Shown: positions 1-64,000 of the stretch, in pieces
Position numbering within the stretch: the first letter of the stretch is position 1
Layout of the letters: each line of letters starts with the position of its first letter
From: an archaeon
Lineage (GTDB): Archaea; Thermoproteota; Nitrososphaeria; Conexivisphaerales; UBA164
Direction: 5' to 3'
NCBI GenBank assembly: GCA_021792955.1
Contig: JAJYTP010000001.1
Span: 67,044-131,043 of the forward strand
DNA: 64,000 nucleotides
Notes under the pieces: generated by a model
Told to the model about the DNA's origin: nothing
Seen by the model: the letters and a program-made list of their open reading frames with translations, nothing else
Databases searched by the model: none
Program-made: the position numbers and the translations under genes

Positions 1-206
1 GCTCAATGCTCATCTTATCCAGCAATAGGCTTAATGGGATCTCATTTGCAACCGCGGATGAGTCCCTGTCCATCCTAGCCTTCATACATCACCTTTTTTA
101 GCGCGTTCTATTTAAATAGAATGTTTGATTGTAATCACATAGGTGGGATGGCAACGGAAATTCCACCGATCGATGGCTTGAACTGCGATTTAAGATTTTT
201 AAGCTG

Positions 207-1865
207 ATGAAACTAAGCAGATGTGTGAATAGTAAGGTTGGGTACTACATGGTAGTGGCCCTTATAGGGCTCGCCGCTGGCATCCTTGTATCCGGGCTTG
301 AAATATTCTACACATATCTTACTAGCCTGCTGACAATGGTCAGATCTGCTATACCATTTATACTTATAACGGGGGCAGTATTTTTCATATCCTATACTCT
401 TGTCCGGGGCTTAACCACTGATAAAAGGACCGGATCGGGAGCCCACAGTTTCCTTAACAGCTTGCACTTTAAAGGGGGATATTTCAGCCTGAGGGATACT
501 ATAGTCAAGCCGTTGGCGTCCGTGCTTACCATAGCCGCCGGAGGAAGCGCCGGGTTGGAGGGACCCAGCATAGTGGCCGGCTCCGGCATAGCGTCAATTA
601 TATCCAGGAAATTGGGGTTCAATAAAAGGCAAATGAGAATACTTTATCTGGCCGGTGCCGCCGCCGGACTTTCAGCCGTTTTTAAGGCCCCTTTCACGGG
701 GATCCTCTTCGTTCTGGAAATGCCGTATAAATTTGATATAGAAAAGGATGCGTTCTTTGAAGCAACCACGGCATCACTTATAGCATACCTGGTATCCATA
801 CTGCTCACTGGCTCCAAGGACATATTTGGAATAGCCGTGTATACTACGTTCAGTATAGATATCATTCCTTATCTCCTCTTATTCGGGGTGGTGGCTGGTG
901 CCTACTCCATGCTGTTTGTAAGAAGTTTTCAGGTGTTATCCAGGGCATCAAGGGCCCTTTCGTTCAAAAAAAGGGTCAGATATCTGGTGCCCATAATAGG
1001 CTTGTCATTGGGAGCTATGTACTATTTCTTCCCTCTAACCACCGGGCTGGGTTACGCTATAATCCCCTTTCTTATAACTGGGAGCACGATAACGATTAGC
1101 ACTTTGTTAATATTGCTTGTACTGAAGGCGATTACGACGGACTTGACGCTTACGATGGGGGGAAGCGGTGGATTGCTAATACCATCCCTGTTAGACGGCG
1201 CTATTCTGGGGGCCCTGTTTTCCAGGCTGATGCTGGGCCATATAACACCCCTTTTTGTAGCGGTTGGGATGGCCGCAGTGCTGGCTGGAACTCACAAAAT
1301 GATACTGACCCCTACGGCCTTTATCGCGGAGGTTATTGGGCCGCTGGCGGTCATCCCATCCCTGATAGTTACCGCCGTAAGCTATGCAACATCGTTTAAC
1401 GTATCATTTTATCCAACGCAACTGAGAAACCGTGAAGCATATAATTCGCTGGACACCGTCGTGCTTTATGACGCCATGAAAAATAAGGAAAGGGCCAGCA
1501 CGATAACCGTCAATGACATAATGACCCCAGTAGAATTCTATTTGATAGATAGCGAAACGATCATGGAAGGAAGGAAGAAATTTGATAGGAGCAACACAAG
1601 GGCACTGCCCTTGCTGAACCCAAAGGGTAAATTCGAAGGCATGATAGAAGAGAGGGACTTGGAAGGAAAAAGGGCAAGTATTAAGATTGGGGCGCTAGCT
1701 ACGCATGACCTATATTTAATGAGCGGAAAAAGTATAAGTGATGTAATAGAAATCTATAGAAAGGACGGAGAAAAAGCCCTGGCGATAGTTGATCAAGACT
1801 TTACCCTGCTGGGATTGATATACCCCGAGAACATCAAGGAGCTCATAATAAAGATGAGCGGCTGA
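207..1865 (+). CDS. ClC-type chloride channel with C-terminal CBS domains
   Basis: 552-aa ORF; polytopic; GSAGLEGPS and GKxG-type ClC signature region; C-terminal NDIMTPVEFYLID... CBS-like. Confidence 0.9.
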   Translation: MKLSRCVNSKVGYYMVVALIGLAAGILVSGLEIFYTYLTSLLTMVRSAIPFILITGAVFFISYTLVRGLTTDKRTGSGAHSFLNSLHFKGGYFSLRDTIVKPLASVLTIAAGGSAGLEGPSIVAGSGIASIISRKLGFNKRQMRILYLAGAAAGLSAVFKAPFTGILFVLEMPYKFDIEKDAFFEATTASLIAYLVSILLTGSKDIFGIAVYTTFSIDIIPYLLLFGVVAGAYSMLFVRSFQVLSRASRALSFKKRVRYLVPIIGLSLGAMYYFFPLTTGLGYAIIPFLITGSTITISTLLILLVLKAITTDLTLTMGGSGGLLIPSLLDGAILGALFSRLMLGHITPLFVAVGMAAVLAGTHKMILTPTAFIAEVIGPLAVIPSLIVTAVSYATSFNVSFYPTQLRNREAYNSLDTVVLYDAMKNKERASTITVNDIMTPVEFYLIDSETIMEGRKKFDRSNTRALPLLNPKGKFEGMIEERDLEGKRASIKIGALATHDLYLMSGKSISDVIEIYRKDGEKALAIVDQDFTLLGLIYPENIKELIIKMSG

Positions 1866-2254
1866 TGCCGAACGGCACATAAAATAACATCAGCAGTTCA
1901 TTTTCCAAAACCGTGAGGCCCGAGGGATATATCGCAGGTCTGCTGCCCTGGCGATAGCGATCCCATGCGGATAAACCGGTAAATGCAATGCGCAGTGCAT
2001 TGCGATTTAACACATTCGATTCCGGTCATGCATATAAAATAGTACATCTGTTGGATCCCAGCTTTTCCCGCCCAAAAGGGATCAGATTCAGGGCGTCAGG
2101 CCGGAACGGGCGTTTTTAAGGCCTCCGGTGGACCGCCCTAAACACGGCGCCCTTTCGAAGTTTCGTTAAATCGCCCCCTCAGGGGGTCGATCATGTTCCT
2201 CCCGGCCCTGGAGGGTGGGTTTTCCCGGTATTTTGTTCTACGCATATGCGCGCT

Positions 2255-2857
2255 CTAGGGATCCCAGGTTGGAAGGCCAGAATTTCTGCATGTCTTCTGC
2301 CCTAATTCCATTAGCGAAATGTAGAGGCGCCTCGGATCATTATCGGCTATCGAACGTTCACAGGAATCCAGCAGCGGTTTAGCGTCGATCTCATACTTAT
2401 TGATTGGGCTAATCAGGGCGGCCCTTTTAATTATCCCGAGCGATACCTCCTGTCGGCCCCGCTGGTAGTGGACCATTGCAGCCGAGCAGAGTATCAGGAA
2501 ATGCAGATAATCCTTCCTGCCGCCGCTGGATTTCCTCCAAATTTGTTCTAAAGCTTCATGCGATTCCCAGAACCTTTCCTCCTTTATCAGGCACAGAGCG
2601 CGGCTGAATATATCGTCGTATAACGACGCGTAAAGTTCTGCTGGGACCCTTGCTATCATATCCCTTTCGATAAATGAAAGTGCCGCTTCGTCAAGTTCTC
2701 CCTTTATATCAACTTCTAGATGCGCCATGGCCACCCTTACATCCACAACATCTGCATGCAGCTTCCTCAGGCCATCGATGATCGACTGGCGATCATTCAC
2801 GCTCATCCCGTTCGCCTTAAAAATGTATATATTTCGTCCCCCTTCCATGGCGCTCAC
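2255..2857 (-). CDS. DUF309-type protein
   Basis: FWESHEALEQIWRKSSGGRKDYLHFLILCSAAMVHYQRG motif typical of DUF309. Confidence 0.75.
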   Translation of the reverse strand: MSAMEGGRNIYIFKANGMSVNDRQSIIDGLRKLHADVVDVRVAMAHLEVDIKGELDEAALSFIERDMIARVPAELYASLYDDIFSRALCLIKEERFWESHEALEQIWRKSSGGRKDYLHFLILCSAAMVHYQRGRQEVSLGIIKRAALISPINKYEIDAKPLLDSCERSIADNDPRRLYISLMELGQKTCRNSGLPTWDP

Positions 2858-2951
2858 CAGATATGTTGGAGTAGGCTCTACTTAAGGAATAGTCAGGAAT
2901 CGAAGCAAGCAGTAATAATTAAAAGCCTCCCAGGCCGCTTCTAGGGATGGA

Positions 2952-3902
2952 ATGATAGAAGGGGAAGTCGGTGGAATCGCCATGGGCGACTCGTACCCCG
3001 TGAGAATAATAGGTGTCATAAATCTGTCCAGGGAGTCATTCTACGAAGGGTCCGTAGCCAAGGGGCTGGACGAAGTTTTGGAGAGGGCAAGACGGTTCAT
3101 ATCGGAGGGGGCCGACGTGATAGATATAGGTGGTATGTCAACGGCACCCTATAAGGAAACCTGGATAACCGAGGAGGCCGAAATCAACAGGCTTCTGCCC
3201 GTAGTCGGAGAGCTTGCCAGGGCGGTGAAGGCGCCCATAAGCGTGGACACGTACAGGCCAGCCGTAGCTGAAAAGGTGCTCAATGCGGGGGCGATGATAA
3301 TAAACGATGTAAGCGGCCTGGGCGTACATCCATCTTTAGCGAAGGTGGTTTCTGACCATGGCGCATCAATCATCACATGCGCAAGGGTCCCTGAATCATC
3401 CGACCCTGTGCAGATAGGCGATCCAGTAGGGCTCCTGAACAGGTCGATTGAACGCACGATCAGAATGCTTGTAAAGGAGAACGTTAATAAAAGGAAGGTC
3501 GCCATCGATCCGTGCATTGGTTTTTCTTCGCTGAGACCCTCAGATGAGCCGCATGCTTCCGGGGGCATATACAGGCAGGGCAGCACCTCATGGCCATTCT
3601 GGAAATGGGATTCATATATAGTAGGCAATTTATGGAAATTTCGAAGGTCGGGATTGCCGATCGTAGTGGGGGTCTCCAGGAAGTCCTTCATAAGAAGGAT
3701 ATGCGAAGTTGATGACCCTGAACGCGTAGTGTTTGGAAGCGTAGCCGCTGAAGCTATAGCGGTTATGAATGGAGCCCACGCCATAAGGACCCATAACCCC
3801 TTTGAAAGCAGGCAGGCTATAAGGATAGCCGAGAGCATAAAAAGGGAGGTGCATCAAGGCGCTAAACCGCGAAGCAGGCCCGCCTTAGAAAAACGATCGT
3901 AA
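2952..3902 (+). CDS. dihydropteroate synthase-like pterin-binding protein
   Basis: GVINLSRESFYEGS, GADVIDIGGMSTAP, SVDTYRPAVAEKVLNAGAMIINDVSGL motifs. Confidence 0.88.
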   Translation: MIEGEVGGIAMGDSYPVRIIGVINLSRESFYEGSVAKGLDEVLERARRFISEGADVIDIGGMSTAPYKETWITEEAEINRLLPVVGELARAVKAPISVDTYRPAVAEKVLNAGAMIINDVSGLGVHPSLAKVVSDHGASIITCARVPESSDPVQIGDPVGLLNRSIERTIRMLVKENVNKRKVAIDPCIGFSSLRPSDEPHASGGIYRQGSTSWPFWKWDSYIVGNLWKFRRSGLPIVVGVSRKSFIRRICEVDDPERVVFGSVAAEAIAVMNGAHAIRTHNPFESRQAIRIAESIKREVHQGAKPRSRPALEKRS

Positions 3903-3917
3903 GGTTTATAATCGTTT

Positions 3918-5009
3918 TTGTTTAGTATACTCAGAATGATAACAAAGGTGATTGCACTGTTCCTGGTGGCAATTATACTGATAACCCCTGCCGCCTTCTT
4001 AACCGGTTATTATCTTGGAAGGAGCGATACCACCCCAGCTCAAACTAGCAGTCCTCAGTACCTTAGCATAATAGCCGCATCGCTATACGCCAAATATATA
4101 GGCGCGGCCAGCAAGGAGGCGGGCATAAATTCCACCATTGAAGCAGAAGGTGCGGTCGAGGCCGCGCGTCAGGTCGTTTTAAGCCCCAGCGAATTCGGGT
4201 TATATGCTACCCCGGAACCTTCACTTATCACTGGAATAATTGGAAATATAAGCGGTTGGTACATAGCCGTTGCGTCGGACCAGATGGTCATAGCATACTC
4301 GCCGCTGGCCCCTGCGGCAAATGAGCTTGCGACCCTTAACGGGGAAATTAACGCATCCATTCATGCCGGCGATGCCAACCTGACCGCATATTTAAACGAC
4401 CTGTATTCCATTGTGCTGTCGCCTTCATCCAAATTGGGCATAACGAACCCGAACACGGACCCAGAGGGCATTGATGCCCTTTTAGAGCTGCAGCTGGCTG
4501 GCATATTTGAAAACCGAAGCCCCAGCCATTACCTAGACCAGTTCAATGCGCTCAACGCGAGCGGATCGGTCGCTGAAACTACGGCTGGGTCTTCGCTGAT
4601 AGCGTACATCCAGAGCGGGCAGATTTATTATGATATAGCCATGTTCAAATCGGCGGCCGAGGCCTACAACCTATCCTACGTGTGTCTGCCACCCCAGATA
4701 AATCTGGGAAGTGTGGCATACAGCAGCTATTACAGACAGGCATCGACGGTCATAACTGTTAACGGCGTCCCTCTGCAGGTAGTGGGGGGACCCATATTCT
4801 TCAGTATGACCATACCTAATGGGTACGCACATAAGGAACTCGCGGCTCAGCTAATAGTTTACATGAATAGCCAGCCGGGAAGGGCGCTGATGTCCCAGTA
4901 CGGCCTTTCCCCCCTTCCAGTCGAAATGTTATACGGCGATATCAACGATGTGCCACAGCCGCTCAGCTATCTGATAAATTCGACATCCATTGAAAATGTC
5001 CACCAATAG
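3918..5009 (+). CDS. tungstate/molybdate-type ABC transporter substrate-binding protein
   Basis: N-terminal hydrophobic signal; ModA/WtpA-like body; operon with permease and ATPase. Confidence 0.75.
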   Translation: MFSILRMITKVIALFLVAIILITPAAFLTGYYLGRSDTTPAQTSSPQYLSIIAASLYAKYIGAASKEAGINSTIEAEGAVEAARQVVLSPSEFGLYATPEPSLITGIIGNISGWYIAVASDQMVIAYSPLAPAANELATLNGEINASIHAGDANLTAYLNDLYSIVLSPSSKLGITNPNTDPEGIDALLELQLAGIFENRSPSHYLDQFNALNASGSVAETTAGSSLIAYIQSGQIYYDIAMFKSAAEAYNLSYVCLPPQINLGSVAYSSYYRQASTVITVNGVPLQVVGGPIFFSMTIPNGYAHKELAAQLIVYMNSQPGRALMSQYGLSPLPVEMLYGDINDVPQPLSYLINSTSIENVHQ

Positions 5010-5796
5010 GGATTATATCCCCTTCCTGATCCCCCTTATCCTTTTGACCGTCTTTTTCTTCATTCCCATAGCTTTGATGATCTACATAGCTGGCCCCAGA
5101 AGCATAGTCAGCGCGTTTATGGATGTTCAATTTCTGAGTTCGGTGGAACTTACCTTCCTAAGCGCCACAATATCCACCGCCGTAGCGGTGCTTGTTGGCA
5201 CGCCGGTGGCCTACCTGTTGTCCAGAAGGATCATAGGTTCGAGCAAGACCAACCTGTTCTCCAACCTGTTGATTTCGCCACTAACCATCCCCCATACCGT
5301 AGTCGGTATAATGTTGCTCATACTGTTCACGCCGATATCACCGATTCATGCCCTGGTGCCCGGCCTGTCCCTTGTTAACAGCTTCGTCGGGCTGATCGCC
5401 GCGTTATTCTTCGTATCGGCGCCAATTTATCTGATCTCCATGAAAGAATACTTTGACAGGATGGAGCCGAGGTATGAGATGATAGGGATGAGCCTGGGGG
5501 CGAGTCCCCTTGAGGCATTTGTAAAAATAGCTGTGCCCAACTCAAAAAGGGGCATCCTGAGGGTGGCGCTGATTTCCTGGGGAAGGGCCATAAGCGAATT
5601 CGGTTCCTTGCTCATACTGACATACTTTGTTACGCTTGCCCCCGTCTTTGAGTACGTAAGGCCAGCTTCCGTGTATGTCTGGTATCAATATGAAGTATAT
5701 GGTTTGAACGCTGTGCTGGGATATTCTGCTGCCCTCCTGCTGATCTCCATGGTGGTGCTTGTGGCTATGATAGTGGTGAGCTATAAAAATGACTGA
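4990..5796 (+). CDS. ABC transporter permease (ModB/WtpB-like)
   Basis: six-TM permease with MIGMSLGASPLEAFVKIAVPNSKRGI EAA loop. Confidence 0.85.
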   Translation: MKMSTNRDYIPFLIPLILLTVFFFIPIALMIYIAGPRSIVSAFMDVQFLSSVELTFLSATISTAVAVLVGTPVAYLLSRRIIGSSKTNLFSNLLISPLTIPHTVVGIMLLILFTPISPIHALVPGLSLVNSFVGLIAALFFVSAPIYLISMKEYFDRMEPRYEMIGMSLGASPLEAFVKIAVPNSKRGILRVALISWGRAISEFGSLLILTYFVTLAPVFEYVRPASVYVWYQYEVYGLNAVLGYSAALLLISMVVLVAMIVVSYKND

Positions 5797-6406
5797 TTTG
5801 AGGGTCTATGATCTGACGTCAAGGAGGAGCTCTTTCGTTGTAGGCCCCATAAGCATGCAACTTGGCCGCGGGGAGGGGGCGTTGATATATGGGGGAAATG
5901 GCATCGGCAAGACGACATTGCTATTTACCATTGCCGGGCATCTTCCGGCCACCGGCGGAACGGTCATATTGAATGGCGTCGATATAACGAAGCTCCCTCC
6001 TTACAGGAGGGACCTGACACTGGTCCCTGCCGAGTCATCCACGTTTCCAAATATGTCCGTCAGAGAAAACCTTGGCTTCGCCCTTAACCATGCAAAGGAG
6101 AGGCCGGACGGACAGAAGCTGATCAGGGCCTTCGATCTGGACGCGCTGCTCGATAAGAGGGGGGGAGCTGTGAGCCTGGGCCAGTCAAAGCTGATTGATG
6201 TAGCAAGGGCGCTTATGTACAACCCAGCGCTGATGCTGCTAGATGAGCCATTTTCACACCTCTCCGAGGAGCTCGCGGCGAAGGTTCAAGACGCCTTAAA
6301 CAGGTATCGGATTGACCGCGGGGGGATGCTTATCGTAACATCGCAGGCGCGCATAAATGGGTTTGACAGGGAAATCCCGCTGGAGCATATCAATCACGCA
6401 ACCTGA
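5789..6406 (+). CDS. ABC transporter ATPase (ModC/WtpC-like, short)
   Basis: Walker A GGNGIGKTT, LSLGQSK-like signature, Walker B LMLLDEPF. Confidence 0.88.
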   Translation: MTDLRVYDLTSRRSSFVVGPISMQLGRGEGALIYGGNGIGKTTLLFTIAGHLPATGGTVILNGVDITKLPPYRRDLTLVPAESSTFPNMSVRENLGFALNHAKERPDGQKLIRAFDLDALLDKRGGAVSLGQSKLIDVARALMYNPALMLLDEPFSHLSEELAAKVQDALNRYRIDRGGMLIVTSQARINGFDREIPLEHINHAT

Positions 6407-6884
6407 CCATCTCGGCCTTCTGAACCTCCACTATATCCGACAGGCGAATTTTCAACGTCATGTCGATCTCTCCGCCACCAGCGTATACCATCACGTCTGG
6501 CGGTAGTTCCTGGTCCACTACCGTCCTTATAGGTGAAAGGAGGGCGACGGGTGGCAGGGATCCCACCTGGTATCCTGTTATCTTCACCACCTCTTCGGCC
6601 GTCGCTAGCCTCAGCCCGTCCATGCCGAGCCGCCTTGCGAGGGCCGTCTGGTTAACCCTTTTATCGCCCCGGCAGACCACTAAAAGCGGTTTCGCTGAAC
6701 CATCTATGAAAAGGATGGTCTTTACGATCCTGTCCAGAGGCGCCTGAAGCTCTTCACTGGCAGCGGTCGCAGAGTAAGCGGGCCCATGCTTTATCAGCCA
6801 GAATTTGATGCCAATGGCCTCTAGCTTCTGCGATAGATACTTCGAATTAAGGATGTCGGGCGCGCGGTCCACCTGTCCTACCAA
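6390..6884 (-). CDS. YbaK/ProX-type aminoacyl-tRNA deacylase domain protein
   Basis: KTILFIDGSAKPLLVVCRGDKRVN..., GYQVGSLPPVAL motifs. Confidence 0.85.
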   Translation of the reverse strand: MVGQVDRAPDILNSKYLSQKLEAIGIKFWLIKHGPAYSATAASEELQAPLDRIVKTILFIDGSAKPLLVVCRGDKRVNQTALARRLGMDGLRLATAEEVVKITGYQVGSLPPVALLSPIRTVVDQELPPDVMVYAGGGEIDMTLKIRLSDIVEVQKAEMVRLRD

Positions 6885-6913
6885 GCTCTCGCCTATGGCT
6901 TTGGAGATAGCCG

Positions 6914-7852
6914 TTAACTTCCGTTAAGGGTATCGAATAGCAGTTTCTTGAACTTCGCGGTGTCCGCTTCATAGACCACATTGACGTTAGCATCCTTCAA
7001 CATTATGTTATAATCGTCGACGCTTATGGCCCCCCTGAATGGCCCGTCGCGGTTATCCACTATTACATATCTTGGAATTGTCCTGGTTGCTATCGAACCG
7101 TCGATCGCGATGGCCATGGTTATGGAATCAGGGCAGGTTATCCCCTCCAGGCCCGTGGATTTTTGTAGGTATGCCTTTTCAGCGCTGCTGATCTGCAGGA
7201 AAAATTTAGAATTGGCAGTGCCCATCAGTCTAATCTGGTCTATATCATCCTTGCCCAGAAGGCCATACTTCATGGTTATATCCCATCCCACCATCGTCAT
7301 CGGGATCCCGGACCCTAGAACTATGCTTGCGGCGTCGGGGTCAACCCATGTATTGAACTCGGCGCTCGGCGTTACGTTGCCTGGATAGTTGTGCGTGCCG
7401 CCCATAAAGTAGATGTGCTTTATCTTCTTAACTATGGATGGGTCCTTCCTTATGGCCAACGCCAGGTTGGTCATGGGCGCCAGTTCAACTATCGTCATTT
7501 CACCCGGGTTATCGTTGATCGTGTCCACTATGGCATCGATTGCGTGCACCTTTTCGACAGCCTTGCTGGCCTTCGGAAAATTTGCGTTGCCCATTCCGTC
7601 CTTGCCGTGCACCTCCTCAACGGTGGTCCAGTTCTTGAGGATTGGGGTCCTGCACCCAGCATAAACAGGGACCTGATTGCCCTTTCCGGCGAATTCGACG
7701 GTGTACAGGGCGTTCTCCACTTCCTGATCAAAGGATACGTTGCCGCAATTTACGGTCACGGCATCCACCTTCACGTCCTGGTTTTTCAGCGCCAGAAGCA
7801 AGGCTGCCGCATCATCCCCGGCGGTATCGGTATCTATTATAAGGTGCAGCAT
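6914..7852 (-). CDS. inosine/uridine-preferring nucleoside hydrolase
   Basis: IIDTDTAGDDAAALLLAL N-terminus; VDPDAASIVLGSG. Confidence 0.93.
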   Translation of the reverse strand: MLHLIIDTDTAGDDAAALLLALKNQDVKVDAVTVNCGNVSFDQEVENALYTVEFAGKGNQVPVYAGCRTPILKNWTTVEEVHGKDGMGNANFPKASKAVEKVHAIDAIVDTINDNPGEMTIVELAPMTNLALAIRKDPSIVKKIKHIYFMGGTHNYPGNVTPSAEFNTWVDPDAASIVLGSGIPMTMVGWDITMKYGLLGKDDIDQIRLMGTANSKFFLQISSAEKAYLQKSTGLEGITCPDSITMAIAIDGSIATRTIPRYVIVDNRDGPFRGAISVDDYNIMLKDANVNVVYEADTAKFKKLLFDTLNGS

Positions 7853-7993
7853 AAGGCGTCTGTAAACCTACATCATTTAAGCGTTTCTAGGAAATGGCAC
7901 GGGCAGCATCCGATCCTGGTAATTGACCCGAAGCAGCCTTGCCAGCTGGTGTTTTTGGCAAGATTTAATAAGAACCATCAGAAACAACGGCAA

Positions 7994-8251
7994 ATGACAA
8001 GCGTTTATGTATTTGTTAATATATTTGTGGAATCCTCAATGATGGACTATGTACTGGGCGCCCTGGCCGAGATCCCTGAAGTGGTGGAGCTCTACGAAGT
8101 CACTGGCGAGTTTGATATAATTTCCCTGATATCCTGCTCTGACATTGAGGACTTCAGAAACATACTCAAAAACAAGATCCTGAAGATACAGGGGATCAAG
8201 AGCACGGTAAGTGCGGTGGTCCTGCACATGCATAAGGGAGCCAAGCTGTAA
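7994..8251 (+). CDS. Lrp/AsnC ligand-binding (RAM) domain protein
   Basis: 85 aa from ATG 7994; VVELYEVTGEFDIISLISCSDIEDFRNILKNKILKIQGIKST. Confidence 0.85.
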   Translation: MTSVYVFVNIFVESSMMDYVLGALAEIPEVVELYEVTGEFDIISLISCSDIEDFRNILKNKILKIQGIKSTVSAVVLHMHKGAKL

Positions 8252-8253
8252 GC

Positions 8254-9240
8254 ATGGAAGTCAGATCAACATTCAGTCAAGAGTCAATAAAAAAAATGGG
8301 CGTTAGCCCTCAGCTGTCAGCTTATACGTGTTCAAAGTGTAAAAAACGCCCGGCCTTCTACAACAGGGCCTATTCTGGGGAGTACCTATGTAAAAAGTGC
8401 TTTGTAAAGGCCATATACAAGAAGACGGTTGATACCATCAAGAAATACAAACTGATAAACTACGGTGAAAGGGTGGGGGTGGGGGTCTCTGGAGGGAAGG
8501 ACAGCCTTTCCCTTCTGTTCATATTAAGCAAGTTCCTCGGCGCGGAAAGGCTTGTATCGATAACCATAGATGAAGGAATTGCCGGATACAGGGAGGAGGC
8601 CGTTGGATTTGCCGAAACGGTTTCACGGAGGCTTGGGGTAAAGCATGTGGTATACACCTATAAACAGCTGTTTGGCCGTTCGATGGATGAGGTACAACCG
8701 TTAAAGGGCGACCATTCTTCATGTTCCCTGTGCGGCACATTTAGAAGGCGGGCCCTGGATATAGCAGCCGAAGAGGCTGGCGTCGATGTATTGGCTACAG
8801 CCCATAACCTGGACGACCTTGTCCAATCCTTTCTGATAATCCTTACCAATGGGGACCTCGACAGGCTCGCCGAGGCAAATCCCGCGGTCGGATATTCTAC
8901 GGCCTTCAGTGCCAGGAAGGTGCATCCATTTATGGCCATCTATGAAAGGGAGCTCGCGATATTCGCCATGCTTAAGCGGTTTCCGATGCAGTCGGTAACA
9001 TGCCCATATATGAATGAAGGTATAAGGACAGAAGTTAGGAACTTCCTCAATACGCTGGAGGAAGGGCATCCAGGGATCAAATTTGAGCTCCTGAGGTCCT
9101 ACGAAGGCTTGGTTGAAAGGCGCACGTTCAGGAACGGCGGCAGCTGCAGCAGGTGCGGTAGGCCGTCCAAGGGGAACCTTTGTCAGGTCTGTATGATGAT
9201 GGACGCCCTGGATGAAGCCAGCCGCCATCACGGTGGATAA
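8254..9240 (+). CDS. TtuA/Ncs6-type tRNA thiolation protein
   Basis: N-terminal CxxC pairs, PP-loop GVSGGKDSL, C-terminal Cys zinc motif CSRCGRPSKGNLCQVC. Confidence 0.9.
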   Translation: MEVRSTFSQESIKKMGVSPQLSAYTCSKCKKRPAFYNRAYSGEYLCKKCFVKAIYKKTVDTIKKYKLINYGERVGVGVSGGKDSLSLLFILSKFLGAERLVSITIDEGIAGYREEAVGFAETVSRRLGVKHVVYTYKQLFGRSMDEVQPLKGDHSSCSLCGTFRRRALDIAAEEAGVDVLATAHNLDDLVQSFLIILTNGDLDRLAEANPAVGYSTAFSARKVHPFMAIYERELAIFAMLKRFPMQSVTCPYMNEGIRTEVRNFLNTLEEGHPGIKFELLRSYEGLVERRTFRNGGSCSRCGRPSKGNLCQVCMMMDALDEASRHHGG

Positions 9241-9343
9241 ACTGAGGGGGCCCATTAATGGTTAAATACGCAGCCATCAACACCAAACTCATGAGCGGGC
9301 GAAGGCCAGGGGCGCCGGATCATAGGCCCTTCTGGTGGTATAA

Positions 9344-10357
9344 TTGACCGCGCTTCTAGACATCCTGTACCCGGTGTACTTTACGGCCAGTTCGCCGATA
9401 CTCCTTTTGCTGCTTTTCGCGGCATCCCTAATCGTAGTATTGCCCATATTGATAATGTGGGAAAGGGTGCTGATCAGGTTCTCCAGGACCGTTGAGGATG
9501 CGCACAAGCCTGGAAGGCCTATGGTTCCACGGCCAGCTGGCCCCGCCCTTCTCCTTGCCTTCGTGATAATCCTGGCCCCATTTCTGTTAACCAGGAGCGT
9601 GGCCGGCTTCCTGATGACTGGTGCCATAGCCCTGCTCATAGGGCTTTACGATGACCTCAGGGGGCTGGGGGGGATAATCAAGCCGGCCCTGTCACTGTTA
9701 ATAGCGGTTCCCCTCATCCTGCTGGGCGTCTACAATTACAACCCCCACCTCCCTTTCATAGGGTCAACCACGCTTACTATAATCTATCCGCTGCTGATGA
9801 TCATCGGAGCCAGCATATTCAGTAACGCTTCAAATATGATGGATGTGTATAACGGGGTGTTGAGCAGCGTGCTTGCAACAGCCACCGTGCCGCTGCTTGC
9901 GATCTTCATTTTACAGCGCAATCTCACCATGGCCGTGCTTTCATTGGTTTACCTTGGTGTGGTGCTGGGCTTTTTCTTCAGGCATAAATATCCATCGAAG
10001 ATATTCCCTGGGGATAGCGGCTCGCTCATGTTGGGCGCAATGTACTTCGCCCTGGTAGTTATGGGGCAGCTGGAGATCATAGGCATACTGGCCTTTATGC
10101 CGTTGATCTTTAATGGATTCTTCATAATAACTTCGGTAAGGGGCTTCAGAGAGCACAAGAGCTTTCAACGACCGGTCAGCCTTACGGAAAATTATGAGAT
10201 AACGGCAAACAAGGGGCGCGGGCTTCCCATAACGCTTGTAAGGCTGCTTACCGTATCGCATCCCCTCAGTGAAAAGGATCTAGCTTTGAACATATGGCTG
10301 CTTTCAGTGTTTTCTTCGGCGTTCGCGCTGATCGTCTACCTGTTGGTTGGTGCTTGA
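9344..10357 (+). CDS. glycosyltransferase family 4 (UDP-GlcNAc:dolichyl-phosphate GlcNAc-1-P transferase/MraY-like)
   Basis: polytopic; GLYDDL, SNASNMMDVYNG, FPGDSGS motifs; TTG start. Confidence 0.88.
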   Translation: MTALLDILYPVYFTASSPILLLLLFAASLIVVLPILIMWERVLIRFSRTVEDAHKPGRPMVPRPAGPALLLAFVIILAPFLLTRSVAGFLMTGAIALLIGLYDDLRGLGGIIKPALSLLIAVPLILLGVYNYNPHLPFIGSTTLTIIYPLLMIIGASIFSNASNMMDVYNGVLSSVLATATVPLLAIFILQRNLTMAVLSLVYLGVVLGFFFRHKYPSKIFPGDSGSLMLGAMYFALVVMGQLEIIGILAFMPLIFNGFFIITSVRGFREHKSFQRPVSLTENYEITANKGRGLPITLVRLLTVSHPLSEKDLALNIWLLSVFSSAFALIVYLLVGA

Positions 10358-10586
10358 GTTGAAGATAGTAAAGGAAACATATCAGTTGATGGCGGTTACC
10401 GGGGCATCGGGCCTGCTCTTGCTGCTCATCCTCTGGCTTATCAGCCTGGTGTTAAAGTTTGGCTACGGAGAACGAAGCCTGTCTATAACGATTATGAGGG
10501 ATGGCGTCAGCATACTGCTGTTTGCGCTGTGGTTCTACATGTTCCTACTGCTTAGGGACCTTATGGGCAGGCGCAGGGGAATGTGA
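10347..10586 (+). CDS. small membrane protein
   Basis: 79 aa, two hydrophobic segments, overlaps upstream gene. Confidence 0.5.
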   Translation: MVLELKIVKETYQLMAVTGASGLLLLLILWLISLVLKFGYGERSLSITIMRDGVSILLFALWFYMFLLLRDLMGRRRGM

Positions 10587-11060
10587 AGACTCCCATTTCC
10601 TTCTCTTAAGGTCGAAGGCCGCCTTATCGTATATGGGCTTTGCGGGGTTGCCAGCTACTACGGTGTTGGGAGGAACATCCTTGACTACGACCGCCCCCAT
10701 ACCCACCACGGAATTTTCACCGACCGTTATTCCAGCTTTGAGGATGGCCCCGGCACATATGGCTGCCCCCTTCATGACCTTCACCCCTATTAACGCGCCG
10801 CTCATCGGGTATGGATCATTCGTCAGCACTGCGGCAGGCCCTATGAAAACGTTATCTTCGATGACGGAAAGGGGGGGAATATATGCCTGACCTTCGATCC
10901 TTACATTGTTGCCTATTGTGACGCCATAGTCCACGTGTGCAAGCGAGCCTATTGACACATTATCCCCTATCGTCGTGTTATCGCCCACATATGCGAAGTG
11001 CCATATCTTGACGCCTTTACCCATCCTTACGCCGGCCCCAACATATTTGATGATGTCCAT
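10545..11060 (-). CDS. hexapeptide-repeat acyltransferase (left-handed beta helix)
   Basis: GDNTTIGDNVSIGS..., GVKVMKGAAICAGAILKAGITVGENSVVGMGAVVVKDVPPNTVVAGNPAK. Confidence 0.9.
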   Translation of the reverse strand: MDIIKYVGAGVRMGKGVKIWHFAYVGDNTTIGDNVSIGSLAHVDYGVTIGNNVRIEGQAYIPPLSVIEDNVFIGPAAVLTNDPYPMSGALIGVKVMKGAAICAGAILKAGITVGENSVVGMGAVVVKDVPPNTVVAGNPAKPIYDKAAFDLKRRKWESSHSPAPAHKVPKQ

Positions 11061-11252
11061 GGCTTGAAATATGGAGGCGCATTATTTAGCGTTATCTGGA
11101 TCAGCCATCTCCCCTGAAAGAAGGAGGGTAGCCGGGCACGGGTATCCATATGGGGGCAGGTGAGTTGGAGGCAGCCGGGTGGACCACCTTAAAGGGGGCC
11201 ATTTGGTTCAAACAGGTCGTCCCCTCAGAGGTACGCCCGGCCCATTTTACCC

Positions 11253-12320
11253 CTAGGGAGCGGAGGTCCTTCCATTGTGGCTTTTTATGGCTGATGTAAT
11301 TCTGGGCGGAAGGAAGGACGATAGGTCATCGAATCCATTGAAGTCGATTGGCGCTGTAGTCCTGTTACCGGAGTCAGCCAGGACCCTTTTCACCTTGACG
11401 AGCAGGTCGCGCTGGTCACGTGCAACTGTGATCGCTCTGATCCTAAGAAGATGCCTATCAATATATGTCATGGAGCCAGGGTAAAAGGATATTGCGGGCA
11501 CCCCCATAAGCGCTGCTTCCGCGGTCATGGTGCCGCCCCTCCCTATGAATAGCCTTGCGCCATCTATTATGTTGGGGCCGAAGAAAGGGCCGCCATATAT
11601 CTTTACATTCCCTCTGGTTTCAACCATATTTGTATACCTTCTTAGCACTATAAACTTCTCATCAGGCAGGCTGTTAGCAAGCTCTTCAATATTGATCGGA
11701 TTGTGCGCTTTGCTCAGATAGGAAGCCCATCCCTCTTCCTCCCTGATTATGATAGCTCCACTTCCCTCCTTTTCTATATCGTTCTTGGCGGGCCAGAGCT
11801 TCCTCCTAGCCACCCATAGCGCAGGATCTATGGAGCGATAGCTCACTACATCTTCTTTTCCGATGCCGTACCGCGTCCAGGCCGTTTTTGGGATAACCCA
11901 TGGAGTGAACAGCTTACTGGAGAGCGGAACCGTCAATCTGGAGACGAATTCGCTATGAGGCGAATCGCAGATCATGATATGCGGCAAGCCCAGTCCGAAC
12001 GCGATTCGGGCAGCATCCGGGCTTCCAAAGGAAACAGCTCCAGCTATATCTTCATCCTTAATCACCTCTAACAGCGCCCGCTGTCTCGCTATTCCCGCCG
12101 TCAACTTCGACAGGATATCCTTGCCTCCATGATACCCCACTTCCCTTGGTTTAGCCCTTATCTTGAGCCTTGATATCACACGTTCCAGTTCCTCATACCC
12201 CCTTATGGTCACAAGGGCCTCCATATCTAAAGAATCCTCTAGGAACTTGTAGAATAAATAGTGCTTGGGCGTCAGCAGGTCAAACCATATCTTGGCCAAA
12301 TTTCTTAACCCCTTTACCAA
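11253..12320 (-). CDS. DUF354-family (glycosyltransferase-B fold) protein
   Basis: KIWFDLLTPKHYLFYKFL N-terminus; GRGGTMTAEAALMGVPAISFYPG. Confidence 0.85.
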   Translation of the reverse strand: MVKGLRNLAKIWFDLLTPKHYLFYKFLEDSLDMEALVTIRGYEELERVISRLKIRAKPREVGYHGGKDILSKLTAGIARQRALLEVIKDEDIAGAVSFGSPDAARIAFGLGLPHIMICDSPHSEFVSRLTVPLSSKLFTPWVIPKTAWTRYGIGKEDVVSYRSIDPALWVARRKLWPAKNDIEKEGSGAIIIREEEGWASYLSKAHNPINIEELANSLPDEKFIVLRRYTNMVETRGNVKIYGGPFFGPNIIDGARLFIGRGGTMTAEAALMGVPAISFYPGSMTYIDRHLLRIRAITVARDQRDLLVKVKRVLADSGNRTTAPIDFNGFDDLSSFLPPRITSAIKSHNGRTSAP

Positions 12321-12525
12321 CAGGCCCTGATCCCCTGGCAGGCATGGAAGGCGATCACATCCCCTAGAACTTCACCATACTATTAAATGTTGCCAACGGG
12401 CATGGCCGGCAACATGGAATAGCCAGAAACGCCTTTAACAGGGCTCATCAAAGGCCTGTTCAACGTAATCGCCATCATTAAAGCCAGCAAGCTAGATCTG
12501 TAAAAGTTTAAATTTAGCCGATAGA

Positions 12526-12780
12526 ATGATAAATATGGTTCAACCCAAGGCGAGGTATATGAGAAGGCTTGACGCCGACAGGTATCTATCAGTTTCAATC
12601 TGGGCAGGTAAGACGCACCCCGAGGATGAAATAATAAGGGTGCAGATAAGGAAGAGGAACCAGCAGGACTGGCAAACCGAATCTGACTTGAGCATATACA
12701 GGACGGCGGGTGGCGTCTATACCGAATTGAAACCACGGGAACAGTCACCTTCGCAGGCGCCTTCAGCTGCTCCTCGCTAA
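12526..12780 (+). CDS. small conserved-looking protein, function unknown
   Basis: 84-aa ORF between promoter-like AT region and ppcA. Confidence 0.5.
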   Translation: MINMVQPKARYMRRLDADRYLSVSIWAGKTHPEDEIIRVQIRKRNQQDWQTESDLSIYRTAGGVYTELKPREQSPSQAPSAAPR

Positions 12781-12796
12781 TAACGGATCGAGAGAT

Positions 12797-14350
12797 ATGT
12801 CGGATATTCGTAAGATCCCGGCCACAATGGCCACACAGCATCCGGACAATGCCACCATGCCGGACTGGGCCGAAGGAAGGATCATAGAAGGTGAAAAGGA
12901 GATAGAGGAAGCGTACCTTGCATACAGCAAGTATGGCTGCACGGAGGTCATGTGGGATGCCGAAGGCAAGGACGTTGACATGCAGGTCCTGAGGAAATTT
13001 TTTAGCATATATGGGGATTTCTTCAAAAAGAACAGGATCGGTCATGACATATTCCTTACCTACAGGATCCCTAACCCTATGGCGGAATCAGTGGAAAAGA
13101 AGAACTTTTCAGAAATGCTGGAAACAATACCGAAGTTCAACGATGTCTACAGGGCCTTCTATGGTAAAGATGTGCCATTTATGGAGGTGATACTGCCCCT
13201 GACAAGGTCAGCTGATGACCTGTTAAGGGTACATAATTACTATAAGACGGTGGTGGCTGACAAGGAAAAGGTCGATATAGGTGGCATTACGGTGGCGAAG
13301 TGGCTCGGGACAATAGACCCGAAGTCAATAGAGGTTATACCCCTTTTCGAGGACATGGGAAGCCTTCTATCCGCCGGCCAGATCATCAGCAAGTACATAG
13401 ACTCGGTACGGCCAAGGTACATGAGGGTGTTCGTTGCAAGGTCCGACCCCGCGTTAAATTACAGCATGATTTCGGCCGTTCTGCTCGCCAAGCTCGCCAT
13501 CTCCTCCTTCAAGGACGTTGAAGAAAAATACAGCATACCGATCTATCCCATAATAGGCGCAGGCTCACTCCCTTTTAGGGGGCACCTGTCTCCCGATAAC
13601 ATCTATCATTTTATGGAGGAATACCCGGGATTGGATACAGTTACCATTCAATCCGCCTACCGTTATGATTATCCAGATCCTTCGCAATCAATTGGTGAAC
13701 TGAACTCCATGATACCTTATTCATTGAAGAAGTCAATGGACGCGGACGCTGCGGACGAGCTCGTGAAGATAATCAGGCGTGTCTCTGATAGCTATCAAAG
13801 GAGGGTAGAATCCATGGCGGGGCTCATCAACCAAATTTCCCTATACGTACCTCGCCGACGCGCTAGAAAGCTCCACATAGGGCTGTTCGGTTACTCAAGA
13901 AGGATGGGACGGGTGAAGCTGCCGAGGGCCATAACGTTCGTAGCTGCGCTTTATTCGATAGGGTTACCGCCGGAAATACTTGGCCTGGATGCAGTACTTC
14001 AGCTAAAGGAAGCTAGCTTCAATATACTGAAGGAGCATTATGTAAACTACAAAAAGGACCTGGAAATGGCCTGTAAATATCTAAATCCGGCGCTTCTGGA
14101 TGACCTTCAGGAGGCGCAGCTCTACAATGGAATCGTAAGGAGGTACAGCCTGAGGAACATGATGGATCTGGTCAAACGGGATATGGACGCCCTTGACGCG
14201 CTGGGAATAAGGGTTGGGCCAACCACCAATGAAGAAAGGAGGCATCTCAACCTGACCAAGAACCTCCTGATCTCCATCGTAGACGGTCAAAGCGAAATGG
14301 CTGGGAGGGAGATCAGTGCGATGGGCATGTTGAGAAGGTCGCTGGGCTGA
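12797..14350 (+). CDS. ppcA: archaeal-type phosphoenolpyruvate carboxylase
   Basis: IPATMATQHPDNATMPDW start typical of PEPCase A; 517 aa. Confidence 0.95.
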   Translation: MSDIRKIPATMATQHPDNATMPDWAEGRIIEGEKEIEEAYLAYSKYGCTEVMWDAEGKDVDMQVLRKFFSIYGDFFKKNRIGHDIFLTYRIPNPMAESVEKKNFSEMLETIPKFNDVYRAFYGKDVPFMEVILPLTRSADDLLRVHNYYKTVVADKEKVDIGGITVAKWLGTIDPKSIEVIPLFEDMGSLLSAGQIISKYIDSVRPRYMRVFVARSDPALNYSMISAVLLAKLAISSFKDVEEKYSIPIYPIIGAGSLPFRGHLSPDNIYHFMEEYPGLDTVTIQSAYRYDYPDPSQSIGELNSMIPYSLKKSMDADAADELVKIIRRVSDSYQRRVESMAGLINQISLYVPRRRARKLHIGLFGYSRRMGRVKLPRAITFVAALYSIGLPPEILGLDAVLQLKEASFNILKEHYVNYKKDLEMACKYLNPALLDDLQEAQLYNGIVRRYSLRNMMDLVKRDMDALDALGIRVGPTTNEERRHLNLTKNLLISIVDGQSEMAGREISAMGMLRRSLG

Positions 14351-14406
14351 TAGCGAACATGGTTCAGCAAAAAGTTTAAATTTTCTAGTTTCTCCAATAA
14401 CAACGG

Positions 14407-14937
14407 GTGGATAAATTGTCATCATGGGGCATTCGTAAAAGAAGGGATGAGGATGACTTCTGGGCCTACTTTCAGGATATAGATAAGATGTTTGAAAACA
14501 TATTCAAGTCCCTTGAGCAGGGCGATAAGGAGTTTGTAGAAGGGCCCATCTTCTATGGATTTTCCTGGAACGTTGGCCCTGATGGGAAGCCTATAATAAG
14601 GGAGTTCGGGAATGTCAGGTCAGGTTTCAAGGGGGTCAAAAGGTCCGATGTACGTACGCCCTTCTATGACATAGTCATGGATGACAAGAATAATGAGCTT
14701 AATGTCATAGTCGAACTGCCTGGCGTAGATAAGGAAAAGGTGAGGGTGAACGCCACTCCGGACTCGGTGGAAGTCGAGGCCGATGGGAGCGGAAGGAGAT
14801 ACGCCATAGATATTCCCCTTGATTTGCAGATCGAGCCTGAAACTGCAAAGGCCACCTTTAATAACGGGATACTTCAGGTGACCTTTAAGGTTAAGCACTT
14901 CAGGAATAAGGGTGGCGTAAGGATCAACATAGGTTGA
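14407..14937 (+). CDS. Hsp20/alpha-crystallin small heat-shock protein
   Basis: LNVIVELPGVDKEKVRVN ... FNNGILQVTFK; GTG start. Confidence 0.9.
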   Translation: MDKLSSWGIRKRRDEDDFWAYFQDIDKMFENIFKSLEQGDKEFVEGPIFYGFSWNVGPDGKPIIREFGNVRSGFKGVKRSDVRTPFYDIVMDDKNNELNVIVELPGVDKEKVRVNATPDSVEVEADGSGRRYAIDIPLDLQIEPETAKATFNNGILQVTFKVKHFRNKGGVRINIG

Positions 14938-14970
14938 TTTCTGCTCAGAACATCTAGCTAGCGCAGCCAT

Positions 14971-16113
14971 ATGGAGAATTTTGAACTTATAAAGGAGGGG
15001 GCTACGTCATTCTATGCCCCCCTCGGTTCAAGCCAGGGAAAAGGACCGGTAACTGAGCCCGTATTCTTCAACCCGGTTGGCCGAATGGCTCGAGACATAT
15101 TTATCATATGCCTTTCCGCGTTTTCGGAGCTCGTTGGCTCTCGTGGTCTTTCATTTGCTGAAGCGTTCGCAGGCACCGGGGTCAAGGGCATCAGATTGGC
15201 GATGGAGGGAAATGGGTATTCCAAGTTCTTTATGAACGACCTGAACGATGCCGCGGTTAACGTAGTTGGCAACAACGCGCGGCTGAACGGTATTGAGGGA
15301 AAGGTCGTCATATCCGGCAGGGACGTGTATTCCTTTCTTCAATCGATAAGGGATATGGGAGGGGTGGATGCCCTGGACATAGACCCGTTTGGGTCTCCAG
15401 CGCCGTTTATCGAATCGGCCATCAGGGCCACCAAGAACGGCGGGCTTGTATCATTTACGGCCACGGATACCGCTGTCCTGAGCGGCGTACACGCCGCTGC
15501 AGCTGAAAAGAAGTACGGGATCAAGGCCTTCAGGGGGCAGTGCCACAGGGAGACGAGCGCACGGGCGCTTGCTTCAGCCGTTATGATCAGCGGAGCCCGT
15601 CTTGACGTTGCAACTAAGCCGCTTTTCTTCCATGTATACAAGCATTACATTAGGGGCTATTTCTTGGCTATTAGGTCCGCGGCCACAGCCACCTCACTGG
15701 TTGAATCCTTTGGGCACCTTTCATATTGCAGCTGCGGATACATGACATCCGAAGAAGCGGCAGTATGTCCTCAATGCTTTAGGCCGCTAAAGAAGGCTGG
15801 CCCCTATTATCTTGGGCCTTTGTTCGATCTGGACTTCCTGCGCAGGGCCAGCGCCTTCTCCGCAGGATCATTTCCAAGGATCAGGCTGTTCGAGACGGCC
15901 CTGAACGATATCCAGCTCCCCCCTTATTTTTATCGCCTTCCATCCATCACCGATGACATGGGCATCCCCACGCCGGCCAGGCTCAAGGTCATTTCAATGT
16001 TACAGAAGGCCGGTTTTCTGGCATCGGAGCCTTCGTTCGATCCTCAGGGGATCAGGACCAACGCCCCTTTCCCCATCATTAAGGCCATAATGGAGTACGT
16101 AAGCGGAAACTGA
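14971..16113 (+). CDS. trm1: tRNA (guanine26-N2)-dimethyltransferase
   Basis: VFFNPVGRMARDI, LDIDPFGSPAPFIESAIRATKNGGLVSFTATDTAVLSG, Cys zinc motif. Confidence 0.95.
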   Translation: MENFELIKEGATSFYAPLGSSQGKGPVTEPVFFNPVGRMARDIFIICLSAFSELVGSRGLSFAEAFAGTGVKGIRLAMEGNGYSKFFMNDLNDAAVNVVGNNARLNGIEGKVVISGRDVYSFLQSIRDMGGVDALDIDPFGSPAPFIESAIRATKNGGLVSFTATDTAVLSGVHAAAAEKKYGIKAFRGQCHRETSARALASAVMISGARLDVATKPLFFHVYKHYIRGYFLAIRSAATATSLVESFGHLSYCSCGYMTSEEAAVCPQCFRPLKKAGPYYLGPLFDLDFLRRASAFSAGSFPRIRLFETALNDIQLPPYFYRLPSITDDMGIPTPARLKVISMLQKAGFLASEPSFDPQGIRTNAPFPIIKAIMEYVSGN

Positions 16114-16174
16114 GAAACGAAATCAAATCTCCAGAGGTTATAATAAATGGCTGGCTCTGATCTGTTAAGCCATA

Positions 16175-16259
16175 TGCGAGGGGTGGGATTTGAACCCACG
16201 AACCCCAACGGGACGAGGTCCTAAGCCTCGCGCCTTTGGCCAAGCTGGGCGACCCTCGC
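16175..16259 (-). tRNA. tRNA-Leu (TAG)
   Basis: class II cloverleaf; acceptor GCGAGGG/CCCTCGC; anticodon arm CGAGG-CTTAGGA-CCTCG. Confidence 0.93.
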
Positions 16260-16271
16260 GTGCAAAACAAG

Positions 16272-16343
16272 TGGACCGGGGGGGACTCGAACCCCCGACC
16301 TCTCCCATGCCAAGGGAGTATTCTACCTCTGAACTACCGGCCC
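16272..16343 (-). tRNA. tRNA-Ala (GGC)
   Basis: GGGCCGG acceptor, anticodon arm CTCCC-TTGGCAT-GGGAG, GTTCGAGTC T-loop. Confidence 0.93.
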
Positions 16344-16422
16344 TCCACATGTTTGATGGGATTTGGGTTTTTATGTATTTCTAGTGCGGATGCAAGTGAG
16401 TCCTGCGCGCACCAGCAGTTCA

Positions 16423-16797
16423 TCAATCGCTTTTGGAATTGCTCGAATCGACCGGGTCATTGCTAAGCTTTGGCCCGAACCTTATAAATGTAACAGAACA
16501 GGATTTGCAACGTTCGAGCTCCTGTAACAACAGGAGGAAACGGTTCAGGTAGTATTTGTAACGCCTTCGTCCATATACTTCGACGAATGCGTTTATCATC
16601 GTATCGAAGGAGAATATCACGGGGGACCTGCCTTCGAGTAATACATCGATCAGGTTATGAATCAAGTTCTCCGGATCCAGTTCAAATATTTGCCTGGTCT
16701 TTACGAAGTTTGAAATATACCCGTCCAGGTCTATTATATAGGTCGACGGGTCAATAGCCCTTATCCCTTCTCTGGAAGACCTGAGCGTCCTTACCAT
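16423..16797 (-). CDS. hypothetical protein
   Basis: 124-aa ORF with plausible composition; no recognised family. Confidence 0.4.
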   Translation of the reverse strand: MVRTLRSSREGIRAIDPSTYIIDLDGYISNFVKTRQIFELDPENLIHNLIDVLLEGRSPVIFSFDTMINAFVEVYGRRRYKYYLNRFLLLLQELERCKSCSVTFIRFGPKLSNDPVDSSNSKSD

Positions 16798-16904
16798 GGA
16801 AATGCCCCTATTCGAGCAAAATGCTGTATGAGCGTCCTTTTCCTTCCTTGGAGCGATAGGTCTTCATGATCATCTGCCTGGTTGACTCCGATTGACGCCA
16901 CTGG

Positions 16905-17180
16905 TCATAGGATATCGAAATGGTCGAACTCCCCGGCATACTGCTCCTCGGTCATATCCATCCTTTCTACTTCAGCCAGCGGCGGCCCATGCCTGCACCA
17001 CCTGATGAATTCATCGATCATAGGGCTTTCCCCTTCGCACACTATCTCCACTGAGCCGTTGGCAAGGTTTCTAGCGCTGCCAGTGATTCCGAGCGCTGTC
17101 GCCTCGGCACGTGCCTCCGCCCTGAACGCTACCCCCTGCACTTGACCGTATATCAACAGATGAAATCTCTTCTTCATCAA
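16905..17180 (-). CDS. acyP: acylphosphatase
   Basis: LLIYGQVQGVAFRAEARAEATALGITGSARNLANGSVEIVCEG. Confidence 0.95.
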   Translation of the reverse strand: MMKKRFHLLIYGQVQGVAFRAEARAEATALGITGSARNLANGSVEIVCEGESPMIDEFIRWCRHGPPLAEVERMDMTEEQYAGEFDHFDIL

Positions 17181-18553
17181 CCTTTCACTACTCCAATGGG
17201 GATCAGCCTGGCTACCCTTTTTGCGAGCCCTGCCATTTCGGTCACTTCAGCTACTACATCGACATCCTTGTAGGCGCCCGGGGCCTCCTCCGTTACCGTG
17301 TCAGTGCTTGCCGCTCTGACCTGTATCCCTCTCCTTCGCAGATCGCTCATCAGCCCCTCATATGGGTAGCGTCTTCTTGCGCTGCTCCTGCTCATGAACC
17401 TGCCAGCCCCATGTGCCGCGCTCCCGAAGCTAAGCGTATCGTTCCCGCTCTGTCCAAGCATGACGTAGCTGGCAGTCCCCATACTTCCCGGTATCAGGAC
17501 CGGCTGTCCTATATCCCTATATTCCTGCGGTATAAATTTGGAACCTGCACCGAAGGCCCTTGTAGCCCCCTTCCTGTGCACGTAAAGCGTCTGATTTTCC
17601 CCATCCACCATATGCTCCTCCTTCTTTGCTATATTGTGGGCTACATCGTATATCAGTTTCATATCCAACTTTTCGAAGTCGCTGTTGATGACGCCGAAGC
17701 TCTTTCTCACCATATGAGTAATCAATTGGCGATTTACCCATGCGAAATTTGCGGCGCTGCGCATGGCTGAAATGTAGTCTTCACCTTCCCTGCTAGTAAC
17801 CGGCACAGCGGCAAGCTCGCGGTCTGGCAGATCTATATTATAGCGGTGGCTTGCGCTTTCCATCTTCTGCAGGTAGTCGCTGCAGGTCTGGTGGCCATAC
17901 CCCCTGCTTCCCGTGTGAATGAGGACCAGTATCTGGCCCTGCCTGACGATGCCCATGCGCTTGGCGCTGCGTTCGTCAAATACCCGGTCTACGGCCTCAA
18001 TTTCAAGGAAGTGATTTCCGCTCCCGAGGCTCCCCAGCTGCTTACCCCCCCTTGACTTAGCCTCCTTGGAAACCTTGGACGGGTCAGCGCCGGCTATGCT
18101 GCCGTTCTCCTCACAGTATTCGAAATCGTCCTCGATCGCATATCCATTTTCGACGGCCCACCTGACGCCTTCCTTTGTAATATCATCAAGCGCGGTCATG
18201 TTGAACCTGAAACCGCTGCTGCTTCCTAGGCCGCTGGGCACGTTCCTGTACATGCTGTCCAGCAGGGCATTAAGCTTTGGCTTTATTTCAGCCATGGTAA
18301 GGTTGGTCCTGACCAGTCTGACGCCGCAGTTGATATCATAACCGACCCCTCCGGGGCTGATTACGCCATCTTCTCCAAAGGCGGCCACCCCACCTATGGG
18401 AAATCCGTATCCCTCGTGGCCGTCAGGCATGACCATGGAGAACTTCCTGATTCCTGGAAGCTTTGAGACATTTATAGCCTGAGATATCGTCCTGTCCTGC
18501 TGCATCTTTTCCAGAAGGGCTTCATTAGCGTAGATTTTGACCGGCACTTTCAT
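17177..18553 (-). CDS. rtcB: RNA-splicing ligase RtcB
   Basis: PDGHEGYGFPIGGVAAF, GGVGYDINCGVRLVRTNL, GSGNHFLEI, SFGSAAHGAGRFMSRSSARRR. Confidence 0.96.
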   Translation of the reverse strand: MKVPVKIYANEALLEKMQQDRTISQAINVSKLPGIRKFSMVMPDGHEGYGFPIGGVAAFGEDGVISPGGVGYDINCGVRLVRTNLTMAEIKPKLNALLDSMYRNVPSGLGSSSGFRFNMTALDDITKEGVRWAVENGYAIEDDFEYCEENGSIAGADPSKVSKEAKSRGGKQLGSLGSGNHFLEIEAVDRVFDERSAKRMGIVRQGQILVLIHTGSRGYGHQTCSDYLQKMESASHRYNIDLPDRELAAVPVTSREGEDYISAMRSAANFAWVNRQLITHMVRKSFGVINSDFEKLDMKLIYDVAHNIAKKEEHMVDGENQTLYVHRKGATRAFGAGSKFIPQEYRDIGQPVLIPGSMGTASYVMLGQSGNDTLSFGSAAHGAGRFMSRSSARRRYPYEGLMSDLRRRGIQVRAASTDTVTEEAPGAYKDVDVVAEVTEMAGLAKRVARLIPIGVVKG

Positions 18554-18638
18554 GCCTGCGTACTGGTCAGCCGATATCTCCCAGGTTTGCCCTCCGGTCT
18601 TTTTGATGTTTATAATGATGACCCCCTGTTCTCTAGCT

Positions 18639-19976
18639 CTAGCGCTCCATTTTTATGTATCTGCCGCTTCCGGGCTTGGCTATCAGTTCCCAGTCTTCCA
18701 CGACCAGCTCTCCCCTCCTGATTACGTATTTAGGCCATCCCTTGAGCATCATTCCATCGAATGGTGAGTAACCGGCCTTGTAGAGGTCAGCCCCTTCTAC
18801 CTTCCTTTCGTACTTTGGATCTATGATAATAACGTCCGCCGAGTTCCCTACAGTGAGCTTTCCCTTTCCTCTTAATCCAAATCTGGAGGCGGCGTTTGAT
18901 GATGATACCTTCAGAAGGCTATTCAGCGATAGTCGGCCCTTTATGAATCCATACGTGTACAGGAGCGGGAACATAGTGGCTAGCCCCGGGACTCCCCCCC
19001 ATGCCTTCCAGGGATCCTCCCATCCTATCTCCTTTTCAGCCCTGGTCCCAGGAGCGTGATCAGTGGCCACCATCTCCACTGTTCCATCATCTAAGGCGGC
19101 CCAGAGGGCATCAACGTCATTGCTTGACTTGAGAGATGGTGACATTTTTATGTACGGCCCCAGCTTCTCCACGTCCTTCCTGGTAAATATTAGGTAATGC
19201 GGGCAGGTTTCGCTCGTTATATCCACCTTTAACCTCTTCAGTTCCCTGATTGTCTGCGCCCCCATCTCCGAGCTCAGATGCGCTATATGAATGGGGCTGT
19301 GCGTTAGCCGGGAATAGATCCCAACCCTGTGAATTGCCGAGGCTTCACCCTCGGGGGGCCTTGCTTCATGTACAGCTATCTGATCCCGCCGGCTGGCCAG
19401 GCGGTTGGTCATCAGGTTGATGATCGTTTCATCCTCTGCGTGGAATGTGGCTATTGAGTTCGTGGCCGCAGTTTCCTCTTCAATTTTGTATATGGTGTCA
19501 TCGCTTGCCTGGAACGGCCTGCATGTAAATATCTTAAAGGCCATGGCCCCCATCTTGCTCAGGCCCTTAACGGCACCGTAATTCTTTTCCCTAATGAACC
19601 CAGCATATACGGAGAAATCAGTAAGGGCTGATTTGTTCCCATCATTTATCCTCTCCTTTAGGCTGGTTTCATCATCTATATCCTTGACCAGCGGCATTTC
19701 AATATAGGTAGTTACCCCTCCCAGGAGGGCAGCGCGTCCTGCGTGTGCAAAATCTTCCCTATTCAAGTAACCAGGGTCGTTTGTATGGGAATGTGGGTCT
19801 ATGGCACCAGGGAGCACCTGCATTCCGGTGGCGTCTATGACCTTCTCAGCCGATTTTCCATTTAGGTTCGCGCCCATCGCCGTTATCCTGCCGCCCTCAA
19901 TGGCAAGGTCAGCGTTAACCATTCCTTCCCCTTCCATGGCGATCATGCCGTTCTTGATGATAAGATCAATAGTCAT
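18639..19976 (-). CDS. pyrC: dihydroorotase (amidohydrolase family)
   Basis: LPGAIDPHSHTNDPG, MVATDHAPGTRAEK; start ATG at 19976 preferred over the longer ORF. Confidence 0.9.
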   Translation of the reverse strand: MTIDLIIKNGMIAMEGEGMVNADLAIEGGRITAMGANLNGKSAEKVIDATGMQVLPGAIDPHSHTNDPGYLNREDFAHAGRAALLGGVTTYIEMPLVKDIDDETSLKERINDGNKSALTDFSVYAGFIREKNYGAVKGLSKMGAMAFKIFTCRPFQASDDTIYKIEEETAATNSIATFHAEDETIINLMTNRLASRRDQIAVHEARPPEGEASAIHRVGIYSRLTHSPIHIAHLSSEMGAQTIRELKRLKVDITSETCPHYLIFTRKDVEKLGPYIKMSPSLKSSNDVDALWAALDDGTVEMVATDHAPGTRAEKEIGWEDPWKAWGGVPGLATMFPLLYTYGFIKGRLSLNSLLKVSSSNAASRFGLRGKGKLTVGNSADVIIIDPKYERKVEGADLYKAGYSPFDGMMLKGWPKYVIRRGELVVEDWELIAKPGSGRYIKMER

Positions 19977-20259
19977 GACTGGCAATGTCTCTGGTACATT
20001 TAAAAAGATATCCATGATGGTTCGTCAGCTGCCCCTCAGCAAGGGCCCCGGAGCTTGAAGCTGGCCTCACCAGCAGGTGTAGTTTCATCGAACTGCAACG
20101 ACTGGCTTGCTAAAGAACCTGCAAGGGGGCGAGCGACATAATGAAGCTCACGCCCCTTTGCGTAAGAGGATGCCACAGGGTGAGACCGTGAGCGGGCATT
20201 CCCTATAAATATTTTTAAGGGCGAGTTTTGGCATATAGGCAAGGAACAGATGATATTAG

Positions 20260-21474
20260 TTGACAGATGGTACGATAAAATATTTAATTAAGTTAAAATT
20301 TAAAATAGAGGGCATCGTTGAAAAGGCCGACATAATTGGAGCGATATTCGGACAGACGGAGGGGCTTTTTGGCCCGGAGCTGGACCTTAATGAGCTTCAG
20401 AAGAACTGGAAGATCGGAAGGATAGAGCTTAACGCACAGAGCAAGAACGACCTTGTCACAGGAGAAGTAACGATTCCTTCATCGGCAGATATAACCATGA
20501 CCAGCCTCATAGCTGCCGCCATTGAAAGTGTTGAAAAAGTGGGTCCATGCAATGCTAAATTCCAGCTTGTAAGCATAGAGGATATAAGGGCAACGAAGAG
20601 GAAGCAGATAACCGAAAGGGCTAAGGAGATACTCAAGGACTGGTACATAAAGTCCTCCAGCGAAGGTGAAAAGGCGCAGAACGAGGTCTACGACACTCTG
20701 AAGCCGAATAAGGTTGGCGAGTTCGGTGAAGATAAGCTGCCGGCAGGCCCTCTGGCCAACGAGTCTAAGGATATAATACTCGTGGAAGGCAGGGCAGACA
20801 TCATAAACCTCATGAGAGCTGGATTCGAAAATACAATAGCGCTGAACGGCGTAAAACTCCCCGATAGCGTCATAAAGCTGAAAGGGAAGAGGAACTTCAT
20901 AGCCTTCCTGGACGGAGACAGGGGAGGCGATCTGATTCAAAAGGAGGTGGAGCAGATGCTGGGAAGGGTCCCCGTGCTGAGGGCGCCGACCGGCAAAGAA
21001 GTGGAGGAACTGACCCCTTCACAGATAAAGGATATACTCGACGCTCATCTATCAAGGGCTGAGGCCGTAAAGGCTGAAGTCAAGGTCAAAGGAGAGCCAA
21101 GGACGGAACCAAGGACGGAGCCAAGGACGGAGCCAAAGGAGGAGTTGAAGGTTGAGGCTCCGCCGCCTATAAACAAGGAATTGCTTGACAAGGTAAAGGA
21201 GCTCTACCCGTCCCTTAAGGAGACGCTTGAGGGGTGCATATTGGATGAGAAGCTCAGCGTGCTTGCCAGGTTGCCCGTAAATGATATGCTGCGAAATCTC
21301 CAGATGACCAAGGATGGGGTGTATTTGATATTTGACGGGATAGTCACCCAAAGGGTGATCGAGTCGGCATCGAAGGCTAACTATAAGGCGATCGTAGGCT
21401 ATAAGCTAGGTGATGGGCTTGATGTGCCTCAGTCCATTCAGGTCTATACGTTTTCCCAGTTGGATGTCCAGTGA
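20260..21474 (+). CDS. dnaG: archaeal DnaG-like primase
   Basis: Toprim ILVEGRADIINLMRAGFENTIALNG, FLDGDRGGDL; 404 aa. Confidence 0.95.
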   Translation: MTDGTIKYLIKLKFKIEGIVEKADIIGAIFGQTEGLFGPELDLNELQKNWKIGRIELNAQSKNDLVTGEVTIPSSADITMTSLIAAAIESVEKVGPCNAKFQLVSIEDIRATKRKQITERAKEILKDWYIKSSSEGEKAQNEVYDTLKPNKVGEFGEDKLPAGPLANESKDIILVEGRADIINLMRAGFENTIALNGVKLPDSVIKLKGKRNFIAFLDGDRGGDLIQKEVEQMLGRVPVLRAPTGKEVEELTPSQIKDILDAHLSRAEAVKAEVKVKGEPRTEPRTEPRTEPKEELKVEAPPPINKELLDKVKELYPSLKETLEGCILDEKLSVLARLPVNDMLRNLQMTKDGVYLIFDGIVTQRVIESASKANYKAIVGYKLGDGLDVPQSIQVYTFSQLDVQ

Positions 21475-21527
21475 ACGTAACAATTTTGGCCCGGTGACGG
21501 TGCCGGACCCTTGGTCGTGTAGCTAAA

Positions 21528-22727
21528 TTGCTGGCGGGATTGATAGGAAAGCCGAACGCCGGCAAATCGACGTTCTTTAACGCCGCGACCATGTTATCGG
21601 CCAAGACCGGCAATTATCCATTCACAACGGTGACCCCTAACATCGGCGTAGCATGGGTCACCAGACGCTGCGTTTGCCGTGAGCTTGGCGTTACTGATAA
21701 TCCAAGGAACTCCAGATGCGAAAACGGGATAAGGTATGTGCCGGTGAAGCTCGTGGACCTTCCTGGGCTAATAAGGAACGCCTGGCGGGGGGAGGGGCTT
21801 GGCAATCAGTTCCTGGATGAAGTGATGAAAGCTGATGCGCTGATACACGTGGTGGACGCCAGCGGATACACCGGGCCGGGCGGAGAGGTCCTGAGTTCGC
21901 CTTCAAATGATCCGTTAAATGATATAGAATTTATCGAGGACGAGATTGATATGTGGATTGCAGGCACAATAAGGAAGGACGTCTCAAAGATCTCCAAGGC
22001 CGCCAGCGCTGAAGAGGTAAACGAAATCATGGCCTCCAGGTTGAGCGGATTGGGCATACGGGCAGGAACTATTAAGGAGGTCCTCAAGGAATACGACGTA
22101 AAATTGAGAGAATGGAATGACGACCTGCTAGTGGACTTTTCGCGGAAGGTCAGGAAGATGGCAAAGCCAATACTGGTGGTAGCCAATAAGGCCGATGTCA
22201 TCTCGGCCGAAGAAAACATAGAAAGGATAAGGAAGTCTGGAAGGCCGGTGGTACCGGCTTCAGGCGAGGCCGAACTGTTGCTTAAGAAGGCCGCCGAAAA
22301 GGGTGTAATACGTTATCAAGCAGGCCAGGGTTCGTTCGAGGTCACCAACCCGGGCCTCCTCACAGAGCAGCAACGCCGGGCGCTCGACACAATTACATCC
22401 ATTATCGATAAGTACGGGTCCACTGGCGTTCAGCGAGCCATCAACGAAACATACTATGAACTTCTCATGTCGATAGGTGTGTATCCTGTAGAGGATGAGA
22501 ACAGGTTCAGCGACAAAAAGGGGAACGTACTGCCTGATACGTTTATAGTAAAAAAGGGCACTACAGCGAGGGAGCTCGCCTATATCGTTCATACGGACCT
22601 AGGCGATGGGTTCCTTTATGCGGTGGATGCCCGTACGAAGATGAAATTGGGGGCAGATTATGAATTAAAGGATGATGACATAATAAAAATCGTATCGACT
22701 TCCCGTATGGCTGGTAAAAATAAATAA
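21528..22727 (+). CDS. YchF/Obg-like GTPase
   Basis: GLIGKPNAGKSTFFNAAT, DLPGLIRNAWRGEGLGNQFLDE, C-terminal TGS. Confidence 0.93.
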   Translation: MLAGLIGKPNAGKSTFFNAATMLSAKTGNYPFTTVTPNIGVAWVTRRCVCRELGVTDNPRNSRCENGIRYVPVKLVDLPGLIRNAWRGEGLGNQFLDEVMKADALIHVVDASGYTGPGGEVLSSPSNDPLNDIEFIEDEIDMWIAGTIRKDVSKISKAASAEEVNEIMASRLSGLGIRAGTIKEVLKEYDVKLREWNDDLLVDFSRKVRKMAKPILVVANKADVISAEENIERIRKSGRPVVPASGEAELLLKKAAEKGVIRYQAGQGSFEVTNPGLLTEQQRRALDTITSIIDKYGSTGVQRAINETYYELLMSIGVYPVEDENRFSDKKGNVLPDTFIVKKGTTARELAYIVHTDLGDGFLYAVDARTKMKLGADYELKDDDIIKIVSTSRMAGKNK

Positions 22728-22758
22728 AAAAATAATAAAAAAGTAAGTTATATTTAAC

Positions 22759-22938
22759 TTAGGACAGACCTAGGTCAGGAAATGCTGCCTTTTGCAGGCC
22801 GAGTTCCTCCTGAAGCGTCCTTATCCTCTTCGCGTATTCGGTCATCTTCGCCTTATCCTTCTGCACCTTAGCAATCTTGTAAGCCTTCCATGCCTTCTTG
22901 AGCGCACCCCACGTTTGTCCTTTATTATATGTTGGCAT
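22759..22938 (-). CDS. 59-aa basic protein, unknown function
   Basis: Manual reading: MPTYNKGQTWGALKKAWKAYKIAKVQKDKAKMTEYAKRIRTLQEELGLQKAAFPDLGLS; below the ORF-track size cutoff. Confidence 0.65.
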   Translation of the reverse strand: MPTYNKGQTWGALKKAWKAYKIAKVQKDKAKMTEYAKRIRTLQEELGLQKAAFPDLGLS

Positions 22939-23069
22939 TATACCTCATACATAGCAATGAAATAGCGAAATAAAAACTTTGCGTTTATGAAGCGCAAGAA
23001 ACGCGGCATGATATGGGAAATACGCAGGTTTCTTGATAACATTAATGGCCTTTGAGCTTGATATTTACA

Positions 23070-23525
23070 TTAAAAGGCGCGGTAATCTCTGTTCCAGTAC
23101 AGGAGAGGCCTTCCTTCACCTGTATGGCCATCGATGACGTCACCCATAAACAGCACATGGTCATAGGCCTCCTTTGTATCCTTCAGTTCAACAAACATCG
23201 TCACAAGCCCGTCGATATATGGCAGGCCTTCATACATGCTCTTCTCTATATTATCGAACTTATTGATGTTATGTGATGCAAAGGTCTTTGAAACTTCGGT
23301 CTGGTCATCTCGAAGGATGGTCAGGGCGAACCTCCTGGCCTTCTTGATAGCATTAACGATTGGCGAAGACTTATCTATTGAAATCAGTATTGACGGAGGG
23401 GCCACAGTCAGGGAAATAAAGCTGCTAACGGTTATCCCGTACAGATTTCCGTCATCGGCTGTCGTCACTATAGCTACGCCAGATGCCCATTTAGACATCA
23501 TATCCTTAAAGGCCTTAGTGTCCAT
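23070..23525 (-). CDS. flavin reductase-like FMN-binding protein
   Basis: MSKWASGVAIVTTADDGNLYGITVSSFISLTVAPPSILISIDK. Confidence 0.93.
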   Translation of the reverse strand: MDTKAFKDMMSKWASGVAIVTTADDGNLYGITVSSFISLTVAPPSILISIDKSSPIVNAIKKARRFALTILRDDQTEVSKTFASHNINKFDNIEKSMYEGLPYIDGLVTMFVELKDTKEAYDHVLFMGDVIDGHTGEGRPLLYWNRDYRAF

Positions 23526-23726
23526 GGTTACCCGTAAATCGATCTGGCTTTAAGTATTGCTCATATGTATTGGGTAAATTCTAGCGTGTAACCAAAAAGT
23601 CGTTTGCCAGTATATGCCAGCAATGGCCCTAACCAGCTAGGCATATTGATTCCTGAAGCCGGCCCCAACAGCCATAGGAAGGTTTTTATCTATAGTGGTA
23701 AAGTGGGGGTACATTGGGGATTATAG

Positions 23727-24188
23727 ATGCCTGAATATGGCTATTCGAGCTCGGTATATGATCGGGCCACAGATGTACGTGGGAGCCTTAGGGAAGTGGA
23801 CATTAGCCCAAAGGCTGCAAGGGAACTGGCAACAGCCATAAGGGGCCTTCCCATATCACGTGCAAGGGCCATATTGAACGATGTCGTGGATATCAAGAGG
23901 CCAGTGGCCTTCAGAAGATACAAGCTCAAGGTTGGCCATAAGGCTGGACTAAACGGATTTGCAGCCGGAAGGTACCCCCGTAAAGCCGCCCTGAAATTCC
24001 TTGAACTGCTGGATAATCTGGAGAGCACCGCTGATTTTAAGGGGTTTGATCCCAGCAGCATCGTCCTGGTGCATATTACCGCATACCCGGGCAGGAAGCT
24101 AAAAAGGAGTATGCCGAGGGCTATGGGAAAGACATCTCCAAAAAATAAAATACTGGTGCATGTTGAAGCGATAGGGAGGGTGATGTAA
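23727..24188 (+). CDS. rpl22: ribosomal protein L22
   Basis: position in cluster and sequence. Confidence 0.96.
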   Translation: MPEYGYSSSVYDRATDVRGSLREVDISPKAARELATAIRGLPISRARAILNDVVDIKRPVAFRRYKLKVGHKAGLNGFAAGRYPRKAALKFLELLDNLESTADFKGFDPSSIVLVHITAYPGRKLKRSMPRAMGKTSPKNKILVHVEAIGRVM

Positions 24189-24189
24189 G

Positions 24190-24834
24190 ATGTCGATGAT
24201 GGATTTTTACCTAACCAATGCAATGGTCCAGGTGAAGCTTGAAGAGTACCTGGCGGAAAAGCTCGGAGATGCTGGGTTTGCCAGGGTTACGATGGAGAAG
24301 ACGCCGCCGATGGGCACAAAGATCAATATCTACGTGTTAAAGCCAGGCCTAGTAATAGGGAAAAGGGGCGTAAATATCAAGGCCCTGGTGGATTCAATAG
24401 CGAGGGAATTTAACATACCAGAACTGGTCGTGAATACTATAGAAGTAACTAATCCGGATCTAAACCCCATAATACTGGCTCAGAGGATAGCTACCGCAGC
24501 TGAAAAGGGGATAGTATTCCGAAGGGCTGCTAACCAGGCGCTGAATATTGCGATGAAGGCTGGGGCGCTGGGCTGCGAAGTGAGGATCGGAGGAAAGATA
24601 AGGAATGAGAGGGCTAGTTTTCAGAAGTTTACCGCCGGGGTGATACTGAAGAGCGGCTATCCGAGGGAGGTGTATGTGGACAAGGCGGTCAGGCATGTTC
24701 TTCTGAAGATGGGGCTCTACGGTATCCAGGTGAGGATCTACAGGGAAAATAGGCTTAACGAATTTAAAATGAAGGAGAGCGTTAAGGAAATAAAGGAGGA
24801 GGCAAAGGTTGAAACAGCTCAAAAAGCTCCATGA
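24190..24834 (+). CDS. rps3: ribosomal protein S3
   Basis: KH domain GLVIGKRGVNIKAL. Confidence 0.96.
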   Translation: MSMMDFYLTNAMVQVKLEEYLAEKLGDAGFARVTMEKTPPMGTKINIYVLKPGLVIGKRGVNIKALVDSIAREFNIPELVVNTIEVTNPDLNPIILAQRIATAAEKGIVFRRAANQALNIAMKAGALGCEVRIGGKIRNERASFQKFTAGVILKSGYPREVYVDKAVRHVLLKMGLYGIQVRIYRENRLNEFKMKESVKEIKEEAKVETAQKAP

Positions 24835-25021
24835 AAAGTCAGATAAGGAGCTCGACGACCAGTTAACGGATATGAGAAAGGAACTTTCAAGGCTCAGGAT
24901 ACTTTCGGCCAGGGGCACATTGGCCAAAGAGTCAGGCAAGATCAAAGGGGTAAGGAGAAATGTTGCACGGGTGATGACCGAAATTAGGAGGAGGGAAATT
25001 GAAGGTGGGCGATCTGATTAG
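24809..25021 (+). CDS. rpl29: ribosomal protein L29
   Basis: 70 aa, cluster position; TTG start. Confidence 0.93.
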   Translation: MKQLKKLHEKSDKELDDQLTDMRKELSRLRILSARGTLAKESGKIKGVRRNVARVMTEIRRREIEGGRSD

Positions 25022-25199
25022 TTCACGCGGGCGGCTGAATTACAGTGGTGTGATGGTTTATGAAACAAAGAACATGGTATACCTCGATGGCGAAAGAGGG
25101 GTTAAGATGATACCGAAGGCTAACCATGACTTTATGGTCAATGGTAGGATGATCAGCGGAACAACGCTGCTGAAAAGGCCCTGGGAGAGGTTATTGTGA
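24999..25199 (+). CDS. rnp1: RNase P protein component 1 (Rpp29)
   Basis: between L29 and S17; Sm-like sequence. Confidence 0.9.
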   Translation: MKVGDLISSRGRLNYSGVMVYETKNMVYLDGERGVKMIPKANHDFMVNGRMISGTTLLKRPWERLL

Positions 25200-25519
25200 T
25201 GATAAGCGCATTGGGCGTTAATCAGCCCACCGGCAGTTGTGACGATCCGCTGTGCCCGTATCACGGATCCCTCAAAATCAGGGGGAAGCTGATCGAGGGG
25301 ATGGTCGAGGGCATGAAGTCCAGGAAGGTTATTACGGTGAGGCGGGAATACTACTTCTACGTAAAGAAATACCTGAGGTATGAAAAGAGGAGGCAGATGA
25401 TACATGCCAGGCTGCCCTCCTGCGTCAGCGTAAAGGTGGGATCAAAGGTGCTGCTGGCGGAGACCAGGCCCATAGGAAAGAATATAGCCTTTGTGGTCCT
25501 CGGAGAAAGGGTGAGTTAG
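25196..25519 (+). CDS. rps17: ribosomal protein S17
   Basis: sequence and cluster position. Confidence 0.95.
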   Translation: MMISALGVNQPTGSCDDPLCPYHGSLKIRGKLIEGMVEGMKSRKVITVRREYYFYVKKYLRYEKRRQMIHARLPSCVSVKVGSKVLLAETRPIGKNIAFVVLGERVS

Positions 25520-25522
25520 GTC

Positions 25523-25960
25523 ATGTCATCTCAGAAATCACGTGCAGTTTCTGCCAAGGGCGTCGAAGAATACAAGCCGCACACTACTAAGGCTATCCCC
25601 GTAACCTCCGTCATTACCTGCGCCGACAACACGGGGGCCAAAACGCTGAAGGTTATACAGGTACAGCGATATAAGGGAAGGCTGAAAAGATATCCTGCAG
25701 CAACGGTGGGGGATGAAGTGGTAGTGGTGGTCAAGAAGGGTAACCCGGACCTGAAAAAGCAGATATTTCACGCCGTGGTGGTCAGGCAGCGCTATCCGGT
25801 TAAGAGGCTTTCAGGCCAGAGAATGGCATTTGAAGATAACGCAGCGGTTATAATAACCCCCGAGGGTGAACTTAAGGGCACCGATATAAGGGGCGCTGTA
25901 GCGGCTGAAGCGGCTGAAAAGTGGCCGCGCATAGCCAGCGTAGCCTCGTTTATAGTGTGA
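25523..25960 (+). CDS. rpl14: ribosomal protein L14
   Basis: CADNTGAKTLKVIQV. Confidence 0.96.
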   Translation: MSSQKSRAVSAKGVEEYKPHTTKAIPVTSVITCADNTGAKTLKVIQVQRYKGRLKRYPAATVGDEVVVVVKKGNPDLKKQIFHAVVVRQRYPVKRLSGQRMAFEDNAAVIITPEGELKGTDIRGAVAAEAAEKWPRIASVASFIV

Positions 25961-25965
25961 TTGAT

Positions 25966-26313
25966 ATGGTGGTAAAGGATTATACCGCAAAAACTGGCAG
26001 ACGGTCACTGCACGTCTTGAGCAGGATGGTCTCCGCTCCTCTATCGGACGAACTGAAGGCTAAAAATAAAATCAGGTGCGTTAGGGTTAAGAAGGGGGAC
26101 AGGGTGAAGATAATGAGAGGGGACTATAAGGACATCGAAGGTAAGGTCAACAAGGTGAACCTTAAAACCGGCTATGTAACCGTTGAAGGCCTTACGAGGG
26201 AGAAGGTAAAGGGTGAAAATATACCGGTCAAGGTACATTCATCCAAGCTCCAGGTGATAGCGCTGGAATTGGGTGACAAGCTGCGTGCAAAGAAGGTGAA
26301 CAAGAGTGGGTAA
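25966..26313 (+). CDS. rpl24: ribosomal protein L24
   Basis: KOW GDRVKIMRGDYKDIEGKVNKVNLKTGYVTVEG; ATG at 25966. Confidence 0.95.
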   Translation: MVVKDYTAKTGRRSLHVLSRMVSAPLSDELKAKNKIRCVRVKKGDRVKIMRGDYKDIEGKVNKVNLKTGYVTVEGLTREKVKGENIPVKVHSSKLQVIALELGDKLRAKKVNKSG

Positions 26314-27037
26314 GCTGGGCGGAGACAGGACCAGAAAGCGTGAAATTGCGCCCACCTTCTATGTTACTTCCAGAAAGAAGTATACGTTCATAACCAAGCC
26401 CTCGCCGGGTCCGCACAGGGGCATGGAGAGCTATGATGCGATAACGCTCCTCCGTGATGTCCTGGGCCTTGGCTATACCGCCAGGGAGATAAAGAGGTCC
26501 ATAAAGGACGGGATGCTTATAGTTGACGGACGGGTCAGAAGGGATCCAGCGTTTCCCATAGGGTTGATGGATGTCGTAGAAGTTAAGGGTAGCAATACCG
26601 CATACAGGATGGTTCCCTATAAGGGAAGGCTGCTTCACCCATTTATGATAGATCAGGATGAGAAGGGGGTCAAACTGGTGCGCATAGACGGAAAGCGTTT
26701 GATAAAGGATGGGAAGGTCCAACTGGGCACCAGCGACGGGCGCACGCTGCTTGTAAGCGATGGCAGCAAATACTCGGTGGGCGACTCGATCCTGATCCGT
26801 GTGCCGTCCCAGGAGATAATCCAAGCGATCAAGCTCAACAGGGATGCGCTGGCCCTTGTAATCAAGGGGAGCCATCTTGGCAAGCAGATCGTCATCAAGG
26901 AAGTGCTGCAGGGGCGCCTTACCAGAAGGTCCATGATAATCACTGACATGGACGGGAAGGATATCACCCTGCCCAGAGATTACGTGATGGCTGTAGGCAG
27001 CAAGCAGCCCATGGTCAAGTTACCGCTGGTGGTCTAA
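26306..27037 (+). CDS. rps4e: ribosomal protein S4e
   Basis: sequence and cluster position. Confidence 0.95.
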   Translation: MGKLGGDRTRKREIAPTFYVTSRKKYTFITKPSPGPHRGMESYDAITLLRDVLGLGYTAREIKRSIKDGMLIVDGRVRRDPAFPIGLMDVVEVKGSNTAYRMVPYKGRLLHPFMIDQDEKGVKLVRIDGKRLIKDGKVQLGTSDGRTLLVSDGSKYSVGDSILIRVPSQEIIQAIKLNRDALALVIKGSHLGKQIVIKEVLQGRLTRRSMIITDMDGKDITLPRDYVMAVGSKQPMVKLPLVV

Positions 27038-27038
27038 A

Positions 27039-27560
27039 ATGGCAGAAGTTAAGCTAAACCCGATGAAGACGATAAGGCTGGAGAAGGTGGTCCTTAACAT
27101 AGCCGTAGGCGCGGCGGGTGAGAGGCTGGAAAAGGCAGCAAAGGTCCTGAAGGACCTTACTGGTCAGGAGCCAGCGCTCAGGAAGGCAAAGAAATCCGTA
27201 AGGGACTTCGGAATACACAGGGGAGAAAATATAGCCGCAATGGTTACCCTGCGGAAGTCCAGGGCCATTGAAGTGCTTAAGCAACTGGTGCAGACGAAGG
27301 GAGCGGGGATCAGCCCCTCCTCATTTGACAAGAGCGGCAATCTCGCCTTTGGCATAAGGGAGCATATAGATATCCCTGGGGCCAAGTACGATCCGGACAT
27401 AGGGATATTTGGAATGGACGTGGTAGCCCACCTTACTAAGCCGGGTTACAGGGTCCGGACAAGGAGGATGGGCCGCCCGATAGGGGAGCCACAGAGGGTG
27501 TCCAGGGAGGAAGCAATTGAGTTCTTCAAGAACAAAATTGGAGTTCAGGTGATGGAATGA
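27039..27560 (+). CDS. rpl5: ribosomal protein L5
   Basis: sequence and cluster position. Confidence 0.96.
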
Positions 27561-27724
27561 TGACGAAGATCAGAAGCGGTAAGCCGAGGTACTTCGGGAA
27601 GGGAAGCCGTGCCTGCATAAGATGCGGCCAGTACGGGCCCGTCATTCAGAAATACAACCTTATGCTTTGCAGACAATGCTTTAGAGAGGTAGCCCCAAGG
27701 ATGGGGTTCAAGAAATATAGTTAG
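27557..27724 (+). CDS. rps14: ribosomal protein S14
   Basis: Manual reading (55 aa, below ORF-track cutoff): ...[39 protein letters not shown]. Confidence 0.95.
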
Positions 27725-27734
27725 GGGTGAAATT

Positions 27735-28127
27735 ATGCCAGCTCGTGATGTCGTTTCAAATCTATTCTCCACGATAAAGGAGAACGAACTGAGGAACAAG
27801 AGCGAATGCCTTGTAATACCGGGCTCCAGCGTAAGCCAGCAGATACTGAGGGTGATGCAGAGGTTCGGTTTCATAGGCGAATTTGAGTATATAGATGACA
27901 GGCTAGCCTCTAAGCTCAGGATTCAACTGCTGGGCAGGATAAACAACTGTGGTTCCATAAAGCCGCACGTGCCTGTTGAGAAGGCCGGGTTCGGAAGCTG
28001 GGAAAGGAGGTATCTCCCCGCTGCCAACATAGGCATCTTAATAGTCAGCACGGACAAGGGGATTATGAGCCATTCCGAGGCAACGGAGCGTAACATAGGT
28101 GGGAGGCTTTTGGGATATGTCTACTAA
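27735..28127 (+). CDS. rps8: ribosomal protein S8
   Basis: sequence and cluster position. Confidence 0.96.
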   Translation: MPARDVVSNLFSTIKENELRNKSECLVIPGSSVSQQILRVMQRFGFIGEFEYIDDRLASKLRIQLLGRINNCGSIKPHVPVEKAGFGSWERRYLPAANIGILIVSTDKGIMSHSEATERNIGGRLLGYVY

Positions 28128-28659
28128 GACGGAATTAGCTTTACCGGAAGGGGTCAGCGCCAACCTAGAGGGCAGCGGCGTCCTATCGGTCAAGGGCCCC
28201 CGGGGCACCTGTAAAAAGGACTTCTCCAACATCAGGGTAAAGATTGGGCAGAGCGGTGAAGGCGACGCCAGGAGGATCACCATCGAAAGCTTCACAGATA
28301 GAAGGGATGATGTATCCATCGTCAATACAGCAAAGAAGCTTATACAGAACATGTTCAAGGGGGTCACCGCCGGATGGACGTACAGGCTGAAGGTCGCATA
28401 TTCACATTTTCCCATAACCATAACCGTCAAAGGCAATAAGGTGCAGATCGAAAACTTCTATGGTGAAAGGGTTCCGCGCACGGCATCCATAACATCATCC
28501 GATGTCAAGGTTTCAGTAAGCGGTGATGATGTAGTGGTTGAGGGCCCCTGTCTTGAAGATGTGTCGCAGACCGCAGGAAACATAGAACAGGCGACCAGGG
28601 TAAGAAGGAAGGACGTCAGGGTATTTTTGGATGGTGTATATATATATGAAAAAGCCTAA
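28117..28659 (+). CDS. rpl6: ribosomal protein L6
   Basis: sequence and cluster position. Confidence 0.95.
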   Translation: MSTKTELALPEGVSANLEGSGVLSVKGPRGTCKKDFSNIRVKIGQSGEGDARRITIESFTDRRDDVSIVNTAKKLIQNMFKGVTAGWTYRLKVAYSHFPITITVKGNKVQIENFYGERVPRTASITSSDVKVSVSGDDVVVEGPCLEDVSQTAGNIEQATRVRRKDVRVFLDGVYIYEKA

Positions 28660-29005
28660 GTTTTTGAGACAGGAGAGCTGGCGCTATAAGAAGCTGAAGC
28701 CGAACTGGCGTAAACCGAAGGGTATAGACAACAAGATGAGGCTACAGGAGAAGGGGTGGCCGCCCTTAGTTAAGGTGGGTTACAGGACGCCCGGCAAGGA
28801 GCGAGGGCTTCACCCGTCCGGGCTGATGGAGGTCCTGGTCCACAACGTCGATGAAATGCGCGCAGTTAATGGAAAGAAGTACGTGGCCAGGCTGGGGCGC
28901 ACCGTTGGCGTAAGGAAGCGCGCCGAAATGCTAAAGGTTGCGGAAGAAATGAACATAAGGGTCCTGAATCCGGGAAGGAGGTCAATTAAGAATGCAGCTG
29001 CGTAA
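28646..29005 (+). CDS. rpl32e: ribosomal protein L32e
   Basis: sequence and cluster position. Confidence 0.94.
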   Translation: MKKPKFLRQESWRYKKLKPNWRKPKGIDNKMRLQEKGWPPLVKVGYRTPGKERGLHPSGLMEVLVHNVDEMRAVNGKKYVARLGRTVGVRKRAEMLKVAEEMNIRVLNPGRRSIKNAAA

Positions 29006-29405
29006 TAAGAGAATTCTGGCGGCCAAGGTCATGAAAATCGGCAAGAATAAGGTCCGGTTTGACACTAAGAGGCTGGACTCCGTAGACGAGGCCGCCTTCA
29101 CAAGGGTGGCAATAAGGAGGCTCGTAAATGACGGTTCAATATACAAGAGCAGGGAGAAGGGCCAGACCAAGGTGGGAAAGGTCAAGAAGAGGAGAGGAGA
29201 AGGGTCAAGGAAGGGTAAAAAGGGAGCTAGATTGGGAAGGAAGGAGAAATGGGTAAGCCAGGTCAGGACGCTCAGGGCCTACCTTAGGAAGCAGAAGCCC
29301 AGCGTGAACAGGGCTATGTACTGGCAGGCATATGGCAAGATCAAGGGAGGAGAAATAAGGACGATCAGGAGGCTCAAGGCGTTTATGGAGGGAAGCAACC
29401 TATGA
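28992..29405 (+). CDS. rpl19e: ribosomal protein L19e
   Basis: sequence and cluster position. Confidence 0.94.
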   Translation: MQLRNKRILAAKVMKIGKNKVRFDTKRLDSVDEAAFTRVAIRRLVNDGSIYKSREKGQTKVGKVKKRRGEGSRKGKKGARLGRKEKWVSQVRTLRAYLRKQKPSVNRAMYWQAYGKIKGGEIRTIRRLKAFMEGSNL

Positions 29406-29956
29406 TATTCAGGCGAAAGATGGAGAAAAGGACCAATTACAGGAAGAGGAGGAAGATGATCCTGTCAAGGATGCCTGCGCTGTACATAAGGGTATCCAAC
29501 AAGAACATATACGCGCAGGTCCTGGTCCCCCAGGTAGTCGGCGACCGAACGGTAGTTCAGGCTAATTCAAAGGAGCTTCAGAAGGCTGGCTGGACATATG
29601 GAAGGAAGAACTTTCCGTCGGCGTATCTGGTTGGGCTGCTGATAGGCAAGAGGGCGATCAAGGGCGGCCTGAAGGAGGTGCTGTTCTATTCCGCCAACAA
29701 CGTATTCAAGGCCAAGACAAAGCTGACCGGCGTACTTAAGGGGGCTGTCGAGGCTGGATTGAAGGTGAGGTGTGACGACGGAATATTTCCTGAAGACGAT
29801 GCGGTCAATGGAGAAAGGATAGTAAAATATGCCGCCATGTTGAAGGCAAAGGGCTACAAGGGGCAGCAGTTTTCAACGGGCCTTGCCAAGGTTGAGGAGG
29901 AGGGCAAGGCAATAAAGAAGCTCAAGGATGCAATATTGAGCGGAGAAGTGAGTTAG
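29402..29956 (+). CDS. rpl18: ribosomal protein L18
   Basis: sequence and cluster position. Confidence 0.95.
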   Translation: MIFRRKMEKRTNYRKRRKMILSRMPALYIRVSNKNIYAQVLVPQVVGDRTVVQANSKELQKAGWTYGRKNFPSAYLVGLLIGKRAIKGGLKEVLFYSANNVFKAKTKLTGVLKGAVEAGLKVRCDDGIFPEDDAVNGERIVKYAAMLKAKGYKGQQFSTGLAKVEEEGKAIKKLKDAILSGEVS

Positions 29957-29957
29957 G

Positions 29958-30572
29958 ATGATGGAAGAAAAGGGCGAATGGATTCCCAAGACGTCGCTGG
30001 GCCTGGCCGTTAAGGAGGGCAAGGTCACATCTCTTGAAGAAATCTTTGAAAGCGGAATAAAGGTGAAGGAGCCAGAGATAGTGCAGAACCTCCTTCCCGG
30101 CTTAAAGAACCTGCTGCTGGGTGTAAGGATGGTTCAAAAGCAGACCGACGCCGGGGAATTAACAAGGTTCAGCGCGGTCATCGCCGTGGGGGATAGCTCG
30201 GGCTGGTTCGGAGTTGGTCACGGTAAGGCAATGCAGACAAGGGCGGCCATAGACAAGGCCACAAGGACCGCCATACTGAACATTATACCGGTGCAACTTG
30301 GCTGCGGCAGCTGGGAGTGCAGGTGCGGCCAGCCACATTCTACCCCGGCAAAGCTGTACGGTAAGGCTGGTAGCGTCAAGATTCAGATAATACCGGGGCC
30401 CCGGGGGCTTGGCCTGGTCGCAGGGTCTACAATAAAGGACCTGCTCAGCCTGGCCGGCATCAAGGATGCGTGGACGAAGACGTCCGGCTCAACTAGCACC
30501 GACATATCCATGGCCATGGCTATATATGATGCTCTGGGGAAGGTTATCAACGTGAGGAGGACCAACAGATGA
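29958..30572 (+). CDS. rps5: ribosomal protein S5
   Basis: sequence and cluster position. Confidence 0.96.
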   Translation: MMEEKGEWIPKTSLGLAVKEGKVTSLEEIFESGIKVKEPEIVQNLLPGLKNLLLGVRMVQKQTDAGELTRFSAVIAVGDSSGWFGVGHGKAMQTRAAIDKATRTAILNIIPVQLGCGSWECRCGQPHSTPAKLYGKAGSVKIQIIPGPRGLGLVAGSTIKDLLSLAGIKDAWTKTSGSTSTDISMAMAIYDALGKVINVRRTNR

Positions 30573-31003
30573 CTAACATCCTGATCATAAGGATCAAGGG
30601 CACGCTGAACGTCAGATATGATATGGCGGATACCCTTCAGTCCCTCAATCTGAGGAGAAAATTTAATGCTACCATAATAAGAGATTCGCCGGTCCTGAGG
30701 GGGATGCTTCAATTGGCCAAGGACTTCATAATCTGGTCCGAGGTAGACGACAAGCTGGCATTGAGGCTTTTCAAGGAAAGGGGAAGGACTACCGGGTGGA
30801 GGCGGCTCGATGAAAAGTACCTTAAGGAAAAGGGGTTGAAGGGGTTCAGCGACCTGGTAAAGAAGTTCTCTGCCGGAGAGCTCAATCCGTCGGCCTACGG
30901 TATAAAGCCGTATTTCTCGCTACCACCTCCAAAAAGGGGCTTTCCCAGGAGAAGCTATAGTGCGACCGAGCTGCTTCAGAGGATGTTGCCGGAGGGTGAA
31001 TGA
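30569..31003 (+). CDS. rpl30: ribosomal protein L30
   Basis: sequence and cluster position. Confidence 0.94.
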   Translation: MTNILIIRIKGTLNVRYDMADTLQSLNLRRKFNATIIRDSPVLRGMLQLAKDFIIWSEVDDKLALRLFKERGRTTGWRRLDEKYLKEKGLKGFSDLVKKFSAGELNPSAYGIKPYFSLPPPKRGFPRRSYSATELLQRMLPEGE

Positions 31004-31428
31004 ACATGGCCACCAGAAATAGGAAGACGAGGAAGATGCGAGGAACGAGGACAGTCAGTTACGGGCAGGTCGGGCAGCACAGGAAGTCGGGGTCCCAAGG
31101 GGGGCACGGGATGGCCGGCCTTCACAAGCACAAATGGAGCTGGACGGTCAAGTATGCGCCTGATTACTACGGCAACCACGGTTTCACCTCCCTGCAGAGG
31201 AAGATAAAGACCTGGGTTAATCTGGATCAGCTGGATGACCTGTATAAAAGGATCGAGCCCAAGGAAAAGAAGGACGAAATGGCCCTCCTGGACCTGACCA
31301 AGCTGGGCTATCAGAAGCTGCTCGGAAGGGGAAGAGTGACAGCCCCTTACTATATCGTGGTTGACAGGATAACCGAAGAGGCTAAAAAGGGAATAGTTGA
31401 CGCCGGCGGAAAAGTAGAAGGCTCATGA
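31000..31428 (+). CDS. rpl15: ribosomal protein L15
   Basis: KTRKMRGTRTVSYGQVGQHRKSGSQGGHG. Confidence 0.96.
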   Translation: MNMATRNRKTRKMRGTRTVSYGQVGQHRKSGSQGGHGMAGLHKHKWSWTVKYAPDYYGNHGFTSLQRKIKTWVNLDQLDDLYKRIEPKEKKDEMALLDLTKLGYQKLLGRGRVTAPYYIVVDRITEEAKKGIVDAGGKVEGS

Positions 31429-32813
31429 GGGCTAGGGACGTAATAAGCAGGATATCATCGGTCCTACCTGAAGTTCCCAAGCCCATAAGGGCGCCAAGCT
31501 TCAACGAAAAGCTGCTGTGGACAGGGCTGGCCCTGGTCCTGTACCTCATAATGTCACAGATCCCCCTGTTCGGCGTGACGGCCTCCGCCTCAAATTCGCT
31601 TTATCTGTATCAGGTTATCTTCGCTGCCAACATAGGGACCCTGATGACGCTGGGAATAGGCCCGATCGTTACTGCCGGCCTCATAGCTCAGATACTTGCT
31701 GGCTCCGACCTGATGAAGCTGAACTTCTCCATGCCGGATGACCAGAGGTTCTTTTCGGCCTTCACGAAGGTGCTCACCTTCGTATTCATAATAGTGGAGG
31801 CCATCTTTTACATCTTCAGCGGCATACTCGGGGTTAGCGTTACGGGGAACGTAGCGCTCATAGTCATACTGGAGCTGATATTCGCAAGCATAGCCGTGTT
31901 CCTGCTGGACCAGCTGGTTCAAAAGGGATGGGGCATCGGCAGCGGCATAAGCCTGTTCATCCTGGCCGGGGTGGCCGTTCAGTTCATGCTTGATGCGTTC
32001 AGCCCCCTTCCGGTTAACGGTCAGTACTTCGGTTATGTTCCGTATGCCATAAACGAAACCATCCACAGGACGCTGAACGCGCTGTCCTTCCGGGCGGCAA
32101 GCATGCCATCGCTGGTGGGGCTGGTCAGCACCATAGGGTTCATCCTTCTGATACTGTATTTGGAGGGCGTGAGGATAGAGCTGCCGATAACTTCGACAAA
32201 GTATAAGGGCTTCAGCGGCACCTACCCGATCAAGCTGCTTTATGTTTCAAATATACCTGTCATACTCGTAGCCGCGCTCATAGCCGACCTGCAGTTCTTC
32301 GTAACCATATTGAGCAGGTACGCCAGCGTAACTCCGTACCTTTCCTGGCTTGCGGTAATGGTGAACGGGAAGGTAGAAGGCGGCATACTTTATTATATAT
32401 CGACGCCCCAGCCGCTGCCTTACACCCTACAGGATCCGCTTCAGATGACCACCTACATCCTCTTTGTCACGCTCCTGAGCGTCCTCTTTGCAAGGTTGTG
32501 GGTGGACGTCAGCGGCATGTCGGCATCCAAGGCGGCGGAGAACCTGCTGGGGTCGGAGGTGCAGGTTCCTGGCTTCCGAAGCACGAAGTCCTCCGTCACA
32601 TCCATCCTCAACAAGTATATTCCAGCTGTAACCCTCCTCAGCGGGCTGATCATAGGCATCCTGGCCTCCACTTCAGCCGTACTGGATGTATTTGGAACCG
32701 GCATAGGCATCCTGCTGGCAATAGACATATCGATCAACTATTATCAGACGCTGGTCAAGGAGCAGCTTGAAGTGATCATGCCCAGGCTTGGTGAGTTTCT
32801 TGGCAGAAAGTAG
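31425..32813 (+). CDS. secY: preprotein translocase SecY
   Basis: 10-TM protein, cluster position. Confidence 0.96.
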   Translation: MRARDVISRISSVLPEVPKPIRAPSFNEKLLWTGLALVLYLIMSQIPLFGVTASASNSLYLYQVIFAANIGTLMTLGIGPIVTAGLIAQILAGSDLMKLNFSMPDDQRFFSAFTKVLTFVFIIVEAIFYIFSGILGVSVTGNVALIVILELIFASIAVFLLDQLVQKGWGIGSGISLFILAGVAVQFMLDAFSPLPVNGQYFGYVPYAINETIHRTLNALSFRAASMPSLVGLVSTIGFILLILYLEGVRIELPITSTKYKGFSGTYPIKLLYVSNIPVILVAALIADLQFFVTILSRYASVTPYLSWLAVMVNGKVEGGILYYISTPQPLPYTLQDPLQMTTYILFVTLLSVLFARLWVDVSGMSASKAAENLLGSEVQVPGFRSTKSSVTSILNKYIPAVTLLSGLIIGILASTSAVLDVFGTGIGILLAIDISINYYQTLVKEQLEVIMPRLGEFLGRK

Positions 32814-33408
32814 AGGTCAGACCGGGGGCGGTAAGGGCAGGGTCAGGATAGTGATAGGGGGCCTGCCGGGCGTGGGAAAGACCTCCGTCCTGTCCGGCTT
32901 CGTTAAGCACCTTGATGAAAGGGGCCTCAACTACAGGGCGGTGGTGTTCGGGACGGTGATGCACGAATTAGCCAAGGAGCGTAGGCAGATCGATAGGGAT
33001 TCCATGAGGAAGCTTTCAATGGAGGACCAGAGGGAGCTGCAGGTGAAGGCGGCCGAACGTATTTCTGCCCATGATGAAGATATCGTCATCGTGGACACCC
33101 ATTACCTGGTCAGGACCCCCGATGGTTTCTACGCAGGGCTCCCGTCATACGTGATCGACAGGCTGCATCCGTCGCATCTGGTTTTCATATATGCCAGGCC
33201 TGAGGATATAATCAAAAGGAGGTTGAACGACAAGGCCAGAATGAGGGATGATGAAACGGTAGGGATGCTTGAGGAGGAGCTATTCTACACCAAATCATAC
33301 CTTGCGGTTGCCTCAGCCCAGTCCGGAGCGGAGGTCATAATGATAGAGAACGAGGAAGGGATGCTTGAGAAAACTATAAAAGCCCTTATGGAGCGATTGC
33401 ATCTATGA
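32788..33408 (+). CDS. adkA: archaeal adenylate kinase AdkA
   Basis: IVIGGLPGVGKTSVLSG; post-secY position. Confidence 0.92.
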   Translation: MVSFLAESRGQTGGGKGRVRIVIGGLPGVGKTSVLSGFVKHLDERGLNYRAVVFGTVMHELAKERRQIDRDSMRKLSMEDQRELQVKAAERISAHDEDIVIVDTHYLVRTPDGFYAGLPSYVIDRLHPSHLVFIYARPEDIIKRRLNDKARMRDDETVGMLEEELFYTKSYLAVASAQSGAEVIMIENEEGMLEKTIKALMERLHL

Positions 33409-33887
33409 TACTGCAGGTAATGCCATATTCGACCCTGTTCATACTGGCCATCACCATTGCCATGGCATTCGTATCCAACATCACGATCAAGAAGACGGTT
33501 GACATAAAGCATTCCAATGAGGTCATGAAGACGTACAACGAATTCCTCAAGGAGTACAGGGCCGTCACCTCATCAGGGGACAAAGAGAAGATAGAGAAGA
33601 TGCAAAAGAAGCAGAAGCAGATCCAGGACTCCATGATGAAGGTGCAATGGGACAGGATGAAGGTCAGCTTTTACTTCCTTATACCGTTCCTGATAATATT
33701 CTACGCCCTCAGCTACTTCTTTGGCAGCGCAACGGTGGCGCTGTCGCCCCTATATTTCTCCATATTCTACTTCAAGGCCACGGCACACGTAGGGCTGCTC
33801 TATGGAATGAACTTCATAACCTGGTACATACTGGTCTCCTTCTTTACCAACCTGCTGCTGAGCAAGCTCATGGGCACGATGCCTTAA
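33405..33887 (+). CDS. DUF106 (EMC3/TMCO1/YidC-like) membrane protein
   Basis: three TMs, coiled-coil loop, post-secY/adk position. Confidence 0.9.
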   Translation: MILQVMPYSTLFILAITIAMAFVSNITIKKTVDIKHSNEVMKTYNEFLKEYRAVTSSGDKEKIEKMQKKQKQIQDSMMKVQWDRMKVSFYFLIPFLIIFYALSYFFGSATVALSPLYFSIFYFKATAHVGLLYGMNFITWYILVSFFTNLLLSKLMGTMP

Positions 33888-33971
33888 GGGGCCGGGCCCA
33901 AGTCGTATTGGCTGGCGCAGGATTGAATCAATACGGTTATATATTTTGCACATGGACGATGTCCGAGGAAG

Positions 33972-34889
33972 ATGAGTTCAAACTCGGTCGTAGTTTCTGG
34001 GTCCTCCAACAGGGCTCTCGCATATAGGATAGCTGCAGCCCTGGGCGCGGAGAATGGGCAGGTGGAGATCAGGAAGTTTCCTGATAATGAAAAGTACGTC
34101 AGGATAGCCTCTGACGTGAAGGGCAGGTCCGTGGTGCTGGTCCAGTCCATGGCCTTTAACCCCGATGAGTATCTTGTAGAAAGCATATTGATGACGGCAG
34201 CCCTAAAGGGGGCGGGAGCGAAGGCCGTTATTGCGGCCATACCCTACCTTGCATATGCCAGGCAGGATGAAAAGTTCAAGGAAGGGGAGGTCGTGAGCAT
34301 CGAACTGGTGGCCAAGATGCTGAGGAGCTCGGGCGTTGACGGGTTGATCACGGTGGATGCCCACAGGCACAGGATAATAGACTTCAGTTCCATATTCGGC
34401 GGCCCCTCGATAGATGTATCAGTTATGCCCCAGCTGGGCAGATACGCCATCCAGGCCGGGTTCGCTGATTCCAACACCGTGGTGATAGGGCCCGATGGAG
34501 AAGCTGAACCGTGGGCCGCGAGCGCGGCGCAGTCGATGAACGTTAAGGATTATGCGGCCCTGAAGAAGAAGAGGTTCGGCGACGAGGAAGTCAAGGTGGT
34601 CACCACCAGGGATATCCCGTTAAAGGGGAGGAGGGTACTGATAGTCGACGATATAATAAGCACTGGCGCCACCATAGTCGAGGCTTCCAAGCTGCTAAAG
34701 GAATCCGGTGCCGGCCAGATATCCGTTGGATGCGCCCACGGGATATATGTAAGCGACGCCCTGTATAAAATCTATAAGGAGGGGATAACCAACGTTTTCA
34801 GCAGCGACAGCGTGCCCAACCAGACAACGAGGGTCTCCGTGGCCCAGCCGATAGCTGACGGAGTGAAGGCCATATTAAAGGAACTTTAG
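33972..34889 (+). CDS. prs: ribose-phosphate pyrophosphokinase
   Basis: RKFPDNEKYVRI, VLIVDDIISTGATIVEA PRPP motif. Confidence 0.95.
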   Translation: MSSNSVVVSGSSNRALAYRIAAALGAENGQVEIRKFPDNEKYVRIASDVKGRSVVLVQSMAFNPDEYLVESILMTAALKGAGAKAVIAAIPYLAYARQDEKFKEGEVVSIELVAKMLRSSGVDGLITVDAHRHRIIDFSSIFGGPSIDVSVMPQLGRYAIQAGFADSNTVVIGPDGEAEPWAASAAQSMNVKDYAALKKKRFGDEEVKVVTTRDIPLKGRRVLIVDDIISTGATIVEASKLLKESGAGQISVGCAHGIYVSDALYKIYKEGITNVFSSDSVPNQTTRVSVAQPIADGVKAILKEL

Positions 34890-34964
34890 GGGCTGTGGGC
34901 TAGCATGGTCTACGCTACCAGCCTTGGGCGCTGGTGATCGGCGGTTCAAATCCGCCCAGCCCCA
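34889..34964 (+). tRNA. tRNA-Pro (TGG)
   Basis: GGGGCTG/CAGCCCC acceptor; anticodon arm CCAGC-CTTGGGC-GCTGG; T-arm GGCGGTTCAAATCCGCC. Confidence 0.93.
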
Positions 34965-34995
34965 CTTCTGCATGCCCTGAAGGAGGAAACACATC

Positions 34996-36024
34996 GTGCA
35001 GGATAAAGGGGGGAAGGCGCCCTCCGATAGAGGATACAGAAGAGGCCAGAGGGCCTATGTCATCCTTGGCGGCATGCTTGTCATCCTTCCAGAGCTCCTG
35101 GTCGTCCTATTGGGATCAAGCGACCCCGTTTTATCCACGCTTTCCGCCGTTTTAACCTCAACCGTCCTCCTGTCGCTATATTCCCTATTTTATTTCAGGA
35201 CGGAGAGGAAATACCGTGGGGTAAGCGCTACCTTAACGGACTACTTCAGGTCGGGCCTTCCCCTTTACGTCATATCGAACATCCTGATATTCTTCACCAT
35301 TGGCATGATATACCTGCTTCCGAGGTTAGGGTTTGCCACCATAATATACGTGGATGCGGTTTTTGCACCCATGTACCTGGTACTCGCCAGGTTTCCCATT
35401 GGCCTTCGCATGGGGCAGAGGGCCGAGCCGTTAACTGACACGAAGATACTGTCTGCTGCAGGGGAAATGGCTCAGAGGATGGATGTTGATAATGTAAAAC
35501 TGTATACCGTTGACTGGAGGAGGTTCAGGACGGCCAACGCCTTTCAGGTGGGCCCTAGGCGCTTTTCGATCTATGTATCAAACTACCTGCTGGATAACCT
35601 GTCTTCAGAGGAGGTGAATGCGGTACTGGCCCACGAGCTGGCTCACGCGAAGAAGAGGCACGTCATGAAATCCATGGCCCTGATATTCTTTCCGACCATC
35701 GTTGAGATGAACGTGCTCGTGCTGGGCTACGTCATAACGCAGACTAACCTGGTGCTAGGGTCGATCGTCTTTGCAGCCGGCTTCGCGGCCATATTTCTGG
35801 AGCCACGGATTGCCTTCCGTTTTCAGAGGAGGTTTGAACTTGAGGCTGACATGATCGCTGTCCGGACCATGGGGGACGGTCGACCGCTGATAAGCGCCCT
35901 GGAGAAGCTTTCAGCTCTGAACCTGGTCCCTGGCGGCAGGCGGTCTAGAACCCATCCCTCCGTTATCGAGCGGATAAGGAGGATCGAGCAGCTAAGTGAA
36001 GGTGACCTCGCAAATGTTAAATAA
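34996..36024 (+). CDS. htpX: HtpX-type M48 membrane metalloprotease
   Basis: VLAHELAHAKKRH HExxH; ELEADMIAVR. Confidence 0.92.
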   Translation: MQDKGGKAPSDRGYRRGQRAYVILGGMLVILPELLVVLLGSSDPVLSTLSAVLTSTVLLSLYSLFYFRTERKYRGVSATLTDYFRSGLPLYVISNILIFFTIGMIYLLPRLGFATIIYVDAVFAPMYLVLARFPIGLRMGQRAEPLTDTKILSAAGEMAQRMDVDNVKLYTVDWRRFRTANAFQVGPRRFSIYVSNYLLDNLSSEEVNAVLAHELAHAKKRHVMKSMALIFFPTIVEMNVLVLGYVITQTNLVLGSIVFAAGFAAIFLEPRIAFRFQRRFELEADMIAVRTMGDGRPLISALEKLSALNLVPGGRRSRTHPSVIERIRRIEQLSEGDLANVK

Positions 36025-36047
36025 CCACGGATCAATGGTAAAAAAAG

Positions 36048-36150
36048 GCCGGGGTAGCTCAGCTGGTCAGAGCGCCAGACTTGGGCGATACTCATAATCT
36101 GGAGATTTTCAGGAAACCAGAAGCCGAGGGTTCAAACCCCTCCCCCGGCA
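36048..36150 (+). tRNA. interrupted tRNA gene, most likely elongator tRNA-Met (CAT), with two insertions
   Basis: acceptor GCCGGGG/CCCCGGC, D-arm GCTC..GAGC, T-arm GAGGG TTCAAAC CCCTC; anticodon stem CCAGA/TCTGG with CTCATAA recoverable only after removing 11 nt; variable region 18 nt too long. Confidence 0.6.
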
Positions 36151-36315
36151 TCCGCCGATATGGTTCAATTCCGCCCCTCTCGGTATGTCCATCTGGCCGG
36201 GAGTGATATAGATTCAAAGTACATGGCCATTTAAGAGGGACGCGGGGCCAAGCCGCAATTCCGCCCGATCCGTTCCCCCCGATGTCATGAGCAGAGACCA
36301 ATGGAGCTTAAAAGT

Positions 36316-36759
36316 TCAGGTGAGGCTGCCGACAACGCTGCCGCCCTTGGCCCTTGACGACTTCCTGCCGACCATGTTCATGATCCTGTACACTTCAGGT
36401 ATGGCGTAGGCGAACCCGACGTGTATGCAGTCGTTTGAGTTGTCCAGATTGCATACAAGTTCACCATTCCTGACCTTCACTTCGACTATCCGATCGAGCT
36501 TGGCATCCCTGATGGTTACGCCGTCCTCGGTCATCCCCATCTCCGAAAGAAAGGGCGCCTTCTGTGACAGCAGCTCGTCGGCCTCGATCACATGCCAGAT
36601 CAGGTCATTGACGAACCCCGTGAACGTGTTTATTCCAGCGTCCAATAGCGGGTGCTTCTTCCTTTCATAGATGGCCTTAAGGCCGTCAATATACTCAGCC
36701 CGCACCAGCACGGCAGACCACTTCTTGTCCGGCATGGCCGGTGTATAGGCGGTGGCCAT
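36316..36759 (-). CDS. hypothetical protein (element boundary)
   Basis: 147-aa ORF, AT-rich TATA-like region upstream. Confidence 0.55.
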   Translation of the reverse strand: MATAYTPAMPDKKWSAVLVRAEYIDGLKAIYERKKHPLLDAGINTFTGFVNDLIWHVIEADELLSQKAPFLSEMGMTEDGVTIRDAKLDRIVEVKVRNGELVCNLDNSNDCIHVGFAYAIPEVYRIMNMVGRKSSRAKGGSVVGSLT

Positions 36760-36859
36760 TAATAAATATTATACATACAGTAAATATTTTTATAATGGTA
36801 CATATAATAGCTACTAAATGTTGCCCGGCCTTTTAAGCGTTTTACCGCACGAGCCCCTC

Positions 36860-37489
36860 ATGAACGGGGACGACGGCTTTTATACCGATGGCAGGGGCGT
36901 TGACGGCGAAGCGCCGCCGGACTACTCGCAGATCCTTGACCATCCGATCGGCCGGACGCAGAGGCTCATTTTTAACAGGTATCATGCTTCAGCCGAGGCG
37001 GAACTCCACAATGAGGCAGATAGGCTGGCGACTATGCTCGGCGCCCACAGCTCCTGGGTCGAGCGCGTCGTGCAGGCGGCAAAAAGGGTAGACAAGGGGA
37101 GCGCTATGTTGAAGGTTGTCGTCGGCGCATACGTGGAGGGCAGCCATCCAACCGATGAAGTGGTGCGTGCCGCCCATGAGCTGGGCATGATGGATATAAC
37201 TGGATATGACCTCTTCAGGATCGTCAATCACAACCGCAGCGGGTTGAAGGTCCCGCGCAGGTCCGTCGCAGACCTGTACCCGCTTGCCAGGATACCCAGC
37301 GTGGTGGCCGACCTGCAAGCCCTGGGTCCGCACGTATATGATAGATTCAACACGGTATACGCCGGCTGGATCAGGAGGGTGGAACTGGAGCACAGCGGAT
37401 TGTCGCCGAAGACGGTGGCGAGGATGGCGCTCAAGAAGGCGGCAGATGAGTTTGGCATCCCGGTTGATGCGGAGGAGGCGTTCTGCTGA
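36860..37489 (+). CDS. possible highly divergent TFB (TFIIB)-like cyclin-fold protein
   Basis: Internal layout resembles TFB core: AEAELHNEADRLATML...; KVPRRSVADLYPLARIPSVVADL; YDRF...GLSPKTVARMALKKAADEFGIPVDAEEAF. No zinc ribbon. Start chosen at ATG 36860, 27 bp after CTTAAAAGG-type box. Confidence 0.35.
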   Translation: MNGDDGFYTDGRGVDGEAPPDYSQILDHPIGRTQRLIFNRYHASAEAELHNEADRLATMLGAHSSWVERVVQAAKRVDKGSAMLKVVVGAYVEGSHPTDEVVRAAHELGMMDITGYDLFRIVNHNRSGLKVPRRSVADLYPLARIPSVVADLQALGPHVYDRFNTVYAGWIRRVELEHSGLSPKTVARMALKKAADEFGIPVDAEEAFC

Positions 37490-37490
37490 A

Positions 37491-38477
37491 ATGATAGAAT
37501 ATGTGCCGCTGGAAAAATGCAGGATAGACGAGCACTTCATGATGCGCTTGGACTACAGCGTAGACTCCCTTGCCGAAAATATACGTGCCAATGGGCAGCT
37601 CCAGCCCGGGATGGGTTACAGGAATGACGACGGGGTCGTCATGGTCTACATAGGGATCAGGCGCTTCATGGCCGTCAGGAAGCTGCACGAATTGTATGGT
37701 GCGCCGGATACATTTTACGTTTCGATAGTCCCCAGGCCGGACGAGGCGAGCATGTGGAGCCAGGCTATAGGCGAGAACGAAGAACGACAATCGCTGACCA
37801 TGCTGGACAAGCTGAACGTGGCAGGGACGGTCCCGGTGGCGGTCCTCGCTGCCGCGATAGATAGCCACATAATTAGAAAGCTGATCGAAATCAAGAAGGC
37901 CATTGGCCATGACGGGATGGTCGATTGGCTGCACATGGAACAGATGGCCGGCGGTAATCTCTCCCTCGCACAGATGGAGGCGCTCGTCAGACACCTGCCG
38001 GACCGCTGGTCAAGGGACGTGGGCGCGTTCATCGTCGTCAGGGCACATTACACCACCGGTGCGGCGCTCGGCGACAATCTGCCCCGGCTGGTGGCCAACT
38101 ACAGCCTTGCCGATGCGCCCGAGGTCGCTGAGTATCTGGTGGCACATGGGGTGGTGAAACCAGGCATGAAGCCCGCCACCGTGAAGCCGGCCGCAAGGGA
38201 TGCTGGGTCATTTATGAAATTCGTCCCTGTGAAGCCGGCACAGGGAAGCACCACCCATGAACGAAACTGTGAAACCCAGGGGTCACACGCCCTTCAGCCA
38301 CCAAAAAAGGCCGGTGATGAAGAACATGAGGGAGATGATGAACGAGCACAAGAAGTGGAGGACAGGGAGGAAAGCCTGCCGGTTGTACTGGTGGACCCGA
38401 ACGAAAAGGATGGCCAGATATACACCTGCGCCTGTGGGCGAAAGGTGAGGTTGCATGTGCAGCGGTCTCGCTCCTGA
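37491..38477 (+). CDS. ParB-like nuclease/partition domain protein
   Basis: IEYVPLEKCRIDEHFMMRLDYSVDSLAENIRANGQLQPGMGYR...YIGIRRFMAVRKL; ATG at 37491. Confidence 0.75.
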   Translation: MIEYVPLEKCRIDEHFMMRLDYSVDSLAENIRANGQLQPGMGYRNDDGVVMVYIGIRRFMAVRKLHELYGAPDTFYVSIVPRPDEASMWSQAIGENEERQSLTMLDKLNVAGTVPVAVLAAAIDSHIIRKLIEIKKAIGHDGMVDWLHMEQMAGGNLSLAQMEALVRHLPDRWSRDVGAFIVVRAHYTTGAALGDNLPRLVANYSLADAPEVAEYLVAHGVVKPGMKPATVKPAARDAGSFMKFVPVKPAQGSTTHERNCETQGSHALQPPKKAGDEEHEGDDERAQEVEDREESLPVVLVDPNEKDGQIYTCACGRKVRLHVQRSRS

Positions 38478-38664
38478 AACGGTTCTGCTGATACTCATTC
38501 AGAGGGACGGCCTGCTATTTCGCCCACATGATTTTATCAAACTCGGATATTCGAAGTGGCAGTATCAGCGTGCGATCAAGAAGCTGCTGGCTGCCGGCCT
38601 CATCAAAAGGCTTGGCAAAGGCCAGTATGTGGTCGTGCCTGACCCTTTGGTCGCATTGCGATAA
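38455..38664 (+). CDS. small winged-helix DNA-binding protein
   Basis: 69 aa, FIKLGYSKWQYQRAIKKLLAAGLIKRLGKGQYVV. Confidence 0.6.
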   Translation: MCSGLAPETVLLILIQRDGLLFRPHDFIKLGYSKWQYQRAIKKLLAAGLIKRLGKGQYVVVPDPLVALR

Positions 38665-38850
38665 TCGGGTTGGGGAAGTTGCGCCGTACGCAAACGATAA
38701 TGCGTACTCATTATGGTAGGCGCCACGCGCACCTTTCTTGGTCATGAAACGAGCGAGTATTCCAGCTTTATATGCTACCTCTTTAAATACGCCCCATAAA
38801 AATATTCCAGTATTACTCATAGGACGGTTTGGGCCCCTCATGAAATCGCT

Positions 38851-40596
38851 TCATCGTCTGCCCGTGAGCGTGTCGCGTCTTCTTTTGTTATAGGTGCCGA
38901 CCTCCCTCGCCGCATATGCGGGCCCATGTGACATCCCTATCGCCCCACCTACCGCTGGGAGGCCTGCTTCAGCGCTCCCCAGGAAGCCGTGGTAAAGGGA
39001 ATGGCCAAGGATAGCACGCTTAGACATATGCCCTGCGGCCGCCCGTCCCGCCGTTGCGGCGGCTGCCCCTCCGCCAGCCCCACCGGTTCCGCCGCCTATC
39101 CCAATCAGCGACCCGGCCGTACCTAAAGCACCAGTGCCAAAGCCCATGTACACGGCCGAAGCAACTGACCCAGCCGACATGGCGATCTGCGAAGTGGTCT
39201 GGTAGACGGTCGCGGTCAGCGGTGCCAGCACGGTTGGCGCCAGTATGGCCACTATCACGGCCGCAGCCGCCATCCACTGGGATGGTATGCCGGCCTGGAC
39301 AAATATGTTGCCACCGGCGTTCCAGTTAGCCAGTAGTGTTCCGGCCACGCCCAGCATGACAGATGAAAGGACGGTTGCGAGGATCAGGCCGAACAGCGTA
39401 TCCTCTATTATCCTGCCGAGCTTCTGGGTGAATGGGATGTCCCTCAATGCCACTGACAGCGGAAACATGACTATCATCCCCCCGATCAGAAATATCCTGA
39501 CCGTCCCGACCAGGTACATCATTATCGTTACAACCATAGCCACTATGAAATAGGCTATCGCCAGCACGGTACTTGTCAGGTCGTTTATCAGGCCCCCGGA
39601 GGCCGGCTGGATGATGGAGGTGTACACATGGCTGAGCGCGACGGTGTAGGAAGGGGCCGGGTTCGGATAGGCCACGATGGTCTGGTTGAGGAGGTTCAGC
39701 AGCTCGGCAATGTGGTCGTATATGAATGGAAATAGCAGGATCACGACGACCCCTATTGCGACCCTGGCAAGGGCGCTGCCCGGGGTCGGCCTTTCGCCCT
39801 TCTGAGGCATGAAGAAGATGAAGAGGATGGAGGCTACAAGCGCTATCAACGAGACGACCAGCAGGAGGTTGAACACGCCACCCAGGGGGAGCGTGGGCTG
39901 TGTTGCAGTGGAGTTGGAGACATATGCTCCCAGCATCGGATCGTTGAACAGAGGCAGGGCGACTATCGTAGTGAAGAGGTTAACTGCAGTGGATGGGCTT
40001 GTGCTCGTGGATGCAGTAGCGAGCAGGCCGCCGTCGGCGGACTCGGCCTCAACGTTTATGATGAAATACTGCGGAGAGGACCTGGAAAAATATACCACGA
40101 AACTTGCCGATTGGCCCGTGTGGTAGGGGTTGCTGAAGGAGATGGGTGCCGTTGCGTTGAGCATCTCCGACTGGCCATTCACGTCCCCCATGTAGAATTC
40201 CGTGGCCGTGCCCGACAGGTAGACCGGCGCCGGCTCAGTATAGTAGGTTGTGCCGTTCTCAACCGTTGTGCTTTGGCCGTTTCCGCTCGTTGTAGCGTTA
40301 GTGCCCACGATATGGCCAGAAATTACCACGTACTGGGTGGTGGTCACGGTGTACGGTCTGGATGAATAGGTGACGTAGTTGCCCGAGATGATCACCGTGC
40401 CTTCAGCCCACGCCCGCAGCCCGTTCTGCGGGCTTCCGCCGCCGCCGGAGGCGTTAGTAAGTGAAAGCGTCACCGTGCCCGAGGCCTGCGGCGATGCAAA
40501 TACGGGCGCTATGGCCGTGGCCACGAGGAGCGCTAACAGGAACAGGTAGGAGAGGTCGCGGTAGGTCCTTGCTACCCTGAACGGCATGATCTTCAT
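38851..40596 (-). CDS. VirB6/TrbL/CedA-like polytopic membrane protein
   Basis: signal peptide, extracytoplasmic Ser/Thr-rich domain, 6-8 TMs, Gly/Ala-rich C-terminus; T4SS-like gene context. Confidence 0.6.
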   Translation of the reverse strand: MKIMPFRVARTYRDLSYLFLLALLVATAIAPVFASPQASGTVTLSLTNASGGGGSPQNGLRAWAEGTVIISGNYVTYSSRPYTVTTTQYVVISGHIVGTNATTSGNGQSTTVENGTTYYTEPAPVYLSGTATEFYMGDVNGQSEMLNATAPISFSNPYHTGQSASFVVYFSRSSPQYFIINVEAESADGGLLATASTSTSPSTAVNLFTTIVALPLFNDPMLGAYVSNSTATQPTLPLGGVFNLLLVVSLIALVASILFIFFMPQKGERPTPGSALARVAIGVVVILLFPFIYDHIAELLNLLNQTIVAYPNPAPSYTVALSHVYTSIIQPASGGLINDLTSTVLAIAYFIVAMVVTIMMYLVGTVRIFLIGGMIVMFPLSVALRDIPFTQKLGRIIEDTLFGLILATVLSSVMLGVAGTLLANWNAGGNIFVQAGIPSQWMAAAAVIVAILAPTVLAPLTATVYQTTSQIAMSAGSVASAVYMGFGTGALGTAGSLIGIGGGTGGAGGGAAAATAGRAAAGHMSKRAILGHSLYHGFLGSAEAGLPAVGGAIGMSHGPAYAAREVGTYNKRRRDTLTGRR

Positions 40597-40639
40597 GTTT
40601 AGTCATGTCACCCTTCCTTTTAAGGAAGGCAGACATTGG

Positions 40640-40760
40640 GTGTCGTGCTTCCGTGGCTCATATGGCGATCGTTCCCAGCGATTCGCCATGGAAGCACATA
40701 ATGTCACACGTGAAAACCACGGATGTCCCACGTTTTTTGAGTGAATGTCACACGGAACAA
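40640..40760. repeat. iteron array plus hairpin (candidate origin/partition/regulatory site)
   Basis: ATGTCACACG 40701, ATGTCCCACG 40723, ATGTCACACG 40745 (22-bp period); flanking GTGCTTCC...GGAAGCAC and ATGGCGA...TCGCCAT inverted repeats. Confidence 0.75.
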
Positions 40761-40773
40761 GCATTCAACTAAC

Positions 40774-40809
40774 TAAAAAAATAAGGAAGGTGTGAAAGAA
40801 CACACCTTA
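40774..40809 (-). terminator. intrinsic-type terminator hairpin
   Basis: minus strand AAGGTGTG-TTCTTT-CACACCTT followed by CCTTATTTTTTT, directly after the 40807 stop codon. Confidence 0.7.
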
Positions 40810-41253
40810 CGTTGGATATCTCGACAGGAACTTGTCGCCTTCCCCTGAAACGCTGTACTTCCACTTGCCAACCACCATGTACCTCTTGGCCTTGATCTGC
40901 TCAAGCAACCCCTGCAGAGGCCTCATGCTCTCAACAAGTTTGCCATCCTTTTCCGTCCTGAAGGTCCATTGACTGCCCCCCTTTCCATTCTTCCAGTCGA
41001 GGGCATTTAACATGCTTTCGAACATCATGGGTGAGTTGTCAGTTGGTGCCATACCTGTTGACTTTGCGATCTCCTTCTCTCGGTAGTACAGGGCCGCTTT
41101 CAGGTCCTTGATAGCGACGGCGATTATCTCGGGCGGGGTGTCCCTTGGCATGTGGTCTTTCACCGTCCTGTATAGTTTTGTGAATTCGTCTACATAGTTC
41201 TCTGAAAACTTCTGTTCCTCGCTTGTTTCCTCTTCTTTCTTCTCTTCGCTCAT
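40807..41253 (-). CDS. hypothetical element protein
   Basis: 148 aa, charged N-terminus, own CTTAAAAGG promoter box upstream. Confidence 0.6.
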   Translation of the reverse strand: MSEEKKEEETSEEQKFSENYVDEFTKLYRTVKDHMPRDTPPEIIAVAIKDLKAALYYREKEIAKSTGMAPTDNSPMMFESMLNALDWKNGKGGSQWTFRTEKDGKLVESMRPLQGLLEQIKAKRYMVVGKWKYSVSGEGDKFLSRYPT

Positions 41254-41505
41254 TGTGCCCGGTCATGGCGTCCCGGACTTAAAAGGTCGGAGGGCCATCC
41301 TGGTCATGTTGCCGGCCATGGCGCCGTACACATGCTGGAGCGGGCGCGCCGGAGTTGCCGGACTGAAAATAATAAAACTGAGGAAAGAGGATGAAGTAAT
41401 TATTACTCCTATAGTGGATATGTTATGTGATAAGGGAGTGATGTTGGCCATGGCAGTGCACCTAACCGGTGGTCCAACGGGGCCAAAAAATTGAGTATAA
41501 GCTGG

Positions 41506-42471
41506 TTACATATTTACAGCGTCTATAACGTGTTCTATCCCGCTTGGATAGTCCCCCTGGCCCGTCATGTAAGGGTAGAGCACTACCTCATCAGCCCCGG
41601 CGTCAAAGAATCCTTTGATCTTATTTTCGATCTCCCCGCTGGTACCGTATATCATAAGGTCATCGACCATTTTCCTGGGCACGTGCTGCATGGCCGCGTC
41701 GATGCCGGCGGCCGCGGCGGACTTGACCGCTTCCACGGTTTTCCCGTATCCTAGCCTTTTGAAGTTATCTCCGAAAGCGGGGTAGGTGCAGTATTCCGCT
41801 ATAGCCCTCCTAGCCTTTTCAAATGACCCATCGCCCTCTGCGACCGTCAAGAAGTAGCCTATGACCCTTGCGCTGGTACCGGCCTTATCGGCTATCCTCC
41901 TTGCCTCGCTCATATGTTCAGCCGTTGGAAGCATCACCAGCACGCCGTCCGTGAGCCCTGCGGCAAGCTCGATCGCCCTTGGCCCCATGCCGGCAGCGTA
42001 TACCGGTATCCTGGACCTTGGCCTCAGATACAGCTCAAACCCGTTTACGTTGAAAAGCTTCCCACTGAAGGTGCATCTGCCGGTTCTGAGGAGCTCGTTA
42101 ATTATGATGAGCGTTTCCCTCAGCCTTGTAATTGGCCTATCGGAGCTGATAGTCTCAGCGTAGCCCATCGGCGCGACCCCGGCCCCTATGCCAAGGGAAA
42201 AGCGGCCGTCCGACAGCAGGGATGTGGTCGCCGCGGCCATCGCTATAGTTGTGGGAAGCCTCAGGTGGGAATTGGTTACGCCGGTCGCCACGCCTATCGT
42301 TTTTGTGCTGAGCGCAGCCGCGCAGCTCATTACAAACGCATCGACGTCCTGAACCTCTATGAACCATGCTCTGTTAAATCCAGCCCCTTCCGCCCTCTTC
42401 GCCATCCTGATCAGTTCCGCCGGATCGCCATAACAGCTCAGCGCTATGCCAACCCTTCCATTCAGTCGCAT
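41506..42471 (-). CDS. luciferase-like (LLM class, F420-dependent type) oxidoreductase
   Basis: MRLNGRVGIALSCYGDPAELIRMAKRAEGAGFNRAWFIE...GIGAGVAP; start moved to 42471. Confidence 0.88.
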   Translation of the reverse strand: MRLNGRVGIALSCYGDPAELIRMAKRAEGAGFNRAWFIEVQDVDAFVMSCAAALSTKTIGVATGVTNSHLRLPTTIAMAAATTSLLSDGRFSLGIGAGVAPMGYAETISSDRPITRLRETLIIINELLRTGRCTFSGKLFNVNGFELYLRPRSRIPVYAAGMGPRAIELAAGLTDGVLVMLPTAEHMSEARRIADKAGTSARVIGYFLTVAEGDGSFEKARRAIAEYCTYPAFGDNFKRLGYGKTVEAVKSAAAAGIDAAMQHVPRKMVDDLMIYGTSGEIENKIKGFFDAGADEVVLYPYMTGQGDYPSGIEHVIDAVNM

Positions 42472-42795
42472 GAACACGAAAACAGCTTCATTTTTATAAG
42501 CGTTGTGTGGAATTTTCACCTGTAACCCGGCTGCAACGATGTCCATGGTCTTCTCCATCACCAGATTTACGACCATTACGGTTGGACCATCGCCAGGCCC
42601 GCGGATATGCCGAAGCATGACCGTGACGGAGCACTGTTGGAAGGGGGCACGGTCCTGGGCCACTCCTTCCTGAACTCCTGGACGGATGAGCTGCAGGGGA
42701 TGAACTGAAGCAGTCCCTTGATTCATGATCGGCAGCATTACGCGGCGGAGAAATATCGCCAAAAGGGTTATCAAACCCGGCCATAAAAAATCACA

Positions 42796-43383
42796 GTGGG
42801 CCATATGAGCGCCGTGGTCGAATTAAGGGCTGAGTACGACCTGATCAGGACCATGATGGGCGTCCTTTCCAGGATGTGCGACCTCATGGAATCGGGGGAG
42901 GCCGTTGATACGGAACAACTTGATCAGATGCTGGATTTCATTGTAGTATTCGTAGATAAGTGCCATCACAGGAAGGAAGAGGAGGTGTTCTTCCCCAGGG
43001 TGGTCGCCATGGGGCTTCGAGAGCCGGCGGTGATAGACGCGTTCGTCTACCAGCACGACCTGTTCAAGGAATACATAAGCGAGCTGAGGGCCGACGTCAG
43101 GGAAAGGGAGAAGGGAGGGGACTGGCCCCAGCATAGGTTCATTGAAGTGGCCAGGGATTACATATCCCAGCTGACCGAACACAGTGAAGCGGAGGAGGAC
43201 GAGCTGTTCGCCGTCGCTGGATCGAATCTCAGCGAAGATGAAAATGGGAGGCTGACCGATGAGTTTGAAAGGCTTGAAAGGGAGGAGGTGGGGGAGGGCG
43301 AGCACGAAAGGTACCGCGAGCTTGCGAGCCGCCTGGCGGAGATGTTCCCACCGGGAGGCGCGCGTGGCATGAAGGAGAGCTGA
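42796..43383 (+). CDS. hemerythrin (HHE) domain protein
   Basis: LRAEYDLIRTMMGVL, FVDKCHHRKEEEVFFP, HDLFKEYI, TEHSEAEEDELF. Confidence 0.85.
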   Translation: MGHMSAVVELRAEYDLIRTMMGVLSRMCDLMESGEAVDTEQLDQMLDFIVVFVDKCHHRKEEEVFFPRVVAMGLREPAVIDAFVYQHDLFKEYISELRADVREREKGGDWPQHRFIEVARDYISQLTEHSEAEEDELFAVAGSNLSEDENGRLTDEFERLEREEVGEGEHERYRELASRLAEMFPPGGARGMKES

Positions 43384-43391
43384 AGGGCAGG

Positions 43392-43937
43392 ATGGCTGGG
43401 CCGGCCCCGAGGACGATATATGCCATAGGCTACTCGACCATGTCCATCGAAAGGTTCATGGTCATACTCCGGGCTCACGCGATAACGCGGCTGGCGGACG
43501 TGCGCACGGTTCCAAGGTCGAGTTACAATCCATCCTTCGATGGGGCCGCTTTGGCCGGATCCCTGAGAGGGGCGGGCATTACATACGTACATCTGAAGGA
43601 GCTGGGGGGATTAAGGCGTCCCCTGAAGGGCTCGGTGAACGTGGGCTGGAGGAACGCCAGCTTCCGGGGCTTCGCTGACCACATGGGGACCGCGGAGTTC
43701 GAGAGGGGGCTGGAAGGGCTCATCAGGATGGGGGAAACGGGCAGGGCCGTTATGATGTGCGCCGAGGGAAATCCCTTCAGGTGCCACCGCTCGCTCATAG
43801 CCGATGCCCTGACGGTAAGGGGGATACCCGTGAGTCATATTTCGAGCGGGCTGCCGGGGAAGCTGCACAGGCTCACCCCATTTGCCGCAGCCAACGGATA
43901 CAGGATAACCTATCCCACCGAGGGCCCCAGGATATAG
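43392..43937 (+). CDS. DUF488 family protein
   Basis: TIYAIGYSTMSIERFMVILRAHAITRLADVRTVPRS...LGGLR; CAEGNPFRCHRSLIAD. Confidence 0.9.
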   Translation: MAGPAPRTIYAIGYSTMSIERFMVILRAHAITRLADVRTVPRSSYNPSFDGAALAGSLRGAGITYVHLKELGGLRRPLKGSVNVGWRNASFRGFADHMGTAEFERGLEGLIRMGETGRAVMMCAEGNPFRCHRSLIADALTVRGIPVSHISSGLPGKLHRLTPFAAANGYRITYPTEGPRI

Positions 43938-44024
43938 TGAGGGCAGGGAACGGCCATCCTGCGGCCCTGTAACCGGGCGCGCCCGAAGGGCCATTTATAA
44001 ATGGCCATGTTTACCTAAGACGCG

Positions 44025-44663
44025 GTGGTCACGATGAACAAAGGCCTTCCGATCGTGCTGTTAATAGCGGCAGTGACGTTCGGGGCGCTCGGATGGATGC
44101 TTGCCACTAGCCCTTACCTTTTTTCGATAGAGCTGCTGGCCGGCATGGTTGCCGTGCCGCTGGCCATAATGACGGTGCCGAGTTTGCTCATAAACGAAAT
44201 GAGACGACTTGTGAACGAAGGACAGCAGACGATAAACCGGAACGCCCAGGCAGCTGAGATCAGCAGGAACGCCTACGTCAAATGCCCCAGCTGCGGCAGC
44301 GAGGAGTTAATTAAAATGGAAAACGGCAGGGTGATGATACCATATGAGGACGCCGACTACGCAATGATATCGGGAACCGATTACTTTACGTGCGCGAAGT
44401 GTGGAATGGTGATAGGTGATGTGGCGATCTCGCAGACGCTCCCCGTGGCCGGCAGGGACTATATTCACTGTGAAGCCTGCGGCAGCACGGAGTTTTTGTT
44501 AAACACTGCTACACCGGTAAAGGTGCGTAACGGCGACAGAGGCGTCGAAGACATCGGAAAAACCATCTCTACCCTGGTCTGCACGAAGTGCGGGCACCCA
44601 TTCGATGAACCCGTCGAAGCGAAGCCAGCCGGCGGGCAGGTGCAGACTGCCGCCAGCGATTGA
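44025..44663 (+). CDS. membrane-anchored multi-zinc-ribbon protein
   Basis: two TMs then CPSCG/CAKCG, CEACG/CTKCG Cys pairs. Confidence 0.7.
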   Translation: MVTMNKGLPIVLLIAAVTFGALGWMLATSPYLFSIELLAGMVAVPLAIMTVPSLLINEMRRLVNEGQQTINRNAQAAEISRNAYVKCPSCGSEELIKMENGRVMIPYEDADYAMISGTDYFTCAKCGMVIGDVAISQTLPVAGRDYIHCEACGSTEFLLNTATPVKVRNGDRGVEDIGKTISTLVCTKCGHPFDEPVEAKPAGGQVQTAASD

Positions 44664-44664
44664 C

Positions 44665-46584
44665 CTAGGCCGATACGTCCTTTGGCCTTGTCGTGAATGC
44701 CGCCAGTTCGGACTTTGCAAGCGAGTTGAAGAATGGGATGTGGCCTTCGGGCGACAGGAGCATTCCCTGCCCTGTCCTCGCGTTCAGCACGAACCTCCTG
44801 TCCTCGGGCGACAGTGCCATTTCGTTTGCGAGTATATCCGTAGCCGCCGTGTCCTGCTTCAGTATCACCTTCGTTGCGCTGTTCTGGAGCATGGCCTTGC
44901 CGGGCCCGGTCATCATGTCCGATACCTGCTGGGTGGCTATGAAGAACGCCGTGTTGTAGTGCCTGCCGGTCCTGGCTATTTCGGGCACGTACTCAACCGC
45001 CATGGGGAAGTAGGGCCTCCCCGTCTTCGGGTTGTCCTCCACGAACGCCCATCCTTCATCTATCACCACCGCCTTGCAGGCCGATACCGGCAGGGACCTG
45101 ATGGTGCGCCACACCCTTGCCAGCACCAGAAAGGCCACGATATCCCTTGTGGTGCGGTCCAGATCGTAGAGGGAGAAGACCATGCGGTCCCACATCTTCA
45201 GTTCGCCACGGAAAAGGTGGTCGAACGGCTTCAGCTCGGCGCTGAGCCGCTTCTCAAGCCTGGATATTATAGTAGCGGATGACGGATCACCGGCCGGCAG
45301 CGAAGCCCTCCTTGCCTCGAGCTTCTCCATAAGCTCGTCCAGGTCCTCTGCGCCCTCTGCCGCCATTCGGAGTTCGTCCTTCATTTCGGGCTCATCCACC
45401 CCCGCCAGCTCCTCCACCACCTGCGCGGCCTGCCTTCCCTCAAAGATGGAGAGCGGGTCAAGGTAGGTGTCCCCTTTGAAGTCAAGCACCTTCGCGCCGA
45501 TCATGGAGGCGAACGAGCCTTCATAATTTCCATCCGGGCCGACTGAATATTCGGGCTTTGCTATGGAGTCGAATATGTAGATGTACGATTCGTCATCCTG
45601 GGCGGCCAGGCGGGATACCCACGACTTGATCAGGGTGGACTTGCCTGCGCCGGTCTGGCCCAGGATTGATACGTTGTAGTTTTTCCTGTCGAAAATATCA
45701 TACAGCAGGACGTTACCGGTCTGCAGGTTCTGCCCGAGCATTACGCCTTCTGGGTCTATGAGGTCGAGGCCGGAGAACGGGAAGAAGGCCAGCAGCGTGG
45801 AGGTGGGCGCGTAGATCAGCCTTCCGAGCGCCCAGGACGGGCCCGCCCCTTCGTACATGGCCCTCTGCAGCCCGAGCGGTGAATCGACCAGGCCGCGAAG
45901 CTGTGCCAGGAGCGCCTTCTCCTTCGAGAGCAGCTCGTCATCGTCCTTTGCCCTGAGCACGATCGTCACGCGGAACATGAACAGTTTTTCGTTCCCGGCG
46001 GCTATGGAGTTTGCCGCCCTCTGAGCCCCATCGGCCTCGAGCACTGCTGAAGGGTCCACTGCACGGGCGTCCTTCTCCCTGAGCGCTATCTTCGACCTCA
46101 TCATGTAGGCGTGGGACATCGCAAGCTGCTTCCCATTCTCGACCGGGCATATCGTTATCCTGATTTCATGTGCAAAGGGGTAGAGGTCGGTCAGGAAGCC
46201 GGTGTTCATAGCGTTTGAAAGGGCTACCAGGTTCCAGCATTCGACAAAACATCCATCTTCGTCCACCATGAAGCGCCGCACGTTGGACCTGATCTTCAGC
46301 AATGGGACCGACGGCACCTTCACGAACTTGACCCTCATGTCCATCAGCGCGTTGTCCAGCGGTTCATCGCTGGAAATAAAATAACGCTTGTATGGCTGCC
46401 TGTATATTTCATCCCCGAGCGCGGCCTGCCTCACGTCTTCAATTATCCTGATTTCGACCGGCTCAAGAAGCGAGTTGAGAAAATCGGCATAGTCGTCGAG
46501 CACCCCCGCCGCCTCCTCCTGCGGCAGGTTGAACAGGTTTATCGATCGGAGCTCATAGGCGTTCTTCATCATATCACCTCGCAT
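44665..46584 (-). CDS. VirB4/TraC-like conjugation ATPase
   Basis: Walker A GQTGAGKSTLIKSW, Walker B AVVIDEGW, IATQQVSD; 639 aa. Confidence 0.88.
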   Translation of the reverse strand: MRGDMMKNAYELRSINLFNLPQEEAAGVLDDYADFLNSLLEPVEIRIIEDVRQAALGDEIYRQPYKRYFISSDEPLDNALMDMRVKFVKVPSVPLLKIRSNVRRFMVDEDGCFVECWNLVALSNAMNTGFLTDLYPFAHEIRITICPVENGKQLAMSHAYMMRSKIALREKDARAVDPSAVLEADGAQRAANSIAAGNEKLFMFRVTIVLRAKDDDELLSKEKALLAQLRGLVDSPLGLQRAMYEGAGPSWALGRLIYAPTSTLLAFFPFSGLDLIDPEGVMLGQNLQTGNVLLYDIFDRKNYNVSILGQTGAGKSTLIKSWVSRLAAQDDESYIYIFDSIAKPEYSVGPDGNYEGSFASMIGAKVLDFKGDTYLDPLSIFEGRQAAQVVEELAGVDEPEMKDELRMAAEGAEDLDELMEKLEARRASLPAGDPSSATIISRLEKRLSAELKPFDHLFRGELKMWDRMVFSLYDLDRTTRDIVAFLVLARVWRTIRSLPVSACKAVVIDEGWAFVEDNPKTGRPYFPMAVEYVPEIARTGRHYNTAFFIATQQVSDMMTGPGKAMLQNSATKVILKQDTAATDILANEMALSPEDRRFVLNARTGQGMLLSPEGHIPFFNSLAKSELAAFTTRPKDVSA

Positions 46585-46796
46585 TCCGTCAGCCTTGTGA
46601 GCTCCTCCTTCAGCCCCCTGATGCCTTCGTCCAGCTGCACAAAGGCCCTGCTGAGCCTTCGCCTATCCTTCAGCGGAAGATAAAGGCCAATATCATTCAT
46701 CATGAAGACCAGCAGCAGGTTGCCGTAGGAGCGCTTCAGCTCGTCGAAGTCCTGCCTGAACCGCATAGCCTGTTTCTCGTTTATCGGCGTCGTCAT
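46569..46796 (-). CDS. small element protein
   Basis: 75 aa from ATG 46796, 25 bp from CCCTTTTAAG box. Confidence 0.5.
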   Translation of the reverse strand: MTTPINEKQAMRFRQDFDELKRSYGNLLLVFMMNDIGLYLPLKDRRRLSRAFVQLDEGIRGLKEELTRLTECEVI

Positions 46797-46819
46797 GGCC
46801 TTACATGCGGTGGCCCCTT

Positions 46820-47137
46820 TTAAGCCGGCTGGATGACCGTCATGTCCAAAATCCGGTTGAACGGAACATCCACACACGGGCCGTCATCTGTCACAATGGT
46901 GAAATTGTTGTCGCAGACTGCAATCACCCAGCCGGAGAGGAAGCGTTCAAGGGGCATATCCGGGTCAAGCATGTCCATCGCGACATGCCTGTTCACGGTC
47001 AGCCGCACCAGTTCCGTTTCGAGCGAAAGTATGTGTTTTATGGTAGTCGTGATTGCATCCCCGTTCCGGGCCATCCTGTTCAGCTTGCCATAGAGGATGT
47101 CGATGTTGTTCAGGATGCGGATGATTTCTCGCGTCAT
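46820..47137 (-). CDS. small element protein
   Basis: 105 aa, overlaps stop/start with neighbour. Confidence 0.45.
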   Translation of the reverse strand: MTREIIRILNNIDILYGKLNRMARNGDAITTTIKHILSLETELVRLTVNRHVAMDMLDPDMPLERFLSGWVIAVCDNNFTIVTDDGPCVDVPFNRILDMTVIQPA

Positions 47138-47736
47138 TTCTTCGCGCCCTCCAGGAGGCCTATGCCCAGGCGGGGCTTTATGGTGACCTTCACCCGCTCG
47201 ACTTCATCGGAACCCACTTTGATGGCCAGCTCGTGCGTCCCCACGCCATAACCTCCGGGGCTGAACAGCAGCCTGTACCTCGGGCTCGCTGGCGATACGT
47301 TCATCGAGGCCGACTCAATGCCGTCCACGACCAGCACAACCTTTGTGGTTACGCCCACCTGGGCGCTGCCTGAGAAGCTGATCGGCACGTCGCTGTCCGC
47401 GAACATCTCCTGCGGGGCCTCCTCCCTGAGGACCTCGGGCTTACCCTTTCTGACTGCTGGCGCTTTACCTTCATTGTTATTTCTAAACATGTACAGAAGC
47501 TGAAGCTCGGGTGGCACCATCCTGACCCTTATGCTGGCCATGAGGATACCCACGAGGACCAGGAGGCCGAACGCGCCCAGCTTGAAGATTATGCCTGGGA
47601 ACGGAATGGATGCCAGCACCCCGACGATTAGGAAGAACCCGAATATCACGAACTGCCTCACCGAAAGCATGAAGCCAAACAGTGGCATCCCCCTTGCCTC
47701 CCACTTGCTCTCCTTCAGCCACCAGATCAGGTCCAT
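47134..47736 (-). CDS. T4SS-associated membrane protein (VirB3/PrgI-like position)
   Basis: two N-terminal TMs and C-terminal beta-rich domain; upstream of VirB4 in same operon. Confidence 0.5.
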   Translation of the reverse strand: MDLIWWLKESKWEARGMPLFGFMLSVRQFVIFGFFLIVGVLASIPFPGIIFKLGAFGLLVLVGILMASIRVRMVPPELQLLYMFRNNNEGKAPAVRKGKPEVLREEAPQEMFADSDVPISFSGSAQVGVTTKVVLVVDGIESASMNVSPASPRYRLLFSPGGYGVGTHELAIKVGSDEVERVKVTIKPRLGIGLLEGAKK

Positions 47737-47780
47737 GAACTACCGTACATGAAGAATTTAAAAGGACAGAAAAAAAGAAT

Positions 47781-48176
47781 TCACCGCTTGGATCCATACA
47801 GCTGGAGCAGCGAAGCGGCAAACTCGATGCCGAGGAAGATGGCCACGGCCAGCGCAACCAGCGATATAAGGTCGTTCATGATCGTGACCATGACGGACGG
47901 AAAGGCGGGCGAAGAGGCGATGCCGCCGTTGGCCGTTGAGTTTATCCAGAAGTAGGACACGCCCGATGTTATTCCGTAGCTCGAAGCACCGGGGGTTGCC
48001 GACGTGATCTGGAAGATACCGTAGGTGATGCCGGGCGCAAGGCCACCACCGGCGGAGAACGCAGAGCCCACTATCCAGATTATGAAGGAGATGATGAGCG
48101 GCACCAGCAGGGCGATCACCATCAGGGTTCCGTAGTTCTTCACCTTTTCCAGCGCGGACGACTGTTCGGAGGTCAT
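47781..48176 (-). CDS. small two-TM protein, candidate VirB2-like pilin
   Basis: 131 aa with two hydrophobic helices; first gene of T4SS operon. Confidence 0.45.
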   Translation of the reverse strand: MTSEQSSALEKVKNYGTLMVIALLVPLIISFIIWIVGSAFSAGGGLAPGITYGIFQITSATPGASSYGITSGVSYFWINSTANGGIASSPAFPSVMVTIMNDLISLVALAVAIFLGIEFAASLLQLYGSKR

Positions 48177-48506
48177 GCCAGCACATGTGAAGGCCGTTTA
48201 AAAGGACAGATATCAGGCCAACTTCGACGGCCTGTGTGAACTACACGACCCCCGTGGCATGGCGACCTTCGGCTTCATAATATACCGCATCGCAATCCAT
48301 TCAGAGAATGGCTCTACAAATATATGCTCCTTGATAGGCCCGTCGTGATGGTGGGCGGCTATATCAGTACAAGGCTTCCTAAATCGTGGTAGCAGTGTTT
48401 TATGGCTTATAACCTTCTTTCCATACTCTCCCCTGACTGATGCGATGTATGAGAGGGATTCGAGTTGGCCAAAGCGTATAAACTGGACCGGCCTATGTGT
48501 ACTAAT

Positions 48507-48812
48507 ATGACCGAAATTCATGATACAGGCCTTGATGACCGAAAGCGCAAGCTTGGCGAAAGGAACCGCGGCAGCCCTCTCAATCACGGCCTCCTCGTCG
48601 CCGGCATCATAATGATCACGAGCGTGTTCTACCTGCCCCGCATTTCCCTGCTTGACGTCATAGTTATTCTCGGTATCATACCCTTCGGCTGGGGCCTTAT
48701 GGGTGAACTCACGGACCTGCTCGACCTCGATTTGATTGCTGCCTTCGCGATATCGATATTCATCACTTTGATTTTCATTGTCGTTATATTTTTTGCTGCG
48801 GGGCTACTCTGA
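48507..48812 (+). CDS. small membrane protein
   Basis: three hydrophobic segments; TATAAAC box about 27 bp upstream of ATG 48507. Confidence 0.45.
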   Translation: MTEIHDTGLDDRKRKLGERNRGSPLNHGLLVAGIIMITSVFYLPRISLLDVIVILGIIPFGWGLMGELTDLLDLDLIAAFAISIFITLIFIVVIFFAAGLL

Positions 48813-48914
48813 ATCTGGGGATTCTAAGGCTGTAGCTATGGCGGACCTCCTCCGCAGTAGGAATGACATAATGAGAGGAGTACCTTATTAGCAGTAGACA
48901 GCCATCTCGATGGC

Positions 48915-49135
48915 ATGCCTAAGGAAGTGGTTGTCACAGGACGGGGACAGACGACCATACCCAAGGAGTACCGGCAAAAGCTGGGCATCAGGGAGGGTCC
49001 AGGCTGAAGGTTGATATCGAAGGTGAGAAGGTCACGTCCACCAAGGTGCCATCGCCCTTCGAACTGGCTGGAACGAGCAAATTGAGCAGGGAGGAGGCCT
49101 ACAGGCGGCTCGACATGATGATGGAGAAGGGCTGA
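48915..49135 (+). pseudogene. frameshifted AbrB/VapB-type antitoxin
   Basis: MPKEVVVTGRGQTTIPKEYRQKLGIREG then frameshift near 49000, continuing RLKVDIEGEKVTSTKVPSPFELAGTSKLSREEAYRRLDMMMEKG*. Confidence 0.8.
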
Positions 49136-49179
49136 TGCTCTTCGACAGCCGGTACTTCTGGGCGGTATTTGCAAAGTGA
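49135..49179 (+). pseudogene. truncated VapC-like PIN toxin N-terminus
   Basis: ATGA overlap with antitoxin; MLFDSRYFWAVFAK* only. Confidence 0.55.
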
Positions 49180-49288
49180 CACGCAAGGAACCCCATACGC
49201 TTTAGCCGTGGGTAGTTGACGGACGACCCTCATTTTACAGAATTCGAGACGGTATAGGTGTGAACCAAAAGCATAGGCCGCGAAACAT

Positions 49289-50563
49289 TCATTGCCCCAC
49301 CATCAGCGGCCACAGGTCGGGCGCCGGCGTGAGATTCAGCTGACCATACACGCTTGCAAGCGCCTGTTCATAGTGCTCGATGTCGCCGGATAGCAGGACG
49401 TGGGTCTGACCGTTGTAATATACCAATTCAAAGGATCGAGGAATGTTCGAAGCCAGGCCGGCGATCCTCGCCAGTTCATCCTTCTCCAGGGCCCTGTCTA
49501 GGCGGGGGACGCTAGACACCTCCATGACCGGCGCATTAACCCCCTCGTTAGCCTGGGAATTCCATGCAGACAGCACCGGCAGCTCCGCATGCACCCCCCA
49601 TTTTATGTTGCCCATGGATGGAAAGTGAATGAATGACGGGAGGTTGCTGGCCGCTATTACAAATGCAGGCGCCTCCGTCCTGCTGCCCGAATAATGGGAG
49701 AAGTACGACGCAAGTTTGATTTCCCTGCGCCTTTCGTGCATAAGCACAAGCATGCGCGGGTCCACGACATTGAACACGGAGAGCTGGTCAAGGCTGTCGG
49801 CACAATGGCTGAACGGCAACTCATGCAAACCATGCTCTTCACCGGCCCATATGCCACGGATCGCCAGCGCAACCGTTGGCTGAGACATCATGGCGTTGAG
49901 CGCCTTTACCCGCTCTGGCGCCATCTTAACCCACGTCGAGCCGTCATCGGCTTCGTGCAGAAGGCCATAACGAAGCGACGCCAGACTGTCTGTCACGTTG
50001 ACGCGCCAGAAGACGAACTGAATCCATGCAAAACGGGGTGACTGCGCCTCCACCGCCAGCACGAGCGAGTTCATGAACGAACCCACCGGCTCGTAAACCG
50101 GTTGCGACATGAAGTGCGCATCCCTGAGCGATACGTAGAACATGTGAAGGTCGTCCATCCTTGCCTCCTTCGAGCCGGGAGCTGGAATACCCTTCACCCT
50201 TGGGAAGCTCATGACCCCTTCACGAGGGTAGTTGAGGGTCATGGTTTTGTATGACATGGCGGGCGGTCCGAGGAACCAGATCATAGTCACCATGATAGCG
50301 ACCGAAGCCGATATCTGGACGGCGACGAAGGTCCAGATCGGGTAAATGGATAGATCAGCGACTAGGGAGACGACGATGCCGGCCACGGCAAGAAACGGCA
50401 TCAGGCTGCGGCCCTGTTTGACCCTGTACGGCAGCTTCAGGTAGCCGAACACGTCGTTCCAACCTGCAGGCCTGCCGCGAGGGTGCAGGAACCGTAACAG
50501 GTCACGGCGATAAATTATATAATAGAACAACCCAAGCGCAGGGAAAGGGAGCCACCAGAACAT
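49289..50563 (-). CDS. membrane protein, likely conjugation component
   Basis: N-terminal TMs and large soluble domain; divergent from the VirD4-like gene; CTTAAAAGG box 25 bp upstream. Confidence 0.55.
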   Translation of the reverse strand: MFWWLPFPALGLFYYIIYRRDLLRFLHPRGRPAGWNDVFGYLKLPYRVKQGRSLMPFLAVAGIVVSLVADLSIYPIWTFVAVQISASVAIMVTMIWFLGPPAMSYKTMTLNYPREGVMSFPRVKGIPAPGSKEARMDDLHMFYVSLRDAHFMSQPVYEPVGSFMNSLVLAVEAQSPRFAWIQFVFWRVNVTDSLASLRYGLLHEADDGSTWVKMAPERVKALNAMMSQPTVALAIRGIWAGEEHGLHELPFSHCADSLDQLSVFNVVDPRMLVLMHERRREIKLASYFSHYSGSRTEAPAFVIAASNLPSFIHFPSMGNIKWGVHAELPVLSAWNSQANEGVNAPVMEVSSVPRLDRALEKDELARIAGLASNIPRSFELVYYNGQTHVLLSGDIEHYEQALASVYGQLNLTPAPDLWPLMVGQ

Positions 50564-50599
50564 GAGAACATATTACGGACGCGCTTAAAAGGTGTCAAG

Positions 50600-50803
50600 T
50601 CAATCGAAATTCACGAAAGCTGGCTTTGCGCCTTTTCTGCCCAACTTCGGTGATAAATGCTCCGCGAGCCATTTTTCATGGTCGCAGAGGAATCCTATGT
50701 TCAGCATGCCGTTCTCCGATGTACCGTGTTCTCGTATTGGTGCACCGCACCACCAGCACTCCAGCTCCTTGTCCTTTGCCAGGCCTTGCTGCATTTTGTT
50801 CAC
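50600..50803 (-). CDS. small zinc-finger-like protein
   Basis: 67 aa, CWWCG...FLCDHE; GTG start 50803 (alternatively ATG 50794). Confidence 0.45.
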   Translation of the reverse strand: MNKMQQGLAKDKELECWWCGAPIREHGTSENGMLNIGFLCDHEKWLAEHLSPKLGRKGAKPAFVNFD

Positions 50804-50854
50804 TTATGGATGAGTATGAAGGCGGCCTTAAAAGGTGATGTTATACAATGTCAC

Positions 50855-52972
50855 ATGAACCAGCTTACGGATGACGACCTGAAGGGGCATGTGTTTGTGA
50901 TCGGCAGCACCGGAAGTGGGAAGTCCAATTTCCTCCTGTACACCATGGACTACATAGCAAAGCGCGGCGATTCAGCCGTGATATTCATAGACCCTCACGG
51001 CGAAGCCTCGCTGGACCTTGCGAGGATGGAGGGGGCCAGGGTCAAGCTGTTCGACCCATACTATTTGTCATTTGGTCTAAACCCGCTTGAGCTCGGCCCG
51101 TATGAATCGAAGGAGGAGCGCAAGCTCCTCATACAGACCCGCGTCGGCGAGCTTCTGATAACCATGGCCGACTTCTTCGGGGTGACCGTGGACCAGGCGC
51201 CCCGGTTGATCTGGATACTCCGGGGCGGGCTGTATTTTCTCTATTCCATTACGGACACGCCCACCTTTCTCGACCTTTATTACCTGCTCACCGACATCCT
51301 CTCGATGGAGAGCGACGATGTGGCCGCGCTATTTTCCTCCGTGGGCATCGACGATGAAATAATCCAGAGGACCCTGAGCGCCATATCCAGGCTTGAAGCG
51401 GCCGCGTTCACCGCCGTCCTCAACCGCATTTCAAACTTCGTCATGCCATCGGGGTCGCTCACCTCCCGCACCTTCTGCACGAGGAAGAGCACGGTGCCCT
51501 TCGAGGAGCTGCTCAGGCCGGGCTCGGTGTCCGCCTTCCGCATGTCCAAGTTCCAGCTGCCGGACGACTTCCGAAAAATGGCCACAAACACGCTTATAAT
51601 GGATATCTACTTCGCGGTGCAGAGGCGGATGAAGGCACTGGAGCGCGACGGCTCCGGTGCGATCACACCCGTATACATGGTCATCGATGAATTCCAGAAC
51701 GTGGCCGAGCTTGACATCCTGCAGACGATGCTCTCTGAAGCGCGCAAGTTCGGGCTGTACCTTATCGTGGCGCACCAGAACGTTTCGCAGGTCAGGGAGG
51801 AGCTGTTCAGGTCATTCGTGGGCAATACCGGCATGCTGGTGTCGTTCAGGGTCGGGCCTGAGGACGCCGCCGAAATGGCAAAGGCCATGGGAAAAAAGGA
51901 CCTGGCGAACACGCTGGTCGCCCTGCCGAACTGGGTCTGCGCAGTGAGGCGGAATCCAGTGGGGGGCGGAGGGCTGTCGGAGATATTCCTGTTGCACATG
52001 CCAAAGGTGCCTGGGCCAATTCGATCCGCCGATGCGGTGTTTGAAGAAGCAAGGAGGGCACCGTGGGGCGGCGCCGAGGAGGACAGGCATGTTTCGTACA
52101 GGGACGCGATCGAGAGCGAGATGGGGATGAAGGGGAGGCCAGGGCTGTCCCCGGCGAGGTGGACGATCCTGACCACGCTGACTATGAGGGGCCCACAGTG
52201 GAAGTACAAGGACCTGATGTGGAAGCTCTACCACGAATACGGCTGGGACGAATCGGTGACCCTGAGCTCGATCAACTACCTTGCGGACCTGGGGCTTGTG
52301 AAGGCATCGAGGCAGGGCGATGACGTCTTCTACGAGGCGGCCCATCCGGCCGTGGACAGGTACTTCCAGTCGGACATCAGGGGGCCAAGGGCGGGCGGCC
52401 CCGTCCATCAGGCCATAGTCCGGAGGCTGCTTCGCAGGTACTGGGAGATGGGCTACTGGTGCTCGGTGGATGATGGAAGCCCTGGGGACGACAGGCCGGA
52501 TATCCTGCTGTTCAGGCCGCTCATAACACAGAGCGACTGGAAGGGTGAGAGGAAGGCCATAAGGGAGCCGGCCAGGTGGGACTATTCAAACGTCACGGCA
52601 GTAGAGGTCGAGACCATGCTTGGGCACAGGGCGCAGCTCAAACACAACCTTGAGAAGAACAGGGTCTATGCGGCTACCACGTTCGTGACCGACTCCGAAG
52701 CCCACGCCGAGAGGCTGAAGGAGATACTCGGCGAAGGTAATGACTACACCGTTCTGGTCGAGAACATCGGGAAGGTCGAAGAGGAGGCGCCGGATGACCT
52801 GGACTCCTTCCTTGTAAGTCTAGTCAAGGATGGGTGGCCGGGGATGGCCGCTGCCGCGGGGCGGGCGCACGTGAGCAGGAGGACGGTCCAGAGGCACATG
52901 AAGGGCCTGATGCAACTGGGCGTGATCGTCCAAAGCGAAGAGGGCAAATACCGACCGGTCCATTTAATCTGA
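50855..52972 (+). CDS. VirD4/TraG/HerA-like ATPase with C-terminal winged-helix and PD-(D/E)XK-like domain
   Basis: HVFVIGSTGSGKSNFLLYT Walker A, VYMVIDEFQNVA Walker B, HQNVSQV; C-terminal RPDILLF...VTAVEVET...LKHNLEKN; start ATG 50855 preferred, 25 bp after CCTTAAAAGG. Confidence 0.85.
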   Translation: MNQLTDDDLKGHVFVIGSTGSGKSNFLLYTMDYIAKRGDSAVIFIDPHGEASLDLARMEGARVKLFDPYYLSFGLNPLELGPYESKEERKLLIQTRVGELLITMADFFGVTVDQAPRLIWILRGGLYFLYSITDTPTFLDLYYLLTDILSMESDDVAALFSSVGIDDEIIQRTLSAISRLEAAAFTAVLNRISNFVMPSGSLTSRTFCTRKSTVPFEELLRPGSVSAFRMSKFQLPDDFRKMATNTLIMDIYFAVQRRMKALERDGSGAITPVYMVIDEFQNVAELDILQTMLSEARKFGLYLIVAHQNVSQVREELFRSFVGNTGMLVSFRVGPEDAAEMAKAMGKKDLANTLVALPNWVCAVRRNPVGGGGLSEIFLLHMPKVPGPIRSADAVFEEARRAPWGGAEEDRHVSYRDAIESEMGMKGRPGLSPARWTILTTLTMRGPQWKYKDLMWKLYHEYGWDESVTLSSINYLADLGLVKASRQGDDVFYEAAHPAVDRYFQSDIRGPRAGGPVHQAIVRRLLRRYWEMGYWCSVDDGSPGDDRPDILLFRPLITQSDWKGERKAIREPARWDYSNVTAVEVETMLGHRAQLKHNLEKNRVYAATTFVTDSEAHAERLKEILGEGNDYTVLVENIGKVEEEAPDDLDSFLVSLVKDGWPGMAAAAGRAHVSRRTVQRHMKGLMQLGVIVQSEEGKYRPVHLI

Positions 52973-52986
52973 TCAAAATATTTTCA

Positions 52987-53433
52987 TTATGAAATTGCCT
53001 TTTTGATCAGTTCTCTTAATCTTTCATCAACTTCCTCATTCCATTCCGGTAGTGCAAATGCGGTGGGCCAAAGCGCTCCATCATCCAAGTGTGCCTTGTC
53101 GCTGAAACCTATTGTGGCGTACCTTGTCTTGAATTTACCTCTTTCTTGGAAAAAACAGATGATCGATTCATCCTTTTCATAAGCTGGCATACCGTACCAA
53201 GTTCGTGGCGTCAGATTAGGTGCTATCCTTTTTATCAGTGCGTGTATATTAGTTGCAATCGTCCGATCAGGTTCATTCATTTCTGATATTTTTCTAAAGA
53301 CTTCTTTTTCTAAATCCTCAATCTTTGGTCTAGCGCTCCTCTTTCTGATGGAGGCTAACTCCTTTGATCGCTCAGCCATTGCCTTTTTTTCCTCATCTGT
53401 AAACCCAGCATTGGCATTTTCTTTTGTTTCCAT
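52987..53433 (-). CDS. DUF1801-type protein
   Basis: IHALIKRIAPNLTPRTWYGMPAYEKDESIICFFQERGKFKTRYATIGFSDKAHLDDGALWPTAFAL. Confidence 0.8.
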   Translation of the reverse strand: METKENANAGFTDEEKKAMAERSKELASIRKRSARPKIEDLEKEVFRKISEMNEPDRTIATNIHALIKRIAPNLTPRTWYGMPAYEKDESIICFFQERGKFKTRYATIGFSDKAHLDDGALWPTAFALPEWNEEVDERLRELIKKAIS

Positions 53434-53541
53434 TGTCTCACTTATTTTTCTAGTCTAAATATATATAAGAATTTACTTTCAAAGTGGCATAAATACTGTA
53501 TTCGCTTAAAACTTTAATCAAATACCACTTGACCCGATCAG

Positions 53542-54159
53542 TTAGGTCGGAGCCGTAACGAGCTTCGATTGCACGGCAGTCATATTCCCTTCGAGGCGGG
53601 CCTTCAGCCTGCCGAACGTGGAGTCGTTGATCTCGTATGCCGTCACGTTCCGCCCGCTTTGGATGCATGCCTCGATTGTCGTGCCGCCCCCGGCCATGGG
53701 GTCAAGCACCAGGTCGCCTTCCTTCGTGAACGCTCCGATCAGCCGTCTCAGCTCGAGGGCGCTCTGCCCCCACCTGTGGAACCGCTTGTCCTCACCGCTG
53801 CCCATGATCGTATCATGAATGAACCCATGCCTGGCCTTTGGCGGCTTGAAGAACACAAGGACGGGCTTCCACATGGTGCGGAGCGTATACACCTGCTGTC
53901 CCTGTTTCAGCTGAAGCGACATGGTCCAGTAGTATGACAGCCACTTCCCAAGGCCGGCCATCTCCATGTCAAGATGCGATTGGCCGGCGTAGGCTATAAG
54001 CCAGCCGCCGGGTTTCAGAACCCTCTGGCCGAGGGCACCGAGGGCGTCCCACAGGTACATGTATTTTTTGCCGTATGGAGGGTCGGTCAAAATCAGGTCA
54101 ATTGATTCGGCCTTTATCTGCGCCTCCCTGAAGTCGCAGTGGTAAAGCTCAACGGTCAT
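53542..54159 (-). CDS. DNA (amino)methyltransferase
   Basis: LILTDPPYGKKYMYLW (DPPY) and LVLDPMAGGGTTIEACIQSGRNVTAYEI SAM motif. Confidence 0.9.
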   Translation of the reverse strand: MTVELYHCDFREAQIKAESIDLILTDPPYGKKYMYLWDALGALGQRVLKPGGWLIAYAGQSHLDMEMAGLGKWLSYYWTMSLQLKQGQQVYTLRTMWKPVLVFFKPPKARHGFIHDTIMGSGEDKRFHRWGQSALELRRLIGAFTKEGDLVLDPMAGGGTTIEACIQSGRNVTAYEINDSTFGRLKARLEGNMTAVQSKLVTAPT

Positions 54160-54208
54160 GCTCAGACATGCAAAATGGGCTTAAAAGGAAGCAGTAGCAT
54201 CGAACATC

Positions 54209-54661
54209 ATGAGGCTCATCGCTCACGACATCTTCGCCTTCGGGCTCGGCACATATGTCCTAGCCCAACTCGGCGCGGGGATAGCCTCTTCGGCCGCACT
54301 GGCGTTCTTACTTTCTGTGGCCGTGAACCGGATAATAGACGCGGGGCACTACCAGAAGAAAGGGCGCCCTGCCCGTTCCCATCTAACTCATTCTGTCTTC
54401 ACGGCACCGATCTGGGGGCTTCTCGTAGGGCTGGCAATTTCGTCCATCGCGCTATTTGTTCTTCATGTTGACCTTCTGCTCCCTGGTGCCATTGCGGGCA
54501 CGCTGGCTGCATTTGCACACCTCTTCCTGGATTCGCTTACAGAGGGCGGCGTGTTTCTGTGGAAGAAACGGATGGCCCTGGCGCACTTTAAGTACAACAA
54601 CGGCCTCGCGAACGGGCTCGCGATCATGGCTGGGGTGCTGATGCTGGTCGCCGCCGTCTGA
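54209..54661 (+). CDS. DUF1286-like membrane protein
   Basis: HDIFAFGLGTYV..., RSHLTHSVFTAPIWGLLVG, HLFLDSLTEGGVFLWKKRMALAHFKYNN. Confidence 0.75.
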   Translation: MRLIAHDIFAFGLGTYVLAQLGAGIASSAALAFLLSVAVNRIIDAGHYQKKGRPARSHLTHSVFTAPIWGLLVGLAISSIALFVLHVDLLLPGAIAGTLAAFAHLFLDSLTEGGVFLWKKRMALAHFKYNNGLANGLAIMAGVLMLVAAV

Positions 54662-56209
54662 TCATCCGTACTTCTCCCTGTAGAACCTCTGGATGGCCAC
54701 GGACACGTCCGCATATTTGTAGGCACCAGACTTGACGATGGTACTGAGGTACTTGGCGCGCCTTTCCAGCTCAGCCGCAAGCTCAGCCTCGTTCCATCCC
54801 TTCAGGGCCGCCACGGTCTGAAGACGGTAACTTTTCCGTGCGACCTCCAGTGGATCGGTCGGCATGATCAAATCCTCCCTTGCATTCCACCTGAACATAT
54901 CGATCAGCTCTCCCCTCATGCCCACCTCCTTTGACACCAGCGCCCGCCTCACCACGCTCCCGTCCTCCCTCCTGATCCGGTTCATCATGAGCAGGGACCA
55001 CATCAGCATCAGGGAGGCGTTGCCGACGTTCAGGGGCGGTGCGGCCATCCTGACCAGCGCGGCCTCCGGCGAGTCCGCGTGGAAAGAGCTGAGCGCGCCG
55101 TGCCCTGTAGAAGCGGCCTGGAACAGCGTCGATATCTCCTCGCCCCTCGCCTCCCCCACGACTATGTAATCCGGCCTGAGCCTGAGCGTCAGCTTTGCAA
55201 GGTCGAACAGGGTGACATCATAGCGTGCGTCCGATGAAATAGAATAGGAGGTGCGTGAATGAAGCCGCTCCCAGTGCTCCTGCGGGATCAGCAGCTCGGG
55301 GGTCTCCTCAACGGTCGCTATCTTGAGCGCCGGGTTGATCAGGGTGATCAGGGCGTTCATGGTGGTCGTTTTGCCAGACGCGGTTGGGCCGATCACCAGC
55401 ACGAACCCCTTCTCCTCCACTATCATCCAGTAGTAGGCGGCCAGCAGCGGCGAAATAGTCCCGGCCGCCACCAGGTGGCCGATGGACAGCGGCTCCCTTG
55501 GAAACTTTCGCATGTCGAAGGTGGAGCCCGGCAGCGATATTTCGTTTGAAAGGGTGGCGGCCAGCCTGTGGTTCTCCTTAGTGATGGCATCCACAAACGG
55601 CACCGACGTGGTGATGGCCTTTCCTGCCTTCTGGACGAGCCTCTGAACGTACTTCTTGAGCGTCTCTTCATCGCCAAACATGATGTTCGTATCAAGCCAG
55701 TCGAACTGCGGGTAACGACGGTGCACTGCGGCTAAAGGCACGCCGAACCCCTCACAGGAGATCTCCTCAATGTCGTCATCCCTCACAAGGACATCCACGA
55801 CCCCGTAGCCGACCGAATCCCGCATTATGTAATATTTCAGGGAGTTATAGGATTTCTTGACCTCTTCCACCGCGCCCAGGTCCTCGGCGGCCTGCCAGAT
55901 GAACTGGTCCACGTAGGCGGCCGGGTCCTCGGTTTCGATTGGCTTCAGCGAATAGTAAAGGGATTCCATGAGCAACGAATAGAGGCCCTGTTCGGCCTCG
56001 GACAGGGGCGGCTCCTGCACGGAATACGTGTGCTTCTCGCCGCTGTCGGCGATCATCACGTGCGCCTTCCCCACATCATATTCATCGATTATGGCCCCGA
56101 GGACGGCGGCGGTCAGGGGCCGGGTGCGGAAGGCGAGCGATCGAGTGGCCTTCTTGGGTGGTGACCTGACAGGGAACTTAAGGGGTAACTTGACAGAAGA
56201 TAACTTCAT
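54662..56209 (-). CDS. VirB11/GspE-family secretion ATPase
   Basis: VIGPTASGKTTTMNALITLINPALKIATVEETPEL, LRPDYIVVGEARGEE, STGHGALSSFHAD. Confidence 0.93.
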   Translation of the reverse strand: MKLSSVKLPLKFPVRSPPKKATRSLAFRTRPLTAAVLGAIIDEYDVGKAHVMIADSGEKHTYSVQEPPLSEAEQGLYSLLMESLYYSLKPIETEDPAAYVDQFIWQAAEDLGAVEEVKKSYNSLKYYIMRDSVGYGVVDVLVRDDDIEEISCEGFGVPLAAVHRRYPQFDWLDTNIMFGDEETLKKYVQRLVQKAGKAITTSVPFVDAITKENHRLAATLSNEISLPGSTFDMRKFPREPLSIGHLVAAGTISPLLAAYYWMIVEEKGFVLVIGPTASGKTTTMNALITLINPALKIATVEETPELLIPQEHWERLHSRTSYSISSDARYDVTLFDLAKLTLRLRPDYIVVGEARGEEISTLFQAASTGHGALSSFHADSPEAALVRMAAPPLNVGNASLMLMWSLLMMNRIRREDGSVVRRALVSKEVGMRGELIDMFRWNAREDLIMPTDPLEVARKSYRLQTVAALKGWNEAELAAELERRAKYLSTIVKSGAYKYADVSVAIQRFYREKYG

Positions 56210-56289
56210 GCAGAAGGATATGAAATTGGCTTAAAAGGCAAGCAAGGAACCTGCTATCATTTGTGAGTCTGACTACAGGAAAGACGCCC

Positions 56290-56604
56290 TCCACACTGGA
56301 TAGGCTGGCTCCCCCGCTCGCTGCATCAATCGGGTTCGGTGGAGCATCACGGCAACATAACCAACAGGGATCCAGGATGCTAAGGTGGATAATGGTGGAG
56401 TCAGCGAGGGTAGCGTCAGTCCATGATCCAAGATTGAAGTCATTCTAGGAGCGCGTCAGAGGGAGAAGGGGGGACAAGAAGGCGATCGTAGCGGTGGCGA
56501 ACAAGATGCTTCGGATAATCTGGTTCATGCTGACAAGGAGGGAGGAGCATCAGTCCACTAACAGGAAGAGGTACACAAAGAGGCTTAACCATATGGACGG
56601 CTAA
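56290..56604 (+). pseudogene. decayed IS110-family transposase C-terminus
   Basis: Multi-frame reading: ...GLAP/SLHQSGSVEHHGNIT/QQGSRMLRWIMVESARVASVHDPRLKSF*ERVRGRRGDKKAIVAVANKMLRIIWFMLTRREEHQSTNRKRYTKRLNHMDG*. Confidence 0.8.
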
Positions 56605-57134
56605 TTCACGAACGGCTGGCAGAAGGCAGGCTCAAGGAAGCAGCCCGGTGGCGTCTGTCATGAGTGGTACCGCCGTTGAATCTTTCGCCGGATTTGATTA
56701 CAGCGGCCATCCAAATTAAATGGGAGGAAATCTCTCATTATAAACATTAGATGATGATAACATACATTCTGTTCTCTATCGTGATCTCCCTTATTTTTTA
56801 GTTCGATTGTCTAAAGATCGAGGGGTTATCTGTTAAGGCCCACGAAGCATAACCCTTTGAATTATTTCCAGCTTTTGAGGTCATAGAGATGGTGATAAGG
56901 GGGCCAAAGGACAGGGCTTTGCTGATAAATATGGGTGATAAGTGGAAGAGGGTTCTTAATGACTTCCCTGAATTTAGGGATATGCTATTCCCCAACAACT
57001 CTTTAACTTGACGGGACAGTGTGACCGCCTTCAGGTAAGTATGCGCTGAACGATACAACGGCAGCCTACTCAGAGATAGGCATTTATGGCGAAGGATTAA
57101 GCTTAAGTACAATTACTACTAACTAGGAACCAAT

Positions 57135-57950
57135 ATGGAAAAAACGCCAGCCCCCACGCCAGCTGCGCTTGACCAGGAGTACCAAAAGGAGTTCACACGC
57201 CTTTGTGAAGCCAGCACCCCGGAGGGGCTCCTTAACGCCGCGTCTAGGTTAAGATCCGATGCTGATGGCCTGTTTATGAAAGACGACCTGGTCTCACGAT
57301 ACCATACTGCATTCAAATACAGGCTCGCTGCTGAGCTCACGGAGAGGGCCGCCGGCTTGCTGAAGGATGAAAATTTGGATTTATTAAACAGTGCCGGCGA
57401 TCTGTATCACTTCGCAGGTCACGCATTTCGGCGAATAGAGGAATTCAGGTGGGCCGGCGATGCCTATGCAAAATCAGGTGAATGTTTCATGAGGGAAATG
57501 CTGAAATTAAATGGCAGGAAAATGTTCATTGATTCATACGAAAAAAGCATACGTGCTTACCGCCGGGCAAAGGTCGTTTATACGGAAGTAGGCGATTACA
57601 GCCAGGCTGGCAGGATGTTCTTCCTGGAGCAGGGCCTTATTCAGAAAAAATTATCAAGGACCAACCCAATCGAAGCGGCCTTATTTATGGCCTGGGGCAT
57701 TATGAGCGGCTATGGCGAGAGCATCAGGAGGTGGTTCGTGGGCTATATCCTGGGCGTTGCCCTCTTCGGCATGATCTACCTTCATGGAGGCATGGGCGTT
57801 TTGCAGGCCTTCTACGTGTCATTTGGCAGGTCTCTGCTCATGAATACCACTTCATTGGGAGGCCCGATAATGTTGTTACAATTTGCGTATTCTTATTTCA
57901 ATCTGGGCCTCGGATTGACGATTATAGTGCGCAGGATGATCGGAAGATAG
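57135..57950 (+). CDS. TPR-like helical domain fused to ion-channel-like membrane domain
   Basis: TPR-like AxxxYxxAGxxF repeats then two TMs with pore-like FYVSFGRSLLMNTTSLGG and LGLTIIVRRM. Confidence 0.5.
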   Translation: MEKTPAPTPAALDQEYQKEFTRLCEASTPEGLLNAASRLRSDADGLFMKDDLVSRYHTAFKYRLAAELTERAAGLLKDENLDLLNSAGDLYHFAGHAFRRIEEFRWAGDAYAKSGECFMREMLKLNGRKMFIDSYEKSIRAYRRAKVVYTEVGDYSQAGRMFFLEQGLIQKKLSRTNPIEAALFMAWGIMSGYGESIRRWFVGYILGVALFGMIYLHGGMGVLQAFYVSFGRSLLMNTTSLGGPIMLLQFAYSYFNLGLGLTIIVRRMIGR

Positions 57951-58212
57951 ACAGCGCTAAGACTCTACAAGGGACATAGAATACAAGTGATGACCAAGGT
58001 GATTACAGACCGGGCTGGGTGGTGCTTTACTAACAATTAAAAAAAATCTATCTATGTACTTCCTTAAGCGCAGCATAATGTTAATCATTATCATCATCAT
58101 CATCATTCATGCCCTACTTGAGACGGATGATAATATCAATCATGATATCAAATGTCGTTAATCGTTTGATGAAATTATTTTAGCCAAATTACCGGTTCAT
58201 GCAGTTTGATAT

Positions 58213-58985
58213 TTAGAAGTTCCCTACGCCCACTCCATAGCCTTTGTTAAACGACTGGAGGGTCGGGTTGGACGATATGGTAGCCCATCCGCCGCTTATT
58301 ATCGATACAGGAATGCGAATTTCTTGGTAAATGTAGGTGGCATTTACTCCACCAAGCATTGGCATAGTAGTTAAGGCATTGGCATAGTAGTTAAGGCGCT
58401 GGCGTTGTGTTTGATTACAGTTAGAGCTCCACAGCTATAATTTTCTGTTATTGTTACATCTGATTAGCTAGAAGGCGGTATGCTGGATAGCGTGCCGGAG
58501 CTGGTATAAATGGGAAGGACTGGGTTAAAGCTGACAGTATAAAGGACTCCTCCTGTCGTGTCCTGGGTCTTCTGATTCACATTTGCTATTTCCAGATATA
58601 CCGTATAGCTGGTTATGTTTAAATCGGTAAGTTGGAGCACTGGAAACATCCCATTACTTACGCCCAGATTTATATTAAGCTGAACTGTATCATTTGCTAA
58701 AGCATTGGGCCAGACCGAAAGGACGTTATGGCTATAATATAGAAGATCGGTGGCGTATGAATTATTGAGCGTGCCGGTGGAGTAATTGTATGGCAACAGG
58801 TACATGACCGTCATGCGCGGCCCCAACGACCCAGGTGGCACGACCGCCGGTCCCGTCCCATGCTGCTGATACACGGTAATGCCTACTGTATATGAAATGA
58901 ACCCTAACATGGCAACCAGGGCAATTATCAGGATGGCGTTTACCTTATGCGCTGTCATTTCAGGTCGTCTATATGCTGGGGACAC
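58213..58985 (-). pseudogene. secreted/surface (pilin-like) protein interrupted by stop and 20-bp tandem duplication
   Basis: ORF 58464-58985 continues in the same frame past TAA: SDVTITENYSCGALTVIKHNASALTTMPM..., then 20-bp duplication shifts frame before LGGVNATYIYQEIRIPVSIISGGWATISSNPTLQSFNKGYGVGVGNF*. Confidence 0.7.
58358..58397. repeat. perfect 20-bp tandem duplication
   Basis: attggcatagtagttaaggc x2. Confidence 0.97.
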
Positions 58986-59083
58986 GCTATTTACGTTTAG
59001 CTGAAACGGCCATTTTACCCATGATCTCCTGAAAGGATGAAGGAGGTGAGCTTTTGATAGGTAAAATCCCGGTTTGAGCTATG
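58968..59083. promoter_or_regulatory. divergent promoter block, copy 1, with imperfect 20-bp inverted repeat
   Basis: arms GCTGAAACGGCCATTTTACC (59000-59019) and GGTAAAATCCCGGTTTGAGC (59060-59079); near-identical to 62261-62373. Confidence 0.85.
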
Positions 59084-59117
59084 GTTATATCCCGGCCGGT
59101 CGTCCATACCCATCATC

Positions 59118-59846
59118 ATGTCCATCAGGAAGGCTACGACGGATGACCTGATCAGGGTGCTGACCCTGGACAGGCCTGGAGATGTTGAGGAACTCAAGCT
59201 GATGGCGGCGGAGATCGATAACGACACGGGCAGGTCGGTGTATAAGGCCATCTACGAAGGAGCGGAGACGGTTTCTGACATAGCAAGGGAGCTCGATATA
59301 TCCATGCAGCTGGTCACCTACCACCTGGAGAAGCTCCTGATGGCCAACCTCATAGAGGAGAGGGGGGATGGGAGCTGGATAAGCCAGAAGGGGAAGAGGG
59401 TGGTGCACTATGTGCCCAGCAGGGCCGCGGTGATCATAGCCCCGTCGCTTGAAGGATTAAGGAAGGAGGGTGAGGAAAGGGTCAGGACCGCGTTCGGGTC
59501 CATCGTGAAGAAGCTGTTCTATTCGGCGGTGATCGGCGCAGCCTCGTTCCTGGCGCTCAACAGGGGCATCGCGGCCCTGTACTACTCCCTTGTTCAGCCC
59601 ATAGCTACTGCACCGACCACGAAAGGGACGACGGTTTCCGGAACCGGCTTTACAAGCGCCAGCACCCTGAACTACATACTTGGCAGCGGCACGGGCCTTT
59701 CAAACGCACCTCCCCCGCTGCCGCTGCTGTTCGCCGTGATCATCCCTCTGACGGTGGGAATCGCCGTCGCCTACCTCTCCTTCAGGTGGTTCAGCAGGAG
59801 GCCTGAAAGAAAAGAAGGAGTTCCGGCACCTTCAACCAGGGCATAG
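59118..59846 (+). CDS. membrane-anchored ArsR-like winged-helix regulator
   Basis: AIYEGAETVSDIARELDISMQLVTYHLEKLLMANLIEERGDG HTH followed by two TMs flanking a Ser/Thr-rich loop. Confidence 0.8.
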   Translation: MSIRKATTDDLIRVLTLDRPGDVEELKLMAAEIDNDTGRSVYKAIYEGAETVSDIARELDISMQLVTYHLEKLLMANLIEERGDGSWISQKGKRVVHYVPSRAAVIIAPSLEGLRKEGEERVRTAFGSIVKKLFYSAVIGAASFLALNRGIAALYYSLVQPIATAPTTKGTTVSGTGFTSASTLNYILGSGTGLSNAPPPLPLLFAVIIPLTVGIAVAYLSFRWFSRRPERKEGVPAPSTRA

Positions 59847-60247
59847 CATTGCGAAGTGAACTGGCCTTTGTATCGCCAAATGCAATATTTCAACGGGTTG
59901 TATCATAGGAAAGGGAACCACGCCGATGACAATAAACAGCGTAATGGCTAAAGGATGGTCACCGTCGACATTACTCAGTTGGGAGCGTAGTCCTGAGAAC
60001 GTCATAGGCTGGTGCGTAAGGGTTATCAAGAAAAGGGAAAGATCTGGAAATCGCAACATCTTAACTGACTAGAATAATAAATTGATTATGGTACGTGCAA
60101 AGTTCAATCAATTGGCGCAAATGGCTTTGAAAGGACCTTACACCATCATTCTAGCCTGGTTACTCCATATTCGGGAAACGGTAAGCGAACAGGCGAAGCG
60201 CATCCCGGTGATTCCGGTTTTGATAGATCGCACGTAATATTATTTTC

Positions 60248-60589
60248 TTAAACGGTAAGGATAGTGGTTTTATCGGGCGGTGACACCTTCTGCCTGGACG
60301 ACGGCAGGCTTGACGCCCTCTTAACCAAGTTAAACATCCTTTCGATGTTCTGGGGCACGTTTATTTCCTTGACCGCCTTTGGGCTTATGCCTTTCCTCAG
60401 GAGATATTGGTGCGCGAATGACCTTGAAATTGAGGTAACTCCAGCGAAATCAATGATTACGGCGCTTATGTTATCTCGCTCCAACTCATCGAAGAAATCA
60501 TCCGCGTTCTGTCTCAATATCAGGTTTGGGGCTACGGCCTCGTTAATGCTCACCCTCCTGTATGCCTTATCCACACCGCTGAACTTCAA
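60248..60589 (-). CDS. STAS-like (DUF4325-type) protein
   Basis: FDELERDNISAVIIDFAGVTSISRSFAHQYLLRK; TTG start with GGGGGT upstream. Confidence 0.7.
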   Translation of the reverse strand: MKFSGVDKAYRRVSINEAVAPNLILRQNADDFFDELERDNISAVIIDFAGVTSISRSFAHQYLLRKGISPKAVKEINVPQNIERMFNLVKRASSLPSSRQKVSPPDKTTILTV

Positions 60590-60642
60590 TATGATTACCC
60601 CCTTTACCTCTTTTCAAACATCCGTACCGCCATATATTAAAC

Positions 60643-61446
60643 TTACTGGAGATACCTGTAGATATCTATCCTGGGTGAATTAAGGGGGATCCGTAAGCTG
60701 ATCAATGTGCCCCTTAGGTGGTGCGCCTTATGCAGCAGGTAGGGCTGGCGCAGGCCTGGGTTAATGTATATCGCACCATATCCAGAGACTATCAATACGT
60801 CACCGCCCAGCGCCTTGGCTATGCTGATGGAAGAACTCAAGCCATATCCCCGCTGTTCGCCACCTTTGCTCGTTGCGCCCTTCGTAGCCTGATCTATGGC
60901 CTCCCAATTGTTTCTATCCGTAAAATTGGCTTTCATGTTCTTATTGAAGCTCCCAGCTATGGTTATACCATCATCCAGGAAGCCAAGCTCTACAAATCCT
61001 TGATTCCTGTAGTATTGAGCCATGGTATAGGCATACTTGAATTCCGAATGCTGGTAGATGTTATCTATCAATTCAAACATGAGATACCGATACGCATCGA
61101 GGTTCACCTTTAGCATGGCCGAATTGTCCAGTAAGTGGTAAAGCGGCTGAAGCGTACTATCGACCATCTTGATATCCTGAGGCAAACGCACTAAGGGCAG
61201 GTAGGACTTGCCCAGGACCGGCTTATCCGTATTCTCAATCATGTAATTTATGTAACCGGCAAGGTTTGAATTCGGCGTATGAAGTGTCGCATGAGCCTTT
61301 CTCATATGGATTAATAATGGAAGCAGGGTCGTAGGGAAGATGAACTGGGCATCCAAGCTTAGCTTTCCCGTATCCTGATGCTTTCGCTTACACTCACAAA
61401 AGAGCAAATAATTTTTCAACAGCTGAGGGTACTCATGATTGGCCAA
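60643..61446 (-). CDS. GHKL/HATPase-fold ATP-binding protein
   Basis: FELIDNIYQHSEF (N-box), VELGFLDDGITIAGSF (G1), GGEQRGYGLSSSISIAKALGGDVLIVSG (G2). Confidence 0.8.
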   Translation of the reverse strand: MANHEYPQLLKNYLLFCECKRKHQDTGKLSLDAQFIFPTTLLPLLIHMRKAHATLHTPNSNLAGYINYMIENTDKPVLGKSYLPLVRLPQDIKMVDSTLQPLYHLLDNSAMLKVNLDAYRYLMFELIDNIYQHSEFKYAYTMAQYYRNQGFVELGFLDDGITIAGSFNKNMKANFTDRNNWEAIDQATKGATSKGGEQRGYGLSSSISIAKALGGDVLIVSGYGAIYINPGLRQPYLLHKAHHLRGTLISLRIPLNSPRIDIYRYLQ

Positions 61447-61768
61447 TTGTATATCGAAGGGGGGGAGCCATTAATAAGCTGTGCGTGAGAGCGGCGTCAG
61501 GTTCTACGATATATGAAAATCGGTCCTGGCTTGCATGAATTCAGCAGACCGTTTACAGGGCTGAACTCCTAAAGGTGGCGGGCAGATGATATAGCTACAG
61601 GAGGCATACCGTTCATTGACGTGCAGGCTCCAGTTTTATGGGTGGTATGGCGGTCCATGACCAGGCTGCCATGAAAGTACATGCGGCCTAAAGTACGAGA
61701 GGCATATAATGTGCCTCATGTTTCGTATTCTAAAGGCGCGTCGCCGTGGGAAGCGATCGCCAAGGATG

Positions 61769-62251
61769 CTATACGGTGGTATCTGGCGAACCGATATTCC
61801 CGCCGCTAGCCCGCTGGTAGAACGAAGTCTGTGTATGCATCACGGACCCGTTATTTTCGATGGTGGACACAAAGTCCCAGTAATATGTGCCGTACGGCGC
61901 ATATATAATATAGCCATAGAATGACTGGTTGCCAGAATATCCCATATTAGCACCCAGAGAAGAAGGCCCGTACTCCTGATAAAGCGTCTGGAAGGTCGCA
62001 TTATGAACCAGAGCATTCCATTGGGAATTGGTTATAGGGATAGGCCAATTGGTTAGTACAGATATATTTATGAAAGTCGAAACCAGCGGGATGACCGGAG
62101 CTGTGGTTACGCTATTACTTGAAACGGATGAATTGGGGGTAGCTAGGCTTGCCACGGCGTGTGCTGTCGGTATGCCGCCAACTGATGGTACTACGAACAT
62201 AAGGCACAGCAAAGCGACAAGCAGAATTGATTTTGAACACCTCATCGTCAT
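61769..62251 (-). CDS. secreted/surface protein
   Basis: signal peptide MRCSKSILLVALLCLMFVVPSVGGIPTAHA; N-glycosylation-rich body. Confidence 0.65.
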   Translation of the reverse strand: MTMRCSKSILLVALLCLMFVVPSVGGIPTAHAVASLATPNSSVSSNSVTTAPVIPLVSTFINISVLTNWPIPITNSQWNALVHNATFQTLYQEYGPSSLGANMGYSGNQSFYGYIIYAPYGTYYWDFVSTIENNGSVMHTQTSFYQRASGGNIGSPDTTV

Positions 62252-62260
62252 TACTGGCCT

Positions 62261-62373
62261 TCTATAGCCGGGACGCTATTTACGTTTAGCTGAAACGGCC
62301 ATTTTACCTATGATCTATTGAAAAAATGAAAGGGGGTGAATTTTTGATAGGTAAAATCCCGGTTTGAGCAATG
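62261..62373. promoter_or_regulatory. divergent promoter block, copy 2
   Basis: arms at 62289-62308 and 62350-62369 identical to copy 1 arms. Confidence 0.85.
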
Positions 62374-62402
62374 AATTTAAGGCTAGAAATGGCGTATAGC
62401 CC

Positions 62403-63133
62403 ATGCGAAGGCAGCTCCTCGCCCTGATCATAGCTATCGTCGTCGGCCTGGTGGCAATAGTGGCGCCTCTGGCATACTATCACTACTACTACTACTACTA
62501 TCGACAGCCCACAGAGCCGGCGGGGGGAGGGGAGCTATGTGGCAGTCTGTGACTTTACCAGACGGGCTCAAGATGTACCTGAACATAACCCCGAGCAGGA
62601 CAGCGCAGCTTGAATATATGACGATCAACATATCGATCATAAACCCGACGGCGCATACTGTTACTATAGACGCGGCTCAGGACTGGCCCATAAATGGGAC
62701 CGCACTGGGTCCCTGTGGAACCGGCGGCCTCCCTATGGGCATAGCCGTCTACGATGGTTATTACACGGGTTCCAACATTACGGCGGCTGGGACACCCCTC
62801 GCCGTGTTCGAGCCGGGCGTCTATGCCTGCATAAGCGTCTATGTCAGGAGCTTTGTGTTTTCACCCTACGGATCTTCGTCCACCCAGAGATCGGGCACAA
62901 ACGGCTCCTTCCATGTGGGTTCATACAGCCTGTCATATCACTTTGTTTTGAGCGGCTTCTGGGTGGGCCAGGGCAACAGCTCCAGCCCGGCCGTCCTCGA
63001 ACCATTTCAACCGGGCCCCTACACCGTTGTAGGCGCGAATGAATGGGGCCAGCTGGTGCTCCTCCATTTCAGAATTGAAGGCGTTTCCGATAGCAATAGC
63101 ACATTTACAGTGACGGGGGGCCAGGACAGCTAA
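62403..63133 (+). pseudogene. surface protein split by frameshift at a G6 run
   Basis: MRRQLLALIIAIVVGLVAIVAPLAYYHYYYYYYRQPTEPAGG (62403 frame) joins MWQSVTLPDG... (62537 frame) if one G is added to the G6 run at 62522-62527. Confidence 0.7.
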
Positions 63134-63140
63134 ATGGGCA

Positions 63141-63830
63141 TCAGGCCTTCAGGAAGAGCTCCTCAGCCAGCAGCAGCGTATCATGCACATCTCCTTCGAT
63201 GTACTCCCTGAACCGTTCCCTGTCGTTCATCCAGAGGTAATGGATTGCCTCCCATTTGTTAAGCTGTCGTTCTTTCATGAGGCTCGAGACTATGTATTTC
63301 GCGTTCCTGAACGGCAGGCCATGGAACCTTACGTGCTGGATAGCCGCTTCAAGGGACAGGAAGTGGGGCGGCGCCCTGTCGACCCTGGCGATTTCGAACC
63401 TGACCGGGTCGATGAGGTCTATGACATACGCCCTCCTGAGCGTGTCCCTGAGGGCCCAGTACCCGGAAAGGTACTTCCCATCCTTCCTGAACCTTTCGTC
63501 GAGCAATCGCAGCTTTACCGACAGGATGGGTAGGTCAAAGTCGCTTATGCCGTATCCCAGGAGGACAAGAGGCCTGTTCTGTTCACAGTACGGGCCGAAC
63601 CTGCTGAAGATGGCCTCGAATTCCTGTTCCTCGGTCTCCTCCTTGACTATGAAATCGGATACCTCGATGCCGCCGGCGCCCCTCCTGGCCACGGAGAGGC
63701 TTAGCATTGCCCTGCTAGGGTCATAGGGCGTTTCCAGGCTCGCCTCGATGTCGAGGGACACCACCCTGTTCCATGCATCGTTCCTGCGGAGGTAGTCAAC
63801 CACCGCCCGCTGGAGGTCGTCGTAATTCAT
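63141..63830 (-). CDS. stand-alone DEDD 3'-5' exonuclease-like protein (family B polymerase exonuclease type)
   Basis: VVSLDIEAS (Exo I), LLGYGISDFDLPIL (Exo II), YIEGDVHDTLLLAE (Exo III). Confidence 0.65.
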   Translation of the reverse strand: MNYDDLQRAVVDYLRRNDAWNRVVSLDIEASLETPYDPSRAMLSLSVARRGAGGIEVSDFIVKEETEEQEFEAIFSRFGPYCEQNRPLVLLGYGISDFDLPILSVKLRLLDERFRKDGKYLSGYWALRDTLRRAYVIDLIDPVRFEIARVDRAPPHFLSLEAAIQHVRFHGLPFRNAKYIVSSLMKERQLNKWEAIHYLWMNDRERFREYIEGDVHDTLLLAEELFLKA

Positions 63831-64000
63831 GCCACGACTAACGGCACTCCAGCTATTAAGCGTTGCAGAAAGCTCGGCCGTGATGTAACGGCGCCCTCCA
63901 AACCCGGATATTGTTGATCCCCATATGCAGGCCGAATTCGGCTAATCGGTAGCTGGAAATTAACCAGTATTAGACCACCATGTGTGGCCCTTCGGAACGG

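Follow-up and report, generated by a model that had tools for sequence, protein, structure and literature searches.

A 64-kb stretch of archaeal DNA (64,000 nucleotides, the whole of which is called the window here) carries a short box that recurs before one gene after another between 36.8 and 56.2 kb, raising the question of whether these copies form a promoter class of their own and, if so, what reads it. Comparison of upstream DNA shows that such a class exists at the level of sequence, that it is conserved from genus to genus and that host promoters look different; the box itself is fairly likely to be the TATA of an element-specific core promoter, probably read by an element-encoded TFB together with host TBP and RNA polymerase.

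The predicted genes at 36151–58375 (among them VirB4, VirB6, VirD4, VirB11/pilus ATPase and ParB) mark these 22 kb as an integrated element of conjugation type, in which GC climbs from about 51% to 54–60%. Homology to two sister species stops exactly at window position 36150. The adjoining tRNA gene, for which ARAGORN gave no call, has a sequence that suggests an intron-containing tRNA-Met, its identity being read by eye. A search turned up no repeat of the tRNA end flanking the element, and no integrase was recognised in the window element; integrase-like ORFs, assigned by eye, lie beside the same tRNA in sister species G002 and beside the ribbon-helix-helix (RHH) gene in sister species G001. 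The features of the locus are as follows.

36048–36151, plus strand: tRNA gene, the integration site; the element begins at its 3' end
36151–58375, no strand: element, approximate bounds (breakpoints against G002 at 36150, left, and 58376, right)
36316–36759, minus strand: small regulator, RHH-like by eye, no box (homologs at 34–78% in related elements)
36860–37489, plus strand: candidate TFB-like factor of 209 aa, heading the ParB operon
37491–38477, plus strand: ParB-like protein (TIGR00180, E = 1.8e-5, below cut-off; gene order conserved in relatives)
38455–38664, plus strand: winged-helix protein (AbiEi_4, E = 4e-4, below cut-off)
38851–40596, minus strand: VirB6-like membrane protein (polytopic sequence and conserved order; 41–58% in relatives)
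40807–41253, minus strand: conserved element protein, no assigned function (47% in G016)
41506–43937, no strand: cargo (luciferase-like monooxygenase, hemerythrin, DUF488), no box
44665–46584, minus strand: VirB4-like ATPase (TraG/AAA_10 Pfam matches)
46569–46796, minus strand: small ORF, 75 aa, upstream of VirB4 (from translation)
47134–47736, minus strand: conserved membrane protein (38–56% in relatives)
47781–48176, minus strand: putative pilin/VirB2-like small membrane protein (52–57% in G005 and G012)
49289–50563, minus strand: conserved membrane protein, 424 aa (28–32% in relatives)
50600–50803, minus strand: small Cys-rich protein, GTG start (56% in L011)
50855–52972, plus strand: VirD4/TrwB-like coupling ATPase (PF10412, E = 7e-14)
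53542–54159, minus strand: DNA N6/N4 methyltransferase (PF01555, E = 1e-12)
54209–54661, plus strand: DUF1286 membrane protein (PF06939, E = 8e-13)
54662–56209, minus strand: VirB11/archaellum-type secretion ATPase (T2SSE, E = 5e-31; best NCBIfam match FlaI, E = 1.5e-89, below cut-off)

Among the mating-pair proteins, the ATPases VirB4 and VirD4 were identified by Pfam and VirB6 from topology and gene order only; neither Pfam nor NCBIfam matched the VirB6-like protein, and Pfam did not match the RHH-like regulator. When 400 genomes of the class were searched, 82 contained relatives of VirB4, and a scan of viral contigs for VirB4 gave no match. Identity to VirB4 of pNOB8/pARN-type Sulfolobus plasmids is 26–27%, and 23–27% when the Ced/Ted DNA transfer systems are taken together with them. 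Like those plasmids and the Ced/Ted systems, the element has a related VirB4, a VirB6-type protein and no recognised relaxase (PMC9905601); unlike them, it is tRNA-integrated and has an archaellum-type ATPase, TFB-like and RHH-like regulators and promoters that lack a BRE. VirB4 was not found in sister species G001 and G002. The idea that these species are without the element was nevertheless rejected: G002 has the VirB11 start region, on a contig sharing the element's right flank, and G001 an RHH/TFB-like region.

A sequence-only reading of this DNA had proposed the same box at ten sites, centred about 24–29 nt from a start codon. Eight of these are exact copies of CTTAAAAGG, matching at 36829 (−), 40616 (−), 41278 (+), 46816 (−), 50584 (+), 50827 (+), 54180 (+) and 56230 (+), where the sign is the strand of the match; those at 47757 and 48197, however, are TTTAAAAGG, with one mismatch each. 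The spacing was borne out, most centres lying 24–25 nt from the predicted start codons to which all distances were measured.

36829–36837, plus strand: box CCTTTTAAG, centre 27 nt before ATG 36860
40616–40624, minus strand: box CTTAAAAGG, inside CCTTCCTTAAAAGGAAGG, centre 24 nt before ATG 40596
41278–41286, minus strand: box CCTTTTAAG, centre 29 nt before ATG 41253
46816–46824, minus strand: box CTTAAAAGG, centre 24 nt before ATG 46796
47757–47765, minus strand: box CCTTTTAAA, one mismatch, centre 25 nt before ATG 47736
48197–48205, minus strand: box CCTTTTAAA, one mismatch, centre 25 nt before ATG 48176
50584–50592, minus strand: box CCTTTTAAG, centre 25 nt before ATG 50563
50827–50835, no strand: one box for two divergent genes, 28 nt from start 50803 (−) and 24 nt from start 50855 (+)
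54180–54188, no strand: one box for two divergent genes, equally far (25 nt) from start 54159 (−) and start 54209 (+)
56230–56238, minus strand: box CCTTTTAAG, centre 25 nt before ATG 56209

Read in gene direction, the sites at 36829, 41278, 47757, 48197, 50584, 54180 and 56230 follow the pattern CCTTTTAA[G/A], 20–24 nt and a start codon, and those before the genes at 40596, 46796 and 50855 the pattern CTTAAAAGG, 19 nt and ATG. A scan of the whole 64-kb window found no exact CTTAAAAGG outside 36.8–56.2 kb; shuffled windows gave 0.46 copies on average and three at most. A genome-wide count returned 37 exact copies (genome of 1.17 Mb, 73% complete), a density at which the element should hold 0.56 copies rather than its eight (P = 1.5e-7). 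Moreover, where the upstream region of an element gene is clear, 7 of 17 genes have the box at −22 to −30, compared to 8 of 586 host genes (p = 2e-8). The description of the box as element-wide thus holds for its enrichment but not for every gene, since six loci are without it (36316–36759, 41506–42472, 42805–43383, 43392–43937, 44034–44663 and 52987–53433). Nor is the 9-mer confined to the element: in a sample of about 700 kb of host DNA it precedes a thioredoxin-reductase-like gene, a luciferase-like gene, two further genes and four pilin genes, although far more rarely than in the element, and the pilin genes may be element-borne. Its presence at the usual position before a few ordinary host genes means that host machinery is probably able to use the box.

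What separates the element from its host is the architecture around the core. Motifs learned separately in three genomes consist of a BRE and a varied TATA for host genes and of [G/C]CTTWWAAG for element genes. When a neutral definition of the core was applied to 44 element and 230 host promoters, pooled, an A-rich BRE was present in 5 of the former and 126 of the latter (p = 4e-8), G/C on both sides of the core in 32 and 35, respectively (p = 8e-14), and a core centre within 0.5 nt of −25 in 37 and 79; element cores are centred at −24.5/−25.5 from predicted start codons. This test took the place of a first, stricter nucleotide rule whose outcome by genome was mixed (own genome, p = 4e-6; G005, p = 2e-4; G012, p = 0.04; not significant in G016 and G003). 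A leaderless-position spacing turned out not to be a speciality of the element, as host genes too place their TATA there. The distance between TATA centre and start codon equals the distance to the transcription start only if transcripts are leaderless.

The arrangement is conserved in relatives from other genera, where orthologous genes at 45–59% protein identity retain box and distance. The 36829 box recurs with identical sequence and spacing in G001 (L179), that at 56230 is retained in G002 (L181) though the surrounding DNA has diverged, and that at 47757 is conserved in G016, with its core retained in G012b. What stays constant is a BRE-less TTWWAA core flanked by G/C rather than the 9-mer as such; the claim of a dedicated promoter class stands for a sequence class repeated in elements of other genera, one of them composition-matched to its host, and fails for the 9-mer as an element-only signal. 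The signal is not equally visible everywhere: it is not clear in G003, G014 or individual elements of family f11 (20% of pooled f11 genes only), and EM on single elements of families f11 and f10 was uninformative. Taken by itself, a PWM score across genomes told element genes from host genes only modestly (AUC 0.60, log-ratio 0.76), perhaps because several element genes have no box of their own. Overall, it seems rather probable from these comparisons that a whole family of conjugation-type elements, integrated in genomes of this archaeal class, uses the promoter class.

Being nearly symmetric, a single box can serve divergent gene pairs. After one edge pair was moved from host into element, shared boxes were counted in 6 of 40 divergent element pairs versus 3 of 308 host pairs; five pairs have 48–49 nt between predicted start codons, and one more lies at the edge of the G005 element. 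The arrangements at 50827 and 54180 are also found in L011 and L012, respectively. No BRE is present on either side of the shared boxes, and G/C adjoins the core on both sides instead. In vitro, a single archaeal TATA box can give two starts 49 bp apart (PMC6640164), and direction is set by the contact between TFB and BRE (PMC7289017). The bidirectional promoters of Pyrococcus furiosus likewise have one TATA and two starts about 49 bp apart, the counterparts here being predicted start codons; they differ in being BRE-TATA-BRE and in yielding mostly antisense RNA (PMC6640164), in place of two coding genes without a BRE.

A candidate reader is encoded by the elements themselves. TFBs matching PF00382 above the Pfam cut-off lie within elements G012a, G012b and G003, with a CxxC...CxxC Zn ribbon visible in their reading frames, and profile searches revealed further TFBs in G349, G332, G199 and G095. 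The recognition helix of element TFBs differs from the host's near-invariant TEVTIRNRYKGL. G005 has a strong box, yet only one full TFB by HMM, which implies that the box can do without a recognisable element TFB, unless a protein of the 36860 type serves. Several observations suggest that the latter (36860–37489) is a distant TFB-like protein: a five-member profile of its family matched only TFIIB cyclin domains in the PDB (E about 0.2), it belongs to the same family as long forms with a Zn ribbon (97%), and these match TFB at 93%, with 12 controls at or below 4%. The short form itself is without the N-terminal Zn ribbon of the long forms and has no Pfam match, cyclin repeats included; by hhalign and HMMER, the TFB likeness of short forms without the ribbon is weak (4–20% probability). 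AlphaFold gave a poor model of it (pLDDT 52), and a Foldseek search returned weak cyclin-fold matches but nothing significant.

Could ordinary host factors account for the box? It might be a strong BRE-less TATA read by host TBP/TFB, with the element TFBs acting otherwise or in trans. Some host genes indeed have the same box at −25, TTTTAA and TTAAAA occur among host TATA cores, and the accepted view is that archaeal viruses rely on host TBP/TFB (PMC5569661); yet the BRE is lost systematically, and in each of three genera, TFBs recur within the elements, and mobile elements usually profit from strong BREs, so that this reading is unlikely, though not far-fetched. Among the early genes of SIRV2 and SSV, as here, many genes of a single archaeal mobile element share a near-identical promoter, whereas theirs pairs a strong BRE with TTTAWATA (PMC11065993); that type is also found on highly expressed host genes (PMC11065993).

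Less probable still is that the box is at the same time an operator, where a repressor made by the element would bind palindromic CTTWWAAG, block TBP and silence the element, with the G/C flanks as contacts. The flanks are symmetric, the element encodes RHH-like, ParB and winged-helix proteins, and many RHH repressors are known from archaeal viruses (PMC5569661); however, the promoter of the RHH-like gene has no box, whereas such repressors usually autoregulate, and the core varies (TTTTAA, TTAAAA, TTATAA) as a TATA box would. The higher GC of the element invites an explanation of the promoter difference by composition, but host and element upstream DNA of G012 are nearly the same in composition, and an A-rich BRE (at least two A) is kept there by 14 of 33 host promoters versus 2 of 19 element promoters; that explanation was dismissed on this matched pair as highly improbable. 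Chance or misread coordinates, to which the one-base mismatch in two of the ten boxes might point, are refuted by density, position enrichment and conservation in relatives, leaving a negligible probability.

The element-specific core promoter would then be defined by a 6-bp TTWWAA core with C on its left, G on its right and no A-rich BRE, centred at a fixed distance of about 25 nt before the start codon, so that transcription would begin at, or a base or two from, that codon. Host TBP and RNA polymerase would bind the box, and an element TFB-like factor (a clear TFB in several relatives, possibly the 36860–37489 protein here) would replace or help host TFB, making a BRE unnecessary. Since the box is nearly palindromic and no BRE fixes direction, one box could fire both ways, as the divergent pairs with starts 48–49 nt apart would exploit. 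Canonical archaeal leaderless promoters, to which the host promoters of these genomes belong, centre an AT-rich TATA about 25 nt before the start, as element promoters would if their transcripts are leaderless; the element differs by its missing A-rich BRE, G/C-flanked 6-bp core and tighter spacing. Extra TFBs are likewise thought to give promoter choice in multiple TBP/TFB sets such as those of haloarchaea (PMC7289017), whereas the TFBs described here lie in integrated conjugation-type elements whose promoters differ from the host's.

Tentatively, element TFB and matching BRE-less symmetric promoter could form a semi-orthogonal system that switches on the whole element at once and drives divergent genes from single TATAs; if true, archaea would have here their equivalent of a phage sigma factor. 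The BRE is taken as what orients archaeal (and TFIIB-type) initiation complexes, and natural BRE-less symmetric promoters used both ways would let the setting of direction be tested on existing material. The motif can also help to pick out element genes in draft genomes, the pilin cluster of contig C53 being an example. If element TFBs read these boxes, a mobile element would bring its own basal initiation factor, which would explain some of the many unassigned archaeal TFB paralogues, and transcription of the element may be partly independent of the programme of its host.

The sequence CTTAAAAGG is present in eight copies in the window, all inside 36829-56238, against 0.46 copies expected from shuffled sequence; its 37 genome-wide copies correspond to an expectation of 0.56 for the element. 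Ten identical boxes had been listed in the sequence-only reading; eight are exact, and sites 47757 and 48197 are the variant TTTAAAAGG. Read in gene direction, most comprise CCTTTTAA[G/A], 20-24 nt and the start codon; before three genes, CTTAAAAGG is followed by 19 nt and the start codon.

The genes surrounding the boxes form a conjugation-type element:

37491-38477, ParB
38851-40596, VirB6-like protein, judged from topology and gene order
44665-46584, VirB4-like protein
50855-52972, VirD4/TrwB-like protein
54662-56209, VirB11/archaellum-type ATPase
elsewhere in the element, DNA methyltransferase

Within the class, relatives of its VirB4 occur in 82 of 400 genomes; distant relatives occur in Sulfolobus conjugative plasmids. 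DNA identity to two sister species ends exactly at a tRNA 3′ end (36150) and identity to one of them, G002, begins again at 58376, so that the element spans about 22 kb. It begins where a probable intron-containing tRNA gene ends (36048-36151, not called by ARAGORN), and a perfect 20-bp tandem duplication (58356-58395) lies at its right breakpoint. In G002 a different insertion, with integrase-like and pilin-like ORFs (both by eye), adjoins the same tRNA. No integrase was recognised in the window element; in sister species G001 a tyrosine-recombinase-like ORF (L179:2184-3395, by eye) lies beside an RHH/TFB-like/ParB module. An 82% identical paralogue of the RHH-like regulator at 36316 stands alone in host-like DNA of the window's genome (L054:4898-5290, contig C65), with similar copies on G001 C61 and G002 C19. 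The element also contains a frameshift-broken antitoxin-toxin remnant, AbrB-like and PIN-like (48900-49200, by eye), and cargo lacking the element-type promoter (41506-44663: luciferase-like, hemerythrin, DUF488 and zinc-ribbon membrane proteins).

Gene calling covered about 700 kb of the window's genome as well as host and element DNA from relatives, and upstream motifs were learned separately. The host motif (own genome, G012 and G005) consists of an A-rich BRE and TTTAWA, whereas the element motif is [G/C]CTTWWAAG without the A-rich BRE. In a neutral test, in which a perfect TATA-like 6-mer near -25 was picked and its flanks compared afterwards, at least two A at -5 to -3 upstream of the core were found in 5/44 element and 126/230 host promoters, G or C on both core sides in 32/44 and 35/230, and a centre within 0.5 nt of -25 in 37/44 and 79/230. 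Taken by itself, the window's element shows no significant BRE difference (2/8 vs 82/148, p=0.14) and a significant flank difference (6/8 vs 16/148, p=9e-5). Upstream base composition in G012 is nearly equal for host and element, so the contrast is not due to GC content.

Core and distance are also kept before orthologous element genes in other genera:

Element genes with the core at the same distance, and where (genomes G, loci L)
VirD4: L011, G012, G005
47134 gene: G016, G012b, G005
VirB11: G003, G005
DUF1286/VirB4: G012
Methyltransferase: L012

Among sister species, the box before VirB11 is intact in G002 although the surrounding DNA has changed, and G001 has an intact box before the TFB-like gene.

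Of the element genes whose upstream region is clear, 7/17 have the exact 9-mer or the TTTAAAAGG variant at -22 to -30 before the start, compared with 8/586 host genes; the box is thus not equally common before host genes, nor is it exclusive to the element, since thioredoxin-reductase-like and luciferase-like genes are among its host carriers. Of these eight host genes, four encode pilins and stand on contig C53 of the same genome, where 4-5 pilin-like genes (L059:6377-9102), four with an element-type box and one box common to a divergent pair, lie beside a type I restriction-modification system (by eye). Because the G005 and G012 elements contain pilin-like genes, this region may be a piece of this element or of a different one.

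The methyltransferase and DUF1286 starts each lie 25 nt from the 54180 box. The same divergent arrangement, with start codons 48-49 nt apart, recurs in the elements of G012b, G003 and G005 (twice, plus once at the element edge); counting the edge pair as element, boxes are shared in 6/40 element and 3/308 host divergent pairs. TFB on BRE normally sets transcription direction (PMC7289017), and in vitro a single archaeal TATA box can give two starts 49 bp apart (PMC6640164); a BRE-less box with symmetric flanks would fit bidirectional use.

Pfam places TFB genes within the related elements G012a, G012b and G003, and a TFB profile search added others in G349, G332, G199 and G095. The G012a and G012b element TFBs share 61% identity with each other and about 36% with host TFBs, and the host recognition stretch TEVTIRNRYKGL, near-invariant among canonical TFBs, is altered in element copies. 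A TnpB-like gene (by eye) lies near the element TFB of G012a (L016:15495-16706).

No clear TFB is encoded by the window element. Its first ParB-operon gene, 36860-37489, is preceded by the box, and its family occupies the equivalent place in most relatives. Long forms of the family, which carry a Zn ribbon, match TFB with 93% probability (12 control families, ≤4%) and form one family with the short forms (97%); the match falls to 4-7% without the Zn ribbon, on which it therefore mostly rests. In the long forms (L166/L167, L168/L169, L170/L171, L172/L173, L021) a domain is inserted between two helical parts; L021, the single one tested, matched no Pfam family above cut-off. Against all PDB sequences, a five-member profile returned TFIIB cyclin domains and nothing else, all six matches being entries for a single protein (E ~0.2-1.3); a nine-member profile returned TFIIB again, but with an ankyrin protein top-scoring. 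AlphaFold, run on the single sequence, gave a poor model. None of its Foldseek hits is significant; haloacid dehalogenases rank first, and the cyclin-fold proteins TFB, TFIIB, Rb and Orc6 are also among them. On balance, we favor the view that 36860-37489 encodes a putative TFB-like protein.

In summary, it is well supported that this element family has a BRE-less, G/C-flanked, fixed-distance and often shared TATA box as a sequence class. The element may form one regulon, and the predicted reader of the box, as the best available mechanism, would be an element TFB.
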